From Lutibacter agarilyticus (GTDB taxonomy: Bacteria > Bacteroidota > Bacteroidia > Flavobacteriales > Flavobacteriaceae), in NCBI RefSeq assembly GCF_900188235.1, contig NZ_FZNT01000009.1:62001-126000 (forward strand): DNA of 64,000 nt, in the 5' to 3' direction. Made by a program: the position numbers and the translations under genes. Under the pieces are notes generated by a model. That model worked only from the letters and a program-made list of their open reading frames with translations, was not told the origin of the DNA and made no database searches. Shown piece by piece: positions 1 to 64,000 of the stretch (position 1 is its first letter; every line of letters starts with the position of its first letter).

Positions 1-789
1 TGAAAAATCTTGGACTGAATCTTTAGTAATAGTTCCATCAAATTGATCGGCCATTCTAAAATAGTTACCAGCAACCGCAGTTTCAATAGTTAAACCATCG
101 TTAGTAGTTCTAAGGTCAATGGTATTTTTATTAGGTGCATCAAAACCAACTAAAACTCCATGAACCAATTCAGAGCTTCCCTTTTTTAAATAATGATTGT
201 GTCTTCCGCCTCCGCCAGATTCCACAAATAATAAATATTCAGTTCCGGTTTCGCTTTCTTCAAAAACTTCTGAAGCATTAGGTATATAATCGGTTAATTT
301 AATCGCAACATCAGTTCCTTTAAAATCAGTAGTATGGCTAAAACGATTGTTTCCCATTGCAGATAATAAAACAGGATAGTGCACAGGTTCTTTTTGTACA
401 TTTCCATCATTCATAATGATGCTTATATAGGTTTTTTCAGAAAGAAATTTATTGCTAACATTCCCTTCTTTAATAGGCATAATACCCTCAAAACTAACAT
501 AACGTGTAATTCCGGCACCAACAATAATAAAAATGAAAGAAACGTGAAATGCTAAAACCACTATTTTTTCTTTTCTAAATAACTTGTATTTAATAATGTT
601 TCCAAAAAAGTTAATTACAAAAAATATCATAATACCCTCAAACCACCAAGAATTATAAATAAGTGCTTTTGCGGTTTCAGTTCCAAAATCATTTTCAATA
701 AATGTAGCAACTCCCATTGCGAGTGCAAAAATTAAAAATAAAACAGCCATTAAGCGGGTTGAGTAAAAAAAGGTAAGAATTTTATTCAT
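1..789 (-). CDS. Cytochrome c biogenesis protein, CcsB/ResB-type N-terminal part (partial)
   Basis: The minus strand is open from an ATG at 789 to the window edge (263 codons, no stop reached), so only the N-terminus is present. The protein starts MNKILTFFYSTRLMAVLF, has a first membrane helix at about residues 8-28, a conserved-looking IENDFGT segment, a second helix at about 50-70 and a third at about 76-95, then a long soluble stretch. This layout is that of ResB/CcsB, which with CcsA carries haem across the membrane and attaches it to apocytochrome c. In Bacteroidota the two parts are often one protein of about 1,000 residues; whether the CcsA part follows here cannot be seen. A role in maturing c-type cytochromes such as NorC, encoded nearby, is an inference. 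Confidence 0.75.
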   Translation of the reverse strand, partial: MNKILTFFYSTRLMAVLFLIFALAMGVATFIENDFGTETAKALIYNSWWFEGIMIFFVINFFGNIIKYKLFRKEKIVVLAFHVSFIFIIVGAGITRYVSFEGIMPIKEGNVSNKFLSEKTYISIIMNDGNVQKEPVHYPVLLSAMGNNRFSHTTDFKGTDVAIKLTDYIPNASEVFEESETGTEYLLFVESGGGGRHNHYLKKGSSELVHGVLVGFDAPNKNTIDLRTTNDGLTIETAVAGNYFRMADQFDGTITKDSVQDFS

Positions 790-823
790 TATTATTGGTT
801 TTAATATGAAAATAAACAGATTG

Positions 824-831
824 CAAAAATA
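824..831 (-). promoter_or_regulatory. Possible -7 box for the ccsB-type gene
   Basis: On the minus strand the sequence reads TATTTTTG, which fits the Bacteroidota -7 consensus TAnnTTTG, 35 nt upstream of the ATG. No clear TTG -33 element is seen at the expected distance, so this is only a candidate. Confidence 0.3.
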
Positions 832-1041
832 CTGATAAATGTCATACGGTTTATCTAAAACGGTAAATTTAACGATATTAATTTTAAGCAAATTGTACTT
901 TGTAAAGTTAAGAGTAACTTTTATCACAATTAGTGATTATTGTCATTAAAAACGGATGGATTTTATGATCAAAGAAATAAATAATGTAACTTTGTATAGA
1001 TTTTTTTTGAAATGAAAGAACAAAATTTGCATCTGCCTTAC

Positions 1042-1065
1042 TTTAATATTTATTTAAATATTAAA
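1042..1065. promoter_or_regulatory. Palindrome upstream of tryptophanase
   Basis: Two perfect 11-nt arms (TTTAATATTTA and TAAATATTAAA) are separated by TT. The palindrome lies 75 nt upstream of the tnaA ATG and about 50 nt downstream of the candidate -7 box at 987-994, so it could be an operator or a leader element. It is entirely A/T apart from chance, which weakens the case. Confidence 0.3.
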
Positions 1066-1139
1066 CGTCCTGAAAGCTATTTGATATAGCACTTTTTTAG
1101 CCTTCATTATTTACTTTTTTTAACTTAAACTATACTCTT

Positions 1140-2516
1140 ATGGAATTGCCATATGCAGAACCCTATAAAATTAAAATGGTTGAACATATTAAACGTTCAA
1201 CAAAAGAACAACGCTTAAAATGGATTAAAGAAGCCAATTATAACTTGTTTAATTTGTCATCAGATAAAGTATTTATAGATTTACTAACCGATTCTGGAAC
1301 TGGTGCAATGAGCGATCAACAATGGGCTGAAATGATGATTGGGGATGAAAGCTATGCAGGTTCCTCATCATTTAAAAAATTAAAAAAATCGGTTAAAAAA
1401 ATCACAGGTTTTAAGTACTTTTTACCTACACATCAGGGGCGTGCTGCTGAAAACGTGCTGTTTTCAGCATTGGTAAAAGAAGGTGATGTTGTTCCTGGAA
1501 ATTCTCATTTTGATACCACAAAAGGTCATATTGAATTTAGAAAAGCCACAGCTGTAGATTGCACAATTGACGAAGCCTTTGACACATCTATAATTCATCC
1601 TTTTAAAGGTAATGTGGACTTAAAAAAGTTGAAAACTGTTTTTGAAAGTCATCCAAAAGAAAAAATTCCTTTTGTAATTATTACTATTACTTGTAATAGT
1701 GCCGGAGGTCAGCCAGTATCAGTTCAAAATATTAAAGAAGTTTCTACTTTGTGTAAACAGTATGAAATTCCACTATATTTTGATGCAGCTCGTTTTGCTG
1801 AAAATGCTTATTTCATTAAAAAAAGAGAGATAGGTTATCAAGATAAAACTATTAAAGAAATTGTAAAAGAAGTTTTTTCATATGGTGATGGAATGACCAT
1901 TAGTGCTAAAAAAGACGGCTTAGTTAATATGGGTGGTTTTATAGCATTAAATGATAAAGAAGTATTTAAACAAGCTACTGTTTTTAATATCATGTTTGAA
2001 GGGTTTATTACTTATGGCGGTATGAATGGTCGAGATATGGGGGCTTTGGCTGTTGGTTTAAATGAAGCTACAGAATTTAATTATTTGGAAAGTAGGGTAG
2101 AGCAGGTAGCATATTTAGGTCAAAAATTAGTAGATTATTGTGTTCCAGTACAAAAACCTTTTGGCGGACATGCAATATTTTTAGATGCTAATAAGTTTGT
2201 ACCCACCATTCCTAGAGAAGAATACCGGGCACAAGCATTGGCGATTGAATTGTATATTGTTGGAGGAATTAGAGGAGTTGAAATTGGCACTGTTTTAGCT
2301 GATAGAGATCCGTTTACACGTAAAAATCGTTTTCCAGAATTAGAGTTGGTTCGCTTGGCTATTCCGCGAAGAACATATTCATATAATCATATGGATTATG
2401 TAGCAGCTGCTTTAAAAAATGTTTACGATACAAGAAAAGAAGCAAAATCTGGTTATGTTATAGTTGATGAAGCACCAATAATGAGACACTTTACCGTAAA
2501 ATTTGAGAAATTATAA
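1140..2516 (+). CDS. tnaA: Tryptophanase (beta-eliminating lyase)
   Basis: A 458-residue PLP enzyme of the tryptophanase/tyrosine phenol-lyase family, the usual length. It would split L-tryptophan into indole, pyruvate and ammonia in the cytoplasm. Visible landmarks are LLTDSGTGAMS near the N-terminus, PTHQGRAAENVL, NSAGGQPVS and the PLP lysine region SAKKDGLVNMGG (Lys257/Lys258). Tryptophanase is preferred over tyrosine phenol-lyase for two reasons. The segment FDTTKGH matches the FDTTQGH of E. coli TnaA rather than FTTTRYH. GIRGVEIGTVLADRDP has Val-Glu-Ile where tyrosine phenol-lyases have the substrate-binding Arg (R381). No tnaC-like leader or permease gene is adjacent. The start is the first ATG and matches the family N-terminus. 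Confidence 0.85.
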   Translation: MELPYAEPYKIKMVEHIKRSTKEQRLKWIKEANYNLFNLSSDKVFIDLLTDSGTGAMSDQQWAEMMIGDESYAGSSSFKKLKKSVKKITGFKYFLPTHQGRAAENVLFSALVKEGDVVPGNSHFDTTKGHIEFRKATAVDCTIDEAFDTSIIHPFKGNVDLKKLKTVFESHPKEKIPFVIITITCNSAGGQPVSVQNIKEVSTLCKQYEIPLYFDAARFAENAYFIKKREIGYQDKTIKEIVKEVFSYGDGMTISAKKDGLVNMGGFIALNDKEVFKQATVFNIMFEGFITYGGMNGRDMGALAVGLNEATEFNYLESRVEQVAYLGQKLVDYCVPVQKPFGGHAIFLDANKFVPTIPREEYRAQALAIELYIVGGIRGVEIGTVLADRDPFTRKNRFPELELVRLAIPRRTYSYNHMDYVAAALKNVYDTRKEAKSGYVIVDEAPIMRHFTVKFEKL

Positions 2517-2572
2517 TATCCTTTACTCTTTTTTTAGTAAGTTTGAAACGAAAAGAAAAATGTAAATTTAAA

Positions 2573-3034
2573 ATGATGTTATCACGAGCTAGTAAATACG
2601 CCATATTATCAACTTTGTTTTTGGCAGAACATTCCAGTGTAGAAAAAAAAATAAGTGTAAAAGTAATTGCTGAAAGTATAGATGTTCCAAGTCCTTTTTT
2701 AGCAAAATTATTTCAACAATTAGTACGTGGTAAAATCATTTCTTCAACTAAAGGTCCTAACGGAGGTTTTTATTTAAATGAGAGCAATGGTAAAAGAAAC
2801 GTTTTAGATATTATTGAAAATATTGATGGTTTAACCAAACTGAACGACTGTTTTTTAGGCTTAAATGAGTGTGATTCTGAAAATCCTTGTCCTGTACATT
2901 TTATAGTTGAACCTTTTAAAGAAAATATCTTAGGTAAATTTAGAGATAAAACAATCATGGAATTTGCTCAAGAAATTTCTGAGAAAGGGCGTGTACTGAC
3001 CTTAAAAGACATTACTCCTAAAGTAAAAAAATAG
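2573..3034 (+). CDS. Rrf2-family transcriptional regulator (NsrR/IscR-like)
   Basis: About 153 residues with the N-terminal winged helix-turn-helix of Rrf2 proteins (MLSRASKYAI, then VPSPFLAKLFQQLVRGKIISSTKGPNGGF). A three-cysteine cluster follows in the second half (DCFLGLNECDSENPC; spacing C-x6-C-x5-C). Rrf2 proteins of the NsrR/IscR type hold an Fe-S cluster at such cysteines and sense NO or cluster supply. The gene lies directly upstream of the norCB block on the same strand, so control of NO detoxification is the likely job (inference from context). The exact cysteine spacing differs by one residue from the NsrR and IscR spacings I recall. ATG 2573 or the next codon, ATG 2576, is the likely start; an upstream TTG in frame lacks family similarity. 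Confidence 0.8.
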   Translation: MMLSRASKYAILSTLFLAEHSSVEKKISVKVIAESIDVPSPFLAKLFQQLVRGKIISSTKGPNGGFYLNESNGKRNVLDIIENIDGLTKLNDCFLGLNECDSENPCPVHFIVEPFKENILGKFRDKTIMEFAQEISEKGRVLTLKDITPKVKK

Positions 3035-3086
3035 AAAATTTACTTCATAAAATTAGAATTGTTAAAGCTTAACTAAAATAATTATA

Positions 3087-3094
3087 TATATTTG
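3087..3094 (+). promoter_or_regulatory. Candidate -7 box of the nor operon
   Basis: TATATTTG matches TAnnTTTG and lies 69 nt upstream of the norC ATG. A TTG at 3059-3061 is 25 nt upstream, slightly more than the 17-23 nt reported for Flavobacterium promoters. Confidence 0.4.
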
Positions 3095-3123
3095 CATTAT
3101 AAAAGATAAAAAGATCTTATTAT

Positions 3124-3140
3124 ATCAATTAAAAATTGAT
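3124..3140. promoter_or_regulatory. Inverted repeat before norC, candidate operator
   Basis: Perfect 7-nt arms ATCAATT and AATTGAT are separated by AAA. The repeat lies between the candidate promoter and norC, ending 22 nt before the ATG, where a repressor such as the adjacent Rrf2 protein could act. Binding is inferred from position only. Confidence 0.35.
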
Positions 3141-3162
3141 TAACAATTAAACAAACAAACAA

Positions 3163-3642
3163 ATGTTATCTAAAAAACAAGCAAGGGCATTCTTTTTAGG
3201 CGGAACATTAGTAACGTTCCTAATTTTTATAGGGCTTACTATATTCTCTTTATCAAAAGGAAGTGATCAAACAAATCAAGAAAATCTTTCTGCAGATGTA
3301 GTTAGAGGAAAGGAAATTTGGGAATCTAATAATTGTATGGGGTGCCATACAATATTGGGTGAAGGTGCTTATTATGCTCCAGAATTAACAAAAGTTATTG
3401 ATCGATTAAATTTAAGATACGATGGTAACGGAGAGCAAGTTATCAAAAGTATTTTAATGTCTGAAGGACCATGGCAGCCAAATGGTAGAAAAATGGTAGC
3501 CTATGGTATGACTGAAGCTGAAGCAGCAGATGTTGTAGCCTTTTTTAAATGGATTGGTGAAATTGATTTAAACGGCTTTGGAAAGGTAGTGGGAGTAGAT
3601 AGAAAGATATCTCCTTTGGCAAAAGAAAAAATTAACAACTAA
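3163..3642 (+). CDS. norC: Nitric oxide reductase subunit C (cytochrome c)
   Basis: 159 residues with one N-terminal membrane helix (about residues 10-30) and a periplasmic mono-haem cytochrome c domain. The haem motif is C58-M-G-C61-H62 followed by TILGEGAYYAPELT, a hallmark of NorC. A methionine in the C-terminal part (MVAYGMTEAE) could be the axial ligand. NorC passes electrons to the catalytic subunit NorB in respiratory NO reductase (2 NO to N2O). norB starts 12 nt downstream, so the two are co-transcribed. Confidence 0.93.
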   Translation: MLSKKQARAFFLGGTLVTFLIFIGLTIFSLSKGSDQTNQENLSADVVRGKEIWESNNCMGCHTILGEGAYYAPELTKVIDRLNLRYDGNGEQVIKSILMSEGPWQPNGRKMVAYGMTEAEAADVVAFFKWIGEIDLNGFGKVVGVDRKISPLAKEKINN

Positions 3643-3654
3643 GAAATTATAAAG

Positions 3655-4986
3655 ATGAAATATAAATCACAAAAAGTAGCATATTGGTTTTTTGCCCTTT
3701 CAATGCTATTGTTAGTACTTCAAATTACCTATGGATTTATTATGGGATTTGCCCGAATGGGATTTGATAATTTACACGAATTTATTCCTTTTAATACAGC
3801 AAGAGCAGTTCACACCAATCTGTTGGTAGTTTGGTTATTATCAGGATTTATGGGAGCTGCCTATTATATTATTCCTGAAGAAGCACAAAAAGAGTTGGTA
3901 AGTGTTAAATTGGCTTATGTTCAATTAATAAGTTTAGCACTTGTTGGAGTTGTAGCAATTATAGGTTTTCATTTTAATATTTGGGAAGGACGTAAATTTT
4001 TAGAAATTCCTAGACCTTTAGATTATTTAGTTGTCGTAAACGTACTGCTATTTTTAGGATTGATTTTAACAACCTTATTTAAAGCAAAACGGCGCACAAC
4101 TACTTCATTAGTGCTATCAATGGGATTGTTATTTGCAGCCTTATTGTATTTACCAGGAATGTTACCATTCGATAGTCAGGTTACAGATTCTTTTTTCAGA
4201 TGGTGGGTTGTTCATTTATGGGTTGAAGGAGTTTGGGAATTAATTATGGGGGGTATTTTATCGTTCTTATTAATTAAGCTTACAGGTGTAGATAGAGAGG
4301 TTATTGAAAAATGGTTGTATGTAATTGTTGGTTTAACTTTTTTATCAGGAGTTTTAGGAACTGGTCACCATTACTATTATATAGGTGTAAATAAAATTTG
4401 GTTAGTTGTTGGTGGTATATTTTCAGCATTAGAACCTTTAGCTTTTTTAGCAATGGCATTATTTGCTGTAAATATGTATAGAAAAGGAGAGAAGAAACAT
4501 CCAAATAAATTGGCTTTGTATTGGACATTAGGTTCTGCGATTGTGTCATTTGTAGGTGCAGGTTTATTAGGTTTTGCCCATACATTACCTCAAACAAATT
4601 TATATACGCACGGAACCTTAGTAACTGCAATGCACGGACATTTAGCATTTTGGGGAGCCTATGCAATGATTGTTTTAGCAATTATTAGTTATGCTCTACC
4701 AAATTTAACAGGTAGAAAATTATACGAATCTTCACGAGGTAGAGCCGCTTTTTGGTTGTCTAATATTGGAATGATTGGTATGACGGTTGCTTTTGGAGTT
4801 GCTGGTGTAGCCCAAGTATATTTAGAACGTAAGTTTGGAATGGACTTTATGACAGTTCAAAAAGAAATAAGCGTTCATTTTGTAGTGTTAGTTTTATGCG
4901 CAACAATGTTTGCAACAGGTATTGTGCTTTATATTATCGACTTTTATAAGCACGGTAAACCAACTGATGAAGCATTAGACATTTAA
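3655..4986 (+). CDS. norB: Nitric oxide reductase subunit B (catalytic, cNOR type)
   Basis: 443 residues with about 12 membrane helices, a member of the haem-copper oxidase superfamily of the usual cNOR length. Candidate metal ligands are visible: His in ARAVHTNLLVVW, the HLWVEGVWE segment (His and Glu of the FeB site), GTGHHYYYIG, and the THGTLVTAMHGH segment near helix X. It reduces NO to N2O at a haem b3-FeB centre using electrons from NorC. It has no long N-terminal quinol-oxidising extension, so it is the cytochrome c-dependent form, consistent with norC upstream. Confidence 0.94.
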   Translation: MKYKSQKVAYWFFALSMLLLVLQITYGFIMGFARMGFDNLHEFIPFNTARAVHTNLLVVWLLSGFMGAAYYIIPEEAQKELVSVKLAYVQLISLALVGVVAIIGFHFNIWEGRKFLEIPRPLDYLVVVNVLLFLGLILTTLFKAKRRTTTSLVLSMGLLFAALLYLPGMLPFDSQVTDSFFRWWVVHLWVEGVWELIMGGILSFLLIKLTGVDREVIEKWLYVIVGLTFLSGVLGTGHHYYYIGVNKIWLVVGGIFSALEPLAFLAMALFAVNMYRKGEKKHPNKLALYWTLGSAIVSFVGAGLLGFAHTLPQTNLYTHGTLVTAMHGHLAFWGAYAMIVLAIISYALPNLTGRKLYESSRGRAAFWLSNIGMIGMTVAFGVAGVAQVYLERKFGMDFMTVQKEISVHFVVLVLCATMFATGIVLYIIDFYKHGKPTDEALDI

Positions 4987-5017
4987 AAATAAATTAATAG
5001 TTTTTTTAGATTGATTT

Positions 5018-5064
5018 CCAACGTAATACTTGCTATATCATTTGATATAAATTAATTGCGTTGG
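5018..5064. terminator. Two-tier hairpin between norB and norQ
   Basis: Outer arms CCAACGTAAT and ATTGCGTTGG (5018-5027, 5055-5064; one G-U pair) enclose inner arms TATATCA and TGATATA (5034-5040, 5043-5049). The downstream arm is followed by TTTTCT. It could be a partial terminator or an mRNA-stabilising hairpin that sets different levels for norCB and the accessory genes. Confidence 0.45.
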
Positions 5065-5095
5065 TTTTCTATTTATGATATTAAAGTAATTATTT

Positions 5096-5875
5096 ATGAA
5101 AAATAGAGCACCATATTACCACCAAATTGGCAAAGAAGTTGAGGTGTTTGAACACGCGTATAAAAATAAAATTCCGTTTTTATTAAAAGGTCCAACAGGA
5201 ACTGGTAAGTCGAGATTTATTGAGTATATGGCTCATAAATTAGATAAAAAACTAATTACTATTTCTTGTCACGAAGAAACTTCATCTACAGATTTAGTGG
5301 GAAGGTATATTATAAAAGGAGCAGAAACCATTTGGTCTGATGGACCATTGACAAATGCAATAAAAGAAGGAGCAATTATTTATTTAGATGAAATTGCTGA
5401 AGCAAGACCCGATGTAATTGTAGCTATTCATTCACTTACAGATCACAGGCGAGAATTATTCATAGATAAGTTAGGTAAAACGGTAAAAGCACACGAAGAT
5501 TTTATGCTAGTAGCTTCATTTAATCCTGGTTACCAAAAAGGGTTTAAAGAGTTGAAACCATCAACACGTCAGCGTTTTATAGCAACTGCATTTGCTTATC
5601 CTGAGGCTAAAATTGAAGCAGCTATTTTAGTGAATGAAACCAATGTAGATAAAGATATAGCAAAAAAACTAGTAAACATAGCTACTAAGATTAGGAACTT
5701 GACCGAACTTGGTTTGGCTGAAACTGTTTCAACTCGTTTGTTAGTAGATGCTGCTAAATTAATTCATAGTGGATTACCAAAACGATTAGCAGTTGAAGTC
5801 GCAATTGTAGAACCTTTAACCGATGATTTAGACGTAGTTGAAGCCTTAAAAGATTTGTGTAACCTAATGATCTAA
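5096..5875 (+). CDS. norQ: NorQ, MoxR-type AAA+ ATPase for NO reductase activation
   Basis: 259 residues, the normal NorQ/CbbQ length. The Walker A motif KGPTGTGKS is at about residues 31-39, Walker B is in IIYLDEIAEA at about 96-105, and a CbbQ-type C-terminal part follows. NorQ works with the VWA protein NorD to insert or activate the non-haem iron of NorB, a role known for this family. The next gene encodes a NorD homologue, which supports the assignment over other MoxR subfamilies. Confidence 0.88.
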   Translation: MKNRAPYYHQIGKEVEVFEHAYKNKIPFLLKGPTGTGKSRFIEYMAHKLDKKLITISCHEETSSTDLVGRYIIKGAETIWSDGPLTNAIKEGAIIYLDEIAEARPDVIVAIHSLTDHRRELFIDKLGKTVKAHEDFMLVASFNPGYQKGFKELKPSTRQRFIATAFAYPEAKIEAAILVNETNVDKDIAKKLVNIATKIRNLTELGLAETVSTRLLVDAAKLIHSGLPKRLAVEVAIVEPLTDDLDVVEALKDLCNLMI

Positions 5876-5892
5876 TTCGTTATTTAGAAGAT

Positions 5893-5913
5893 GTCATGCT
5901 GAGCTTGTCGAAG
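5893..5913. repeat. Single arm of a flavobacterial palindromic repeat
   Basis: The 21 bases here differ at one position from the left arm of the palindrome inside icmF (21458-21478). They contain the shared core CTGAGCTTGTCGAAG. It lies in the norQ-norD gap. No opposite arm is seen within about 100 bp, so this is a solo half element. Confidence 0.6.
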
Positions 5914-6013
5914 TAGGTTTTAGGACCTCATCAACATAAAAGTAAAAAAAGAATACTTTAAACCAATAATAAATAGCTATTAACCAACAACTACAACCCA
6001 ACAATCAATAGTA

Positions 6014-7783
6014 ATGTTCGAACCAGATGAATATCTTTTTACCAAACTAGCTTATTACTTCAAAAGGCGAAGTAAAAGAAAGCAGGAAGATATTGCACAT
6101 GCCGTAAATTTAAACGATTTAAAGCCGCGTTTAACTATTTTATCAAGAGCAGTTACTGGACAATCTATAGAAATTTATGAAGCCGAAAGAGAAGGAGGTT
6201 ATAAAAATAATAACTTTTTTCTTCCAAGTCGTTATGCTGAATTTCCTTCGATTGAAGAGAATATTTCATTTTATGTATTCAGAATTTTATATCTGTCAGT
6301 TCAAAAGAATGTAGGGTTAAATTGGAATGACAATCAAGAACATGAGTTATTTGAAAGTCAGCAAAAGGCACAAGAAAATTCTAGTAAAGTTCTAACTTCA
6401 TTGTTTGAACAGTTTCCAGTTGCCGAAAAATATCATAGTAAATTCGTTCAATTTTATTCAGAAAAACAAAAAAAGAATACAGTTAAAGACTTTTCATTTA
6501 TCTACGGAAAATGGATGCGAAATCACCCAGAAGATGCTTCCGAAGAAAAACTGCAAAATTTTACAGAGAAAGTTAAAAAAGTAACAGAAGAGAAACCGAA
6601 AACTATTTTAAAATCAAATGCTGTTGAAGAAATAATTTCGGTTCAGGTTGATGTAAAACAGCAGGAAGATGCGGTTTTACAGCATCAGTTTGAAAAAGTT
6701 GAAACTGCTGAAGAGTTTGCAGGGAATTTTAGAGATTTTGATGGTGAAGACGAGTTAGATGACCATTCTAATGCGTTGGAAGATATCAACATGAAATATA
6801 CCGTACGTGTTGATGATACGGCGCATTCGGTATATCAGGCAGATTTTATTGAGAATACAACAGTTTCTGAAAGTGCTGAGGTTGATAAAAAAGGCTATCA
6901 CATTAAATATGATGAATGGGATTATTCTAAACGTGCATATAAACCTGATTTTTGTAAAGTGTATCCAAAAACCTTGTTAAAAACGGATGTTCCGTATTAT
7001 AAGAAAACATTAAATGAAAATAGATCAACATTGGTTGGTTTACGAAAAATGTTAACTTCAGTTAATAATAAATACCAACAGCAACGTAGGCAAACACAAG
7101 GAGAGGAATTTGATATTGATGCCATTACAGATTTATTTGTTGATGTGCATTCAGGGCACACACCTTCAGAAAAAATATACCTATCTAAGCGAAAAAAGGA
7201 GAAAGATGTTTCTATTTTATTGTTGTTAGATGTTAGTTTGTCTAGCGATGGTTATGCAGCCGGAAATAGAGTAATTGATGTTGAAAAACAAGTCTCAATT
7301 TTGTTTGGAGAAATTTTGGAAGAATTTAATATAGATTTTTCTATTGATTGTTTTTACTCTAAAACACGAAATCATTCTTCATACATTACCATAAAAGATT
7401 TTGATGAAGATTGGAATAAAGCTAAATTTAAAGTAGGTGCTATTGAGCCAAGTGGTTATACACGGATTGGTGCTGCTTTAAGACATTCTGGAGCAATGTT
7501 AGATAAGCGAGATACCAAAAATAAATGGGTGATTTTAATTTCAGACGGAAAACCTAACGATTACGATAAGTATGAAGGGAAGTACGGTGTACATGATGTA
7601 AAACAAGCGCTTAGAGAATTGAATGAACGAAATATAAACTCGTACGCTTTGGCTATTGAAGCACAAGCAAAATACTATTTGCCACAAATGTTTGGGCAAA
7701 ATCATTATCAAATATTAACAACACCAGTTGAATTATTAAAATCATTAGTTCAGCTATATGAAAAAATAAAACATCAATCGTAA
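6014..7783 (+). CDS. norD: NorD-like von Willebrand factor A protein
   Basis: 589 residues. The C-terminal VWA domain (about residues 395-589) carries an intact MIDAS motif D406-V-S-L-S410. The N-terminal two thirds are hydrophilic and partly low in complexity, as in NorD proteins. Together with the ATPase NorQ it forms the remodelling pair needed to make NorCB active. The stop is followed after 10 nt by the ric-like gene, so both belong to the same transcript. Sequence identity to proteobacterial NorD cannot be measured here; the name rests on the VWA motif and on the norC-norB-norQ order. Confidence 0.82.
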   Translation: MFEPDEYLFTKLAYYFKRRSKRKQEDIAHAVNLNDLKPRLTILSRAVTGQSIEIYEAEREGGYKNNNFFLPSRYAEFPSIEENISFYVFRILYLSVQKNVGLNWNDNQEHELFESQQKAQENSSKVLTSLFEQFPVAEKYHSKFVQFYSEKQKKNTVKDFSFIYGKWMRNHPEDASEEKLQNFTEKVKKVTEEKPKTILKSNAVEEIISVQVDVKQQEDAVLQHQFEKVETAEEFAGNFRDFDGEDELDDHSNALEDINMKYTVRVDDTAHSVYQADFIENTTVSESAEVDKKGYHIKYDEWDYSKRAYKPDFCKVYPKTLLKTDVPYYKKTLNENRSTLVGLRKMLTSVNNKYQQQRRQTQGEEFDIDAITDLFVDVHSGHTPSEKIYLSKRKKEKDVSILLLLDVSLSSDGYAAGNRVIDVEKQVSILFGEILEEFNIDFSIDCFYSKTRNHSSYITIKDFDEDWNKAKFKVGAIEPSGYTRIGAALRHSGAMLDKRDTKNKWVILISDGKPNDYDKYEGKYGVHDVKQALRELNERNINSYALAIEAQAKYYLPQMFGQNHYQILTTPVELLKSLVQLYEKIKHQS

Positions 7784-7793
7784 GAATATTAAT

Positions 7794-8504
7794 ATGCAAA
7801 TAACAAAAGAAAATACAGTAGCAGAAGTAGTTTCAAAAAACTTGGGTTCTGATCACGTTTTTAGTAAATACAAAATTGATTTTTGCTGTGGAGGTGGAGA
7901 TACTTTGGAGAAAGCTTGTAAAGAAAGTGGCGTTGAATTTGAAACCTTAAAGCAAGAAATAGAAACAATAAACAATACAATTTCTGGTAAAACTAATTTA
8001 AATGATTTGGACGTCAAATCGTTAATGGATATTGCTAAGGATGAATATCATGTATACATTAGTGACTCAATTTTTGAAATAAAACCTTTTTCAGAAAAAG
8101 TAGCAGAGGTTCATGGAGCAGAACACAGTGAGGTTGTTGAGCTAAATGTTTTGTTTACAAGTGTAGAAATTGTGATCACTGAAATGTTAAAGAATTCAAT
8201 TCTTAGTTTATATCCAATTATCAATGAAATTTTAAACCTACCAAACCCAGCCTCTGATTTCTCACTGGCCCAATTAGAAGAATTAAAGCGCTCTATAAAA
8301 AGAAATGAGATTGCTCAAATTTTGGTTGGTGATACTTTTAAGGAAATATCAAGGTTGTCCTCTAATTACGTTTTACCAAAAGGAGCTTGTAATTCTTATA
8401 CCTTTTTATATAAAAAACTACAAGAGTTTGAGCTTGAAATTCATAAGTATATGCATTTAGAAAAAAATGTAATCATTCCAAAAATGCTTAAAATATTGGA
8501 ATAA
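7794..8504 (+). CDS. RIC/ScdA/YtfE-like protein with degraded diiron site
   Basis: 236 residues. The N-terminal DUF542 (ScdA_N) domain is intact, with the FCCGGG motif (C31, C32). The rest aligns with the hemerythrin-like domain of RIC proteins (repair of iron centres after NO stress), including NYVLPKGACNSY near residues 191-202. Compared from memory with E. coli YtfE ligands H84, H105, H129, E133, H160, H204 and E208, this protein keeps H86, H107 and E223. It has E130, N134, N171 and Y219 in the other four places. It therefore probably does not bind a normal diiron centre and may act as an NO or iron handling partner or scaffold (inference). It sits in the nor operon between norD and the hemerythrin-PAS gene. 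Confidence 0.8.
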   Translation: MQITKENTVAEVVSKNLGSDHVFSKYKIDFCCGGGDTLEKACKESGVEFETLKQEIETINNTISGKTNLNDLDVKSLMDIAKDEYHVYISDSIFEIKPFSEKVAEVHGAEHSEVVELNVLFTSVEIVITEMLKNSILSLYPIINEILNLPNPASDFSLAQLEELKRSIKRNEIAQILVGDTFKEISRLSSNYVLPKGACNSYTFLYKKLQEFELEIHKYMHLEKNVIIPKMLKILE

Positions 8505-8538
8505 GGGATTTAACTTAAATTTTAAAAATACACACAAA

Positions 8539-9516
8539 ATGAATTCATTTATACCAACTGTTGATGCCTTGCCAACTGGGCATCCAGTAAAAGTTTATTA
8601 CCAAGAAACTGCTCTAATACAAGCTGTTTTATTGGAATTATATGATGCAGATCCTGTTGCAGATTTTCAACACTATTTTAATATATTTAATCAATTAACA
8701 ACTATTGAAAAACGATTTTCACGAAAAGAAAATCAGTTGTTCCCGTATTTAGAAAAATATGGTTGGGAAGGTCCAAGCCAAGGAATGTGGTCGTTTCACG
8801 ATAATTTAAGAGATCAAATTAGATTGTTAAATGGGTACAATTCAGAAAAAAATACAGCCAAGATTATAGCTAATATCCCGTATTTAATTAAAGGAATTAA
8901 AAGGTTAATGTCTATTGAAGATGCACGCTTATTTCCAAAAGCAATGGATTTACTTTCTGAAGATGATTGGAAAGAATTTTACATAGGTGATGAAGAAATT
9001 GGTTGGATGTTATTAGAAAAACCAACTCCGTATCCAGCAATTGAAAAAGAAGAATATGTACACCCAAGTCAGGATTTTCAAAAACGTGATTTATCTTTTT
9101 CATTAGAGAATACGTTTCATTATGACGAAGGTTATATGACACCTGAACAAGTAAATTTATTATTGCGTTTTTTACCTGTTGATATTACGTATGTAGATGA
9201 AAATGATAAAGTCATATTTTACAATAGAGGCGATGATCGTGTTTTTCCAAGAAGTAAAGGAATTATTGGTCGTGAAGTACGTTTTTGTCATCCGCCAAAA
9301 AGTGTAGATATGGTCTTGCGTATTGTTGAAGAATTTAAAGCAGGAACCAAAGATGTTGCTGAGTTTTGGTTCAACTTTAAAGGGCGTATTATTCATATTA
9401 GGTATTTTGCTATTCGTAATGATAATAAAGAATATAAAGGGGTGATTGAAATGTCTCAAGACATTACTGAAATTCAAAAACTTGAAGGTCAAAAACGTTT
9501 GTTAGATTGGGATTAA
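8539..9516 (+). CDS. Hemerythrin (HHE) and PAS domain protein, DUF438 family type
   Basis: 325 residues. The N-terminal half is a hemerythrin-like four-helix region with RKENQLFPYLEKYG (about 62-75) and MWSFHDNLR (about 83-91), typical of the HHE part of DUF438 proteins. The C-terminal part (about 195-315) is a PAS domain (DITYVDENDKVIFYNRGDD, then GREVRFCHPPKS). The N-terminal DUF438 module of the long family members is missing. Such proteins are linked to NO or O2 sensing or scavenging through a diiron site, but no enzymatic output domain is present. norE follows after 3 nt, so it belongs to the nor transcript. Confidence 0.8.
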   Translation: MNSFIPTVDALPTGHPVKVYYQETALIQAVLLELYDADPVADFQHYFNIFNQLTTIEKRFSRKENQLFPYLEKYGWEGPSQGMWSFHDNLRDQIRLLNGYNSEKNTAKIIANIPYLIKGIKRLMSIEDARLFPKAMDLLSEDDWKEFYIGDEEIGWMLLEKPTPYPAIEKEEYVHPSQDFQKRDLSFSLENTFHYDEGYMTPEQVNLLLRFLPVDITYVDENDKVIFYNRGDDRVFPRSKGIIGREVRFCHPPKSVDMVLRIVEEFKAGTKDVAEFWFNFKGRIIHIRYFAIRNDNKEYKGVIEMSQDITEIQKLEGQKRLLDWD

Positions 9517-9519
9517 TTT

Positions 9520-10101
9520 ATGCAAACAGCAACCGTAAATCATAAAAAATTATACTATCCACCAGGAGGAATCTTGCTATGGATAATTATTTTTCTTGAA
9601 CTATTTACCTTCGGAATAGCCTTAATCGCGATGATACTTTATAGTAAATATGAGCCTGAAATATTTCATAATTCAAGGTTGTTGTTAAACTCAACTTTTG
9701 GAGTAATAAATACGGTCTTTTTACTTACTAGTGGTTTTTTTATAGCAAAATCTGTTGAATATTTTAAGGTGAGTAATAAATCTAAAACGTTATGCTATTT
9801 AAAATTAACAATGTTAGGTGGCGTATTATTTCTACTCCTTAAAAGTCTAGAGTACTATGGTAAAATAGACGCAGGCTTAACAATGGGATACAATACATTC
9901 TTCTCTTTTTATTGGATGCTTACGTTATTTCATGTAATTCACGTAATAGTAGGTTTGGTAATTTTAATCTCCATTTATTTCGGAATAAAAAAGGAAAATT
10001 CGTCAACAAAATTAGAAGATATGGAAGCGGGTGCTACTTTTTGGCATCTATGCGATTTAATTTGGCTGTTACTTTTCCCCGTAATTTATTTATTGTTTTA
10101 A
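9520..10101 (+). CDS. norE: NorE-like cytochrome c oxidase subunit III family protein
   Basis: 193 residues with five predicted membrane helices and the subunit III signature near the end (WMLTLFHVIHVIVGLVILI, FWHLCDLIWLLLFPVIYLLF). Its short length and its place in a nor cluster, followed by a NorF-like gene, point to NorE, an accessory of NO reductase activity, rather than to a terminal oxidase subunit. No oxidase subunit I gene of the aa3 type is nearby. Confidence 0.8.
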   Translation: MQTATVNHKKLYYPPGGILLWIIIFLELFTFGIALIAMILYSKYEPEIFHNSRLLLNSTFGVINTVFLLTSGFFIAKSVEYFKVSNKSKTLCYLKLTMLGGVLFLLLKSLEYYGKIDAGLTMGYNTFFSFYWMLTLFHVIHVIVGLVILISIYFGIKKENSSTKLEDMEAGATFWHLCDLIWLLLFPVIYLLF

Positions 10102-10102
10102 T

Positions 10103-10342
10103 ATGAATAAGACACTATTTTTTAACGTATGGATGGTTTTAATTGTATTAACCATTATTGTAGCAATTATTTCAGAAAGTAATATATTGTATACTGGTAC
10201 ATTAATAATTGTACTTTCAATAGTTAAGTTTTTAGGAGTTTCGTTTTATTTTATGGAGTTGAGAAAATCACACCCTTTTTGGAAACTAAGTGTGCTTATT
10301 TTTGTTGTTTTATTTGCAATAACTGTAATAATTTTAATTTAA
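10103..10342 (+). CDS. norF: NorF-like cytochrome c oxidase subunit IV family protein
   Basis: 79 residues with three membrane helices and the motif FLGVSFYFMELRKSHPFWK, typical of prokaryotic COX4/NorF proteins. The ATG begins one base after the norE stop, so translation is probably coupled. It is the last gene of the nor block and is followed by a terminator at 10514-10554. Confidence 0.75.
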   Translation: MNKTLFFNVWMVLIVLTIIVAIISESNILYTGTLIIVLSIVKFLGVSFYFMELRKSHPFWKLSVLIFVVLFAITVIILI

Positions 10343-10513
10343 ATAGGCTGCTCATAATTCAAAAAAAGTTAAAAAACCTTGATATAAATCAGTGTTTGAA
10401 CTTAAATACCCATATATATTTGTAGTGTAATTAAGGAATAAAAATAATTCACGAATTGGAGAAAAACCAAAATTATTTTTATCAAATAAAAGTTTAGTTA
10501 GTAGTTTTAGTTT

Positions 10514-10554
10514 AGAACCAGCATCAAAGATTCTCAATCAACGATGCTGGTTCT
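10514..10554 (+). terminator. Terminator hairpin after the nor operon
   Basis: Perfect 12-nt arms AGAACCAGCATC and GATGCTGGTTCT with a 17-nt loop, followed by TGTTTTATT. It stands about 170 nt after norF and before the convergent DUF423 gene. Confidence 0.65.
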
Positions 10555-10593
10555 TGTTTTATTAATTACTCCACAACTTTTTGTATTGAACCA

Positions 10594-10980
10594 TTAACAA
10601 TCTATATATAAAACATTGTAGCAAAGCATACACCAGCCAATTATTAAAAATAACCCACCAAGTGGTGTAATTGGGCCCAAAAAGCGTAGTTTTTTATTCT
10701 TGGCTGAAGAAATTACAAGCCCGTAAATACTAAAAGAGAATAAGATAATTCCAATTATAAAACTATAGACCATGTATTTTTCAGAAGGAATTTCTAAGCT
10801 GAAATTAAAGCCAATAATTAATAAAATAATGGCGTGATACATTTGGTATTTTACGCCGGTTTCAAAACTTTTTAATTGTTCTTCGGAAAGAATTTTTTTG
10901 AATGCATGCGCACCAAAAGCACCAAAAATAACGGCTAATCCACCTAAAATACTTGCAATTATTAATGTTGTTTGTGGCAT
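10594..10980 (-). CDS. DUF423 membrane protein
   Basis: 128 residues with four membrane helices. The N-terminal GALAAIFGAFGAHAFK-like segment (here GGLAVIFGAFGAHAFKKIL) and the C-terminal PITPLGGLFLIIGW are diagnostic of DUF423 (E. coli YgdD family). The function is unknown. It stands downstream of the gatB-aspS terminator on the same strand and faces the nor terminator, so it is likely monocistronic. Confidence 0.85.
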   Translation of the reverse strand: MPQTTLIIASILGGLAVIFGAFGAHAFKKILSEEQLKSFETGVKYQMYHAIILLIIGFNFSLEIPSEKYMVYSFIIGIILFSFSIYGLVISSAKNKKLRFLGPITPLGGLFLIIGWCMLCYNVLYIDC

Positions 10981-10998
10981 ACGAAATGGCTTTATTTC

Positions 10999-11134
10999 AA
11001 AAGGCTGTTAAAAGAGTAAACTATTCGTTAACCTGAACTTGTTTCAGGTTCTCATATAAGTTAGTAGTAAATATGATGAGATTCTGAACTAAAATCAGAA
11101 TGACGAGTTTCCAATACCTTTTTAACAGCCTTTT
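10999..11134. repeat. Terminator-like inverted repeat with inserted repeat core (copy A)
   Basis: Perfect 15-nt arms (10999-11013 and 11120-11134, GGCTGTTAAAA type) enclose 106 nt. The enclosed part has TTCGTTAACCT at one end and AGAATGACGAGTTT at the other, with two smaller hairpins between (CCTGAAC/GTTTCAGG and TTCTGA/TCAGAA). On the minus strand it lies just past the gatB-aspS stop and can end that operon. The inner core recurs at 27718-27754 between different arms. Confidence 0.7.
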
Positions 11135-11142
11135 ATTTATAA

Positions 11143-14100
11143 TTATTTTATAACTCTTACATTTTGTTCTTCAACCTTTTTATCAGATAATTTAGAAGGT
11201 GCTCCAAATAATAAATCGTCGCTAGTTCCTGTTTTAGGGAAAGCCATTACCTCTCTAATAGACGCTTTTTTCTCTAAAATCATCATTAAACGGTCAACTC
11301 CCCAAGCAATTCCACCGTGTGGCGGTGCTCCGTATTGGAAAGCTTTGTACATAGCTCCAACGCTTTTAATCATTTCAGCTTTGTTGTAACCCATATTTTT
11401 ATAGGTTGCCTCTAAAATCTCGGCTTTGTGAGCTCTTACAGAACCACCACCAATTTCAAAGCCATTTAAAATTAAATCGTACTGCTGTGCAATAATACTT
11501 CCAATTTCATCCTCTTTTCCATTCATATGTTTCTCTAAATCGTAAACAGCAGGCATAGAAAATGGATTGTGTGTAAAAGTCCATCTGCCATCGTCATTTT
11601 TTTCAAACATTGGGAAATCAATTACCCAAGCAGGTCTTAATTCTTTCGGATTTATCAATCGTAGAATTTTCCCCATTTCCTGACGAACTGCGTCTAATGC
11701 TTTGTTTGCAGTTTCATAATCTGCTGCAGAGAAAAATACAATATCACCAACTTCAGCATTGGTTTCATTAATAATTCCAGCAGCAATTTCAGCACCTAAA
11801 AACTTAATAATTGGCGATTGTAAATCATTTTCATTCACAATAATATAGGCCAAGCCACCTAATCCGTGTTGTTGTGCAATGGCTGTTAAGTTTTCAATTT
11901 GACCTTTAGACATACGTTTGTCTCCTTGTTCTTTTGCAGAAACTTTGATACATTTTACAATACCACCTTGTTCAATAGGTTTACTAAAAACTTGGAACGT
12001 AGTATCTTTTACAATTTCGGTAATGTCTTGCATTTTTAAGCCATAGCGTAAATCGGGTCTATCGCAACCATAATAGTCCATTGCTTCTTTGTAGGTCAAT
12101 ATTTCAAACGGATGTAAAATCCATTTTTTACCATATACTTTTTGCACTATTTCATTAAACATTTTGGTGTTTAAATCTATAATTTGCTGCATACTTGCGT
12201 ATGCCATTTCAATATCTAACTGTGTAAATTCTGGCTGACGGTCTCCACGAGAATCTTCATCTCTAAAGCAACGTGCAATTTGGAAATACTTTTCGTAACC
12301 ACTCACCATTAACATTTGTTTAAATTGTTGAGGTGCTTGCGGTAAGGTGTAAAATAAACCACCTTGTTTACGAGTTGGTACAATAAATTCACGGGCACCT
12401 TCATCAGTTCCGGCAGTTAAAATAGGTGTTTCAATTTCTAAAAACGCTGCTTCATCTAAAATATCACGCATTAGCTTAATCACCTTGTGGCGATTCACAA
12501 TAGCTCTTCTTACATCGTCATTTCTGTGATCTAAAAACTTGTATTGAAAACGAGTACTTTCATTAGTTTTTGTGGCTCTTTTAATTTCAAAAGGCAACGT
12601 TTTAGAAAGATTTAAAATTTCTAATTCGGAAGTTTCTAACTCAATTTTTCCAGTTCTTAAACCTGCATTGTAATCGTCTTCTTTACGTTTTACAACAATT
12701 CCTGTTACCGAAATTACAGATTCAGGTTTTAGCTTTACCAAGTCATCTAAATTTGGAAATGACTCTCTACTTAAACGAACTTGAAAAACCTCATTGCTTG
12801 AATCGCGTAAATCAATAAACATTAATTCACCGTGATCACGTACACTTGCCACCCAACCAGATAATGTTACTTTTTCAGTAATACTAGTTTCTGATAATTG
12901 TGAGATTTTGTGTGTTCTGTATTCATCTTTTATAATAATTGGAATTTCAGGCAATACATCATCTTGTTCTTTTGTAGCCGTTTCTTCTGAAGAATTTTTA
13001 ATTTTATTTTCAGCTATTTTTTGTTGAGCTGAAGCAGAATTTAGTTCATTTAAAATTCCTTCTCTAATTACTTTTCCTGAAGCACCTTTTCCAATAATGC
13101 TGATTACTTTTCCAACTAAAATACCAGCTTTTCCTTGGTTTCCATTTTTAATATCGTTGGCAATAGCTTCATTTTCTGAAATAACTTTTTGAATAGCAGT
13201 TGTTATTTTTTCTTCGGAAATAGTATTGTCTTCAAAGTATTTGTTGTAATCAAAAGTTCTGTCTTTTAAATACTCTGTAATTCCGTTTTGAGCCAAAACA
13301 GCAGTAATTTTTTCAGCTTTAAAAAGTTCAAAAATTTCAATTAAATGTTCAATATTATTAATTGTAGCATAATCTTCTGGTTTTATGTTGTTAACCAATG
13401 TTTTTGCAACAAATGATGGGTCTTTTAATTGATTATTAATCCCCATAAATACTTTTGAACGAATGGCATCAGCAGTAAAAAATTTAGCATCTTGCGGACG
13501 AACACCACCTTTAATTAAAATAGTTTCAACAGCAAAAGGCAATGCACTTGAGTCAACGCTAATTGCTTTTATTTCATTTTTAATACTTACAAAAGGTAAG
13601 TCTGGTTCAGAAATAAAACGATAATCTGCTTCAAACTCTTTTTTACGCATGGTTTTGGTTTGCTTTAAATCAGCATCCCATAAAACTGTTGTTTGTTCTG
13701 GTCTAAATTCTTTATTATCAACGTAGTAATTGAATTGTTTTTCAATTTCTTCCTTCAACGCATCAACCATAAACTTAAACGAGTTTAAGTTTTTGATTTC
13801 AGTACGTGGATTTAAATCGTAACTTCTTCTTTTTCTTAATGAAACAGAAACATCTGACTTAAATTCTCCTTTTTCAAGGTTTGCTTCTGAAATTTCTAAA
13901 TTTTGAACAATACGCTGAATGTATTGTGCGTAGGTTGAAGCATCTTCAATATTTCTGATACAAGGTTCTGTAACAATTTCAATTAAAGGAACACCAGCTT
14001 TGTTAAAATCAACCAACGAAATGTTCTTTTCGTGCATTAATTTAGCAGCATCTTCTTCAATATGAACCTGGGTTAAACTCACCGTAAACTGCGATCCATC

Positions 14101-14469
14101 ATTTCTGTAACACGAAACATGTCCGTCAGGAATAACTGGATTGTGAAATTGCGTAATTTGTATATTTTTCGGATTATCTGGGTATTCGTAATGTTTTCTA
14201 TCCCACGATATTACCTCGTTTTCAAATGACGATTCTACAGCTTTTCCAAAATAAATGGCTTTTGTAATTGCTTCTTTATTAATGGCAGGTAAAACGCCCA
14301 TTTGACCAGTACAAACCGAACAGATGTTTTGGTTTGGTGTTTCAATTTCTTGATTAGGACAAGAACAAAACAACTTCGTTTTGGTATTTAATCGAACATG
14401 TGTTTCTAGTCCGATAACCAATTCTAAATCGTGCGCTTTTAAAGCGGCAGTTAATTGTTCCAATTCCAT
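11143..14469 (-). CDS. gatB-aspS: Fusion of amidotransferase subunit GatB and aspartyl-tRNA synthetase AspS
   Basis: 1,108 residues in one uninterrupted frame. Residues 1 to about 475 are GatB: IGLETHVRLNTKTKLFC, zinc-type cysteines C35, C37, C50 and C53, and the C-terminal YqeY-like tail ending near KGASGKVIREGILNEL. A polar linker (about 478-512) leads to a full bacterial AspRS (about 515-1108). This has an OB-fold anticodon-binding domain (VTLSGWVASVRDHGELMFIDL), motif 2 with FRDEDSRGDRQPEFTQLD, a GAD insertion domain and motif 3 GGIAWGVDRLMMILE. H546 sits where non-discriminating AspRSs such as that of Pseudomonas have His and E. coli has Leu. This suggests Asp-tRNA(Asn) is made by the synthetase half and amidated by GatCAB. 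The gene overlaps gatA by one base (TAATG). Confidence 0.92.
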   Translation of the reverse strand: MELEQLTAALKAHDLELVIGLETHVRLNTKTKLFCSCPNQEIETPNQNICSVCTGQMGVLPAINKEAITKAIYFGKAVESSFENEVISWDRKHYEYPDNPKNIQITQFHNPVIPDGHVSCYRNDGSQFTVSLTQVHIEEDAAKLMHEKNISLVDFNKAGVPLIEIVTEPCIRNIEDASTYAQYIQRIVQNLEISEANLEKGEFKSDVSVSLRKRRSYDLNPRTEIKNLNSFKFMVDALKEEIEKQFNYYVDNKEFRPEQTTVLWDADLKQTKTMRKKEFEADYRFISEPDLPFVSIKNEIKAISVDSSALPFAVETILIKGGVRPQDAKFFTADAIRSKVFMGINNQLKDPSFVAKTLVNNIKPEDYATINNIEHLIEIFELFKAEKITAVLAQNGITEYLKDRTFDYNKYFEDNTISEEKITTAIQKVISENEAIANDIKNGNQGKAGILVGKVISIIGKGASGKVIREGILNELNSASAQQKIAENKIKNSSEETATKEQDDVLPEIPIIIKDEYRTHKISQLSETSITEKVTLSGWVASVRDHGELMFIDLRDSSNEVFQVRLSRESFPNLDDLVKLKPESVISVTGIVVKRKEDDYNAGLRTGKIELETSELEILNLSKTLPFEIKRATKTNESTRFQYKFLDHRNDDVRRAIVNRHKVIKLMRDILDEAAFLEIETPILTAGTDEGAREFIVPTRKQGGLFYTLPQAPQQFKQMLMVSGYEKYFQIARCFRDEDSRGDRQPEFTQLDIEMAYASMQQIIDLNTKMFNEIVQKVYGKKWILHPFEILTYKEAMDYYGCDRPDLRYGLKMQDITEIVKDTTFQVFSKPIEQGGIVKCIKVSAKEQGDKRMSKGQIENLTAIAQQHGLGGLAYIIVNENDLQSPIIKFLGAEIAAGIINETNAEVGDIVFFSAADYETANKALDAVRQEMGKILRLINPKELRPAWVIDFPMFEKNDDGRWTFTHNPFSMPAVYDLEKHMNGKEDEIGSIIAQQYDLILNGFEIGGGSVRAHKAEILEATYKNMGYNKAEMIKSVGAMYKAFQYGAPPHGGIAWGVDRLMMILEKKASIREVMAFPKTGTSDDLLFGAPSKLSDKKVEEQNVRVIK

Positions 14470-15869
14470 TATATTGTTTCTTTTAAGAAGTTAGCAAACT
14501 TCAATAGTGTTTGTTCTTTATTTTTTGCGCCAGTAATTTGCAATCCTGTTGCTGTTCCTTGTGGTACGGTTAGCGTTGGTAATTGTCCAAGGCTAAATCC
14601 AACAGTATAAGCGTCAGATAAATACATGGCTAGCGGATCTTTTAAACTATCTCCAATTTTAGGAGGGGTGTTTGGTGTAACAGGTGAAATTATAATATCA
14701 ACTTCTTTAAAGTCTTTTTCAAAATTTGCTGAAATTTGATCTCTCAAAGCCAATCCTTTTAAATAAATTTCATCAGAAAAACCTTGTGATAATACTTGAT
14801 TTCCACCAACAATTCTTCGTTTAGATTCTTCTGAAAAATTTTCAGAACGTGTAATTGAATACGTGTCTTTTAAATTTTCACCTTCAATTCTATTTCCATA
14901 ATTTGTACCATCTAACCTGGATAAGTTAGATGCTGTTTCAGCCATTGCTATGGTGTAGTATGTAGAAACTAAGGTGTCAGATTTAAAAAAGTCAAGTTCC
15001 TTCACTTCAATACCTGTTGCTTTTATTTTTTCAATACTAGCTAAAAAGTCAGCTTTTATTTTAGGGTCAATCGCTTCATTTTCAATAAAGTTTTTAAAAT
15101 AGCCTACCGTTTTAATGGTGTTGTTATTTGAAATGGCTTGTTCACTAATTTCGGTGGAAGCAATGGTTGTTTGATCTTTACCATCTTTTCCGCTCATTAC
15201 ATTCAGCACAATGCGAATGTCTTCAATAGTTTTTGCCAAAGGCCCCACACAATCTGTAGATGAAGCATACGCCATAATTCCATATCTAGAAATACGACCA
15301 TAGGTAGGTTTTAAACCATAAATATTATTGTAACCTGCAGGCTGACGAATAGAACCTCCTGTATCTCCACCAATTGAAAATACGGTATAATCTTTTGCCA
15401 CATTTACAGCAGAACCACCACTAGAACCACCTGCAACTAACTCAGGATTGATGGCGTTTTTTACGGCACCAAAAATGGTGTTTTCACTAGATGAACCGTG
15501 ACCAAAACTATCACAGTTTTCTTTTACTAACGGAATTGCACCTGCATCTAATAATTTTTGAATGGCAGTTGCTGTGTAAGCCGATTTGTAATTTTTAAGT
15601 ATGTCTGAACTTGCTGTGGTATAAGTTCCTTGAACCATATACACATCTTTAATTCCGAAAGGAATTCCTTCTAACAATCCTATTTCTTCTCCGTTTGCAA
15701 TTTTAGCATCTACTTTTGCAGCCAATGCCAAAGCGCTATCTTCTAATAACGAATTTACCGTATTGTAAGCGTTCTTTTTTAGCAACTCTAATCTTTCTTG
15801 TACTAAAGTTGTACAAGATATTTCTTTGTTCACCAGTTGTTGGTGAAGCTGTTTTATTTGCGAATCCAT
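14469..15869 (-). CDS. gatA: Asp-tRNA(Asn)/Glu-tRNA(Gln) amidotransferase subunit A
   Basis: 466 residues, an amidase-signature enzyme. The Ser-cisSer-Lys elements are visible: GIKDVY (Lys), VAGGSSGGSAVNVA (cis-Ser) and GGDTGGSIRQPAG (nucleophile Ser). It frees ammonia from glutamine for transfer by GatB. It is translated between gatC (1-nt gap upstream) and gatB-aspS (1-nt overlap downstream), so all three are one operon and equal amounts are likely. Confidence 0.92.
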   Translation of the reverse strand: MDSQIKQLHQQLVNKEISCTTLVQERLELLKKNAYNTVNSLLEDSALALAAKVDAKIANGEEIGLLEGIPFGIKDVYMVQGTYTTASSDILKNYKSAYTATAIQKLLDAGAIPLVKENCDSFGHGSSSENTIFGAVKNAINPELVAGGSSGGSAVNVAKDYTVFSIGGDTGGSIRQPAGYNNIYGLKPTYGRISRYGIMAYASSTDCVGPLAKTIEDIRIVLNVMSGKDGKDQTTIASTEISEQAISNNNTIKTVGYFKNFIENEAIDPKIKADFLASIEKIKATGIEVKELDFFKSDTLVSTYYTIAMAETASNLSRLDGTNYGNRIEGENLKDTYSITRSENFSEESKRRIVGGNQVLSQGFSDEIYLKGLALRDQISANFEKDFKEVDIIISPVTPNTPPKIGDSLKDPLAMYLSDAYTVGFSLGQLPTLTVPQGTATGLQITGAKNKEQTLLKFANFLKETI

Positions 15870-15870
15870 A

Positions 15871-16140
15871 TTAGTCTTCTATCACTTTTGAAACTACTAA
15901 ATACCCGTTTTTTTCCTTAGGAAAGTTTTCTATAATAATTTGTTTCTCCAAAGCAGGGCTTTCTATAACAACATCTTCTCTTAAATCATTTAATGAGACA
16001 CAATTATAATTGACATTATTAGAGGAATTATTATTAGTTGGTTGTGCGTTTTTAATCACATCAAATAATTTGTTCACGGTCTCTGAGGGCTGTGCTCCTT
16101 TAATACTCGACAATACGTCGACAGTCATTATTTTACTCAT
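15871..16140 (-). CDS. gatC: GatC-like subunit of the tRNA amidotransferase
   Basis: 89 residues. The C-terminal half (SLNDLREDVVIESPALEKQIIIENFPKE, GYLVVSKVIED) follows the GatC pattern of L-R-x-D and a final VVPKVxE-like end. The N-terminal half, which in GatC forms helices that clasp GatA, is not recognisable and contains an Asn/Ser-rich stretch at about residues 35-43. GatC normally stabilises the GatA-GatB interface. The gene is first in the gatC-gatA-gatB/aspS operon. The assignment rests on the C-terminus and on the operon. Confidence 0.72.
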   Translation of the reverse strand: MSKIMTVDVLSSIKGAQPSETVNKLFDVIKNAQPTNNNSSNNVNYNCVSLNDLREDVVIESPALEKQIIIENFPKEKNGYLVVSKVIED

Positions 16141-16391
16141 TTTTTTATTTTGTTTAACAGTTAAACATTAAGCAGGCCAAATTACGAAAGTTTTGTGAGG
16201 GATGCACATTTTTTTTGTGAATGCATAGCGGTAGATCTTATGAAATACAATCTATTAGGATATTCATTTAGAATATATGAATCGAAACTCATTATCGTTG
16301 ATGTATGTTAAAATTAATAGACAGATATGAAGTGTAATTTCAATTTCTTATAATTTGTTAATAAAACGTACTTTTGTCAAAAATTTGTTAA

Positions 16392-18515
16392 ATGCTTTTG
16401 AAAGAAACTCAAGAAAAATTAATTCCAACATTAAAAACCTATTTTGGTTACGATAGTTTTCGTGATCAACAACAGCAAATAGTAGAATCTGTTTTGTCTA
16501 AAAATGATAATTTAGTAATTATGCCAACAGGTGGAGGTAAATCTATTTGTTTTCAATTACCTGCATTATTATTTGAAGGTTTAACCTTGGTTATTTCTCC
16601 GTTAATAGCTTTAATGAAAGATCAGGTGGATGGCTTAAAAGCGAACGGAATTGAAGCCGATTTTTTTAATAGCAGTCAGGAAAGTATTGAGCAAGCTATT
16701 ATTTTTGAGAAGGTTTTTCAGAAGGAATTAAAGTTATTATATGTTGCTCCAGAGAGTTTGTCTTTGTTGGAAAATATTTTAAACGAAGATTATATTAGCT
16801 GTATTGCTATTGATGAAGCGCATTGTATTTCTTCTTGGGGTCACGATTTTAGACCTTCGTATCAGCAACTTGGGTTTTTAAAACAATCGTTACCAAATAC
16901 ACCAATTATAGCATTAACAGCAACCGCTGATAAAGCTACACGAGCCGATATTTTAGAGCAGTTAAGTATTCCTTCAGCAACACAATTTATTTCTTCTTTT
17001 GATCGAAAAAATATTGAATTAGAAGTGCGCCCAGCAAACGATAGGTTGTCTCAAATAATTAAATTTATAAGAAAACAACCAAACGAGTCGGGAATTATTT
17101 ATTGTTTAAGTAGAAAAGGAACAGAGCAAACTGCTGCTAAATTACAACAAAATGGAATTGATGCAGCAGCTTATCATGCGGGTTTGAATTTTGTAGAACG
17201 TTCTAAAACACAAGAAGATTTTATTTACGATAAAACAAAGGTAGTTTGTGCAACTGTTGCCTTTGGAATGGGGATTGATAAGTCAAATGTTCGTTGGGTA
17301 ATTCACTACAATATGCCAAAGAATATTGAAGGTTATTATCAAGAAATTGGACGTTGTGGAAGAGATGGAGTAGCAGCAAACGCCTTGTTATTTCATAGTT
17401 ATTCTGATGTAATTCAACTTCGGAAATTTATGAGTGGAGCTTCAAATGAAGAAGTACAAGCTGCCAAATTAGATAGAATGAAGCAGTTTTCAGAGGCAAC
17501 TACGTGCCGAAGAAAAATACTGTTGAGTTATTTTGGAGAGTTATTAGCTGAAAATTGTGGAAATTGTGATGTGTGTAAAAATCCGCCACAGTTTTTTAAC
17601 GGAACCATAATTGCGCAAAAAGCATTGTCGGTAATTACACGTTTAAAAGAATCAGAAGCTATTGGAACTGTGATTGATGTGTTGCGTGGAGCGCACAATG
17701 CTACTGTTTTAGAAAAAGGCTACGATCAATTAAAATCGCACGGGGTAGGAAGTGAAATTTCTTGGAGAGATTGGCAGCAATATCTAATTCAATTAACAAA
17801 CCAAGGATATTGCGAAATAGCGTTTCATAAAAACAATGCATTGCAATTAACCGATTTTTCTAAAAAAGTATTGTTTGAAGGAGAGCAAGTAAATTTAACA
17901 CGTCCGGTAGCATTTAAAGAACAACCAACAGTTGATAAAAAAGCAAAAACAGCAAGAGTAGCAAAACCTAAAAAGGATTCATTATTTGAGCGTTTACGAA
18001 AATTACGTCAAGAAATTGCGTTGGCTGAAAATATACCAGCTTACTTGGTGTTTAGTGATGCCGCGTTGAAAGAAATGGAAAGAGCACGTCCAATGAGTGA
18101 ATCAGACTTCTTAGAAATTAGTGGTGTTGGTCAGCGTAAATTAGAAGTGTATGGTGAAGATTTTATTGCTGAAATTGTTGCTTTTTCAAACGAAAAAATA
18201 AAAACTCGCAAAAAGAAAGATACACATAAAGTAACCTACGAATTGTATAAAGAAGGACTGACAATTGATGAAATTGCTGAGAAACGAAAACTAAAATCGA
18301 CGACTATTTTTTCGCATTTAGCAAAATTATATACCGATGGAAAACCTATTGAAATTTACGATTTTGTAACCAAAGAAGAGGTTGAAAAAGTACGATTGGC
18401 AAAAGATGAATTAGAAAGTCCACCGGCTTTAAAACCGTATTACGAGCATTTAAATGCAGAAATTGAGTATTTTAAAATTCGTTTAGCTTTAACGATTCTT
18501 GAAAATAATGGCTAA
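16392..18515 (+). CDS. recQ: ATP-dependent DNA helicase RecQ
   Basis: 707 residues. It has helicase motifs GGGKSICFQLPA (I), DEAHCISSWGHDFRP (II), ATADKATRADI (III), and QEIGRCGRDG (VI), then the zinc-binding RQC part (CRRKILLSYFGE with CGNCDVC), a winged-helix region and an HRDC domain (about 530-600). A further C-terminal helix-turn-helix-like segment (TIDEIAEKRKLKSTTIFSHL) is as in many Bacteroidota RecQ proteins. It unwinds DNA in recombination repair. The stop directly abuts the stop of the convergent Lrp gene with no room for a terminator. Confidence 0.95.
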   Translation: MLLKETQEKLIPTLKTYFGYDSFRDQQQQIVESVLSKNDNLVIMPTGGGKSICFQLPALLFEGLTLVISPLIALMKDQVDGLKANGIEADFFNSSQESIEQAIIFEKVFQKELKLLYVAPESLSLLENILNEDYISCIAIDEAHCISSWGHDFRPSYQQLGFLKQSLPNTPIIALTATADKATRADILEQLSIPSATQFISSFDRKNIELEVRPANDRLSQIIKFIRKQPNESGIIYCLSRKGTEQTAAKLQQNGIDAAAYHAGLNFVERSKTQEDFIYDKTKVVCATVAFGMGIDKSNVRWVIHYNMPKNIEGYYQEIGRCGRDGVAANALLFHSYSDVIQLRKFMSGASNEEVQAAKLDRMKQFSEATTCRRKILLSYFGELLAENCGNCDVCKNPPQFFNGTIIAQKALSVITRLKESEAIGTVIDVLRGAHNATVLEKGYDQLKSHGVGSEISWRDWQQYLIQLTNQGYCEIAFHKNNALQLTDFSKKVLFEGEQVNLTRPVAFKEQPTVDKKAKTARVAKPKKDSLFERLRKLRQEIALAENIPAYLVFSDAALKEMERARPMSESDFLEISGVGQRKLEVYGEDFIAEIVAFSNEKIKTRKKKDTHKVTYELYKEGLTIDEIAEKRKLKSTTIFSHLAKLYTDGKPIEIYDFVTKEEVEKVRLAKDELESPPALKPYYEHLNAEIEYFKIRLALTILENNG

Positions 18516-18965
18516 TTATAAATGAATCCTTTTTATTAAAGGATTGTTTTCTACAATATTTGAAAGTACAATATGGGTTCTGGTTTCACCGTAGGTAATT
18601 AGTTGATCTATAAATTGTTCTAGGTGTTTTTGATTGTTTAAAACAACTTCCATTACAATATTTTCATTTCCTGTAATACGGTAACAATTTACCACTTCAG
18701 AAAATGATGAAACGGTGCTAATAAAAGGTTTTAAACGGCCCATAAAAGCTCTTAATGTAATAATAGCCTTTAATTGATGCCCTGTTTCAAAATGCGAAAC
18801 TTTTGCATGGTACCCTTCAATAATCCCTGCATCTTCCATCTTTTTAATCCGTTCAGCAACCGCAGGAGAAGTAATGCCTACTTGCCTTGCAATTTCAGTA
18901 TTTGATTGTCTTGCATTTTGTTGCAAACAATCTAAAATTTTCCAACTTATGGTATCTAGCTTCAT
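18516..18965 (-). CDS. Lrp/AsnC-family transcriptional regulator
   Basis: 149 residues: N-terminal helix-turn-helix (about 1-55, NARQSNTEIARQVGITSPAVAERIKKME) and C-terminal RAM ligand-binding domain (about 60-145). Members sense amino acids such as leucine. The regulated genes are not evident. It is convergent with recQ, the stop codons being adjacent, so the 3' ends of both transcripts must overlap. Confidence 0.9.
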   Translation of the reverse strand: MKLDTISWKILDCLQQNARQSNTEIARQVGITSPAVAERIKKMEDAGIIEGYHAKVSHFETGHQLKAIITLRAFMGRLKPFISTVSSFSEVVNCYRITGNENIVMEVVLNNQKHLEQFIDQLITYGETRTHIVLSNIVENNPLIKRIHL

Positions 18966-19083
18966 TTCTATAGAATTATTTGGTAAATATATTAATATTT
19001 AAAGATAAATATAGTTTTTGCTTTAAATATTAAATGCGAGATTGAGTTTTCCGAAGTAATTTTATAGCACCAGAATACTAGTT

Positions 19084-19482
19084 ATGTTAATCACAGGAAA
19101 TAAAGATTTAAATCACTCGATCATTTATCAAAAATCTATTGATATTTTTAAGCTGTCACGAAGTGTTGCGTCTTATGTTACCGATGATAAAGATGTAATT
19201 TCAATGTATAATTCAGGTGAAAGGGTGGATAATTATGCCGATAATTTGATAATGAACGCCTTAAAATTAGTTCCAAAAGTTGTTGAGACTGAAACGCAAG
19301 AAAGTCCGTCAAAAAAATTAAGGTATGCAAAATCATTACGCTTTTTTATTGATAGGTTGTACCAAGATTGTTTGCATTTAGAAGGTTCTAGAATTCACGG
19401 GAAAGATTTTGTTCGCATGTTGCGTAAAGAATTGAAAAGTCTGCGAAAAATTCACAGACTTTATGTTAATTCTTTATTGTAG
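19084..19482 (+). CDS. Small helical protein, function unknown
   Basis: 132 residues, predicted almost fully helical with a basic C-terminus (RMLRKELKSLRKIHRLYVNSLL). It resembles the loose group called four-helix bundle proteins in Bacteroidota, often without known function, but no diagnostic motif is seen. It is preceded by a free-standing promoter region and is convergent with icmF, only 16 nt from its stop. Confidence 0.6.
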   Translation: MLITGNKDLNHSIIYQKSIDIFKLSRSVASYVTDDKDVISMYNSGERVDNYADNLIMNALKLVPKVVETETQESPSKKLRYAKSLRFFIDRLYQDCLHLEGSRIHGKDFVRMLRKELKSLRKIHRLYVNSLL

Positions 19483-19498
19483 TTTTTTAAAATAAGAG

Positions 19499-22400
19499 TT
19501 ACATATTTCGTCTATATTCGCCTCCAACTTCAAATAAAGCGGCTGTAATTTCACCAATAGAACACACTTTACAAACTTCCATTAATTGCTCAAACATATT
19601 TTCATTTCGAATTGCTTTTTCTTTTAGCATTGAAATTTGTTGTGCAGATGTATCACTATTTCCCTTGTTTAAATTTTCAACAACTTTAATTTGATATTGT
19701 TTTTCCTGCTCAGTTGCTCTAATTACTTCTTGAGGTAAAATTGTAGGAGATCCTTTACTGCTTAAAAAAGTGTTTACGCCAATTATTGGAAAATCGCCAT
19801 TGTGTTTTAAGGTTTCGTAGTACAAACTTTCTTCTTGTATTTTACTGCGTTGGTACATAGTTTCCATAGCACCTAAAACACCGCCACGTTCGTTAATTCT
19901 ATCAAATTCCGCATATACAGCTTCTTCAACTAAATCGGTTAATTTTTCAATAATAAAAGCGCCTTGAATTGGATTTTCGTTTTGTGTTAAGCCTAATTCT
20001 TTGTTGATAATTAATTGAATTGCCATTGCCCTGCGCACACTTTCCTCAGTTGGTGTAGTAATGGCTTCATCATAAGCATTGGTGTGTAAACTGTTGCAGT
20101 TATCATAAATTGCATACAAAGCCTGTAGGGTTGTTCTGATATCGTTGAAATCTATTTCTTGTGCATGCAAACTTCTACCTGAAGTTTGAATATGATATTT
20201 CAACATTTGAGCGCGTGCATTTGCTTGGTATTTGTTTTTCATGGCTTTTGCCCAAATTTTACGCGCAACTCTTCCAATTACTGCATATTCAGCATCAATT
20301 CCATTTGAAAAGAAGAACGATAAATTAGGGCCAAATTTATTGATATCCATGCCTCTTGAAAGATAATATTCTACATACGTAAATCCGTTGGCCAAGGTAA
20401 AAGCTAGTTGCGAAATTGGATTGGCGCCAGCTTCAGCAATATGATATCCAGAAATGGACACCGAATAAAAATTGCGAACATTATTTTGTATGAAATATTC
20501 CTGAACATCGCCCATTAAACGCAAGGCAAATTCAGTTGAAAAAATACAGGTGTTTTGTGCTTGGTCTTCTTTTAAAATATCAGCTTGTACCGTACCTCTT
20601 ACTTTTGAAATGGTTTCACTTTTTATTTTTTGATACACTTCCGAAGGTAAAACTTCATCACCCGTAACACCTAATAGAAATAAGCCTAATCCGTTATTTC
20701 CTTCAGGTAAATTACCTTGATAAGCAGGTCTTTCAATTCCTTTTTTGTTATAAATTGAAGTTATTTTTGCTTCAACTTCAGTTGCTAGGTTATTTTCAAT
20801 AATATATTTTTCACATTCTTGGTCAATAGCAGCATTCATAAAAAAGGCGAGCATCATTGGAGCCGGACCATTAATTGTCATGGAGACCGAAGTCATAGGA
20901 TTTGTTAAGTCGAACCCTGAATACAATTTTTTAGCATCATCTAAACAGCAAATTGAAACTCCAGCATTTCCAATTTTCCCGTAAATATCAGGTCTACTTT
21001 TTGGATCATTACCATATAAGGTAACAGAATCAAAAGCGGTTGATAAGCGTTTAGCCTTCATTCCTAAACTTACATAATGAAAACGGCGGTTTGTGCGTTC
21101 GGGACCGCCTTCGCCAGCAAACATTCTTGTTGGATCTTCACCTGTTCTTTTAAATGGAAATAATCCAGCAGTGTAAGGGAATTCTCCCGGAACATTTTCT
21201 TCTAAACTCCAATATAAAATGTCACCCCAAGCTTCGTATTTTGGCAATGCTATTTTTGGAATTTGAAGGTGAGAAAGTGATTCGCTATGTGTTTTTATCT
21301 GAATTTCTTTGTCTCTAACTTTATAAGTATAAACATCATTTTTATAGGATTGTTTTTTTGCTTCCCAGTTTAAAATAATATTCCAATTGTGCGGATTTAA
21401 ATCCATTTTAACCTTCGAGAATTCAGATATTAATAAATTTAGAAAGTCACTATTTTTGTCAGGCTGAGCTTGTCGAAGTCTAACTTCATCTAAACCAAAC
21501 TTCGACAGGCTCAGTTTGACAGCTGAAACACTTTCAATCGTTTTATAAATTCCATACAATTTTTGAGCAACTTCCTTTTGCGTTAAACTAGCTTTGTTAT
21601 ACGCCCTGTTGTTTTCTGTGATTTCAGATAAATAACGCGTTCTATTTGGTGGAATTATAAATTGCTGTTCTTTATGTGTAGAAGAGAGTTTGAATGAACT
21701 TTTAAAATTAACAGCCGCTTTTTCGTTTAATTTTTGAATGATAACTGTATATAATTCATTGGTACCAGGATCGTTAAATTGTGATGCAATGGTGCCGTAG
21801 ACAGGCATATAATTTACATTTTCATCCCATAAATTGTTGTTACGTTGGTATTGTTTTTTTATAGCTCGTAAGGCATCTAAAGCGCCACGTTTGTCAAATT
21901 TATTAAGCGCAATAATATCGGCAAAATCAATCATATCAATTTTTTCCAATTGTGTTGCAGCACCGTATTCAGGAGTCATTACATACAAAGAAACGTCTGA
22001 ATGTTCTATGATTTCAGTATCACTTTGCCCAATTCCTGATGTTTCTAAAATAACCAAATCATAACCAGCGATTTTTAAAATGGCAACAGCATCACTTACG
22101 TGTTTTGACAATGCTAAATTAGATTGACGTGTTGCTAGTGAACGCATATAAACTCGATCGTTTTTTATGGCATTCATTCTAATTCTATCGCCCAATAAGG
22201 CGCCACCTGTTTTTCGTTTTGTGGGGTCTACAGAAATAATTCCAATGGTTTTTTTAGGGAAATCAATTAAAAAGCGTCGTACAATTTCATCAATGGTTGA
22301 AGATTTTCCTGAACCGCCAGTTCCTGTAATTCCCAATACAGGTACAGAAGATTTATGAGCTAATTCTCTTATTTCTGAAATGAATTCAATATGTTTTTTT

Positions 22401-22930
22401 GAAAAATTTTCAGCTGCTGAAATTGATGTAGCAAGTTGTAAGGGATTTTTATTTTTTAAATCTGTAACCTTAAAATCTATAATTTCTCCAGTTGCAAAAT
22501 CGCAACGCTCAACCATATCATTAATCATACCTTGCAATCCCATTTTTCGTCCATCATCTGGTGAATAAATTCTGGTAATTCCATAATCCATTAATTCTTG
22601 AATTTCTTCAGGAAGAATTACGCCACCACCGCCACCAAATAGTTTTATGTTTGAAGCACCTTTTTCTTGTAATAGATCAAACATATATTTAAAATATTCG
22701 GTATGCCCGCCTTGGTACGAGGTAATTGCAATAGCGTTGGCATCTTCTTGAATAGCGCAATTCACAACTTCTTCAACACTTCTATCATGCCCTAAGTGAA
22801 TAACTTCAACACCTGTAGCCTGAATAATTCTTCGCATAATATTTATAGCGGCATCATGGCCGTCAAATAGCGAAGCAGCAGTTACAACTCGTACTTTATG
22901 GTTGGATTTGTAAGGTTTAATTTTTTCCAT
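19499..22930 (-). CDS. icmF: IcmF-type fused acyl-CoA mutase with GTPase chaperone domain
   Basis: 1,143 residues. Domain order is B12-binding (about 10-140, [12 protein letters not shown] with D23-G-H25), MeaB-type G-protein chaperone (about 195-420, P-loop G203-S210 [10 protein letters not shown]), linker, and mutase TIM barrel with the segment [28 protein letters not shown]. This order and segment are those of IcmF, which interconverts isobutyryl-CoA and n-butyryl-CoA (some forms act on isovaleryl/pivalyl-CoA). They differ from plain methylmalonyl-CoA mutase. The linker contains an in-frame palindromic repeat, residues about 471-491, read as [20 protein letters not shown]. No cobalamin riboswitch is seen upstream. 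The start is the only ATG near the domain boundary. Confidence 0.88.
21458..21520. repeat. Palindromic repeat inserted in icmF
   Basis: Two 21-nt arms (21458-21478 and 21500-21520) are inverted copies with three mismatches, separated by 21 nt. The shared core is CTGAGCNTGTCGAAG. The whole element is 63 nt, a multiple of three, so the icmF frame stays open. A near-identical single arm lies at 5893-5913. It falls in the linker between the GTPase and mutase domains. Confidence 0.8.
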
Positions 22931-23044
22931 TTCGTAAAATTAGCTAGCATTATACATGCAATTTATGAAATTTTTAAAAATATACAGTGTTTTTTGTAAA
23001 ATACATAACATTTTGAAAAATGAAAATACCGTCTCAATTTTTAG

Positions 23045-23052
23045 TATTTTTG
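23045..23052 (+). promoter_or_regulatory. Candidate -7 box for purU
   Basis: TATTTTTG fits TAnnTTTG and ends 20 nt before the purU ATG. A TTG 29 nt upstream is too distant to count as a standard -33 element. Confidence 0.35.
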
Positions 23053-23072
23053 TCGACTAATTTATATTAAAA

Positions 23073-23927
23073 ATGAAAAGGATCACCATTCTAATAAATT
23101 GTAAGGATAGTAAAGGGATTATTGCTTCAGTAACCAACTTTATTCATCAGCAAAGCGGTAATATTACCTATATAGACCAACATGTTGATAGGGTTGATGA
23201 TATGTTTTTTATGAGATTGGAATGTGAATTTTCAGCAAAAGTCTTTTCATTAAAAGTTTTTAAAAATATTTTTTCTGAAGTAATTGGTAAAAAGTTTGAG
23301 ATGAATTGGCAATTACACGATTCAGACTCAAAACCAAAAATGGCCATTTTTGTTTCTAAATACGAACATTGTTTGTACGATATTTTGAGTAGATACAGTT
23401 CAAATGAATTAGAGGTTGAAATTCCTTTAATTATTAGTAATCATCCAAATTTAGAGCACATTGCAAAATCGTTCAATATTCCTTATTTCTGTATAAAAGT
23501 AACAAAAGATACTAAGCAGCAAGCAGAAGACGAGCAGTTACGTTTGTTAAAAGAACACAGTATAGATTTTATTGTTTTGGCGAGGTATATGCAAATTATT
23601 TCACCAAAATTAATTGAAGTATATAAAGATAAAATAATTAATATTCACCATTCATTTTTACCTGCATTTCCTGGAGCAAAACCTTATCATTCAGCTTATG
23701 AGAGAGGTGTTAAAATTATTGGAGCTACTAGTCATTATGTTACTGAAGATTTAGATGAAGGACCAATTATTGAGCAAGATATAACTCGTGTTTCGCATAC
23801 ACACACTATTAAAGATTTTATTTTAAAAGGACGAGATTTAGAGAAAATAGTGCTTTCTAGAGCGTTAAAATTACATACAAAGCGAAAAGTAATGGTGTCT
23901 AATAATAAGACTGTTGTGTTTACTTAA
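23073..23927 (+). CDS. purU: Formyltetrahydrofolate deformylase
   Basis: 284 residues: N-terminal ACT domain (about 3-80) and a formyltransferase-like C-terminal domain with NIHHSFLPAFPGAKPYHSAYERG and ATSHYVTEDLDEGPIIEQD, which hold the catalytic Asn, His and Asp of this family. It hydrolyses 10-formyl-THF to formate and THF, balancing one-carbon pools and feeding formate to purine synthesis. It stands alone, transcribed away from icmF. Confidence 0.92.
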   Translation: MKRITILINCKDSKGIIASVTNFIHQQSGNITYIDQHVDRVDDMFFMRLECEFSAKVFSLKVFKNIFSEVIGKKFEMNWQLHDSDSKPKMAIFVSKYEHCLYDILSRYSSNELEVEIPLIISNHPNLEHIAKSFNIPYFCIKVTKDTKQQAEDEQLRLLKEHSIDFIVLARYMQIISPKLIEVYKDKIINIHHSFLPAFPGAKPYHSAYERGVKIIGATSHYVTEDLDEGPIIEQDITRVSHTHTIKDFILKGRDLEKIVLSRALKLHTKRKVMVSNNKTVVFT

Positions 23928-23940
23928 TAGTAATAAAAAC

Positions 23941-23979
23941 AATTACAGTATATTTGTAATTATAGAAATTACTGTAATT
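23941..23979. promoter_or_regulatory. Inverted repeat around a promoter box upstream of hutU
   Basis: Perfect 10-nt arms AATTACAGTA (23941-23950) and TACTGTAATT (23970-23979) flank TATATTTG (23949-23956), a TAnnTTTG match. Such a palindrome over a promoter is a plausible operator for hutU; it could also be the purU terminator, though no T-run follows. Confidence 0.4.
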
Positions 23980-24100
23980 TGGATACTAGGCACTTTTCAT
24001 ATAAAATTCAAATAAACGGCACTCACTTTAGAGTTGATATTCGCTACCCATAGATTTAGGTTTAGTTACGAAAAACTTCCATTAACCTAAAATCTAACGT

Positions 24101-26146
24101 ATGACATTTAAAGAAGAAATTAAGCAAGGAATACCAACCGAGCTTCCTAAAATAAGACCTTACAATCAAGAAATAAATCACGCACCAAAACGCAAGGAAA
24201 TTCTTTCCAAGAACGAAAAAGAGCTGGCTTTAAAAAATGCATTGCGCTATTTTGATGAAAAACATCATACTGTTTTAGCTAAAGAATTTTTAAATGAGTT
24301 AAAAGAATACGGGCGTATATATATGTATCGTTTTCGTCCTCATTATAAAATGTACGCACGTCCAATAAATGAATATCCTGGGAAGTGCGACCAAGCAAAA
24401 GCCATTATGCATATGATTCAAAACAATTTGGATCCTGTTGTTGCTCAACATCCTCATGAATTAATTACTTATGGAGGTAATGGTGCTGTTTTTCAAAACT
24501 GGGTACAATATATATTGATAATGCAGTATTTAAGTGAAATGACTGAAGAGCAAACACTGGCTGTTTATTCTGGACACCCAATGGGTTTATTTCCTTCGCA
24601 TAAAAATGCACCAAGAGTGGTAGTTACAAACGGAATGATGATTCCAAATTATAGCAAGCCTGATGATTGGGAAAAATACAATGCTCTGGGAGTTACGCAA
24701 TATGGGCAAATGACGGCAGGAAGCTATATGTATATTGGACCGCAAGGAATTGTGCATGGAACAACAATAACAGTACTAAATGCAGGTAGAAAAATTGCAA
24801 AACATGGAGAGGATTTGGCAGGGAAGTTGTTTTTAACCTCGGGTTTAGGTGGTATGAGTGGTGCACAACCAAAAGCAGGAAACATTGCAGGTTGTATTAC
24901 CGTTTGTGCTGAAGTAAATCCTAAAATCACAGAAATTCGATTGTCTCAAGGTTGGATTGATGAGAAATTTACAGATTTAAATAAATTAAGTGCAAGAGTT
25001 AAAAGAGCAAAAGAAAACAAGGAAGTGGTCTCAATTGCATTTTTAGGAAATATAGTTGAGGTTTGGGAGAAATTTGCTGAGGAAAATATGTATGTAGATT
25101 TAGGTTCTGATCAAACTTCGTTACACAATCCGTGGGCTGGAGGGTATTATCCCGTAGGAATTTCTTTTGAAGAAGCAAATGAAATGATGGCTACAAATCC
25201 TGAATTGTTTAAAGAAAAAGTTCAGCAAAGTTTAAGAAGACAGGTTTTAGCAATTAATCAACATACAGAAAAAGGTACTTATTTTTTTGATTATGGAAAT
25301 GCATTTCTGTTAGAGGCTAGTAGAGCAGGAGCGGCAGTTTATAAAGATAGTGAAGGTGATTTTTACGCAGCTAGGGAATCAAAAATAGGTGATGAAGCTT
25401 TTGCCTATCCTAGTTATGTACAAGATATTATGGGACCAATGTGTTTTGATTATGGCTTTGGACCTTTTAGGTGGGTGTGTACAAGTGCTAATCCGTTAGA
25501 TTTAGAAAAGACAGATGCTATATCTTGTGCTGTTTTAGAAGAAATCATGAAAAAATCGCCTGTTGAAATTCAACAACAAATGGCTGATAATATTCAGTGG
25601 ATTAAAGGTGCTCAAGAAAATGAATTGGTTGTGGGATCTCAGGCTCGTATTCTATATGCCGATGCTGAAGGAAGAATGAAAATTGCAGAAGCATTTAACA
25701 ATGCTGTAAAAAATGGAATAATTTCAGCGCCCATTGTTTTAGGTCGAGATCATCATGATGTTTCGGGAACAGATTCTCCTTACCGTGAAACTTCAAATAT
25801 TTATGATGGTTCTAAATTCACGGCTGATATGGCAATTCAAAATGTAATAGGAGATAGTTTTAGAGGAGCTACTTGGGTTTCCATTCATAATGGTGGTGGA
25901 GTTGGATGGGGTGAAGTTATAAATGGAGGTTTTGGTATGGTTCTTGATGGTAGTATTGAAGTCGAAAAGCGTTTGAAAAGTATGCTTTTTTGGGATGTAA
26001 ATAATGGTATTGCCAGAAGAAATTGGGCTCGAAATGAAGGAGCTACTTTCGCTATTAAAAGAGCAATGGAAATGGAACCTAAATTAAAAGTTACATTGCC
26101 AAATTTAGTTGATGATACCTTGTTAAATGATTTGTTAAACTCTTAA
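24101..26146 (+). CDS. hutU: Urocanate hydratase
   Basis: 681 residues, the long urocanase form seen in Bacteroidota. The NAD-binding glycine-rich part (LTSGLGGMSGAQPKAGNIAGC) and the C-terminal GRDHHDVSGTDSPYRET and GGGVGWGEVINGGFGMVLDG segments are diagnostic. It converts urocanate to imidazolonepropionate in histidine breakdown. No other hut genes are in the window, which is unusual for proteobacteria but not rare in this phylum. A lipoprotein gene follows 12 nt downstream. Confidence 0.93.
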   Translation: MTFKEEIKQGIPTELPKIRPYNQEINHAPKRKEILSKNEKELALKNALRYFDEKHHTVLAKEFLNELKEYGRIYMYRFRPHYKMYARPINEYPGKCDQAKAIMHMIQNNLDPVVAQHPHELITYGGNGAVFQNWVQYILIMQYLSEMTEEQTLAVYSGHPMGLFPSHKNAPRVVVTNGMMIPNYSKPDDWEKYNALGVTQYGQMTAGSYMYIGPQGIVHGTTITVLNAGRKIAKHGEDLAGKLFLTSGLGGMSGAQPKAGNIAGCITVCAEVNPKITEIRLSQGWIDEKFTDLNKLSARVKRAKENKEVVSIAFLGNIVEVWEKFAEENMYVDLGSDQTSLHNPWAGGYYPVGISFEEANEMMATNPELFKEKVQQSLRRQVLAINQHTEKGTYFFDYGNAFLLEASRAGAAVYKDSEGDFYAARESKIGDEAFAYPSYVQDIMGPMCFDYGFGPFRWVCTSANPLDLEKTDAISCAVLEEIMKKSPVEIQQQMADNIQWIKGAQENELVVGSQARILYADAEGRMKIAEAFNNAVKNGIISAPIVLGRDHHDVSGTDSPYRETSNIYDGSKFTADMAIQNVIGDSFRGATWVSIHNGGGVGWGEVINGGFGMVLDGSIEVEKRLKSMLFWDVNNGIARRNWARNEGATFAIKRAMEMEPKLKVTLPNLVDDTLLNDLLNS

Positions 26147-26158
26147 AAATTAATTGAA

Positions 26159-26719
26159 ATGAAGGCCCTAAAATTAACATCATTGGTATTGCTATTTTTA
26201 ATTACCTCCTGTAACTCAATAAAGGTTGTTGCTGATTATGAAACAACAACAGATTTTTCGCAGTACAAAACATTTGCATTCTATAAAAAAGGAATTGATA
26301 AAGCTGAAATTTCAGATTTAGACAAACGAAGAATTTTAAAAGCGGTGGAAGCTGAATTATTAGCAAAAGGATTTACAAAATCAGAAAATCCTGATTTATT
26401 AGTAAATATTTTCACAAAATCAACAAGAAAAGTTGATGTAAATAACAATAATTTTGGTTACGGTTTTGGCGGTTACGGTTATCACGGTTGGTATCCGTGG
26501 TACTATGGTCCTAATTTTGGAACCACTATTTCCGAATATACAGAAGGAACTTTATTTGTAGATTTAATTGATGCAAATAAAAAAGAATTGGTTTGGCAAG
26601 GTATTGGAAGTGGAGGTTTAACAACTTCTGGAAATGTCGAAAAAAAAGAAGCTAGAATTAAAGAGTTTGTAGCTCAAATTATGGCACAATATCCACCAGC
26701 AGTAAAAGTTACGCCTTAA
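26159..26719 (+). CDS. DUF4136 lipoprotein
   Basis: 186 residues with a type II signal peptide (lipobox ITSC, Cys18) and the DUF4136 pattern: DYETTTDFSQYKTFAFY near the mature N-terminus and GTLFVDLIDANKKELVWQGIGSG near the C-terminus. A Gly/Tyr-rich stretch (about 100-122) lies between. It is probably anchored in the outer membrane; the function is unknown. It starts 12 nt after hutU and ends with a terminator at 26744-26772. Confidence 0.87.
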   Translation: MKALKLTSLVLLFLITSCNSIKVVADYETTTDFSQYKTFAFYKKGIDKAEISDLDKRRILKAVEAELLAKGFTKSENPDLLVNIFTKSTRKVDVNNNNFGYGFGGYGYHGWYPWYYGPNFGTTISEYTEGTLFVDLIDANKKELVWQGIGSGGLTTSGNVEKKEARIKEFVAQIMAQYPPAVKVTP

Positions 26720-26743
26720 GTTATAAAATTAGTATTGAATTAT

Positions 26744-26772
26744 AAAACGTTTTGATTTTTTCAGAACGTTTT
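26744..26772 (+). terminator. Terminator hairpin after the DUF4136 gene
   Basis: Arms AAAACGTTTTGA and TCAGAACGTTTT (12 nt, one G-U pair) with a T5 loop, followed by a T-run. It ends the hutU-DUF4136 unit; the next gene starts 15 nt later. Confidence 0.65.
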
Positions 26773-26787
26773 TTTTATATTCGCCAT

Positions 26788-26955
26788 ATGGAATTTAAAA
26801 AACCGATTCCTTTAGAGGAAGGAGATTACTACGTAAATGAACAAGGTTATCGTGTTTTTACGGAACAATACCATTTAAAAAGGGGGTATTGTTGTAAAAA
26901 TGGATGTAAACATTGTCCGTTTGGTTATGATAAAAAAACAGACACATTTAAATAA
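26788..26955 (+). CDS. DUF5522 small cysteine-rich protein
   Basis: 55 residues. The C-terminal YCCKNGCKHCPFGYD cluster with four cysteines is that of DUF5522 and suggests a metal site. ATG 26788 is preferred over an upstream TTG because the upstream codons lie in the terminator of the previous gene. The function is unknown. Confidence 0.75.
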   Translation: MEFKKPIPLEEGDYYVNEQGYRVFTEQYHLKRGYCCKNGCKHCPFGYDKKTDTFK

Positions 26956-26970
26956 TTAAAGCGAAAAAAA

Positions 26971-27675
26971 ATGTTAAAAAAAATAATAGTTATTCTAATC
27001 GTATTAGTACAGTTTTCAGCATTTGGTCAATTGCAAAATACACTTGATAAAATTACTCAAAGCGGTCTTACAAGCAGTGTAATTGGTGATGGTTTAAAGG
27101 AAGCTTTGGAAAAAGGAATTACAAAACAAGTAACAACGCTTGCTGGTGAAGATGGTTTCTTTAAAAATGAATTGGTGAAAATAGTTTTACCTGAACAACT
27201 TCAAAAAGTAGATAAAACTTTGCGAAAATTAGGAATGGGGCAATTAGCTGATGAGGGATTGAAATTATTGAATAGAGCCGCTGAAGATGCGGTTGGTGAA
27301 GCTATTCCAATTTTTACAGATGCCATAACAGGAATTACTTTTACAGATGCAAAAAATATTTTAGCAGGAAATGAAGATGCAGCAACATCTTATTTACAAA
27401 CAGCTACATCTGAAAAGTTATATGAAAAATTCAACCCAATTATTAAACAGTCTTTTCAAAAAGTTGGGGCTGATAAAGTTTGGGAAACAATTATTAGTAA
27501 ATACAATTCAGTGCCAATGACCAGAGATGTCAACCCTAATTTAACAGATTATGTTACAACTGAAGCTCTTAGTGGAGTTTATAAAATGGTAGCTGTTGAA
27601 GAAAAGGAAATTAGAGGTAAAGTAGGTGAGCGTTCAACAGATTTATTACAAAAAGTATTTGCAGTACAAGATTAA
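26971..27675 (+). CDS. DUF4197 exported protein
   Basis: 234 residues with an N-terminal signal peptide (about 1-19, ending AFG|Q) and a helical DUF4197 domain. The segments SGLTSSVIGDGLKEALEKGI and ITFTDAKNILAGNEDAATSYL are typical of the family, which has no proven function. It follows the DUF5522 gene by 15 nt. Confidence 0.85.
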   Translation: MLKKIIVILIVLVQFSAFGQLQNTLDKITQSGLTSSVIGDGLKEALEKGITKQVTTLAGEDGFFKNELVKIVLPEQLQKVDKTLRKLGMGQLADEGLKLLNRAAEDAVGEAIPIFTDAITGITFTDAKNILAGNEDAATSYLQTATSEKLYEKFNPIIKQSFQKVGADKVWETIISKYNSVPMTRDVNPNLTDYVTTEALSGVYKMVAVEEKEIRGKVGERSTDLLQKVFAVQD

Positions 27676-27697
27676 TTAAAGTTTTGTAAAAAAGGAG

Positions 27698-27771
27698 GCT
27701 ATCTAAAAAGTAAGCTTTTCGTCAACCTTAAATAAATTTAGAATGACGAGTTTTGATGCTTTTTAGATAGC
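27698..27771. repeat. Terminator-like inverted repeat with inserted repeat core (copy B)
   Basis: Perfect 13-nt arms GCTATCTAAAAAG and CTTTTTAGATAGC, followed on the plus strand by eight T residues, enclose 48 nt. The inside reads TTCGTCAACCT at the left and AGAATGACGAGTTT at the right, the same core as in copy A (10999-11134). It lies between convergent genes and can end transcription from both sides. Confidence 0.75.
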
Positions 27772-27781
27772 TTTTTTTTGT

Positions 27782-28588
27782 TTAGAAATGACTTTCTAAT
27801 TTTTTATGTAATTCTTTAAAATAGTCAAACGCCAATAACATTCTAGATCCAGGCCAGCTAAACATTTCGCCATCGGCAAAAACAGTGATAGATCTGTTTG
27901 TAAATGAAGCTATTTCCATAGCGTGCTCATCTTTAAAAGGAAAAGGTTCTGAAGATAAAAATAGCACTTCAGGATCACCTTCATGTCGAATTTTGTTGAT
28001 TTCAACTTTAGGGTAACGACTCATATTTGCATAAATGTTTTCAAACTTATTTAGCTCAAGCATTTCATTTATAAAAGTATCATTCCCTGCAACCATCCAC
28101 GGTTTTGCCCAAATAAAATAGGCAACTTTTCGGGTTGGTTTGTCAGCAATAAATTGTTTAAAATCGTTTAGTTTAAATTCAATTTTATGCGCTAAATTAT
28201 CAGCTTCAGTTCTTCTGTTTAATAGTGAACCCAGTCTAAGAATTAAATCAACAGCTTGTTGAATAGTATTTACATCTGAAAAATAAGTAGGCGCTATTTT
28301 TTCCAACTCAGGAAGCATGTCGTAGGCATTTTCTTCTTTATTACATAAAATAAAATCAGGTTTTAGTGCTTTAATTTTTTCGTAATCTACTTTTTTAGTG
28401 CCACCAATAACGGTTTTCACAGATTTTAAATGATAAGGATGTATGCAAAATTTTGTGATACCAATCAATTCATTTTCCAATGCTAAATCGTACAATAATT
28501 CAGTTTGTGAAGGAACTAACGATACAATTCTTTTAGGTGTAGATTTTAAGGTGATTTCTCTTCCAATTTGATCTTTAACTGTTTTCAT
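27782..28588 (-). CDS. BtuF-like helical-backbone metal receptor without signal peptide
   Basis: 268 residues of the periplasmic-binding type III fold used for cobalamin, haem and siderophores (KRIVSLVPSQTELLYDLALENELIGITKFC at the start, GSRMLLAFDYFKEL near the end). The protein begins directly with MKTVKDQIGREITLKSTPKRIVSL, so it has neither a signal peptide nor a lipobox. It therefore looks cytoplasmic, or an upstream exported start was lost. No permease or ATPase gene of such a system is adjacent. Confidence 0.8.
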   Translation of the reverse strand: MKTVKDQIGREITLKSTPKRIVSLVPSQTELLYDLALENELIGITKFCIHPYHLKSVKTVIGGTKKVDYEKIKALKPDFILCNKEENAYDMLPELEKIAPTYFSDVNTIQQAVDLILRLGSLLNRRTEADNLAHKIEFKLNDFKQFIADKPTRKVAYFIWAKPWMVAGNDTFINEMLELNKFENIYANMSRYPKVEINKIRHEGDPEVLFLSSEPFPFKDEHAMEIASFTNRSITVFADGEMFSWPGSRMLLAFDYFKELHKKLESHF

Positions 28589-28703
28589 TTTAAAAATATG
28601 AATTACGATTTTCAGGCACTATTTCTTATGTAAATAGCTACATTGTTAATAAATTTCAAGTAAAAGTAGCTCTCGACTTTACTAGAAATGATATTTTTTA
28701 AAC

Positions 28704-29172
28704 TTCTCACTTCTCACTTCTCACTTCTCACTTCTCACTTCTCACTTCTCACTTCTCACTTCTCACTTCTCACTTCTCACTTCTCACTTCTCACTTCTCA
28801 CTTCTCACTTCTCACTTCTCACTTCTCACTTCTCACTTCTCACTTCTCACTTCTCACTTCTCACTTCTCACTTCTCACTTCTCACTTCTCACTTCTCACT
28901 TCTCACTTCTCACTTCTCACTTCTCACTTCTCACTTTTCACTTCTCACTTCTCACTTCTCACTTCTCACTTCTCACTTCTCACTTCTCACTTCTCACTTC
29001 TCACTTTTCACTTCTCACTTCTCACTTCTCACTTTTCACTTTTCACTTCTCACTTCTCACTTCTCACTTCTCACTTCTCACTTCTCACTTCTCACTTCTC
29101 ACTTCTCATTTCTCACTTCTCACTTCTCACTTCTCACTTCTCACTTCTCACTTCTCATTTCTCACTTCTCAC
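28704..29172. repeat. Heptamer tandem array, 67 units of TTCTCAC
   Basis: 469 nt without indels, exactly 67 consecutive 7-nt units. Nearly all are TTCTCAC; a few are TTTTCAC or TTCTCAT. The array fills most of the gap between pyrF and the BtuF-like gene and overlaps the last codons and the stop of pyrF. The plus strand is open as a heptapeptide LLTSHFS repeat, but that is an effect of the unit and not evidence for a protein. Confidence 0.95.
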
Positions 29173-29982
29173 TTCTAAAATAGCTGCCATTTCTTGTTGT
29201 AATTTTTGTGCTTCTTTCTGTGCTTTTATGGCAAAATCTTCACCTTTTCCAGCGTAAATAATTCCTCTTGAAGAGTTAATTAACAATCCACAATCCTTAT
29301 TCAATCCGTATTTACAAACATCCTGTAAATTTCCACCTTGCGCACCAACACCTGGAACTAGTAAAAAATGATCTGGAACTATTTTTCTTATGGTTGAAAA
29401 ATATTCAGCTTTGGTAGCACCAACAACAAACATTAAATTTTCTGAATTTTTCCAAGTAATTGCGGTTTTTAGCACTTCTTTATACAATTCATCATGTTCA
29501 GTTTTCAACCCTTGAAAATCCAAACCTCCTTTGTTAGAAGTTAACGCTAGAAGAATGGTCGTTTTATTTTCAAAAGCTAAAAATGGCTCAACAGAATCGC
29601 TTCCCATATAAGGAGCCACCGTTACCGAATCAAAATTTAAATCTTCAAAAAAAGCTTTTGCATACATTGTTGAGGTGTTTCCAATATCGCCTCTTTTAGC
29701 ATCAGCGATGGTGAAAATCTCTGGGTAGTTTTCGTTGATGTAGTTGATTGTTTTTTCCAACGCTTTCCATCCTTTAATACCGTAAGCTTCATAAAAAGCG
29801 GTATTTGGTTTGTAGGCAACCGCTAAATGGTGCGTAGCATCAATTAGTTGCTTGTTGAATTCGAAAATTGGATCTTCTTCGGCTAATAAATGTGTTGGAA
29901 TTTTAGTAATGTCAACATCTAAACCAATACATAGAAACGATTTTTTTTGTTGAATTTGTTCAATAAGTGCTTGTCTATTCAT
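29155..29982 (-). CDS. pyrF: Orotidine 5'-phosphate decarboxylase
   Basis: 275 residues from ATG 29982, the length of the type 2 family. The catalytic D-x-K-R-x-D is present in [12 protein letters not shown]. It makes UMP in pyrimidine synthesis. The last codons (EVRSEK and the stop) lie inside the heptamer array, so the array supplies the stop. An upstream in-frame start at 30006 is a non-ATG codon and is not favoured. Confidence 0.93.
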
Positions 29983-30058
29983 AACTTCAAATAAAGAGTT
30001 CCGCAAAAGTAGTAATTTTAATACTTTAAGTTATATTTGTTTACTAAATATTCTTGTA

Positions 30059-31135
30059 TTGATTCGTTATATTTTAAATAAATTATTTTATGGATTGCTA
30101 ACACTGTTTGGTGTGGTTACCGTTATATTTTTCTTATTTAATATTTTACCCGGTGATCCTGCACGTATGATGTTAGACCAACGAGAAGATGCGGAACAGT
30201 TGGCTAATATTAGAAAGAAATATGGTTTTGATCAGCCTGTTGCAACACAGTATTTGTATTATTTAAACGATTTATCGCCTGTTTCAGTTCACTCAAACAA
30301 TCCAGAAAATTACACGTTTTTAAAAAGTGATAAATATACGTTTGCTGAATTGTTTTCAATAGGGAATAAAACAATGGTAATTAAATATCCTTATTTGCGA
30401 ACATCATTTCAAATGAACGATAAAAATGTTTCAGAAGTAATTGCTGAAACACTTCCAAATACAGCAATTTTAGCCATATCAGCAATCACAATAGCTATAA
30501 TTATTGGCATATTTTTTGGCATACTTTCAGCATTGTATAAAGATACTTTTTTTGACCGTTTTATTGCTGTTATAAGCACTTTAGGAATGAGTGTACCATC
30601 TTTCTTTTCGGCCATTTTATTTGCTTGGTTGTTTGGTTTTGTGTGGCATAAATACACGGATTTAAATATGACAGGAAGTTTGTATGAAGTAGATGATTTT
30701 GGAGAACACATTACTATTCAATGGAAAAATTTAATATTGCCAGCCATTGTTTTAGGGATACGACCTTTAGCAGTTGTAATACAGTTAACCAGAAATTCGT
30801 TGTTAGAAGTTTTAAACCAGGATTATATTAGAACGGCAAAAGCGAAAGGACTTTCAACGTTTAAAATAATAAAATCACATGCCTTAAAAAATGCATTAAA
30901 TCCTGTTGTAACGGCTGTTTCGGGTTGGTTTGCTTCTTTATTGGCAGGTGCTGTTTTTGTTGAATACATTTTTAACTGGAATGGCTTAGGGAAAGAAATA
31001 GTAAATGCCTTAAATACGCTTGATTTACCTGTGATAATGGGAAGTGTGTTAATTATTGCTACGATGTTTATTGTAATTAATATTTTGGTTGATATTTTAT
31101 ATGGAGTGTTAGACCCAAGAATTAGAATAAAATAA
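30059..31135 (+). CDS. ABC transporter permease, DppB/OppB type
   Basis: 358 residues with six membrane helices. It has the N-terminal MIRYILNKLFYGLLTLFGV and ILPGDPARMML of dipeptide permeases, and the EAA-type loop TRNSLLEVLNQDYIRTAKAKG. The start is TTG (30059); no ATG exists in frame upstream and the N-terminus matches the family. The helix 1-2 loop is long (about residues 75-120). No DppC, ATPase or binding-protein gene is adjacent, so its partners must be elsewhere. Confidence 0.85.
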   Translation: MIRYILNKLFYGLLTLFGVVTVIFFLFNILPGDPARMMLDQREDAEQLANIRKKYGFDQPVATQYLYYLNDLSPVSVHSNNPENYTFLKSDKYTFAELFSIGNKTMVIKYPYLRTSFQMNDKNVSEVIAETLPNTAILAISAITIAIIIGIFFGILSALYKDTFFDRFIAVISTLGMSVPSFFSAILFAWLFGFVWHKYTDLNMTGSLYEVDDFGEHITIQWKNLILPAIVLGIRPLAVVIQLTRNSLLEVLNQDYIRTAKAKGLSTFKIIKSHALKNALNPVVTAVSGWFASLLAGAVFVEYIFNWNGLGKEIVNALNTLDLPVIMGSVLIIATMFIVINILVDILYGVLDPRIRIK

Positions 31136-31259
31136 AGTTGCCTTGTTGATTTTCAATCGAAAACGATTGCGGAAACAATCCTGTTTTTAATCCTTTATTA
31201 ACGTGTAAAATAGTAAATTTGTAAGGTAAAACTAAAGATATAAAGTAAAATATAATACC

Positions 31260-32018
31260 ATGAGAAAACAAATAGTTGCAGGAAACTGGAAAATGAACAA
31301 AACTGTTCAAGAATCTACACAATTAGCTGATGAAATTGTTGGAGAAGTTAAAGGTTTAACACTTGATAATACACGTGTAATTGTTACACCAACTTTTGTA
31401 AACATTAGTGAAGTTCTAAAAGTTACTGAAGGTTCAGCTGTTGAAGTTGCTGCACAAAACATGCACCAAGCTAAAAGTGGAGCTTATACAGGAGAAATTT
31501 CTGCTGAAATGTTAACATCATTAGGTTTAAAAACTGTTATTTTAGGTCATTCTGAAAGACGTGAATATTTTGGTGAAACTGATGCTATTTTAGCTGAAAA
31601 AGTAGATGCTGCTTTGGCAAACGGATTAGAAGTAATTTTCTGTTTTGGTGAAGTTTTAGAAGATAGAAAATCAGACAATCACTTCAATGTTGTTGAAAGT
31701 CAAATTAAAAATGGATTATTCCATTTACCAGTTGATGCTTGGAAAAATATTGTTTTAGCATACGAGCCAGTTTGGGCTATTGGAACTGGTGAAACTGCTT
31801 CTCCTGAACAAGCGCAAGAAATGCACGCTTTTATTCGTAAAATTGTTGCTGAACAATACAATGCTGAGCTTGCTGATAACGTATCAATTTTATACGGAGG
31901 AAGTGTTAAACCTGGAAATGCAAAAGAAATTTTCTCTAAAGAAGATGTTGATGGTGGTTTAATTGGTGGAGCTGCTTTAAATGCAGAAGATTTTATTGCA
32001 TTGGTAAAATCATTCTAA
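31260..32018 (+). CDS. tpiA: Triosephosphate isomerase
   Basis: 252 residues. Catalytic Lys (NWKMN), His (LGHSERREYF) and Glu (AYEPVWAIGTG) are all present. It interconverts dihydroxyacetone phosphate and glyceraldehyde 3-phosphate, and would also handle the product of the rhamnose aldolase encoded far downstream. TAAATTTG at 31214-31221 is a candidate -7 box. Confidence 0.97.
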   Translation: MRKQIVAGNWKMNKTVQESTQLADEIVGEVKGLTLDNTRVIVTPTFVNISEVLKVTEGSAVEVAAQNMHQAKSGAYTGEISAEMLTSLGLKTVILGHSERREYFGETDAILAEKVDAALANGLEVIFCFGEVLEDRKSDNHFNVVESQIKNGLFHLPVDAWKNIVLAYEPVWAIGTGETASPEQAQEMHAFIRKIVAEQYNAELADNVSILYGGSVKPGNAKEIFSKEDVDGGLIGGAALNAEDFIALVKSF

Positions 32019-32045
32019 GAAAAAGTTAAAATACTTACAAAATAC

Positions 32046-32082
32046 AATACGGTTTTCTTTCAATATGAAAGGAAACCGTATT
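32046..32082 (+). terminator. Terminator hairpin after tpiA
   Basis: Arms of 16 nt (32046-32061 and 32067-32082, one G-U pair) with a 5-nt loop, followed by TTT. The downstream arm overlaps TATTTTTG (32079-32086), which may act as the -7 box of prmA. Confidence 0.7.
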
Positions 32083-32105
32083 TTTGCATTCTGAACACAT
32101 AAATT

Positions 32106-32939
32106 ATGATAAATTATATAGGTTACACGTTTAAAGTGAGTCCGAAAGAACCAGCAACCGAGATTTTAATTGCACAATTAGGATTGGAAGGATTTGAGAG
32201 TTTTGTTGAAAATGAAGACGGTGTAACGGCTTACATTCAAGAAGGAGATTGGAATCCAATTATTTTAGAAGACATTCAAATTTTAAATTCAGATGAGTTT
32301 GAGATAACCTATGTTGAAGAAGTTATTGAGCAAACCAATTGGAATAGTGAGTGGGAAAAGAATTTCAATCAAATTCAGGTAGATAATTTGGTAAGTATCC
32401 GTGCACCATTTCACGAAAACCCAAATTTAAAATACGATATTGTTATTGAGCCAAAAATGAGTTTTGGAACAGGTCATCATGAAACTACACATATGATGGT
32501 GCAGCAATTAATTGATTTAGATTTGACCAATAAAAAAGTGTTGGATATGGGGTGTGGAACTGGAATTTTAGCAATTTTTGCTGAAATGAAAGGAGCAAAT
32601 CCAATTGATGCTATTGATATTGATAATTGGTGTTACGAAAATTCTATAGAAAATGTAGAACGAAATAATTGTCAACATATTACTGTTTTTGAAGGAGATG
32701 CAGCATTGTTAGCAGGTAAAAGTTACGATATAATTATAGCGAATATTAACAGAAATATTTTATTAAATGATATGGAAGCTTATATGAATTGCTTAAATAA
32801 AGAAGGAGTTATTTTATTTAGCGGTTTTTATACAGAAGATATTCCTATTATTGATGCTGAAGTATTAAAATATGGTTTAAAATTAGATAAAACTATTGAG
32901 CGAAATAATTGGGTGTCTTTGAAATATATTTCTGAATAA
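32106..32939 (+). CDS. prmA: Ribosomal protein L11 methyltransferase
   Basis: 277 residues with N-terminal substrate domain and a class I SAM-binding domain (VLDMGCGTGILAIFA, IANINRNILL). It trimethylates L11. Its stop overlaps the start of the next gene by one base (TAATG). Confidence 0.9.
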   Translation: MINYIGYTFKVSPKEPATEILIAQLGLEGFESFVENEDGVTAYIQEGDWNPIILEDIQILNSDEFEITYVEEVIEQTNWNSEWEKNFNQIQVDNLVSIRAPFHENPNLKYDIVIEPKMSFGTGHHETTHMMVQQLIDLDLTNKKVLDMGCGTGILAIFAEMKGANPIDAIDIDNWCYENSIENVERNNCQHITVFEGDAALLAGKSYDIIIANINRNILLNDMEAYMNCLNKEGVILFSGFYTEDIPIIDAEVLKYGLKLDKTIERNNWVSLKYISE

Positions 32940-33979
32940 TGATCGTTTATGGTGGTTCATATACTGAAGAAGTTGGTCCCGGATTAAGTGGGACGGGAAA
33001 TGGTATTTATTGTTTTTATTTTAATAATGAAAATGGTGAACTATTCTTATTAAATACTTTTTTGAGCAGAAACACTAGTTATATTGCTATTTCAGAAGAT
33101 AAAAAATACTTGTTTAGTTTTCAAGAGGTTTCATTAGATAAAAAACCAATAGTTCTTTCATATTTTATAAATGATGATTGCTCATTGGATCTAATAAACC
33201 AACAGCCAATTGAAGGAGGTTTACCATGTCATTTAGATGTGATAAATAATGAAACATTAGCTGTTGCTTGTTACCAAACAGGAAGTGTTCATTTATTTCC
33301 AATTAACCAAAATGGATCATTAGAGAAAAGTTCTCAAATTATAACAAACATTGGAACAAGTGTAAATGTTGTAAGACAAGAATGTGCACATTCTCATATG
33401 ATAGCTGTACAAAACAATCAAATTTTTGTACCAGATTTAGGTATAGATAAAGTGATTGTTTTTAATGAGAATAAAAACTCATTAATAGAAGATTATAACA
33501 TTAAAATGGCTTTAGGAGCAGGGCCAAGGCATATTGTTTTTCATCCATTGGGTGAATATGGTTTTGTTATTAACGAATTAACAGGTGGTATTTCAATAGT
33601 GAAAAAGATAAATGCTAAATTTGAAATTATAGATAATATTAGTTCAATTCCAAATACATATAAAGGAACTCCTTCAGCAGCAGCCATAAAAATAAGTCCA
33701 GATGGTAATTTTTTATATGTTTCAAATAGAGGAAGTAATACTATTGCTATTTTTAAATTTATAGCTGAAAGTGGTAAACTAATGTTGGTAGATCAACAAC
33801 CTACAGGAGGTGAAACTCCAAGAGATTTTACAATTTCTCCAACAGGAAAATGGTTGTTAGTTGCTAACCAAGATTCAAATAATATAATTGTTTTTAAAAG
33901 AGATTTAAATTCTGGAAAGCTTACAGAGGTGTATAAAAATAACGAAGCGGAATCTGTAGTTTGTTTAAAATTTTTATAA
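32939..33979 (+). CDS. Lactonase-family seven-bladed propeller protein
   Basis: 346 residues of the 6-phosphogluconolactonase (YbhE/Pgl) type: repeated blades with HLDVINNETLAVACYQTGS, GPRHIVFHPLGEYGFVINE and PRDFTISPTGKWLLVANQDS. No signal peptide is seen, so it is cytoplasmic. The lactone it hydrolyses is uncertain; family members act on 6-phosphogluconolactone or other sugar lactones. Translation is coupled to prmA. Confidence 0.82.
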   Translation: MIVYGGSYTEEVGPGLSGTGNGIYCFYFNNENGELFLLNTFLSRNTSYIAISEDKKYLFSFQEVSLDKKPIVLSYFINDDCSLDLINQQPIEGGLPCHLDVINNETLAVACYQTGSVHLFPINQNGSLEKSSQIITNIGTSVNVVRQECAHSHMIAVQNNQIFVPDLGIDKVIVFNENKNSLIEDYNIKMALGAGPRHIVFHPLGEYGFVINELTGGISIVKKINAKFEIIDNISSIPNTYKGTPSAAAIKISPDGNFLYVSNRGSNTIAIFKFIAESGKLMLVDQQPTGGETPRDFTISPTGKWLLVANQDSNNIIVFKRDLNSGKLTEVYKNNEAESVVCLKFL

Positions 33980-33992
33980 ATTAGTTGAAATT

Positions 33993-34268
33993 ATGAGTAC
34001 AAAAGAAAAAATACAGGAAGAAGTTGATGTTTTAGAGCAGGAGTCAAATTTAAATGAAATAGTGTTATTTAATGATGATGTAAATACATTTGATTTTGTG
34101 ATAGACTCTTTAATTGAAGTTTGTGAGCACACTTTAGAGCAAGCAGAGCAATGTACTATGTTAGTGCATTATAAAGGGAAATGTACGGTTAAAACTGGAG
34201 AGTATAAAGACTTAGAGCCGCGCTGTACTAAATTGTTAAGCAGAGGGCTTTCAGCTGAAATTATATAG
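33993..34268 (+). CDS. clpS: ClpS, N-end rule adaptor of ClpA/ClpC
   Basis: 91 residues with the ClpS core: VLFNDDVNTFDFVIDSL, the histidine-containing EHTLEQAEQC helix, and GKCTVKTGEY. It hands N-degron proteins to the Clp protease. It follows the lactonase gene by 13 nt and ends the prmA unit before a clear terminator. Confidence 0.92.
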   Translation: MSTKEKIQEEVDVLEQESNLNEIVLFNDDVNTFDFVIDSLIEVCEHTLEQAEQCTMLVHYKGKCTVKTGEYKDLEPRCTKLLSRGLSAEII

Positions 34269-34290
34269 TAAAATTTTAAAATTTATTTAA

Positions 34291-34321
34291 AAACCTAACA
34301 AGAAATTACCTTGTTAGGTTT
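34291..34321 (+). terminator. Terminator hairpin after clpS
   Basis: Perfect 12-nt arms AAACCTAACAAG and CTTGTTAGGTTT with a 7-nt loop, followed by a T-run. Confidence 0.8.
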
Positions 34322-34458
34322 TTTTATGCACATATTTTTTAAAACATTTTTTTTTATCTTAATGAAAAAAAAGTTGAATAAATATGAAATTTATCAGTTA
34401 CTATCGTTTTATGAAATTATATTTTTGATTTGATGAATTTTAAAAAAATATAATTGAA

Positions 34459-35088
34459 ATGAAATTAAGAACACTATTTATTGGATTGTTAGTAGTTGCT
34501 GTAGTTAGTTGTAACTCAAAACCTGCTCAAGAAAAAAAGAAAGATGTAGTACAGCAAGAAGTACAAGCTTCCAAAAAGATTATTCAAAATTTTACAATTG
34601 CAAACAAAGCTGCAGGTGATTTTAAGGTTGGAGATGAAATTGTATTTCCAACTAAAAATGATATTTATAAGTTAGAAAAAAGTGTTGTAACTAAAATGGT
34701 TGAAGGTGAAGAAGAAAAAGAAACAATTTATACTGTTTTAGATAACAACGAAAAATTATTGAATTTAGAAACTGTTGAATATTTAGAATCAGGTATTGTT
34801 GTTGAAAAAATTGGTGAGCTATTGGTTTTTTCAGCTAAGTTTAAAACAAGTGAAGGTATAGGAGTATCATCAACTATTGACGAATTTATAGCAGCATATC
34901 CAACCTATAAAATTTGGTACACATATGTAAGCGATATGTATGTGCTAGAAACGGAAAGTGTTAACGCACAATTTCTTTTAGATAAGAACGATTTTACAGG
35001 TGAATTAAAAATTTCAAGTGACCAAGAGTTTTTAAAGAAAACCGATTTTAAATCAAATTCTAAAATTGTAGGGATTAGAATTTATTAA
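34459..35088 (+). CDS. Lipoprotein of unknown function
   Basis: 209 residues with a type II signal peptide (lipobox VVSC, Cys18) followed by a charged Lys/Gln linker. A beta-rich domain follows (about 45-209). No family is recognised. It has its own terminator and no obvious partner; it faces the carboxylase genes. Confidence 0.7.
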   Translation: MKLRTLFIGLLVVAVVSCNSKPAQEKKKDVVQQEVQASKKIIQNFTIANKAAGDFKVGDEIVFPTKNDIYKLEKSVVTKMVEGEEEKETIYTVLDNNEKLLNLETVEYLESGIVVEKIGELLVFSAKFKTSEGIGVSSTIDEFIAAYPTYKIWYTYVSDMYVLETESVNAQFLLDKNDFTGELKISSDQEFLKKTDFKSNSKIVGIRIY

Positions 35089-35093
35089 AAAAA

Positions 35094-35130
35094 AGAGACT
35101 GTCTTAATTACTGTTTTTGAGACAGTCTCT
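35094..35130. terminator. Bidirectional terminator
   Basis: Perfect 11-nt arms AGAGACTGTCT and AGACAGTCTCT, with A-runs on the left and a T-rich right flank, between two convergent genes. Confidence 0.75.
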
Positions 35131-35138
35131 ATTTTATG

Positions 35139-36692
35139 TTACAACGGAATATTTCCATGTTTACGGTCGGGCTTATTAATTTCTTTGTTTTCTAACATTT
35201 GAAATGCTTTTATTAATTTTCTACGTGTATTTTTTGGGTAAATTACTTCATCAATAAAACCACGTCTTGCCGCCCTATAAGGATCTGCAAATTTATATGC
35301 ATATTCGGCTTCTTTTTCCTTCAGTTTTTCTTCAGAATTTTTAGCAGATTTAATTTCGTTTTTAAAAATAATTTCAGCAGCTCCTTTTGCACCCATCACA
35401 GCAATTTCAGCAGTAGGCCAAGCAAAATTCATATCAGCTCCAATATGTTTAGAGTTCATTACATCATAAGCTCCACCGTATGCTTTACGGGTAATTACTG
35501 TAATTTTTGGTACGGTAGCTTCGCTTAAAGCATACAATAATTTAGCACCATTTTTTATAATACCATTCCATTCTTGATCGGTTCCAGGTAAAAATCCAGG
35601 AACATCAACTAACACTAATAAAGGAATGTTAAAACAATCGCAAAAACGCGTAAAACGTGCTGCTTTAATAGAACTGTTTGTATCTAAACAACCTGCTAAT
35701 TGCATTGGCTGATTGGCTACAATACCAATACTTCTTCCTCCCAGTCTTGCAAAGCCAATAATTATATTTTCGGCATAGTTTTTTTGAATTTCAAAAAATG
35801 AATCTTCATCAATAATACCCGTAATAACATCGAGCATATTGTATGGTTTATGTGCATCTTCAGGAATTAAACCAATTAAATGCGGTCTTAATTCTTCACC
35901 CAGTTCATAAGGGATTTTTTTGGTGGTTTCCTTATTGTTTTGAGGCATATAACTTAAAAGTGTTTTAAGATCTTCTAAGCATTGAATGTCGTTTGCAGCA
36001 GTTAAATGTGCTACACCCGATTTTGTTGAATGTGTACTAGCACCTCCTAATTCTTCTGAAGTAACTTCTTCATTAGTTACTGTTTTTACAACATTCGGAC
36101 CGGTTACAAACATATAGCTAGTGTCTTCAACCATAATGGTAAAATCGGTCATAGCAGGTGAATAAACAGCGCCACCAGCACAAGGTCCCATAATAGCTGA
36201 TAGTTGAGGAATAACACCCGAAGATTGTACATTTCTATGAAAAATATCGGCATAACCACCCAAAGATTTTACCCCTTCTTGAATACGTGCACCACCAGAA
36301 TCATTTAAACCAATACACGGAGCACCAACCTTAACAGCGTGATCCATAATTTTACAAATTTTCTCGGCATGTGTTTCAGATAAAGCGCCTCCAAAAACGG
36401 TGAAATCTTGTGCAAAAACATAGACTAAACGCTCATTAATTGTTCCGTAGCCAGTGACTACACCATCACCAAAAAAGAGTTGATCTTCCATACCAAAATC
36501 AGTTGTTCTATGGGTAACCAAAACACCCATTTCTTCAAAAGACCCTTCGTCAAGTAAATAATTTATGCGTTCTCTAGCTGTAAGTTTTTTCTTAGCATGT
36601 TGTTTTGCAATGCGTTTTTCGCCACCTCCTAATTGCGCCAAAGCAACCCTTTTGTCTAATTTTTCAATTTTAGTATCCATTTGTTTATCCAT
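35139..36692 (-). CDS. Acyl-CoA carboxylase, carboxyltransferase (beta) subunit
   Basis: 517 residues of the PccB/MmdA type, with a duplicated crotonase fold. Visible are [35 protein letters not shown] and the C-terminal [23 protein letters not shown]. It carboxylates an acyl-CoA, most likely propionyl-CoA, using carboxybiotin. It is the last gene of a minus-strand operon with the biotin carboxylase (18 nt apart) and the biotin carrier. Acetyl-CoA specificity cannot be ruled out. A sodium-pumping decarboxylase role is unlikely without membrane subunits. Confidence 0.87.
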
Positions 36693-36710
36693 AATGATCT
36701 ATTTTGGCTG

Positions 36711-38153
36711 TTAATTATTAGGTAGTCTTAATTTTTTTTGATCTTCTAAATATAGTTTTAGCGCAACCAAAGCGGCTAACTCAGCCTCCTCACTTATTTC
36801 TGTTTGAAGTTTTTCGGGCGTATAATAATTTTTTACAAAATGTGTATCGAAATTACCAGACCTAAATGCTTCATGTTCACACACAAATTTACCAAATGGC
36901 AGCGTAGTCATGGCTCCTATAATCTTATAGTTATCTATGGCTTCAATCATTAATTGAATGGCTTCATCACGTGTTTTTCCGTAGGTAATTAATTTTGAAA
37001 GCATAGGATCGTAATAAATAGGTATATCCATTCCTTCTTCAAAACCATCATCAACTCTTATACCTTTTCCAACAGGAGGTTTATAAGTGCTTAAAAAACC
37101 AACGCTAGGTAAAAAATTATTTAAAGGATCTTCTGCATACACACGTAATTCAATTGCGTGACCATTTATTTTTAAATCACTTTGATTGAACGGAATGGCT
37201 TCACCTCTGGCAATGTTTATTTGTTGTTCAACTAAATCAACATCTGTAATTAATTCGGTTACAGGGTGTTCAACTTGTAGGCGCGTGTTCATTTCTAGAA
37301 AGAAGAAATTTAAGTCGCTATCAATTAAAAATTCTACAGTTCCTGCACCTATATAATCACAAGATTTGGCAACTAAAACAGCTGCTTGTCCCATTTTTTC
37401 TCTTAGTTCGGGAGTTAAAATTGATGAAGGAGCTTCTTCAACCACTTTTTGATGTCTTCGTTGTACACTACATTCTCTTTCAAAAAAGTGTAAAATTTTT
37501 CCGTGGCTATCAGCGAGTACTTGAATTTCAATATGACGTGGAGAAGTAATGTATTTTTCAATAAAAACAGCACCATCACCAAAGGCCGAAACAGCTTCAC
37601 TAATAGCGCGTTCCATTTGGTTTTCAACATCTTTTTCCGATTCAACAACTCTCATTCCTTTTCCACCACCACCAGCTGCAGCTTTAATTAAAATAGGGAA
37701 TCCTATTTCACATGCAATTTCAACAGCTTCTTTTGGGTTACTTATGGCTCTGTCAACACCAGGAACCATTGGTATATTGTAATCCTTAACAGCATCTTTT
37801 GCAGCTAATTTATCTCCCATCATTTTTATTGATTTCGACTTTGGACCTATAAAAATAATGTTATTTTTTTCGCATAATTTTGCAAAATCTGCATTTTCAC
37901 TTAAAAAGCCATAACCAGGATGAATGGCGTCAACATTTAGTTTTTTTGCAGCATCAATAATTCGTTCTCCTACTAAATAAGATTTACTTGAAGGAGCTTC
38001 ACCAATGCAAATGCATTCATCAGAAAATCGTACATGGGGTGCATTTCTATCAGCTTCAGAATATACTGCGACTGTTTTAATTCCCATTTTATGGGCCGTT
38101 TTCATAACTCTTATGGCAATTTCACCTCTATTTGCAATTAGTATTTTTTTCAT
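36711..38153 (-). CDS. Biotin carboxylase subunit of acyl-CoA carboxylase
   Basis: 480 residues from ATG 38153 (MKKILIANRGEIAIRV, the family N-terminus; an in-frame ATG 24 nt upstream adds unrelated residues). The ATP-grasp loop KAAAGGGGKGMRVV, EKYITSPRHIEIQVLAD and the carboxylase signature FLEMNTRLQVEHPVTE are present. It carboxylates biotin on the neighbouring carrier protein with ATP and bicarbonate. Confidence 0.92.
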   Translation of the reverse strand: MKKILIANRGEIAIRVMKTAHKMGIKTVAVYSEADRNAPHVRFSDECICIGEAPSSKSYLVGERIIDAAKKLNVDAIHPGYGFLSENADFAKLCEKNNIIFIGPKSKSIKMMGDKLAAKDAVKDYNIPMVPGVDRAISNPKEAVEIACEIGFPILIKAAAGGGGKGMRVVESEKDVENQMERAISEAVSAFGDGAVFIEKYITSPRHIEIQVLADSHGKILHFFERECSVQRRHQKVVEEAPSSILTPELREKMGQAAVLVAKSCDYIGAGTVEFLIDSDLNFFFLEMNTRLQVEHPVTELITDVDLVEQQINIARGEAIPFNQSDLKINGHAIELRVYAEDPLNNFLPSVGFLSTYKPPVGKGIRVDDGFEEGMDIPIYYDPMLSKLITYGKTRDEAIQLMIEAIDNYKIIGAMTTLPFGKFVCEHEAFRSGNFDTHFVKNYYTPEKLQTEISEEAELAALVALKLYLEDQKKLRLPNN

Positions 38154-38163
38154 TTCATTTTCT

Positions 38164-38649
38164 TTAAGCCATTTCAATTATTAATTCACCTTTTTCAACG
38201 GTAGCTCCACTTTTTACAGCGATACATTTAATAATGCCATCTTTTGGAGCACTAATAGTATTTTCCATTTTCATGGCTTCTAAAATTAGTAATGTGTCAC
38301 CTTCATTAACTTGCTGACCTTCTTTAACGTTTATGCTTAAAATTAAACCAGGCATTGGCGCTTTAATATCATTTGCTTTTTTAGCAGTTCCAAGAGAAAA
38401 CCCCATTTTGGTAATTAACTGATCTAATTGATTAGAGATATTAACAGTGTAACTATTAGCATTTACTTTTATAATATATTCCTTGTTGTAGAAGTCTGAT
38501 TTTTTAAGCTTAATGTCGAAGGATTTATTGTTATTAATCACGTGGAACTGTGATTGTGCTAAATTTAATAAATCTAGTTGGTCTGCATCAGAATTTTTTA
38601 AATCGAATTCAAATGAATTATCGACTCTTACTTTAAAATTTTTGTCCAT
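38164..38649 (-). CDS. Biotin carboxyl carrier protein
   Basis: 161 residues. The C-terminal biotinyl domain (about 92-161) has the biotinylation site E124-A-M-K127-M-E-N. The N-terminal part is probably a binding region for the partner subunits. It is the first gene of the operon with the carboxylase and transferase, so the complex has three separate chains. Confidence 0.9.
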   Translation of the reverse strand: MDKNFKVRVDNSFEFDLKNSDADQLDLLNLAQSQFHVINNNKSFDIKLKKSDFYNKEYIIKVNANSYTVNISNQLDQLITKMGFSLGTAKKANDIKAPMPGLILSINVKEGQQVNEGDTLLILEAMKMENTISAPKDGIIKCIAVKSGATVEKGELIIEMA

Positions 38650-39059
38650 AGTGGTTAAAATTGTTGTTGGTTAACTGCAGAAAATATATTTGAATTATAT
38701 AAAGTTAAGATATTTTTCAATACTAAAATTAAACAATTGTAATTTTTGTTACTAAAAGTGCTTTTTTTAGGTTTATAATTAGGTTTTAATTGCGAGATAT
38801 CTAAAAATAGAATTGTAAAGATGATGATAGTGAAATTAGTGTTTATAGCGATTAGGTTTATTGAATAATGTTTTCTTTACTACATTATCAGAATTGTAAC
38901 GTTTATTAATCCTTATTTATAATGAGTCTGTATAAATTTAACCCATAGGTCGTTTATCTTGTTTACCCTGTTAAAATAGAATATAAATATGAAAAAAGAG
39001 TTGTATATTATTGAAGTTATGCGGATTAACTTTGTTGTATAAAATTAAAAACCAAAATC
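38650..39059. other. Intergenic region between divergent genes (410 bp)
   Basis: No gene is seen. It must hold the promoter of the carboxylase operon (minus) and of the CBM48-like gene (plus). For the latter, TTG 39001-39003 and TAACTTTG 39027-39034, 23 nt apart, fit the Flavobacterium promoter pattern. Nothing else is recognised. Confidence 0.5.
39001..39034 (+). promoter_or_regulatory. Promoter of the CBM48-like gene
   Basis: TTG (39001-39003) and TAACTTTG (39027-39034) with a 23-nt spacer, 25 nt before the ATG, agree with the -33/-7 consensus of Flavobacterium. Confidence 0.5.
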
Positions 39060-39371
39060 ATGAGCTTAAAAAAACAATATTTAAAAAGTAAACCAGTTTG
39101 TAAAGTAACATTTTCAATGGATAAAGAAGCTGTTGCAGGTGCTGGAAAAGTAGATTTATTAGGAGAATTTAACAACTGGAATACTGCCGAGCCAGTTAGT
39201 ATGAAAAAGTTAAAAAATGGAACTTTTAAAGTTACTATTGATTTACCTTCTGAAACTGAATTTCAATTCAAATATTTGTTAGATGGTGAAAAATGGATTA
39301 ACGATGATAGCGCTGATAAATATGTAAATAGTGGGTTAGGAGCAGAGGAAAATTCTGTTGTTAGTTTATAA
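39060..39371 (+). CDS. Isoamylase N-terminal (CBM48)-like glycogen-binding protein
   Basis: 103 residues forming one early-set beta-sandwich: KVTFSMDKEA, DLLGEFNNWN and FQFKYLLDGEKWINDDSAD are the hallmarks of CBM48/AMPK glycogen-binding domains. There is no catalytic domain or signal peptide. Such stand-alone domains occur in many Bacteroidota; the role is unknown, presumably binding of alpha-glucan or regulation. Confidence 0.85.
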   Translation: MSLKKQYLKSKPVCKVTFSMDKEAVAGAGKVDLLGEFNNWNTAEPVSMKKLKNGTFKVTIDLPSETEFQFKYLLDGEKWINDDSADKYVNSGLGAEENSVVSL

Positions 39372-39394
39372 GTTATACATAACTTTATATAATT

Positions 39395-39426
39395 AAAAAA
39401 GAGAGTTTGGGTAAACTCTCTTTTTT
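39395..39426 (+). terminator. Terminator hairpin after the CBM48-like gene
   Basis: Arms AAAAAAGAGAGTTT and AAACTCTCTTTTTT (perfect 14 nt) with a GGGT loop and a T-run. Confidence 0.85.
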
Positions 39427-39660
39427 ATTTTACTACTAACTAAAAAAATCAAAAACATTACTTATTTGAATAAGTAATTGAATTATGATGTAAATTTAAT
39501 TACATTTTTTAGTTAGAATAATGACTTTTATCAGTTCTCCAAAAATAATTCGCTAAAGTAACATTTGTTGCTTTTTTTATTACCTAAAAGCTGTGTATTG
39601 AACTATTAATACTAGCATTTTGTCAAATGCACTATTATTAAATAATTGACTTGTTTTAAA

Positions 39661-39765
39661 TTACTCCTTTTTAAATTCAATTACTTTTTTATCATCTTTA
39701 CCTTTATGCTGGATTAAACTGGTAATTACAATTACAATCATTGTTAACACTACTGTTAATCCCAT
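39661..39765 (-). CDS. Possible small membrane peptide (34 aa)
   Basis: ATG at 39765 to TAA at 39661. The peptide has a hydrophobic segment (about 3-18) followed by a charged tail rich in Lys and Asp (HKGKDDKKVIEFKKE). This amphiphilic plan is that of many small bacterial membrane proteins, but 34 codons can be open by chance and no homologue is recognised. Confidence 0.3.
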   Translation of the reverse strand: MGLTVVLTMIVIVITSLIQHKGKDDKKVIEFKKE

Positions 39766-40165
39766 TTAATTGATCCTTGTAAGATTAAGAAATAATAAGT
39801 TTTCAGATCAGTCTTTGTTATATTACTTTAAAATACTTTGTAATAGGAATTTAATACAATTCTTTATACCTGTTGGTATAACTGTAACAACCAAGCAGGT
39901 GTTCTATTTGTTTGTTCTAATGATTGTAAGTTTATATTTTTATAATGTGGTAAGTTTATTTGTTTTTAATAATTAAATTTTTAAAGATTATATAGATTAA
40001 AAACAAATAAAAATAACAATGTCAGGATTGTACAAGATAGTTGCTTGAAATATAATTAGTTAATTTGTATTACTATTTAAAAGTATGTATTGTAAGATTC
40101 TATAATACATTTATTTTAAAGTATGAAAATTGATAATTTCATAAGTAGTTTGTTTAGATTTGGTT

Positions 40166-40203
40166 AAAATTCTTTAATAAAATTAATTTTATTAAAGAAT
40201 TTT
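40166..40203. repeat. Perfect 38-bp palindrome
   Basis: Left arm 40166-40184 and right arm 40185-40203 are exact inverted copies with no spacer (core TAAAATTAATTTTA), followed by four more T. It lies 20 bp upstream of the CAGGAT repeat. It may be a terminator that insulates the locus, or a protein-binding site. Confidence 0.7.
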
Positions 40204-40223
40204 TTTTGTGCTATCTTTATTCT

Positions 40224-40268
40224 CAGGATAGTGCAGGATGGCGCTTCTTTTGCTTAATTATATATTTA
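40224..40268 (+). promoter_or_regulatory. Locus operator-promoter, site 1 (sulfatase-GH78 operon)
   Basis: CAGGAT (40224-40229), AGTG, CAGGAT (40234-40239), then 21 nt to TATATTTA (40261-40268), a TAnnTTTR-type -7 box. The downstream CAGGAT takes the place of the -33 element. The ATG is at 40317. Confidence 0.6.
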
Positions 40269-40316
40269 TGCTCAAATATATTTAAACGAAATCACACATA
40301 ATAACATCGTATTTTT

Positions 40317-43300
40317 ATGCAAAAATTCAATTTTTTATTAGGTATTTTATTATCCCTAACTTGTTTTAAAAATGTTTTAGCTCAAGAAAAAAAGGCACAC
40401 AAGGATAAACCAAATATTATTTTTATACTAACTGATGATCAACGGTTTGATGCTATTGGTTATGTAGGTAATAAGTATGTGCATACACCGCAAATGAATG
40501 ATTTGGCTGAAGCCGGAACTTATTTCAATAATGCAATTGTAACTACGCCTATTTGTGCTGCAAGTAGAGCTTCAATATGGACAGGTTTATATGAACGTTC
40601 TCATAATTATAATTTTCAAACTGGAAATATAAGAGATGAGTATATGGCAAACTCTTATCCGATTTTACTTAGGAAAAACGGATATCATACTGGGTTTTAC
40701 GGTAAATTTGGAGTGAAATATGGAGATTTGGAAAGTCAATTTGATGAATTTGAAGATTATGATAGAAATAATCGTTTCCCTGACAGAAGAGGTTATTACT
40801 ACAAAACAATTGATAAAGATACGGTACATTTAACACGTTATACTGGACAGAAAGCTCTAGATTTTATCGATAAAACATCAAGTGAGCAACCTTTCTTGTT
40901 ATCGCTAAGTTTTAGTGCGCCGCACGCACATGACCGAGCTGAAGATCAATATTTTTGGCAAAACACTACCAATAATTTACTAGCTGATACCACAATTCCT
41001 GGTCCAGTACTTGCTGATGATAAGTATTTTGATGCGCAACCTGAAATTGTAAAAAAAGGGTTTAATAGATTGCGTTGGACATGGCGTTATGATACTCCTG
41101 AAAAATACCAACACAGTTTAAAAGGGTATTACCGTATGATTGCAGGTATAGATCTAGAAATAGCTAAAATACGTGAAAAATTAAAAGAAAAAGGATTAGA
41201 TAAAAACACCGTTATTATTGTAATGGGTGATAATGGTTATTTCCTTGGAGAGCGTCAAATGGCAGGTAAATGGTTAATGTATGATAATTCTATAAGAGTG
41301 CCATTAATTATTTTTGATCCAAGAGTTAACAAGCATCAAGATATTGATGAAATGGCTTTGAATATTGATGTTACTTCAACCATTGCAGATATTGCAGGTG
41401 TTTCAATACCAGATTCTTGGCAAGGAAAAAGTTTAATGCCATTAGTGAAAAATGAAAAAACTTCAATAGAAAGAGATACAATTCTTATTGAGCATATTTG
41501 GGATTTTAGTGAAATTCCTCCAAGTGAAGGTGTTCGTACTTCAGAATGGAAATATTTTAGATATGTAAACGATAAATCTATAGAGGAATTATACAATTTG
41601 AAAAAAGATCCTCTAGAAACTAACAATCTTATCGGTAAGAAAAAATATCAAAAAGTTGCTGCTAACTTAAGGTTGAAGTGTGACGAATTAATCAAGAAAA
41701 ATAGCAATAAATTTAGAACAGCACCTTCCGATTTAACAGTTGAGTTAATCAGAGAGCCAAGCACTGATGTTGAAATATTTGATTTAAAACCAGAATTTGG
41801 TTGGACAGTTGCTAATGAATCTAAATTTCAGTCGGCTTATCAATTATTAGTTGCTTCATCAAAAGAAATTATTGATGCAAATAATGGTGATGTTTGGGAT
41901 AGTGAACGTGTAAGTTCAAATGCATCAACAAATGTTGAATATGCTGGCCCTTCATTAGAAGTGGGCAAAAAGTATTACTGGAAAGTTAGAATTTGGGATG
42001 AAGAAAATAGGTTAGTTGATTATTCTGAGGCTCAAAAATTTACTACAGGTAAAAGTGATAGTTATATAATTTCTACTGAAAATAAATTTGTTGTCAGTAA
42101 AATTAAACCTGTGAAGTTTGAAAATAGAGGAGATTTCTATTTTATGGACTTTGGAAAAGCAGCTTTTGCTACTATAGATTTTACATACAAAGCAAAAACA
42201 CCACATACTTTAACCATACGTATAGGAGAACAATTAGAGGGTGAAAATATCAATAGAACACCTGCGAAAAAGAGTAATATTCGTTATCAAGAGTTAAAAG
42301 TTGATGTGAAACCGGGCCAAACAACGTATAGAATTCCTGTTCAAACAGATGAAAGAAATACAAGACCTAACAAAGCAATTCCATTGCCAGAAGGATTTCC
42401 TCCGTTAATGCCATTTAGATATGCTGAAGTTGAAGGTGCTCAAGAATCTATTTCTGCTGAAAACTTTGAACAATTAGCATATCATACGTATTGGGATGAA
42501 GAAGCTAGTAGCTTTGAAAGTAACAATGATATTTTAAATCAAGTTTGGGATTTATGTAAATATTCAATAAAAGCAACAACTTTTAACGGTTTATATGTTG
42601 ATGGTGATAGAGAGCGAATTCCTTATGAAGCCGATGCTTATTTAAATCAGTTAAGTCATTATACTGCGGATAGAGAATATGCTATGGCAAGACGAACCAT
42701 AGAGTATTTTATGCAACACCCAACTTGGCCAACAGAATGGCAACAACACGTTCCTTTATTAATTTATGCAGATTATATGTATACAGGAAATACGGAACTT
42801 ATTGAGCGTTATTATGAAGCATTAAAACATAAATCATTGTATGAATTATCTAACGAAGATGGTTTAATTACTTCAACAAAAGTAGATGCTGATTTTATGC
42901 GTAAATTAGGTTTCCCTGATGGTTATAAAAAACCATTAACTGATATTGTAGATTGGCCATCAGCAAATTTTAATGGAAGTAAAACAAAAGGAGAACGTGA
43001 TGGTTTTGTATTTAAACCTTACAGTACTGTAATTAATGCATTTTTTTACGAGAATATGAAAATTATGGCTGAATTTGCTAAAATTCTTGGTAAAACACAA
43101 GAAGTATTAGACTTTGAATTAAGAGCAGCTAAAGCTAAAAAAGCGGTAAATGAACAAATGTTTGACAAAGAACGTGGTATTTATGTAGATGGAATTGGTA
43201 CAGATCACGCATCTTTACACGCTAATATGATGCCATTGGCATTTGGGCTGGTTCCTGAAGAACATTTTCAATCGGTTGTTGATTTTGTAAAATCACGTGG

Positions 43301-43841
43301 AATGGCTTGTAGTGTTTATGGCGCTCAATTCTTAATGGACGGTTTATACAACGCTGGTGAAGCAGATTATGCATTAGAATTATTAACAAGTAAAGATAAA
43401 AGAAGTTGGTATAATATGATTCGTATTGGTTCTACTATTACTTTAGAAGCTTGGGATTTAGAATATAAAAACAATTTAGATTGGAATCATGCTTGGGGAG
43501 CAGTACCAGCAAATACAATTCCTAGAGGTTTGTGGGGTATTAAACCAAAAACACCTGGATTTAGCATTGCTACCATTAAACCTCAAATGAGTAAATTAAA
43601 ATCTAGTGCTATTGAAGTTCCAACTGTTTTAGGAACTATAAAAGCTAGTTATAAATTTAACGGTGCAAGATTACAAACCTATGAAATTGAGATTCCAGCA
43701 AATATGGTGGCAGAATTTTCGTTAAATTCTTTAGACGGAAAGAATCTTATTCATAATGGTAAAAAAGTCCCATCGGCTTTTGATATGATCCGATTAGAGC
43801 CAGGTAAACATACTATAAAGTTAGTGATAAACTCTTTTTAA
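40317..43841 (+). CDS. Exported sulfatase (S1)-GH78 alpha-L-rhamnosidase fusion
   Basis: 1,174 residues with an N-terminal signal peptide (about 1-22). Residues about 31-475 are an S1 formylglycine sulfatase: [14 protein letters not shown] (metal site) and the activation motif C80-A-A-S-R84, with [17 protein letters not shown] further on. Residues about 490-1174 are a GH78-type rhamnosidase with beta-sandwich modules and an (alpha/alpha)6 barrel ([50 protein letters not shown]). The same fusion type (S1_25-GH78) has been described in the ulvan locus of Formosa agariphila. It would remove sulfate from rhamnose and then release the rhamnose. It is first in an operon with two lyase-like genes. 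Confidence 0.88.
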
Positions 43842-43861
43842 GAAGAATTTAATCTAAAAGG

Positions 43862-43888
43862 ATACCTCGTGGACTTTCTTCGAGGTAT
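43862..43888 (+). terminator. Hairpin between the sulfatase-GH78 and BNR genes
   Basis: Arms ATACCTCG and CGAGGTAT (8 nt) followed by TTTATTTT. It is short and may only attenuate, because no separate operator is seen before the next gene. Confidence 0.5.
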
Positions 43889-43908
43889 TTTATTTTAAAT
43901 AAGTAATT

Positions 43909-45978
43909 ATGAAAACTTTTTTTACAATAATTTTTTCAGTACTTGTATTAAGTGCTGCTAATGCACAAGATAAGATACTGTCGGCAAGTTTAATTGACAA
44001 CTCCAAAATAGCAGACAATGGTTTGTATTTTAATGGAACAAGTGGCGTTGATTACCAATTTTCGCCACGTATATCACCTCATGGCGATTGTGTAGATGTT
44101 GTAAATGGTTATGTTTTTGTAACATGGTATAAAGGCGGCATGGATAAGCGTAATGTAATGCTATCTAGGAAAAAATTAGACGACCCAACAGCAAATTGGG
44201 TTACTATAGAATTTCCACATCAACATGTTGGTTATCGTGGTACAGACCCAACCAAAGGAGATTCGCACAATACAATAGCTATTGGTATAAGTACCATAGA
44301 CGGTACTATTCACTTACTATATGATATGCATGCTTATAGTGAAACTTCTTTACCAAATGATTTTTTTAATTACTCAGTTTCTGAAAAAAACAAAGCTTTT
44401 GTGCCAGACTCAGAGTTTAACTTAAGTATTTTTAAGCCAAAGCAAAACTATTTAAAATTAGGTGAAAATTATAACCGTATTACATATCCAATGCTTCACA
44501 GAGCAGATGACGGAAGTCTTTTGGTAAGATATAGAGTAGGTGGTTCGGGTAATGGAGATATTGTTATGGCGCATTATAATGGTACAAGCTGGACTGATAA
44601 CTGGTTATTTCATAATGGTACTTTACCTTTGCCTGATAGAAACAATATGTATGGTGGAGAGCGTTTTTTAAATGGAAAGTTCTATTCAGGTTTCTCTATA
44701 CGCTATGCAAATAACAATTCAGATACGCCAACCAATGGTTATTCATACAATAGTGGCTTGTATTATGCTTATACCAATGGCATACCTAAAGATCAGTCTA
44801 CTCAATGGTTTGATGTAAATGATAACCCTATTACATTACCTATAATAAATAATTTAGATCCAAACCTAGATCCTGTTCAAATAGGGCAGCCAGGAGATGA
44901 TTATGGAACAACAACCAACCCAAGAAATACAAGTGATCCTGCTTGGACTGTTACCGAAAGCGGTGCTATACACTTTGTTACTAGAGTAGATAATATAAAT
45001 GTGCATTACTATAAAAAAGCCTTAGATGCTAACTTTTCAAGTAATTCTGGTGGTATAATTCCTAATCCAGAAGTAAGAGGTGAAATTTACAGTTATAAAA
45101 ACCACGTATTTATGGTTGAACTTTTAGCCGGAAAAGTGAATGTAAAATCAACATTAGAAGGACAAAACGACTGGAATATTGTATTTACAGATGATGGAAC
45201 AGAAAACTTTATGCATTTTGATGCTTTTGTTGAAGGAAATAAATTATACGTTTATTTGATGGAAAATACCAGTGGAGATGCAAGACCTTTGCATTTAAAA
45301 GTATTTAATCTATCTGAAGTAGATGCTCCCGTAGTGGAGCTTCCAGACTACAAACTCGAAGCCGAGAACTTTACCACGGCTTCCTCAGATATTGTTATTG
45401 AAGATAATCCTGCAGCTTCAAATGCCAAAGTAATTGGTTCTTTTTCTAGCAATCAGTTTTTAGAATATAGATTTCAAGTAACCACACCTGGGCCTTATGA
45501 TTTTATTTTGTTTGCAGCAAATAGAAATAGAGACGATTCTATTATGGATATTGAAATAAATGGTGTTATGTATAGTAGTGTTTTAATTACCCGTTCCTTT
45601 GATTGGAATGTGTTTTTAGAAACGACTATTCCAGATATAAACCTCGTTCTAGGAGAAAATGTGATCAAACTAACTCAAAAAAGATCGTTATCTAGTGAAC
45701 CTGATAAAATTGAGTTGTATCTTAAATCAACTTTAGGTGTTGGTGATTTGGAACAAAAAAAGTTAACTATTTATCCAAATCCTAGTAATGGTATATTTCA
45801 TATTAAAACCAATATTCCTAACCCTAATTATAGCATAAAAACCATGTTAGGTCAGATTTTAGAAAAAGGTGTTTTAAGAAATAATGTATTGAATCTCTCA
45901 AACTATGCTGTAGGTATTTATTATATTGAATTATCTTCTGAAGAAGGAAGATTGGTTAAAAAGATAGTCATAGAATAA
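43909..45978 (+). CDS. T9SS-secreted BNR-4-type propeller with CBM6, probable ulvan lyase
   Basis: 689 residues: signal peptide (1-19, ANA|Q), a BNR-4-like beta-propeller (about 30-465; FSPRISPHGDCVDVVNGYVFVTWYKGG, GDSHNTIAIGISTIDGTIHLLYDMH), a CBM6-like module (about 478-605; LEAENFTTASSDIVIEDNP, FLEYRF) and a T9SS type A sorting domain (about 612-689; LTIYPNPSNGIFHIKT). Ulvan lyases of families PL24 and PL25 have this fold, and the locus content supports a lyase that cuts next to uronic acid. The exact PL family is not certain from sequence alone. The sorting domain puts it at the cell surface or outside. Confidence 0.75.
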   Translation: MKTFFTIIFSVLVLSAANAQDKILSASLIDNSKIADNGLYFNGTSGVDYQFSPRISPHGDCVDVVNGYVFVTWYKGGMDKRNVMLSRKKLDDPTANWVTIEFPHQHVGYRGTDPTKGDSHNTIAIGISTIDGTIHLLYDMHAYSETSLPNDFFNYSVSEKNKAFVPDSEFNLSIFKPKQNYLKLGENYNRITYPMLHRADDGSLLVRYRVGGSGNGDIVMAHYNGTSWTDNWLFHNGTLPLPDRNNMYGGERFLNGKFYSGFSIRYANNNSDTPTNGYSYNSGLYYAYTNGIPKDQSTQWFDVNDNPITLPIINNLDPNLDPVQIGQPGDDYGTTTNPRNTSDPAWTVTESGAIHFVTRVDNINVHYYKKALDANFSSNSGGIIPNPEVRGEIYSYKNHVFMVELLAGKVNVKSTLEGQNDWNIVFTDDGTENFMHFDAFVEGNKLYVYLMENTSGDARPLHLKVFNLSEVDAPVVELPDYKLEAENFTTASSDIVIEDNPAASNAKVIGSFSSNQFLEYRFQVTTPGPYDFILFAANRNRDDSIMDIEINGVMYSSVLITRSFDWNVFLETTIPDINLVLGENVIKLTQKRSLSSEPDKIELYLKSTLGVGDLEQKKLTIYPNPSNGIFHIKTNIPNPNYSIKTMLGQILEKGVLRNNVLNLSNYAVGIYYIELSSEEGRLVKKIVIE

Positions 45979-46096
45979 TAATAGAAGAGAGTTAAATTCA
46001 AAAATAATCTAATAATAGTAGTTCAATCTTGAATGTTAGTAATCTGTGATAGAAAAAGGAATAAACTATACTGTAAATATTTTAAATGTATAAGAA

Positions 46097-48652
46097 ATGA
46101 CTAAGTTATCTGCATATATTGTAAGTTTATTCCTTTTTTTAAACACTTTAAGTTTAGTTGCTCAAAAAATTGAGCGACCTTTTATTTGGGTTGAACATAA
46201 AGATAGAGTAGAAATTCTTGCTAAAATTGAAAATGAAGCTTGGGCAAAACAGTTTTACAATAATTTCAAACAACGCTTAGATACTGATATTATTTTATAT
46301 AAACAATCACCAAAAGAATTTATTGCAAAACTTCCTTTCGATTGGTCTAAGCAAGAAGTAGAAAAAACACCACCTTTAAAAACATATAATAACTTTACAG
46401 AATCAAATAGTTCTGATAGATTTATACTAAATAAATACCTACAAATAGGTGTAGATTGCAGTGTGTTGTATTTTTTAACAGAAGATGAAAATTACGCACA
46501 ATGTGCTGCAGCTATTTTGCATGCATTTGTTGAAGGAGTTTTACAACTTACACCTTCTAAAGAATTAGGGAATGGTGGTTGGATTTACCCTACAGACTAT
46601 TTAAGAGAAGCGCGTGTTTTTGGAGCTCAAGTACCCATTATATACGATTTTATTGCACTTTATTTAGAAAAGAACAATAAAGTGTATGATATTGGAAAAA
46701 ATGATTTCACTAAATTTTCAGAAGAAAACGCTCAAAAGGTTTTTTTAACCTATGCAAATTTAGCAGCTTATCACGGGCATAGAGGTTCAAATTGGTCGGT
46801 TTTAATGTCGTTTAGTTTGGTTCAAAATGCCTTGGCATTGAATAATTTAGAAGAACGAAAAAAGTATGTAGATTTTTATTTAGAAGAAGGAACTAGTAAG
46901 CAAGATGCCTTGCCCGATATTTCAGCAAACTATAAAAAAGAAGGAGATGTGTATCCTGAAACTTCACAATATTCAAATGGAGTAGCTGCCTATACAACAC
47001 GAATGCTGCTGATTTTAAACAAATACAACCCAAGTTTAAAATTAGGACAAAAGTATTATAAAATTCCTTTTTCATTAGATAGATGGAATAAGCTTCATTA
47101 TCCAAATAATGAAATTATTAGATTTGGAGACGGGCACAGGAAGTTTGGTGTACAGTATGCATCTTATGATATGGCCTATCTTTTAGGTGAACAAGATGGC
47201 GTAGGAAAACTTACAAATAAATTTGGCCCACTGATAACTAAAAGTATTCAGGAAGGTAAGTATGATAGAGCAAATGTAGGTAAACGTTCTGATGGTGCAT
47301 CTGTATATTTTACACCAACACAATTATTGTGGCTTCATAAAACAAAAGAATATTCAGTTGAAAATACTGTTTTACCTAGAACAGATGATTTTTCTCATGC
47401 AGGTGTTTTTTTACAGCGCAATTTAAGTTCAACAAATAATCCTGATGATGGTTTAATGTGTTTTGTTGGTGGTGCGCATATGGTTCATGGGCATGCAAGT
47501 GGAATGGATATGGAGTTGTATGGCTTGGGTGAAGTACTTGGAGTTGACCACGGACGTGGACAATATAGAACAGATTTACATGAAAACTATTCTAGATTAT
47601 TTGCAGCGCACAATTCAGTAATTGTAAACGGAGCAAGTCAAGGGGAAGGTGATTGGGTGAATTTAGGAATGAATACTGTTGAATTAGTAACCATGGAGCC
47701 AATGCCTTTAGAAAAGGCAATTTCACCAAATCATTCTTTTACAAGAACTCGTTTTTTAGATGATAAAGGAGATAAAGCCGAAGCAACACAAGAAAGAACC
47801 TTGGCGTTAATTAGAACCTCGCCAACTACTGGGTATTATGTTGATGTTTTTCGTTCAAAATCTGCCTTGCCAAATGAGTATCACGATTATTTGTATCATA
47901 ATATTGGAGATGAATTAAATTTTTTAAACAAAGATTTAGATTTAAAATCTGATGAAAATAGATTCAATGCAAATGCCAATGATAAGCATATTAGAAATAG
48001 AAAATATAGAAATCCAGGGTGGCATTTTTTTAAAGAAGTAAAATCATCAAGCATTTATGAAGCTGATATAAAAGCTCAGTTTGAGCTAAATAAACTCAGC
48101 AAAAAATCTTATATGAATGTTTTTGTTGTAGGAAATAAGAATAGAGAATACACCAAAGTAATGGCACCTAAAACTTTTGAAGCACCAGTAGCTTATGAAA
48201 ATTTACCAACGCCTACATTGGTTATTCGTCAAAAGGGAGAGGCTTGGACAAATCCTTTTGCTGTAATTTATGAACCAAGTTTTGATGAAAATTCAAAAAA
48301 TGGAATTCAATCTGTAACTAAACTAGAAAATAATGGCGTTTTTAAAGGTTTTAAAGTTGTTAGTAAAATAGAAAGTAAAATTTGCACACAATACATTATC
48401 AATCAAAATCAAAAAGGAGTTTATGAACATAAAGAACTAGAAATTTCTTTTAAAGGCGCCTTTGCAGTTTTAACTTTTGATAAAAATAATAAACTACAAA
48501 ATAGTTACATAGGAGAAGGAGATTCTTTAACTGTTGGTCAAGTTCAAATGCAGTCAAAAAATATGCAACCAATAGCAGCTTACATTGAATTTTTAAATGA
48601 AGATTATAAGATAAATGCTACCGAAAATACTGAATTTAATATCAATAATTAA
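46097..48652 (+). CDS. Exported heparinase II/III-type polysaccharide lyase
   Basis: 851 residues with a signal peptide (about 1-22). The N-terminal part is an (alpha/alpha) toroid (about 30-420; HRGSNWSVLMSFSLVQNAL, GDVYPETSQYSNGVAAYTTRML). The C-terminal part is a heparinase II/III beta-sandwich (about 430-830; GGAHMVHGHASGMDMELYGLGEVLGVDHG, RLFAAHNSVIVNG). Tyr and His residues of the kind used by these lyases are present. Ulvan lyases of this type are known (PL40, also PL37); PL40-like is my best guess. It lacks a T9SS tail, so it is likely periplasmic. A 118-nt gap to the upstream gene holds nothing evident. Confidence 0.75.
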   Translation: MTKLSAYIVSLFLFLNTLSLVAQKIERPFIWVEHKDRVEILAKIENEAWAKQFYNNFKQRLDTDIILYKQSPKEFIAKLPFDWSKQEVEKTPPLKTYNNFTESNSSDRFILNKYLQIGVDCSVLYFLTEDENYAQCAAAILHAFVEGVLQLTPSKELGNGGWIYPTDYLREARVFGAQVPIIYDFIALYLEKNNKVYDIGKNDFTKFSEENAQKVFLTYANLAAYHGHRGSNWSVLMSFSLVQNALALNNLEERKKYVDFYLEEGTSKQDALPDISANYKKEGDVYPETSQYSNGVAAYTTRMLLILNKYNPSLKLGQKYYKIPFSLDRWNKLHYPNNEIIRFGDGHRKFGVQYASYDMAYLLGEQDGVGKLTNKFGPLITKSIQEGKYDRANVGKRSDGASVYFTPTQLLWLHKTKEYSVENTVLPRTDDFSHAGVFLQRNLSSTNNPDDGLMCFVGGAHMVHGHASGMDMELYGLGEVLGVDHGRGQYRTDLHENYSRLFAAHNSVIVNGASQGEGDWVNLGMNTVELVTMEPMPLEKAISPNHSFTRTRFLDDKGDKAEATQERTLALIRTSPTTGYYVDVFRSKSALPNEYHDYLYHNIGDELNFLNKDLDLKSDENRFNANANDKHIRNRKYRNPGWHFFKEVKSSSIYEADIKAQFELNKLSKKSYMNVFVVGNKNREYTKVMAPKTFEAPVAYENLPTPTLVIRQKGEAWTNPFAVIYEPSFDENSKNGIQSVTKLENNGVFKGFKVVSKIESKICTQYIINQNQKGVYEHKELEISFKGAFAVLTFDKNNKLQNSYIGEGDSLTVGQVQMQSKNMQPIAAYIEFLNEDYKINATENTEFNINN

Positions 48653-48734
48653 CAGTTGTTACAAGCTTAATTTTTTTAAATTATTTATTGAAAAGTAATT
48701 CTACATCGTTATAATAGCTAAATTTTTAAAACAC

Positions 48735-48779
48735 CATAATAGTACAGGATAAACTTCATTTTACTAAATATTACATTTA
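48735..48779 (+). promoter_or_regulatory. Locus operator-promoter, site 2 (GH43 operon)
   Basis: CATAAT (degenerate half, 48735-48740), AGTA, CAGGAT (48745-48750), then 21 nt to TACATTTA (48772-48779). The ATG is at 48800, giving a short leader. Confidence 0.55.
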
Positions 48780-48799
48780 ACAACTGTAAGACAAATTAT

Positions 48800-50149
48800 A
48801 TGAGAAAAAGGGTAATAAATACATTGTTTTTGTTGAATACGCTGATAGCTGTACTTGCTCAAAATCCTATTGTGCCAAATCAAGGATTGAATGATCCTCA
48901 TATTCATATTTTTAATGATACCGCTTATGTGTACGCATCTCATGACAGATCAGCTGATGATAAGGCATTTATTATGGAAGATTGGTGGATTTGGTCTTCT
49001 CCAGATTTAGTGAACTGGACAAAACGTAGTGTTTTAGATCCAAAAAATACTTATATAGGAGAAGGTTTTCAGGGTTGTTGGGCAACTGATGTTGGCGAAA
49101 AAGATGGTAAATACTATTGGTATTTTTCAGAAAAAAATCAACAGACGGGTGTTGTAGTTGGTGATTCTCCTGTAGGTCCTTGGAAAGATCCTTTAGGAAA
49201 ACCATTATTAGCATCAGATTTAACGCCAACAGATGAGTATGATATGGCTATTTTTGAAGATAATGGAGAGCATTACATTATTTTTGGTGTATGGGATTAC
49301 TATATAGCAAAGCTAAATTATGATATGATAAGTTTGGCTGAAAAACCAAGAAAACTAATCATAAACAACCCAAGAGGTCCATACAATCCTGATGGTAAGA
49401 ATCTTGAAAAACCAACGGATGACAAACCATTTGTTCATAAAAACAACGGTAAATATTATTTATCTTGGGGTTGTTTTTATGCCATGTCTGATAATTTATA
49501 TGGCCCGTACGATTATAAAGATTCAGTAATAAAAGAAGAAAGTTTTGCCAAAGGGTATGATGCGCCAACTTGGCCAAACGGATTTTTACAAGGGCGTCAC
49601 GGTTCATTTTTTCAATGGCACAACCAATGGTATTATACCTATTGTGATATGAGTCAAACAGGAAATCGTTATTTTAGAGACGCTTTTATTAGTTACATTC
49701 ATTATAAAGAAAATGGAGAAATAGCAACCATTAGAGTTGATGGAGTAGGTGTTGGTCAATACAATGCTAACCAATCTAAAATTGAAGCCGAAGATTATTT
49801 TAAAACAGATGGACTTGTAAAAAAAGAGTTTGGTAACAATTTTGTAGTAGAAACCACAGCGAATAAAAGTTATTTAAATTATCCGAATATAAATGGTTTG
49901 GATGTATATAGTAAAATTAATTTCAAATTATTAGCGCCAAGTGGAGGTGAATTCTCTATTGAAATTCGAAAAGATAATTTACAGGGTGAATTGGTGGGTA
50001 GTAAAAAAATCACCATTAATAGTAACAATAAATTGGAAGATGTAATAATTACACTTTCAACATTAAATCAAAAAGAAAATCTCTATTTTTTAATAGAACA
50101 ATTAAACAATAAACCGTTACAAATAGAATCATTTACATTTTTAAAATAA
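48800..50149 (+). CDS. Exported GH43 glycosidase with C-terminal CBM6-like domain
   Basis: 449 residues: signal peptide (about 1-20, LAQ|N), a GH43-type five-bladed propeller (about 25-320) with the base Asp in GLNDPHIHIF and the modulating Asp in EYDMAIFEDNGEHY, and a CBM6-like end (about 328-449; KIEAEDYFKTDGL). In a locus for ulvan it would be a xylosidase. The expected catalytic-acid segment reads FLQGRHGSFFQW, with Gln where many GH43 enzymes have Glu in EGPH. The general acid may thus be elsewhere or missing. It starts a three-gene operon with GH3 and GH105. Confidence 0.8.
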   Translation: MRKRVINTLFLLNTLIAVLAQNPIVPNQGLNDPHIHIFNDTAYVYASHDRSADDKAFIMEDWWIWSSPDLVNWTKRSVLDPKNTYIGEGFQGCWATDVGEKDGKYYWYFSEKNQQTGVVVGDSPVGPWKDPLGKPLLASDLTPTDEYDMAIFEDNGEHYIIFGVWDYYIAKLNYDMISLAEKPRKLIINNPRGPYNPDGKNLEKPTDDKPFVHKNNGKYYLSWGCFYAMSDNLYGPYDYKDSVIKEESFAKGYDAPTWPNGFLQGRHGSFFQWHNQWYYTYCDMSQTGNRYFRDAFISYIHYKENGEIATIRVDGVGVGQYNANQSKIEAEDYFKTDGLVKKEFGNNFVVETTANKSYLNYPNINGLDVYSKINFKLLAPSGGEFSIEIRKDNLQGELVGSKKITINSNNKLEDVIITLSTLNQKENLYFLIEQLNNKPLQIESFTFLK

Positions 50150-50172
50150 AACAATATATAAATAATTAAATA

Positions 50173-52443
50173 ATGAAGAAATTACTCATACTGCCTATTT
50201 TGGCTATTTACGTTCTTGTACATTCTTGTGCGGAGTCATCATCTAATGGAAAAGATTACAAAGATGCATCTTTGTCTATAGATGAACGTGTAGAAGCTTT
50301 ATTACCGCTAATGTCTTTGGAAGAAAAAGTAGCTCAAATGCGAATTTTTCATGCAAATATTGGTGTGAAATCTGACGAAAATGGAAAGTTAATCCTTTCA
50401 GAGAGAGTTGTTAAAAAATTAAAAATAGGTATTGCTGGTATTAAAAACCCAGGAGAACATATTGATGCAGTTGCCGCAGCGAAATTAAATAACGAACTTC
50501 AAAAGTATATTATAGAAAACAATAGATGGGGAATTCCAGCATTGTTTGTTACTGAATCATACAACGGAGTAGATGCTGAAGGTTGTACAAAATTTGGAAG
50601 ACCAATAGCATCAGCAGCATCATTCAATCCAGAACTGGTTAAAAGACAATGGGATGTTGTAGGTAGAGAAGCACGTTTGCGCGGTATGCATATGTGCCAT
50701 TCTCCTGAAGCAGATTTAGTGAGAGATCCTCGTTTTGGAAGAATGAGTGAAGCTTTTGGTGAAGACACTTATTTAACAACTCAAATGGTAACAAGTGCTA
50801 TTAAAGGTGTTCAAGGAGATTATGAAGGTTTAGGGAATGGTACGCATATTGGAGCTGTTGCAAAACACTTTGCAGGGTACGGACAAGTATTAGGTGGTTC
50901 AAACTTTGCAGCTATTGAAATTTCTGAACGTACATTAATTGATGAAATTTATCCACCGTTTGAAGCAGCTGTAAAAGATGCTCAAACATTAGGAGTTATG
51001 GCTTCTCACGGAGATTTAAACGGTATTGCTAGTCACGGAAACCCAGCTTTATTAACAGGTGTGTTGCGTGACGATTGGGGATTTAATGGTTACGTAGTTT
51101 CAGATTCAAATGACATTGCTCGTTTGTATTACTTTATGAAAGTAGCCGAGTCTCCTGAAGCAGCTGCTTTAATGGGATTAGAAGCAGGTATTGATATTGA
51201 TTTATATGCCGAAGATTCTTACGCATATCTTCCAGAAATGGTAAAAACAAACCCTGAAATTGAAAAATTAATCGATAGATCGGTTAGAAGAGTTTTAAGA
51301 ACAAAATTCATTTTAGGTTTATTTGACAATCCTTATATCGATATTCCTGAAGTTGAAAAAGGAGTGCGTGCAGCATCATCATTAGCGTTGGCTAAAGAAT
51401 CTGATTTAGAATCTGTGATTTTATTGAAAAATGAAAATGAAGTATTGCCGTTAAATAAAAACAAATCGCTTAAAATTGCACTTTTAGGACCGCTTGTTAA
51501 AGAAAATACAAAAGCGATGTTTGAATCAGTAACAGGTTCAAATATCAAATATGTTGCAGAAAAAGGATTTAATCTTACTGATGGAAGTAAAGGAGCTCCT
51601 AACTTATTAGAAAAAGATCCAAAAGCAATTGCTAAAATGGTAAACATGGCAAAAGGAGCTGATGTAGCTATCTTGTTTTTAGGAGGTGATGAGCATACTT
51701 CAAAAGAAGCGTTTTTCAACAAAGCTTTAGGAGATAGAGCAACTATAGATCCTGTTGGAGCACAAGATGAATTAATAGAAAAAATTAAGGCTACCGGAAA
51801 ACCAGTAATTGTAGTGTTAAAACACAGACGTACATTGTCTATCAACGTTATTGCTGAAAAAGCAGATGCTATTTTAGATACCTGGGATTTAAGTGAATTT
51901 GGTGATGAGTCTACAGCAAGAATTATCTTTGGAGAAGTTTCACCTTCTGGTAAATTACCTGTTACAGTACCAAGATCTATCGGTCAAATGCCTTTTCACT
52001 ATAGCATGAAAGAAATCAATTACAAAAAAGGGTATTTATTTCTTGAAGACGGACCAATTTACTCGTTTGGTTATGGTTTAAGTTATGCTTCTTTTGAGTA
52101 TTCAGATTTAAAATTATCAAGTAATGAAATTACTCCTTATAGCGAAATTGAAGTAAGTGTAACTGTAAAAAATACAGGTAAAGTAAAAGCTAAGGAAGTG
52201 GTTCAAATGTATATTAAAGATGAAATAGGTTCGGTTACAAGACCAGATAAAGAATTGAAAGCATTTGATAAAATTGAATTAAACCCAGGTGAAGCTAAAA
52301 CAGTTACATTTAAAATTACACCAAAAATGTTAGAGTTTACAGGTCTTCAAATGACTAAAGTTTTAGAAGCAGGAGATTACACAGTTAAAGTGGGAACTTC
52401 TTCAAGTACACATATAGAAACAGCGTTTAAACTAAAAAAATAA
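50173..52443 (+). CDS. GH3 glycosidase lipoprotein (probable beta-xylosidase/glucosidase)
   Basis: 756 residues with a type II signal peptide (lipobox VHSC, Cys19). The GH3 N-terminal barrel has [12 protein letters not shown] and the nucleophile Asp311 in [13 protein letters not shown]. The second alpha/beta domain and a C-terminal fibronectin III-like domain (about 650-756; [21 protein letters not shown]) follow. It is anchored by lipid, probably facing the periplasm. With GH43 (24 nt upstream) and GH105 (5 nt downstream) it would process oligosaccharides; beta-xylosidase is the activity that fits ulvan best, but beta-glucosidase is possible. Confidence 0.88.
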
Positions 52444-52447
52444 AAAA

Positions 52448-53584
52448 ATGGTAAATAAATCATTATTAAAATTAGTTGTACTAGTAACAATTTTTAGTAT
52501 TTCAATTGTTCAAAAATCAACTGCCCAAGATGCCTTAGATAAAGCAGCAATTGAAGCTTCCATGATAAAAGCTTTAGAGTGGCAAGAAGCACATCCTATT
52601 TTTGCATTAGCACCAACCGATTGGACTGAAGGTGCTTATTATACAGGTGTAGTGCGCGCGCATAAAACCACCAAAGATCAAATATATATGGCTGCCTTAA
52701 AAAACCAAGCGTATTGGAATAATTGGCAAACGTATACGAGACTACATCATGCCGATGATGTTGCTATTTCATACAGTTACATATATATAGGTATGAATGA
52801 TAAAAGAAAAGGTTTTGTAGATTTAGAGCCAACTAAAAACTTCTTAGATGCACATTTATATGAAGATGATGTATGGAAACAAGGAACAAGAAAAAATGAA
52901 ATGGGTCAAACTATTTTATGGTGGTGGTGCGATGCTTTATTTATGGCGCCTCCAGTTTTGAACTTGTATGCTAAACACACAAAACAGCCAAAGTATTTAG
53001 ACGAGATGCATAAATTTTATATGCAAACGTACAATCAGTTATACGATGAAGATGAGCAACTGTTTGCAAGAGATATGCGTTACGTTTGGAAAGGTTCAAA
53101 AAAAGATAAAAAAGAAGAAAACGGTAAAAAAATATTTTGGTCTAGAGGAAATGGCTGGGTACTTGGTGGTTTAGCATTAATTTTAGATGATATGCCAAAA
53201 GATTACGAACATTATTCTTTTTACGAAAACTTATACAAAGAAATGGCTGCTAGAATTTTAGAATTACAACCTGAAGATGGTTTGTGGAGAACAAGTTTGT
53301 TATCTCCAGAGTCTTACGAACATGGTGAGGTAAGTGGTAGTGGTTTTTATACATTTGCTTTAGCTTGGGGTGTAAATAATGAATTGTTAGATAAGGATGT
53401 ATATACGCCTGCAGTAAAAAAAGCTTGGAATGCATTAGCTAAATGCCAACACGAAAATGGAATGATTGGTTGGGTTCAAAACATTGGGGCATCTCCAGAA
53501 CCAGCATCTTATGATAGCTGGCAAAACTTTGGTACAGGCGCTTATTTAATGGCAGGAAGTGAAGTATTAAAATTAGATAAATAG
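52448..53584 (+). CDS. GH105 unsaturated glucuronyl/galacturonyl hydrolase
   Basis: 378 residues with a signal peptide (about 1-26). An (alpha/alpha)6 barrel with the GH105 landmarks [13 protein letters not shown] (Asp) and [16 protein letters not shown] (catalytic Asp), and [14 protein letters not shown]. It removes the 4,5-unsaturated uronic acid left by a lyase at the non-reducing end, so it directly follows the action of the two lyases encoded upstream. Its start is 5 nt after the GH3 stop. Confidence 0.92.
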
Positions 53585-53606
53585 TCTTTTATACTATTAA
53601 AATAAC

Positions 53607-53666
53607 AACGTTAAGTGTGGTTTTAAGTACCTAATTTTTATAGGTAAATAAAATACGCTTAGCGTT
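53607..53666 (+). terminator. Terminator after the GH43-GH3-GH105 operon
   Basis: Outer arms AACGTTAAGTG and CGCTTAGCGTT (two G-U pairs) enclose a small hairpin (TACCTA/TAGGTA), followed by a T-run. Confidence 0.65.
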
Positions 53667-53679
53667 TTTTTATGCAAAA

Positions 53680-53724
53680 CAGGATAGTGCAGGATTGTTT
53701 ATATAGCTATAATATAGATATTTA
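53680..53724 (+). promoter_or_regulatory. Locus operator-promoter, site 3 (secreted protein and sulfatase)
   Basis: CAGGAT (53680-53685), AGTG, CAGGAT (53690-53695), then 21 nt to GATATTTA (53717-53724). The direct repeat is identical to site 1. The ATG is at 53749. Confidence 0.6.
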
Positions 53725-53748
53725 GTCTCTAATCTTAAATTTTATAAT

Positions 53749-54528
53749 ATGAAAACAAAATTACACAAAACTTTATTATTTTTATTAGTAACAGTATTTG
53801 CGTTGCAAGTACAAGGGCAAGCCTTTGTTACAGGTACACTTGGTACTTACAAAATTAAAGTACAAGGTACAAATCTTTATTTAACACAGTCTACTACTAC
53901 TGATGCTGTAACGTATGAAACAGAAGTTATTGGTAGTGACACACAGCTGTTTATAATTAACGATCATCCCGATTTAGAATATTATTCTATTACGTCTAAA
54001 ATTGTAGGTAAAGGAGCGTTAGAGACTTTAAGTATAGATACTGATAAACCAGCATTAGGCTGCAAAGGTAATCTTGCTGGAGGGGTTGGACAACAGGATA
54101 AATGGAATCTTACCAGAGGCGTAGGTACTCAAATTTTCCTAGAAAGTGATCCTACTGATACAGGTTGGGATGGGAAATCTAAAAGAAGATTTCAAGATTA
54201 TGCAGAGGGAGCTCCAGCCTTACTTAATGGAGGAACAGCTGTAGCATTTGACTGGATTTTTGTAGAAGGGTTGACATTAAGTAATGAAGAATTTGATACA
54301 AGTGCTTTTTTCATGTCTAATCTTGTTAATGACCAATTAACAATTCAAGGGCTTCCTTCTAATGTAAAACAAATTGCTGTTTATTCTTTATTAGGTCAAA
54401 AATTAATAACTAAAGAAGTAAGTTCAGAATCTTTAAACATGAATGTTAGTTCATTAAAAACAGGTATGTATATTGTTGATTTTATTGGAGAAAACGGACG
54501 ATTTACAAAAAAGATCATCAAACAATAA
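53749..54528 (+). CDS. Small T9SS-secreted protein of unknown function
   Basis: 259 residues: signal peptide (about 1-24, VQGQ), a domain of about 150 residues, and a T9SS type A sorting domain (about 190-259; IAVYSLLGQKLITKEV, LKTGMYIVDFIGENGRFTKKIIKQ). The central domain has a repeating beta pattern (TYKIKVQGTNLYLTQ, QLFIINDHPDLEYYSIT) that faintly recalls ricin-type beta-trefoils; this is a guess. It has the same operator as the enzyme operons, so it is probably a surface or secreted polysaccharide-binding or lyase-like component of the system. Confidence 0.65.
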   Translation: MKTKLHKTLLFLLVTVFALQVQGQAFVTGTLGTYKIKVQGTNLYLTQSTTTDAVTYETEVIGSDTQLFIINDHPDLEYYSITSKIVGKGALETLSIDTDKPALGCKGNLAGGVGQQDKWNLTRGVGTQIFLESDPTDTGWDGKSKRRFQDYAEGAPALLNGGTAVAFDWIFVEGLTLSNEEFDTSAFFMSNLVNDQLTIQGLPSNVKQIAVYSLLGQKLITKEVSSESLNMNVSSLKTGMYIVDFIGENGRFTKKIIKQ

Positions 54529-54550
54529 GTAAATAAGTATTTTACTTAAA

Positions 54551-54582
54551 AAAGGACTATCTAATATCTTAGGTAGTCCTTT
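54551..54582 (+). terminator. Terminator hairpin after the small secreted protein
   Basis: Arms AAAGGACTATCT and AGGTAGTCCTTT (one G-U pair), loop of 8 nt and a T-run. It separates this gene from the sulfatase 92 nt downstream, which may rely on read-through or its own promoter. Confidence 0.75.
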
Positions 54583-54674
54583 TTTTGTATAAGTACTTAA
54601 AAATCAAATTTTTTTTTAAGTTCAAATAGTTGAAAATGTAAGCATTTTACGAATGCATCTAAAATTAGATATAA

Positions 54675-56588
54675 ATGAAAAACTTTTTAGTAGTACTTAC
54701 TTTTTTTAGTATTGCAATTTGCACAGCACAAAGTCAAGAAAAACCAAATATTCTTTGGATTACTTGCGAAGATATTAGTCCTTACTTAGGTTGTTACGGT
54801 TTTCAACAAGCTCAAACTCCCAATTTAGATAAATTAGCAAGTGAAGGTATTCGTTTTACAAATGCTTATGCTAATGCGCCAGTTTGTGGTGTAGCACGTA
54901 CAACATTACTTACAGGTATGTATGCACCAACAACAGGAACGCATAATTTTAGAACAAATACAAAATTACCAGAAAGTATTCCTGCGTACCCTAAAATATT
55001 AAGAGAAGCAGGTTATTATTGTACCAATAATTATAAGAAAGATTACAATTCTAGTTACGAAACAGATAAAAGTTTGTGGGATGAATCTAGCAAAAAAGCA
55101 CATTACAATACCCGAAAGCCAGGACAACCATTTTTCGCTGTGTTTAATATCATTCAAACACATGAAAGTCAATTAGCTGAAGATAAAATAAAAGAGTATG
55201 TTGCAAATGGAGACCTTCCAAAAAAGCCTAGAATTAACCCATCAGCTATTGTGTTACCACCTTACCATCCTGATGTTCCAGAAATAAGAGTAGATTGGGC
55301 AAGGTTTCATGATTTAATCACATTAATGGATAGAAAGGTAGGAGAACTGTTACAAGAATTAAAAGATAAAAATCTAGAGGAGAATACCATTGTATTTTTC
55401 TATTCAGATCACGGTGGAATGTTGTCACGGTCTAAACGTTACCTGTATAATGTAGGAACACAAGTACCTTTTATAGCCTATTTTCCTAAAAAGTGGAGGC
55501 ATTTAGTATCCTATCAACCAGGAAGTACTGAAGATGGTTTTGTGAGTTTTGTCGATTTTCCAAAAACCTTGCTATCTATCGCAAATTGTCCAGTTCCTGA
55601 GAAAATGCAGGGTAAAGTATTTTTAGGGAAAGACAAGGAAGCAAAACCAAATTATGTTCATTTTTATAGAGACCGTATGTCTGAACGTTACGATTTTAAT
55701 AGAGCTGTAACAGATGGTGAATATTATTTAATCCAAAATTTTGTTCCTCACAGGCCAAGAGGTCGTTCTACAAGATATGGTTATACTGTGCAACAAAATT
55801 GGAGAGCTAATGAAGAAAGCTTTGCTAATGGTAACTCAAATGCTGTACAATCACAATTTTATCAGCCAAAAGAAACGGTTGAATTATTCAATACAAAAAA
55901 CGATCCTTGGCACATTAAAAGTATTGCTGAAGAAAATGAAAGCGTTGAAAAATTAGCAGAATTATCTCAAGAATTAGATCGATGGATGATTGAGATACGT
56001 GATATTGGTTGTATACCAGAACCAATGTTTCATGATTTGGTTGGCGAAGGTAAAAAGTACGCAACTATATACGAATATGCACAAAGTGATGCCTATGAAA
56101 TAGAAAAAATACTACCTATTGCAAAACTTGCAGCACAAGGTTCTTTGGAGAATAAGAATGATTTTTTAGCTTTTATAGAAGATTCAAACCCAATTATTAG
56201 ATATTGGGGTGCTTACGGTATTTTTAGAATTGCTCAAAATGATACAACAATTCAAGAAAAATTGATTCAATCAATAGAAAAAGAGCCTATTCCTGTAAAC
56301 AGACTTATAGCTGCACAAGCATTAGCATTATCAGGTGCTAAAGAAAAGGCTTTTGAATATTTACATAAAGAAACTAAAAATGCTCGTGATGGTTATGTGT
56401 TTTTATTTGGTCTAAACGCATTGCAATATTCACATACTGATGAGTTTTTAACAAAGCAAGATTGGATAGATTTTAAAGCCCAAACTTTTGAAACCGATGC
56501 TGCCATAGATAAATTTGGAAAAGAATACAGTAAACGTATTATGAATGATGCATTGGCACTTTGGCCTAATAGACGAGTAGTTGATTAA
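54675..56588 (+). CDS. Exported S1 sulfatase
   Basis: 637 residues with a signal peptide (about 1-20). The S1 fold is clear: PNILWITCEDISPYLGCYG and the activation motif C71-G-V-A-R75, TTLLTGMYAPTTGTHNFR and YSDHGGMLSRSKRYLYNVGTQVP. The motif has Val at the third place where Pro or Ala is usual, which may affect formylglycine formation. The C-terminal 150 residues are helical and HEAT-like. By its type it may belong to S1_8, a subfamily with ulvan-active members; this is uncertain. It would remove sulfate from rhamnose-containing oligosaccharides. Confidence 0.85.
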   Translation: MKNFLVVLTFFSIAICTAQSQEKPNILWITCEDISPYLGCYGFQQAQTPNLDKLASEGIRFTNAYANAPVCGVARTTLLTGMYAPTTGTHNFRTNTKLPESIPAYPKILREAGYYCTNNYKKDYNSSYETDKSLWDESSKKAHYNTRKPGQPFFAVFNIIQTHESQLAEDKIKEYVANGDLPKKPRINPSAIVLPPYHPDVPEIRVDWARFHDLITLMDRKVGELLQELKDKNLEENTIVFFYSDHGGMLSRSKRYLYNVGTQVPFIAYFPKKWRHLVSYQPGSTEDGFVSFVDFPKTLLSIANCPVPEKMQGKVFLGKDKEAKPNYVHFYRDRMSERYDFNRAVTDGEYYLIQNFVPHRPRGRSTRYGYTVQQNWRANEESFANGNSNAVQSQFYQPKETVELFNTKNDPWHIKSIAEENESVEKLAELSQELDRWMIEIRDIGCIPEPMFHDLVGEGKKYATIYEYAQSDAYEIEKILPIAKLAAQGSLENKNDFLAFIEDSNPIIRYWGAYGIFRIAQNDTTIQEKLIQSIEKEPIPVNRLIAAQALALSGAKEKAFEYLHKETKNARDGYVFLFGLNALQYSHTDEFLTKQDWIDFKAQTFETDAAIDKFGKEYSKRIMNDALALWPNRRVVD

Positions 56589-56620
56589 CGATTAAAAAAA
56601 AGTAATTTAATAATATTAAA

Positions 56621-56652
56621 AAAACCGCAATCCTTAAATGGAATGCGGTTTT
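56621..56652. terminator. Bidirectional terminator between sulfatase and regulator
   Basis: Arms AAAACCGCAATCC and GGAATGCGGTTTT (13 nt, one mismatch) with a 6-nt loop, A-run before and T-run after, between convergent genes. Confidence 0.8.
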
Positions 56653-56703
56653 TTAATATAAATTTTTTAAACTTCTTAGTTATTCAAAATGGGGAAATAT
56701 TTG

Positions 56704-57759
56704 TTAAAGAGAATCTCTATCAATAAAATTAAAAGGTACTTTTACCTTCCCTCGTTGATTGTTTAAAATCATATTGGCAGCAGTTTGTCCCATCACTTTA
56801 AAATCGGTAGAAATTACAGTAATTCCTAATAGCTCTTTTAAAGGGGTGTCGTTGTATGAAATAACTCCAATATCTTCACCCAGTTTATACTCAATTTCTC
56901 GTACTTGTTTTACAAGATCAACTAAATCGGCTTCTTCAATAGTAATAAATAAATCCCCTTTTTTTAACACCATGTCATCATAAATTTCATCCAGTACTTC
57001 AAAGTCAAGATTGTATTCTAAGCAAAACTTTTTAAATCCGTGTAAAATTCTTCTAGGGTATGGATAAACAGCTTTTTCATGATAAATTAAGATGATTTTC
57101 TCATATTTTTTTTGAATTTTAGGTAATGCTTCTTTAAGCGCATAATAAATATCATTTTCAAAATCTTGAACAACTTCAATAAAATTTCCATCAATTTTTT
57201 CACCAAACTTTGTGTTGTCTAATACAACTAATTTATTTCGAGGTATTTTTTTGACGGAATTGATAATATCTTCAGTGTAGCTTAAATGTTTTTGATTTTC
57301 AGTTTTAAAATGAGGCATGATTACAAAATAATCATATACAGATTTATATTTCTCTAATAAATTTAAAAACAAGTTTTCCTCACAATGATAAATATGTATA
57401 TCGGTATGTGAATTAGCTCCAATGCTTTCAATAAAATGGTTATAGGTTCTCATTTTATAGGAACTCAATTTATTCACTAAAAATAAGATATTCACTTTTG
57501 AAATTAATTTAGTTCTGGAAATGTAAAAACCCTTCCCCCGAATTGAAGTTATAATATTTCGTTCTTTAAGAATACTATAGGCCTTTTCAACAGTATCTCT
57601 AGATAAATAAAACTCTTCACTAAACATATTTATTGAAGGAATTTTTTGATCCATTGTAAAGTTTCCAACAGAAATATTATGAATAATAGAATCAATAATT
57701 TGTTGGTACTTTGGAACCCTAGAATTTTCGTCAATTTTAATAAACTTTGATAAGTCCAT
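56704..57759 (-). CDS. GntR-family regulator with LacI-type sugar-sensing domain
   Basis: 351 residues. N-terminal GntR winged helix (about 15-85; YQQIIDSIIHNISVGNFTMDQKIPSINMFSE, SRDTVEKAYSILKERNIITSIRGKGFYIS) and a periplasmic-binding-like sensor domain (about 92-351; DTPLKELLGITVISTDFKVMGQTAANMIL). This architecture is like AraR of Bacillus. It is divergent from the rha operon, so it likely controls rhamnose use (inference). A GTAC-N5-GTAC arrangement lies 88-111 nt upstream of its ATG, at 57848-57860, and may be an autoregulatory site. Confidence 0.87.
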   Translation of the reverse strand: MDLSKFIKIDENSRVPKYQQIIDSIIHNISVGNFTMDQKIPSINMFSEEFYLSRDTVEKAYSILKERNIITSIRGKGFYISRTKLISKVNILFLVNKLSSYKMRTYNHFIESIGANSHTDIHIYHCEENLFLNLLEKYKSVYDYFVIMPHFKTENQKHLSYTEDIINSVKKIPRNKLVVLDNTKFGEKIDGNFIEVVQDFENDIYYALKEALPKIQKKYEKIILIYHEKAVYPYPRRILHGFKKFCLEYNLDFEVLDEIYDDMVLKKGDLFITIEEADLVDLVKQVREIEYKLGEDIGVISYNDTPLKELLGITVISTDFKVMGQTAANMILNNQRGKVKVPFNFIDRDSL

Positions 57760-57972
57760 AATTTAGTTTTTCGAGATATAAAATAATTTACTTAGCACAA
57801 ATTTAGTAAGTTTAATAGAATAAAAGTATTAAAATGGGTAATAAATAGTACATAAAGTACACTAAACTCTTAGTTGTTCTTAAATATTCAAGTTTTGAAG
57901 TTACAATAAATTTTAGGAGTGTAGAATTAGGATTATAATTTATCATTTATTTTTTCAGTTTTAAAAAATAGA

Positions 57973-58030
57973 GCTGCTATATGGTGCACTGTGTTAGGTA
58001 GTTGGGGTGAAAAATGAGATGTATAGCAGC
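57973..58030. repeat. Inverted repeat with 40-nt G-rich loop
   Basis: Perfect arms GCTGCTATA (57973-57981) and TATAGCAGC (58022-58030). The enclosed part is G-rich compared with the surrounding AT-rich DNA, and could be a structured RNA or a looped operator. No known RNA family is recognised. Confidence 0.35.
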
Positions 58031-58195
58031 AAAAGTTTCTATTTTAGTCATGAATTTACTTATAAAATAAATTTAAATAAATAATAGTAACGCTTTATGA
58101 GTATGTTTTTGCTGTTAGTAAATTATTGATTGTCAATTATTTATTCATGTTTTTTAATTGGGGGTTTTATTTGATATTGGTAAATATTTATCATA

Positions 58196-58240
58196 CGGTA
58201 TAGTACAGGATAGAAAAACTTTAAAAGAGGTTTATTTTTG
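58196..58240 (+). promoter_or_regulatory. Locus operator-promoter, site 4 (rha operon)
   Basis: CGGTAT (degenerate half, 58196-58201), AGTA, CAGGAT (58206-58211), then 21 nt to TATTTTTG (58233-58240), a full TAnnTTTG match. The ATG is at 58279. Confidence 0.6.
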
Positions 58241-58278
58241 AATTAACTAAAAGGACTAACTAAAAAGACTAACAATAA

Positions 58279-60372
58279 ATGAAAAGTTTTAAATACGTAG
58301 ATTATTTATGGGACCAAGATCGGGCAGCTCAACTTGAAAACAATCAAGTTGATTTATTTTTATATAGATCAAATATTTTAGGTGCAGATTTAAGAATCAC
58401 TAATTATGGAGGTGGAAATACCAGTTGTAAAACAATTGAAGTAGATCCTTTAACGAATGAGGAAGTTGAAATTATGTGGGTTAAAGGTTCAGGAGGAGAT
58501 ATTGGAACTTTAAAAAGATCTGGAATTGCAGGGTTGTATACGAAGCGTTTAAGAGACTTGAAAAATGTTTATGGAGGTTTGAACGATGAAGATCGTATGG
58601 TAGGTTTGTTTAATCATTGTATTTATGATTTAGATAGTAAAGCACCTTCAATTGATACACCTTTGCATGGTTTATTACCGTTTGCACATATAGATCATTT
58701 ACATCCAGACGCATTAATAGCTGTTGCAGCTGCAGAGGATAGTGAAAAAGTAACCAAAGAAATTTGGGGAGATACTATGGGATGGGTACCTTGGCAACGT
58801 CCTGGTTTTGATTTAGGGTTGCAGTTAGAAAAATGTTTAGAAGATAATCCTGGAATTAGAGGTATTGTATTAGGATCTCATGGGTTATTTACTTGGGGAG
58901 ACACCTCTTATGAATGCTACATGAATAGTTTAGAAGTAATTGAAATGGCTTCTGAATATATTGAACAGAAAAGTAACCAAAAAGGAAGTGTTTTTGGAGG
59001 TCAAAAAATAGAAAGTTTACCAAAAGTTGCACGTTTAGAAAAAGCAGCTCAAATAATGCCGTTATTACGTGGTTTATGTTCTTCTGAAAATAGAATGATT
59101 GGACATTTTTCTGATAATGATGTGGTAATGGAATTTATAAATAGTAATGATTTAGAAAGATTAGCTCCAATGGGAACTTCTTGTCCAGATCATTTCTTAA
59201 GAACAAAAATTCAACCATTAGTTTTAACATTAAGTAAAAACGAAGATTTATCAGATTCTAATGCGATATTAAAAAAATTAACGCCGGCTTTTGAGGCGTA
59301 TAGAAAAGAATATGCAAACTATTACAATACGTGTAAAAAAGACAATAGTCCTGCAATACGAGATGCAAACCCAGTAATTATTATTTATCCTGGAGTTGGT
59401 ATGTTTAGCTTTGCTAAAAACAAACAAACTACCCGTGTTGCAAGTGAATTTTACATCAATGCTATCAATGTAATGCGAGGAGCTGAAGCAATTACTTCAT
59501 ACACTTCATTACCAAGACAAGAAGCATTTGATATTGAATATTGGTTGTTAGAAGAGGCTAAATTGTCAAGAATGCCAAAAGAGCTTCCATTATCGCGAAA
59601 AGTTGCTTTGGTAACTGGTGCGGGAGGTGGAATTGGAAAAGCAATTGCCGATAAATTAGCTGCAGAAGGAGCAAATGTTGTTTTAACTGATATTGCTGAA
59701 GATCGCTTAATTGAAGCCAATGCAACTTATAAAAGTGATGTTGCTACTTATGCCGTATGCGATGTAACTAGTACAGCATCTATCAAGGCTGCTTATGAAA
59801 AAGCAATTTTAGAATTTGGAGGCGTTGATATTGTGGTGCATAGTGCAGGTTTGGCAATTTCAAAACCATTAGAAGAAACCACCGATAAAGATTGGAATAT
59901 ATTACAAGATATTTTAGTGAAAGGTCAGTTTAATTTAGCAAAACAAGCAGTAGCTATTTTACGTAAACAAAATTTAGGTGGTGACTTTATTTCTATTGCT
60001 AGTAAAAACGGATTGGTATCTGGACCAAATAACGTAGCTTATGGTACTGCAAAAGCAGCGCAACAACATATGGCGCGTTTATTAGCAGCAGAATTAGGAG
60101 GAGATAAAATTAGAGTAAATACAGTAAATCCTGACGGAGTTATTGTTGGGAGTAAAATTTGGGAAGGTGATTGGGCTGAAGGAAGAGCTAAAGCTTACGG
60201 TATTACTGTTGAAGAGTTACCTGCTCATTACGCAAAAAGGAATTTATTAAATGAAATTATATACCCAGAAGATATTGCCAATGGCGTATTTTCTTTAGTC
60301 GCAATTTTAAATAAAACTACAGGAAACATTGTAAATGTTGATGGTGGAATGGCAAACGCATTTGTGCGTTAA
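58279..60372 (+). CDS. rhaEW: Bifunctional rhamnulose-1-phosphate aldolase / lactaldehyde dehydrogenase
   Basis: 697 residues. The N-terminal part (about 1-420) is a class II aldolase domain (NYGGGNTSCKTIEVDP, LHGLLPFAHIDHLHPDAL, GSHGLFTWGD). The C-terminal part (about 430-697) is a short-chain dehydrogenase with T446-G-A-G-G-G-I-G453 and the catalytic Y588-x3-K592. This fusion (RhaEW) is known to split L-rhamnulose 1-phosphate into dihydroxyacetone phosphate and L-lactaldehyde and oxidise the latter to lactate. It is the first gene of the rha operon and carries the shared operator. Confidence 0.92.
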   Translation: MKSFKYVDYLWDQDRAAQLENNQVDLFLYRSNILGADLRITNYGGGNTSCKTIEVDPLTNEEVEIMWVKGSGGDIGTLKRSGIAGLYTKRLRDLKNVYGGLNDEDRMVGLFNHCIYDLDSKAPSIDTPLHGLLPFAHIDHLHPDALIAVAAAEDSEKVTKEIWGDTMGWVPWQRPGFDLGLQLEKCLEDNPGIRGIVLGSHGLFTWGDTSYECYMNSLEVIEMASEYIEQKSNQKGSVFGGQKIESLPKVARLEKAAQIMPLLRGLCSSENRMIGHFSDNDVVMEFINSNDLERLAPMGTSCPDHFLRTKIQPLVLTLSKNEDLSDSNAILKKLTPAFEAYRKEYANYYNTCKKDNSPAIRDANPVIIIYPGVGMFSFAKNKQTTRVASEFYINAINVMRGAEAITSYTSLPRQEAFDIEYWLLEEAKLSRMPKELPLSRKVALVTGAGGGIGKAIADKLAAEGANVVLTDIAEDRLIEANATYKSDVATYAVCDVTSTASIKAAYEKAILEFGGVDIVVHSAGLAISKPLEETTDKDWNILQDILVKGQFNLAKQAVAILRKQNLGGDFISIASKNGLVSGPNNVAYGTAKAAQQHMARLLAAELGGDKIRVNTVNPDGVIVGSKIWEGDWAEGRAKAYGITVEELPAHYAKRNLLNEIIYPEDIANGVFSLVAILNKTTGNIVNVDGGMANAFVR

Positions 60373-60454
60373 CGTTTATATTTGAATTGCAATAAGCTAC
60401 CGTAAGCTAGTACGAAGTTTGTGGGGGTTTTTGAAACTGAAAAATATTATAAAA

Positions 60455-61735
60455 ATGAAAATACAAGAAGAACAAATTCAAATTGAAAACCAAAAGGACT
60501 TAGCATCACATGTTGAGAGTTTAGACTTTTTATCAAACAAGTTAACAAAGCAAAACTACGATGTAAATGCAATTATATCAAAATTAGCTGATTTTCAAGT
60601 AGCAATTCCAAGTTGGGCATTAGGAGCAGGTGGAACTCGTTTTGGACGTTTTTCATATTTTGGAGAGCCATCAAATTTAGAACAAAAGATTGAAGATGTA
60701 GGTATCATACATTCACTTACAAAAACTGCTGGAGCGGTTTCTTTACACATTCCTTGGGATGTGCCAGAAGATTATACAGCTATTAAAGAAGTAGCCAATT
60801 CATTAGATATTAAATTTGATGCTGTAAATTCAAATACATTTCAGGATCAAAAAAATGCAAAAGAAAGTTACAAGTACGGTTCATTAAGTAACGTAAGTCA
60901 AGCAGTTCGTGAGCAAGCAATTCAACACAACTTAGACGTTATAAATATTGGAAATAAATTAGGTTCAAAAGCATTAACAGTTTGGTTAGCAGACGGTTCT
61001 TGTTTTCCTGGTCAAAATAATTTCCAAACAGCATTTCAAAATACGCAAGATAGTTTAATTGATATTTACAAAGGTTTACCACAAGATTGGAAAATGTTAA
61101 TTGAATACAAGCCTTATGAGCCAAACTTTTACAGTACTGTAATTCAAGATTGGGGAGCTTCATTAATGTTAGCAAACGGATGTGGAGATAAAGCGTATAC
61201 ATTAGTTGATTTAGGACACCATTTACCAAACAGTAACATAGAGCAAATTGTTTCGATTTTACAATTAAAAGGTAAATTAGGAGGTTTCCACTTTAACGAT
61301 AGTAAATATGGTGATGATGATTTAACAGCAGGAAGTATTAAGCCTTATGCATTGTTCTTAATTTTTAATGAATTAGTGTATGGAATGAAAAATAATCCTC
61401 AAAATCCAGATTTAGCTTGGATGATTGATGCTAGTCATAACGTTAAAGATCCTTTAGAAGATTTAATTCAATCTTTAGAAGCAATTCAAGAATCGTACGC
61501 TAAAGCATTGTTAGTTGATCAAGATGCATTAAAAGCAGCGCAGCTAGATAATGATGTTGTAAAATGTCAAGAAATATTACAAGGAGCTTTTAGAACTGAT
61601 GTGAGACCATTGTTAGAAAAAGCACGTTTACTAAGCGGAGGTGTTTTAAACCCAATTAAAGCATACAGATCTTTAGATGTTAGAGAAGGATTAATTAGAG
61701 AAAGAGGTAAAAATACAATAGCTACAGGACTTTAA
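60455..61735 (+). CDS. rhaI: L-rhamnose isomerase (RhaI type)
   Basis: 426 residues from ATG 60455 (MKIQEEQIQIENQK). An upstream TTG at 60419 is not favoured because the extra residues have no family likeness. The TIM-barrel sugar isomerase has LGAGGTRFGRFSYFGEP, HIPWDVPEDYTAIKE and FHFNDSKYGDDDLTAGSI, typical of the Pseudomonas-type L-rhamnose isomerase. It converts L-rhamnose to L-rhamnulose. It stands between rhaEW and the kinase, which confirms the pathway. Confidence 0.9.
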   Translation: MKIQEEQIQIENQKDLASHVESLDFLSNKLTKQNYDVNAIISKLADFQVAIPSWALGAGGTRFGRFSYFGEPSNLEQKIEDVGIIHSLTKTAGAVSLHIPWDVPEDYTAIKEVANSLDIKFDAVNSNTFQDQKNAKESYKYGSLSNVSQAVREQAIQHNLDVINIGNKLGSKALTVWLADGSCFPGQNNFQTAFQNTQDSLIDIYKGLPQDWKMLIEYKPYEPNFYSTVIQDWGASLMLANGCGDKAYTLVDLGHHLPNSNIEQIVSILQLKGKLGGFHFNDSKYGDDDLTAGSIKPYALFLIFNELVYGMKNNPQNPDLAWMIDASHNVKDPLEDLIQSLEAIQESYAKALLVDQDALKAAQLDNDVVKCQEILQGAFRTDVRPLLEKARLLSGGVLNPIKAYRSLDVREGLIRERGKNTIATGL

Positions 61736-61745
61736 GATATCTGGA

Positions 61746-63122
61746 ATGAAACAAAAAGTAACCGCAGTTTTTGATATAGGGAAAACCAATAAAAAGTTTT
61801 TCTTATTTGATAAAAACTTTAAAGAAGTTCATAAAGAATACATTTCTTTTGATGAGATTGAAGATGAAGATGGGTATCCTACTGAGAATCTTCCAGCATT
61901 AAAAGAATGGTTGAAAGAAGTTTTTAACCGAATATTAGAAGCGAAAAAATATAAAGTTCAGGCAATTAATTTTTCAACGTATGGTGCTAGTTTGGTTCAT
62001 ATTGATGAACATGGCAATCCTTTAACGCCTTTGTATAATTATTTAAAACCGCTTGATCAAAATATAATTGATGATTTTTTTAGTAAATATGGACCTAAAG
62101 AAGAATTTCTGAAAACAACAGGATGTTCAGATTTAAGTATGCTAAATTCTGGTTTGCAATTGTATTGGTTGAAACATTCAAAACCTGAGGTTTACAAAAA
62201 GATTAAATATTCATTACATCTACCTCAATATTTGAGTTATATTTTTGCTAAGATTCCTTTAAGTGAGTATACAAGCATTGGTTGTCATACAGCACTTTGG
62301 GATTATGGTAAAAAAGATTACCATAGTTGGGTGTATAAAGAAGGTATTGATAAGAAATTACCACCAATAGTTTCAACAGAAACTAGTATTAATATGAATT
62401 ACAATGGTAATCGTATTAAAATTGGTGTAGGTATTCATGATAGTTCAGCAGCTTTACTTCCTTATGTAAGAAGTATCAAGAAAAAGTTTGCTTTAATTTC
62501 AACAGGTACTTGGAGTATTGTTTTTAATCCATTTACTGAAAATCCTATTTCAACAGATACTGATGACAAAGACGCGATTAATTACATGCGAATTAATGGG
62601 AAACCTGTTAAAGCATCGCGCTTGTTTCTAGGAAATGAATACAAGGTACAAATAGAGAAGTTAAGAGAGATATATGGTGTAGATAAAGATTATCACCGTA
62701 CAGTAAAATTCAATTGCGATACTTTTAAAGAAATCAATAAAGATTTCAAACATTTTTTCAAATGGGAAAGTATTGTAGATGAAGATATGCCAGAGCAATC
62801 TGATATTTCTTTTGATAATTACGATTATGCTTACCACCAATTAATGACCGAACTAGTGTTATTACAAATCAAATGTATAAAAAAAGCCATTGGAAGCGAT
62901 GCTGTTTCAAGACTTTATTTAGATGGAGGGTTTAGTGATAATGAAGTGTACACTAAGTTGTTAACACATTATTTTAGAGATAAGAAGTTAAGAACAACAA
63001 AGGCATCACTTGGTTCAGCATTAGGTGCAGCAATTTCAATATCTGATACAAAACTAAATTCAAAATTTTTAAAAGAGAATTATGCGCTTAAAAAGCACGT
63101 GCCGTTTATTATTAGCGGTTAA
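61746..63122 (+). CDS. Rhamnulokinase-type FGGY sugar kinase
   Basis: 458 residues, an FGGY kinase (AVFDIGKTNKKFFLFD for ATP phosphate binding; GVGIHDSSAALLPY with the catalytic Asp; LYLDGGFSDN near the end). Among FGGY kinases, context makes L-rhamnulose the likely substrate. It starts 10 nt after rhaI. Fuculokinase remains possible since the two activities often overlap. Confidence 0.85.
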   Translation: MKQKVTAVFDIGKTNKKFFLFDKNFKEVHKEYISFDEIEDEDGYPTENLPALKEWLKEVFNRILEAKKYKVQAINFSTYGASLVHIDEHGNPLTPLYNYLKPLDQNIIDDFFSKYGPKEEFLKTTGCSDLSMLNSGLQLYWLKHSKPEVYKKIKYSLHLPQYLSYIFAKIPLSEYTSIGCHTALWDYGKKDYHSWVYKEGIDKKLPPIVSTETSINMNYNGNRIKIGVGIHDSSAALLPYVRSIKKKFALISTGTWSIVFNPFTENPISTDTDDKDAINYMRINGKPVKASRLFLGNEYKVQIEKLREIYGVDKDYHRTVKFNCDTFKEINKDFKHFFKWESIVDEDMPEQSDISFDNYDYAYHQLMTELVLLQIKCIKKAIGSDAVSRLYLDGGFSDNEVYTKLLTHYFRDKKLRTTKASLGSALGAAISISDTKLNSKFLKENYALKKHVPFIISG

Positions 63123-63196
63123 ATAATTCTTTTAACAATACGATTATTAACATTGAAAATTTAATTTTCAAATTATTTTATTAAATATTTTTTAAA

Positions 63197-64000
63197 ATGT
63201 CTAAAAACATAAAATTAATTCACCCAAGAAATCAAATTACTGAAATCATTAGTAGAATTTATAAAAGAGGAATGACTACTACTTCAGGGGGGAATATATC
63301 TATTATTGATGATAGTGGCGATATTTGGGTAACACCATCAGCAGTAGATAAAGGATCTTTAACACCAGCCGATATTATTTGTGTTAAAAAAGATGGAACT
63401 ATTATTGGAGAACACAAACCTTCATCTGAATTTCCATTTCACAAAGCTATTTACGAAGCAAGACCTGATATTAAATCGGTGATACATGCACATCCTCCTG
63501 CATTGGTTTCATTTAGTATTGTACGCCAAATACCTAATACAAATGTAATTTCACAGGCAAAACATATTTGTGGACCAATTGGTTACGCTAAATATGAACT
63601 TCCTGGAAGTGATGAACTAGGTGAGGTTATTGCTGAAGAGTTTAAAGAAGGGTACATGGCAATTATTATGGAAAACCATGGTACTGTTTTAGGAGGTACT
63701 AGTTTAACTGATGCTTTTGAACGTTTTGAAGCTTTAGAATTTTGTGCAAGAACTATTTTATATGGTTCTCAAATAGGGAAACCTAATTATTTAACAGATT
63801 CTCAAATTGAACAATTTGAAGCACAAGTGCCAGCAAGTATTCCAGAAATGGATGTTGTTGAAACTCCATCTGATGAAGTAGAAAAAAGATTAGAGATTTG
63901 TAATATTGTTAATCGCTCATGTGAACAAGGATTAATGATTAGTTCTTACGGAACAGTTTCTATGAGATGGAAAGATAACGACTTTTTAATTACGCCTACA
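63197..64000 (+). CDS. Class II aldolase/adducin-family protein (partial)
   Basis: ATG 63197 to the window edge, 268 codons without a stop. The first domain (about 10-205) is a class II aldolase of the fuculose-phosphate aldolase type (TTSGGNISIIDDSG, SSEFPFHKAIYEARPDIKSVIHAHPPAL, ENHGTVLGG). A second similar domain begins near residue 230 (RSCEQGLMISSYGTVSMRW), so the protein is a tandem duplication. Since rhaEW already has an aldolase domain, this could act on another sugar phosphate (L-fuculose, L-ribulose or a rhamnose-pathway variant). It is co-directional, 75 nt after the kinase. Confidence 0.8.
   Translation, partial: MSKNIKLIHPRNQITEIISRIYKRGMTTTSGGNISIIDDSGDIWVTPSAVDKGSLTPADIICVKKDGTIIGEHKPSSEFPFHKAIYEARPDIKSVIHAHPPALVSFSIVRQIPNTNVISQAKHICGPIGYAKYELPGSDELGEVIAEEFKEGYMAIIMENHGTVLGGTSLTDAFERFEALEFCARTILYGSQIGKPNYLTDSQIEQFEAQVPASIPEMDVVETPSDEVEKRLEICNIVNRSCEQGLMISSYGTVSMRWKDNDFLITPT

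Follow-up and report, generated by a model that had tools for sequence, protein, structure and literature searches.

A 10-bp direct-repeat promoter element as the predicted operator of a GntR-LacI regulator in Lutibacter agarilyticus and related Flavobacteriaceae

ECF systems are among those usually credited with the control of PULs, and the operators of Bacillus subtilis AraR are palindromic. The portions of the literature consulted credit PUL control mainly to hybrid two-component (HTCS) or SusR-like systems, and present GntR proteins as mostly palindrome-binding. According to the accessible parts of the respective papers, several MocR-type proteins activate (PMC4494728, PMC5320631), XylR/XylRA activates via direct repeats (PMC12125979), the repeat period of HTCS sites averages about 21 bp (PMC3878776), the AraC-type rhamnose regulators of Bacteroides use 21-bp repeats, and the sites of DeoR-type RhaR are direct repeats of 10-11 bp (PMC3870299). 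Neither a GntR-type rhamnose regulator nor a case from Flavobacteria is described in the accessible part of the latter work. Within the portions of the open-licence literature consulted, no description was found of a regulator switching on ulvan/rhamnose loci in marine Flavobacteriaceae. The locus considered here lies in a window of 64,000 nucleotides (the whole stretch of DNA analysed) of Lutibacter agarilyticus. On the sequence evidence, we consider it probable that a 16-bp element of this locus serves as operator for the GntR-LacI chimeric regulator (AraR-type) encoded at 56704-57759, at a predicted class II activator position and with a rhamnose-derived sugar as the likely inducer.

The repeat element and its promoter geometry

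The first-pass annotation had reported four sites in the window. Re-reading of the window sequence recovered the 16-mers at 40224, 48735, 53680 and 58196, each with its -7 box starting 37 nt downstream of the 16-mer start (21 nt after its end), as had been claimed; the total of four did not stand, since a fifth site at 40023..40038 had been overlooked:

40023..40038 (+): direct-repeat site CAGGAT-TGTA-CAAGAT, 16-mer CAGGATTGTACAAGAT; box TTAATTTG at 40060-40067
40224..40239 (+): direct-repeat site CAGGAT-AGTG-CAGGAT; box TATATTTA at 40261-40268
48735..48750 (+): direct-repeat site CATAAT-AGTA-CAGGAT; box TACATTTA at 48772-48779
53680..53695 (+): direct-repeat site CAGGAT-AGTG-CAGGAT; box GATATTTA at 53717-53724 (one mismatch)
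58196..58211 (+): direct-repeat site CGGTAT-AGTA-CAGGAT; box TATTTTTG at 58233-58240; promoter of the rha operon

The additional site is a distal promoter of the gene at 40317, the same gene that the 40224 site precedes, and a counterpart of it is present in the three sister genomes G015, G025 and G037. With up to three mismatches, the window contained five matches, whereas 100 shuffled versions averaged 0.49 and never gave more than 3. The same-strand repeat with a 10-bp period, as first proposed, was confirmed by a mean column agreement of 0.68 at a direct lag of 10, versus 0.47 for the best palindrome; the palindromic reading was rejected on these values, and the element does not have the palindromic form of the B. 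subtilis AraR operators. The 20-site alignment showed no further copy of the 16-mer at 21 bp upstream, the arrangement of HTCS sites, and no conserved TTG was seen at the -33 position of the site alignment. Runs of three to six 10-bp units occurred at a few promoters; on a loose count, extra repeat units were present at 5 of 160 sites, which is about the off-register background (2.2%).

In the whole genome, the 16-mer with up to two mismatches gave 18 matches (one for the reversed pattern), and a TAnnTTTR-like box (up to one mismatch) lay exactly 21 nt downstream in 17 of them, versus 6 for the next-best offset. One of the 17 boxed matches (C11:100549, 299 bp from the next ORF) is probably due to chance, and C8:475291, which has no box, is a weak and likely chance match. 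The composite pattern, with up to three mismatches, gave 24 genome matches and one in the control. In a motif-only scan, an exact box was found at 21 nt in 105 of 174 matches (3 or fewer at any other offset); in the out-of-sample motif-only scan, a box with up to one mismatch was found at 21 nt in 108 of 121 matches (at most 11 at other offsets). The PWM training sites were picked with the box included, and box-free selection of matches refers to the genome 16-mer scan and the motif-only scans.

The -7 box has been mapped at -12 to -5 in a relative (PMC9723704, accessible part). If this holds here, the 16-mer would span -49 to -34, centred at -41.5, and would overlap the place of the missing -33 element, which is the class II activator position. 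The constant 21 nt to the box gives the fixed placement over the -35/-33 region characteristic of such activators. A strictly fixed spacing between two elements, the upstream one occupying the -33 region, would also be expected if the element were the -35 region of an alternative (ECF) sigma factor instead of an activator site. This we regard as extremely improbable: the downstream box resembles TAnnTTTG, a type that the accessible part of PMC9723704 assigns to the primary sigma factor, the upstream element is a tandem repeat of 16-18 bp with more units at some promoters, and it covaries with the GntR protein.

The mode of action of the GntR protein can also be considered from this geometry. 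It could read the direct repeats as a repressor released by sugar, in line with the description as repressors of B. subtilis AraR (molecule name of 4egy) and of a Zobellia alginate GntR (judging by the title of a cited reference). Nevertheless, repression seems unlikely, because the site fills the place of the -33 element, where TTG is not conserved, and the rigid box spacing in both motif-only scans fits polymerase contact, not blocking.

Genes preceded by the element

The target genes in the window are the following:

40317..43841 (+): sulfatase fused to a GH78-type alpha-L-rhamnosidase, 1174 aa
48800..50149 (+): GH43 gene, followed by GH3 and GH88/105-type genes
53749..54528 (+): secreted protein of 259 aa carrying a type IX sorting tail; a sulfatase gene comes next
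58279..60372 (+): bifunctional enzyme of RhaEW type (class II aldolase / short-chain dehydrogenase), opening the rha operon

The RhaEW name is based on domain order and on the accessible part of PMC3870299. The rhaEW orthologue is preceded by a site in G025 and G037, and no such orthologue was found in the G015 sequence searched; the orthologue of the gene at the 48735 site has a site in G015 and G037 and none in G025.

In the host genome sequence searched, 23 sites scored above 20, the annotated ones mostly preceding ulvan/rhamnose-type genes, and 20 first genes had a site of this score. The family scan took in 19 of these 20, leaving out C22:185555. Fifteen of the 19 belonged to polysaccharide-degradation, rhamnose, sugar-aldolase or SusC/RhaT transport families; the others were one GntR regulator, two genes with a secretion sorting tail only and one without family. 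The outcome that the first-pass annotation had named as contrary to its proposal, many genome-wide matches before unrelated genes, was not seen, and the link it had drawn between enzyme and secreted-protein transcripts and the rha operon is supported. Besides the rha operon, the predicted regulon would take in ulvan PUL operons, uronate genes and a second GntR gene, together with RhaT and SusC/D importers.

The GntR protein as candidate reader of the element

The proposed reader of the sites is encoded divergently from the rha operon:

56704..57759 (-): GntR winged-helix regulator with LacI-type sensor, 351 aa (P0002)

Its N-terminal GntR winged helix-turn-helix was recognized by Pfam PF00392 (7.4e-11, residues 17-80) and by a match to 4egy (residues 14-80), and its C-terminal LacI/GalR-type sensor by Pfam Peripla_BP_3 and by the LacI-type sensor fold of a predicted model. 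The VIA-align rows correspond to residues 87-351, the winged helix resting on Pfam and sequence matches. P0002 is placed in the AraR subfamily solely on its architecture and is not classed as a canonical AraR. In the window, the promoter of the GntR gene itself has no site in its direction.

The distribution of the element was compared with that of this protein in 395 family genomes, with complete per-genome match counts: at least one match occurred in 164 and at least four in 79. A close GntR homologue was present in 79/79 of the latter, and none of the 303 genomes without a close homologue reached four matches (nominal Fisher 6e-70; the genomes are related and P values are therefore nominal). 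Close homologues were those with E 1e-116 or better, a cut chosen after seeing the gap from 4e-117 to 2e-103, and the counts were tallied by hand from the match and homologue tables, genomes below three matches being taken as having fewer than three. Eight genomes with homologue had fewer than three matches. That the motif merely tracks rhamnose catabolism was rejected, since among 109 RhaEW-positive genomes four or more matches occurred in 79/92 with close homologue versus 0/17 without it. At the level of single loci, the comparison took in 78 named GntR loci from genomes not used for training: 75 had a site and three had none. The distance to the GntR gene was no more than 500 bp in 56 and no more than 1500 bp in 71. 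These counts leave out two of 80 loci, which belong to Lutibacter training genomes. The 78 loci gave 121 matches; the control with the reversed pattern, run on all 80, gave 2.

In the ulvan island of G037 (50 ORFs), the GntR was the sole regulator found. Pfam scanning took in 39 ORFs (37 directly, one of these in its first third only, and two via the sister-genome orthologue) and NCBIfam one more; the other 10 were the GntR and ORFs judged by homology. The scanned ORFs gave no regulator DNA-binding domain, four of them gave no family, and no HTH_18 protein was found in the island. These data bear on the argument of the first-pass annotation that the direct repeat favours an AraC-type or HTCS regulator over GntR. 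AraC-family activators typically act at direct repeats in promoters, the PUL contains an AraC gene (C22:138877-139758), and the genome encodes five HTCS-sized proteins with HTH_18. The argument could nevertheless not be sustained, and this reading is very unlikely: the period is 10 bp, without conserved upstream copy, versus the published period of about 21 bp; the element and its variants track the GntR; and G037, although motif-rich, has no AraC-type or HTCS regulator in its island. The AraC at C22:138877 was rejected as reader on its distribution, being present in 3/38 genus genomes and absent from G037. A direct repeat adjoining a GntR gene is no evidence against GntR as its reader.

Another observation concerns motif variants. 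At 6 of 7 loci of diverged GntRs with V58 and P74, there were sites that have CAGAAC or CAGAAT as their second half and stand 21 nt from a box, sharing the geometry of the CAGGAT element. The V58 locus L192 had no variant site within its 10 kb, a variant site occurring elsewhere on the same contig of its genome (G248). Position 74 is R or K in 13 of 14 E58 proteins and S in the remaining one; residues 58 and 74 differ alongside many others between both groups. According to the accessible part of PMC4494728, the residues that align with position 74, His-65 in FadR and Gln-83 in AraR, are base-specific. A CAGAAC second half occurred in 11 genomes, six of which had no listed GntR homologue. Beside C19-type GntR paralogues (C19; L180-L185, L124) no comparable element was found, except for one weak match, CAGCAA-TGAA-CAGTAC, at L124, and therefore the rule is not established for the whole subfamily.

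So far as sequence can tell, the motif follows the GntR protein in its presence, in its proximity to the gene and in its variation, and motif and contact-residue changes are correlated. The candidate reader is probably an AraR-type GntR acting as activator on 10-bp direct repeats centred near -41.5. As to direct binding, activation, oligomeric state and inducer, we infer that two or more winged-helix domains, on flexible linkers from the sensor, would occupy neighbouring 10-bp units (CAGGATAGTA) in head-to-tail order on the same DNA face. With slightly more doubt than confidence, a broader reading may be advanced: a widespread GntR-LacI branch would have given up palindromes for class II activation from head-to-tail direct repeats at polysaccharide loci across the Flavobacteriaceae, could polymerise along 10-bp units, and would follow a half-site code in which E58 with R/K74 corresponds to CAGG, and V58 with P74 to CAGA.

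Comparison with described regulators

In the host and in relatives, the element occupies one exact position in the promoters of numerous seaweed-polysaccharide and rhamnose genes. What is gained is a named candidate regulator, a genome-searchable predicted operator and promoter geometry, a predicted regulon spanning dozens of genera, and the hypothesis that two residues set the specificity. Bacteroides HTCS and SusR-like regulators also keep PUL operons under direct repeats, but their tandem sites are spaced about 21 bp (HTCS) and 67/77 bp (SusR-like) in the accessible part of PMC3878776, and the proteins are different. Control of rhamnose genes is shared with the RhaR regulators of AraC (Bacteroides), DeoR and LacI types, as far as the sources consulted describe them, although these are not homologous to the GntR studied here. 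XylR/XylRA is likewise a chimeric sugar regulator with a LacI-type sensor, but its DNA-binding domain is of AraC type instead of GntR type, and its sequence is other. As in NanR, NagQ, FarR and the MocR-type GabR, TauR and PdxR, a GntR winged helix would read direct repeats, whereas the sensors of those proteins are of FadR, HutC or aminotransferase type and their sequences differ. With B. subtilis AraR the architecture is shared (GntR winged helix plus LacI-type sensor); however, AraR is a repressor, and the operator predicted for P0002 repeats directly every 10 bp and keeps a fixed place in the promoter.

The direct repeat and its promoter geometry

The element considered here is a 16-mer direct repeat, CAGGAT-AGTR-CAGGAT, with a TAnnTTTR-like −7 box placed 21 nt downstream. 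The first-pass annotation had described four such sites with their boxes, and all four were found where it had placed them; a fifth lies 201 bp upstream of the first of them, before the same gene. The features concerned are:

40023-40038, fifth (distal) site
40224, site with box
40317-43841, gene for one 1174-aa protein, a sulfatase fused to an alpha-L-rhamnosidase, downstream of both these sites
48735, site with box
53680, site with box
56704-57759, minus strand, regulator gene (GntR: a GntR winged helix with a LacI-type sensor), adjoining the rha operon
58196, site with box

The distal site is also present in the motif-rich sister genomes G015, G025 and G037, and two tandem sites precede the sulfatase-rhamnosidase gene in L. 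agarilyticus (G000), G015 and G025.

The window corresponds to C22:62001-126000 of the 4.10-Mb G000 genome. The 21-nt spacing persisted when the whole genome was searched: the 16-mer gave 18 matches versus one for the reversed control, 17 of them with a box (at most one mismatch) at exactly 21 nt. With 16-mer and box as a single pattern, 24 matches were obtained versus one in the control. The alignment of 20 sites yielded the consensus CAG-n-A-Y-AGTA-CAGGAT-AG, 19 further nucleotides and TAnnTTTR, the distance from CAGGAT to the box being 21 nt; it contained neither clear information upstream of the element nor a conserved −33 TTG. Taking as a ruler the primary-sigma box of F. psychrophilum, which spans −12 to −5 (PMC9723704), the 16-mer would occupy −49 to −34, centred at −41.5.

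Direct-repeat agreement was 0.68 at lag 10, versus 0.47 for the best palindrome, with a weaker signal (0.51) at lag 5. In the consensus of 160 sites, the 10-bp unit holds a weaker internal 5-bp repeat, YAGKA, and the element may be readable as near-repeats every half turn. Under a permissive counting rule, additional upstream 10-bp units occurred at 5 of the 160 sites, close to the rate for off-register positions (2.2%). Clear runs of units do exist, with up to six in G193, and consecutive matches spaced by 10 bp occur in the named loci L242, L252 and L260.

Genes preceded by the element

The G000 sites cluster in two ulvan-like polysaccharide utilization stretches, C22:102-225.9 kb (to the contig end) and C7:4-48 kb. 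Outside them there is one site before a second GntR gene (C20:98169) and one of lower score (19.6) at a D-mannonate oxidoreductase-like gene (C15:23850). The targets include SusC genes, alpha-L-rhamnosidases, a sulfatase, enzymes of GH43, GH2 and GH59 type, RhaT and the rha operon, together with a glucuronate isomerase gene in G015 and a PL28 ulvan lyase gene in G037. In 1.02 Mb from these four genomes, a weight matrix gave 98 matches scoring at least 11, of which 86 exceeded 20 (G000 23, G015 29, G025 18, G037 16); the control gave 16, the best at 16.1. The next same-strand ORF began a median of 49 bp after the box (within 150 bp in 70 of 84 cases). Conservation over 20 first genes of G000 was patchy, some sister orthologues being devoid of a site and some genes of an orthologue. 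At C7:39144-40188 (L025-L026), an enzyme gene appears to be split, possibly by a frameshift, into overlapping ORFs of 181 and 168 aa.

In both G000 (L098, C20:97066-98067) and G025, the promoter of the second GntR gene contains the element; in G015 the element lies 636 bp before the gene, a relative in G174 has a similar placement, and the G037 orthologue has none. These placements suggest a regulatory cascade.

The putative reader of the element

An AraC-type or hybrid two-component (HTCS) activator had been proposed as the reader. An AraC-type gene does lie inside the polysaccharide utilization locus (L019:12877-13758); it occurs in 3 of 38 genus genomes and is absent from the motif-rich G037, a distribution that speaks against this proposal. 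Many matches are found only in G000 (24), G015 (24), G025 (16) and G037 (11), with one each in five other genus genomes, and GntR homologues of at least 72% identity exist in exactly those four; the other ten genus genomes with a GntR match reach 33-38%, apart from a fragment at 43%.

The G037 locus (C2:523-617 kb, within loci L090-L095 at C2:516-622 kb) has a phage-type integrase gene upstream, similar genes at either end and the PL28 ulvan lyase inside, and looks like a mobile island. No HTH_18 protein was found within it. Among its 50 ORFs of at least 90 aa, 39 were scanned with Pfam (two via a sister orthologue, one partly) and one with NCBIfam; none of these 40 gave a regulator DNA-binding domain, and four gave no family. 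The remaining ten, judged by homology, comprise GntR, a fragment of a dehydrogenase, SusC-like ORFs and orthologues of genes annotated in the window.

Across 395 family genomes, 164 have at least one match and 79 at least four. Every one of the 79 has a close homologue of GntR; none of the 303 genomes without one reaches four, and two (G093, G223) have three. Of the 92 genomes with a close homologue, 13 have fewer than four matches, and eight have fewer than three (G038, G081, G106, G141, G219, G221, G256, G360); a diverged operator or a small regulon may account for these eight. The bifunctional rhamnose enzyme RhaEW, encoded by the first gene of the rha operon, is present in 109 genomes, including all 92 GntR carriers; none of the 17 remaining reaches four matches. 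At the named GntR loci outside the training genomes, a site was found in 75 of 78, and 108 of the 121 matches had their box 21 nt away. The element is real and family-wide, a predicted operator whose most likely reader is the adjacent GntR. GntR likely activates at the element, and a rhamnose-derived sugar as inducer is a guess.

Element and regulator also vary together. Beside or near rhaEW, GntR proteins of about 40-46% identity accompany sites like CAGAAC-nGTA-CAGAAC, again 21 nt from the box; 6 of 7 such loci have CAGAAC or CAGAAT as the second half. Scanning the family for this variant (up to two mismatches) gave 28 of 395 genomes versus 3 for the reversed control. A true CAGAAC second half was present in 11, five with a diverged GntR (G129, G225, G248, G337, G361) and six without a listed homologue (G072, G122, G270, G278, G391, G425; three share nearly identical sequence); the remaining 17 have mostly CAGGAC, CAGGAT or CAGTAC.

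The AlphaFold2 model of GntR (mean pLDDT 88.5, pTM 0.68) places the recognition helix at 54-66 and the wing at 70-80. E58 occurs in 14 of 21 aligned proteins; residue 74 is R or K in 13 of these and S in one L177 copy. The seven diverged proteins have V58 and P74. L186 and L189, the two members of the diverged set with E58, lie near sites whose second halves are CAGGAA and CAGGTC. In FadR and AraR, the position that aligns with residue 74 contacts bases specifically, and the one that aligns with residue 58 contacts the backbone (PMC4494728). These residues and the half-sites correlate across two clades, which falls short of proving a code.

Comparison with known regulators

Neither the motif nor an AraR-type activator working through direct repeats was mentioned in the accessible text of the open-licence papers searched, and no such regulator is described in the available parts of PMC8511951, PMC12858550, PMC5507952, PMC9296495 and PMC12323373. 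HTCS regulators have direct repeats of 21 bp on average (PMC3878776), and rhamnose regulators use 21-bp repeats when of AraC type and 10-11 bp when of DeoR type (PMC3870299). GntR sites are mostly palindromic, with direct-repeat exceptions (PMC4494728); MocR regulators use direct repeats (PMC5320631), as does a LacI-AraC chimera (PMC12125979). The AraR subfamily is itself chimeric (PMC4494728), and in the present GntR the winged helix aligns with GntR proteins, AraR among them, and the sensor with those of the LacI family.
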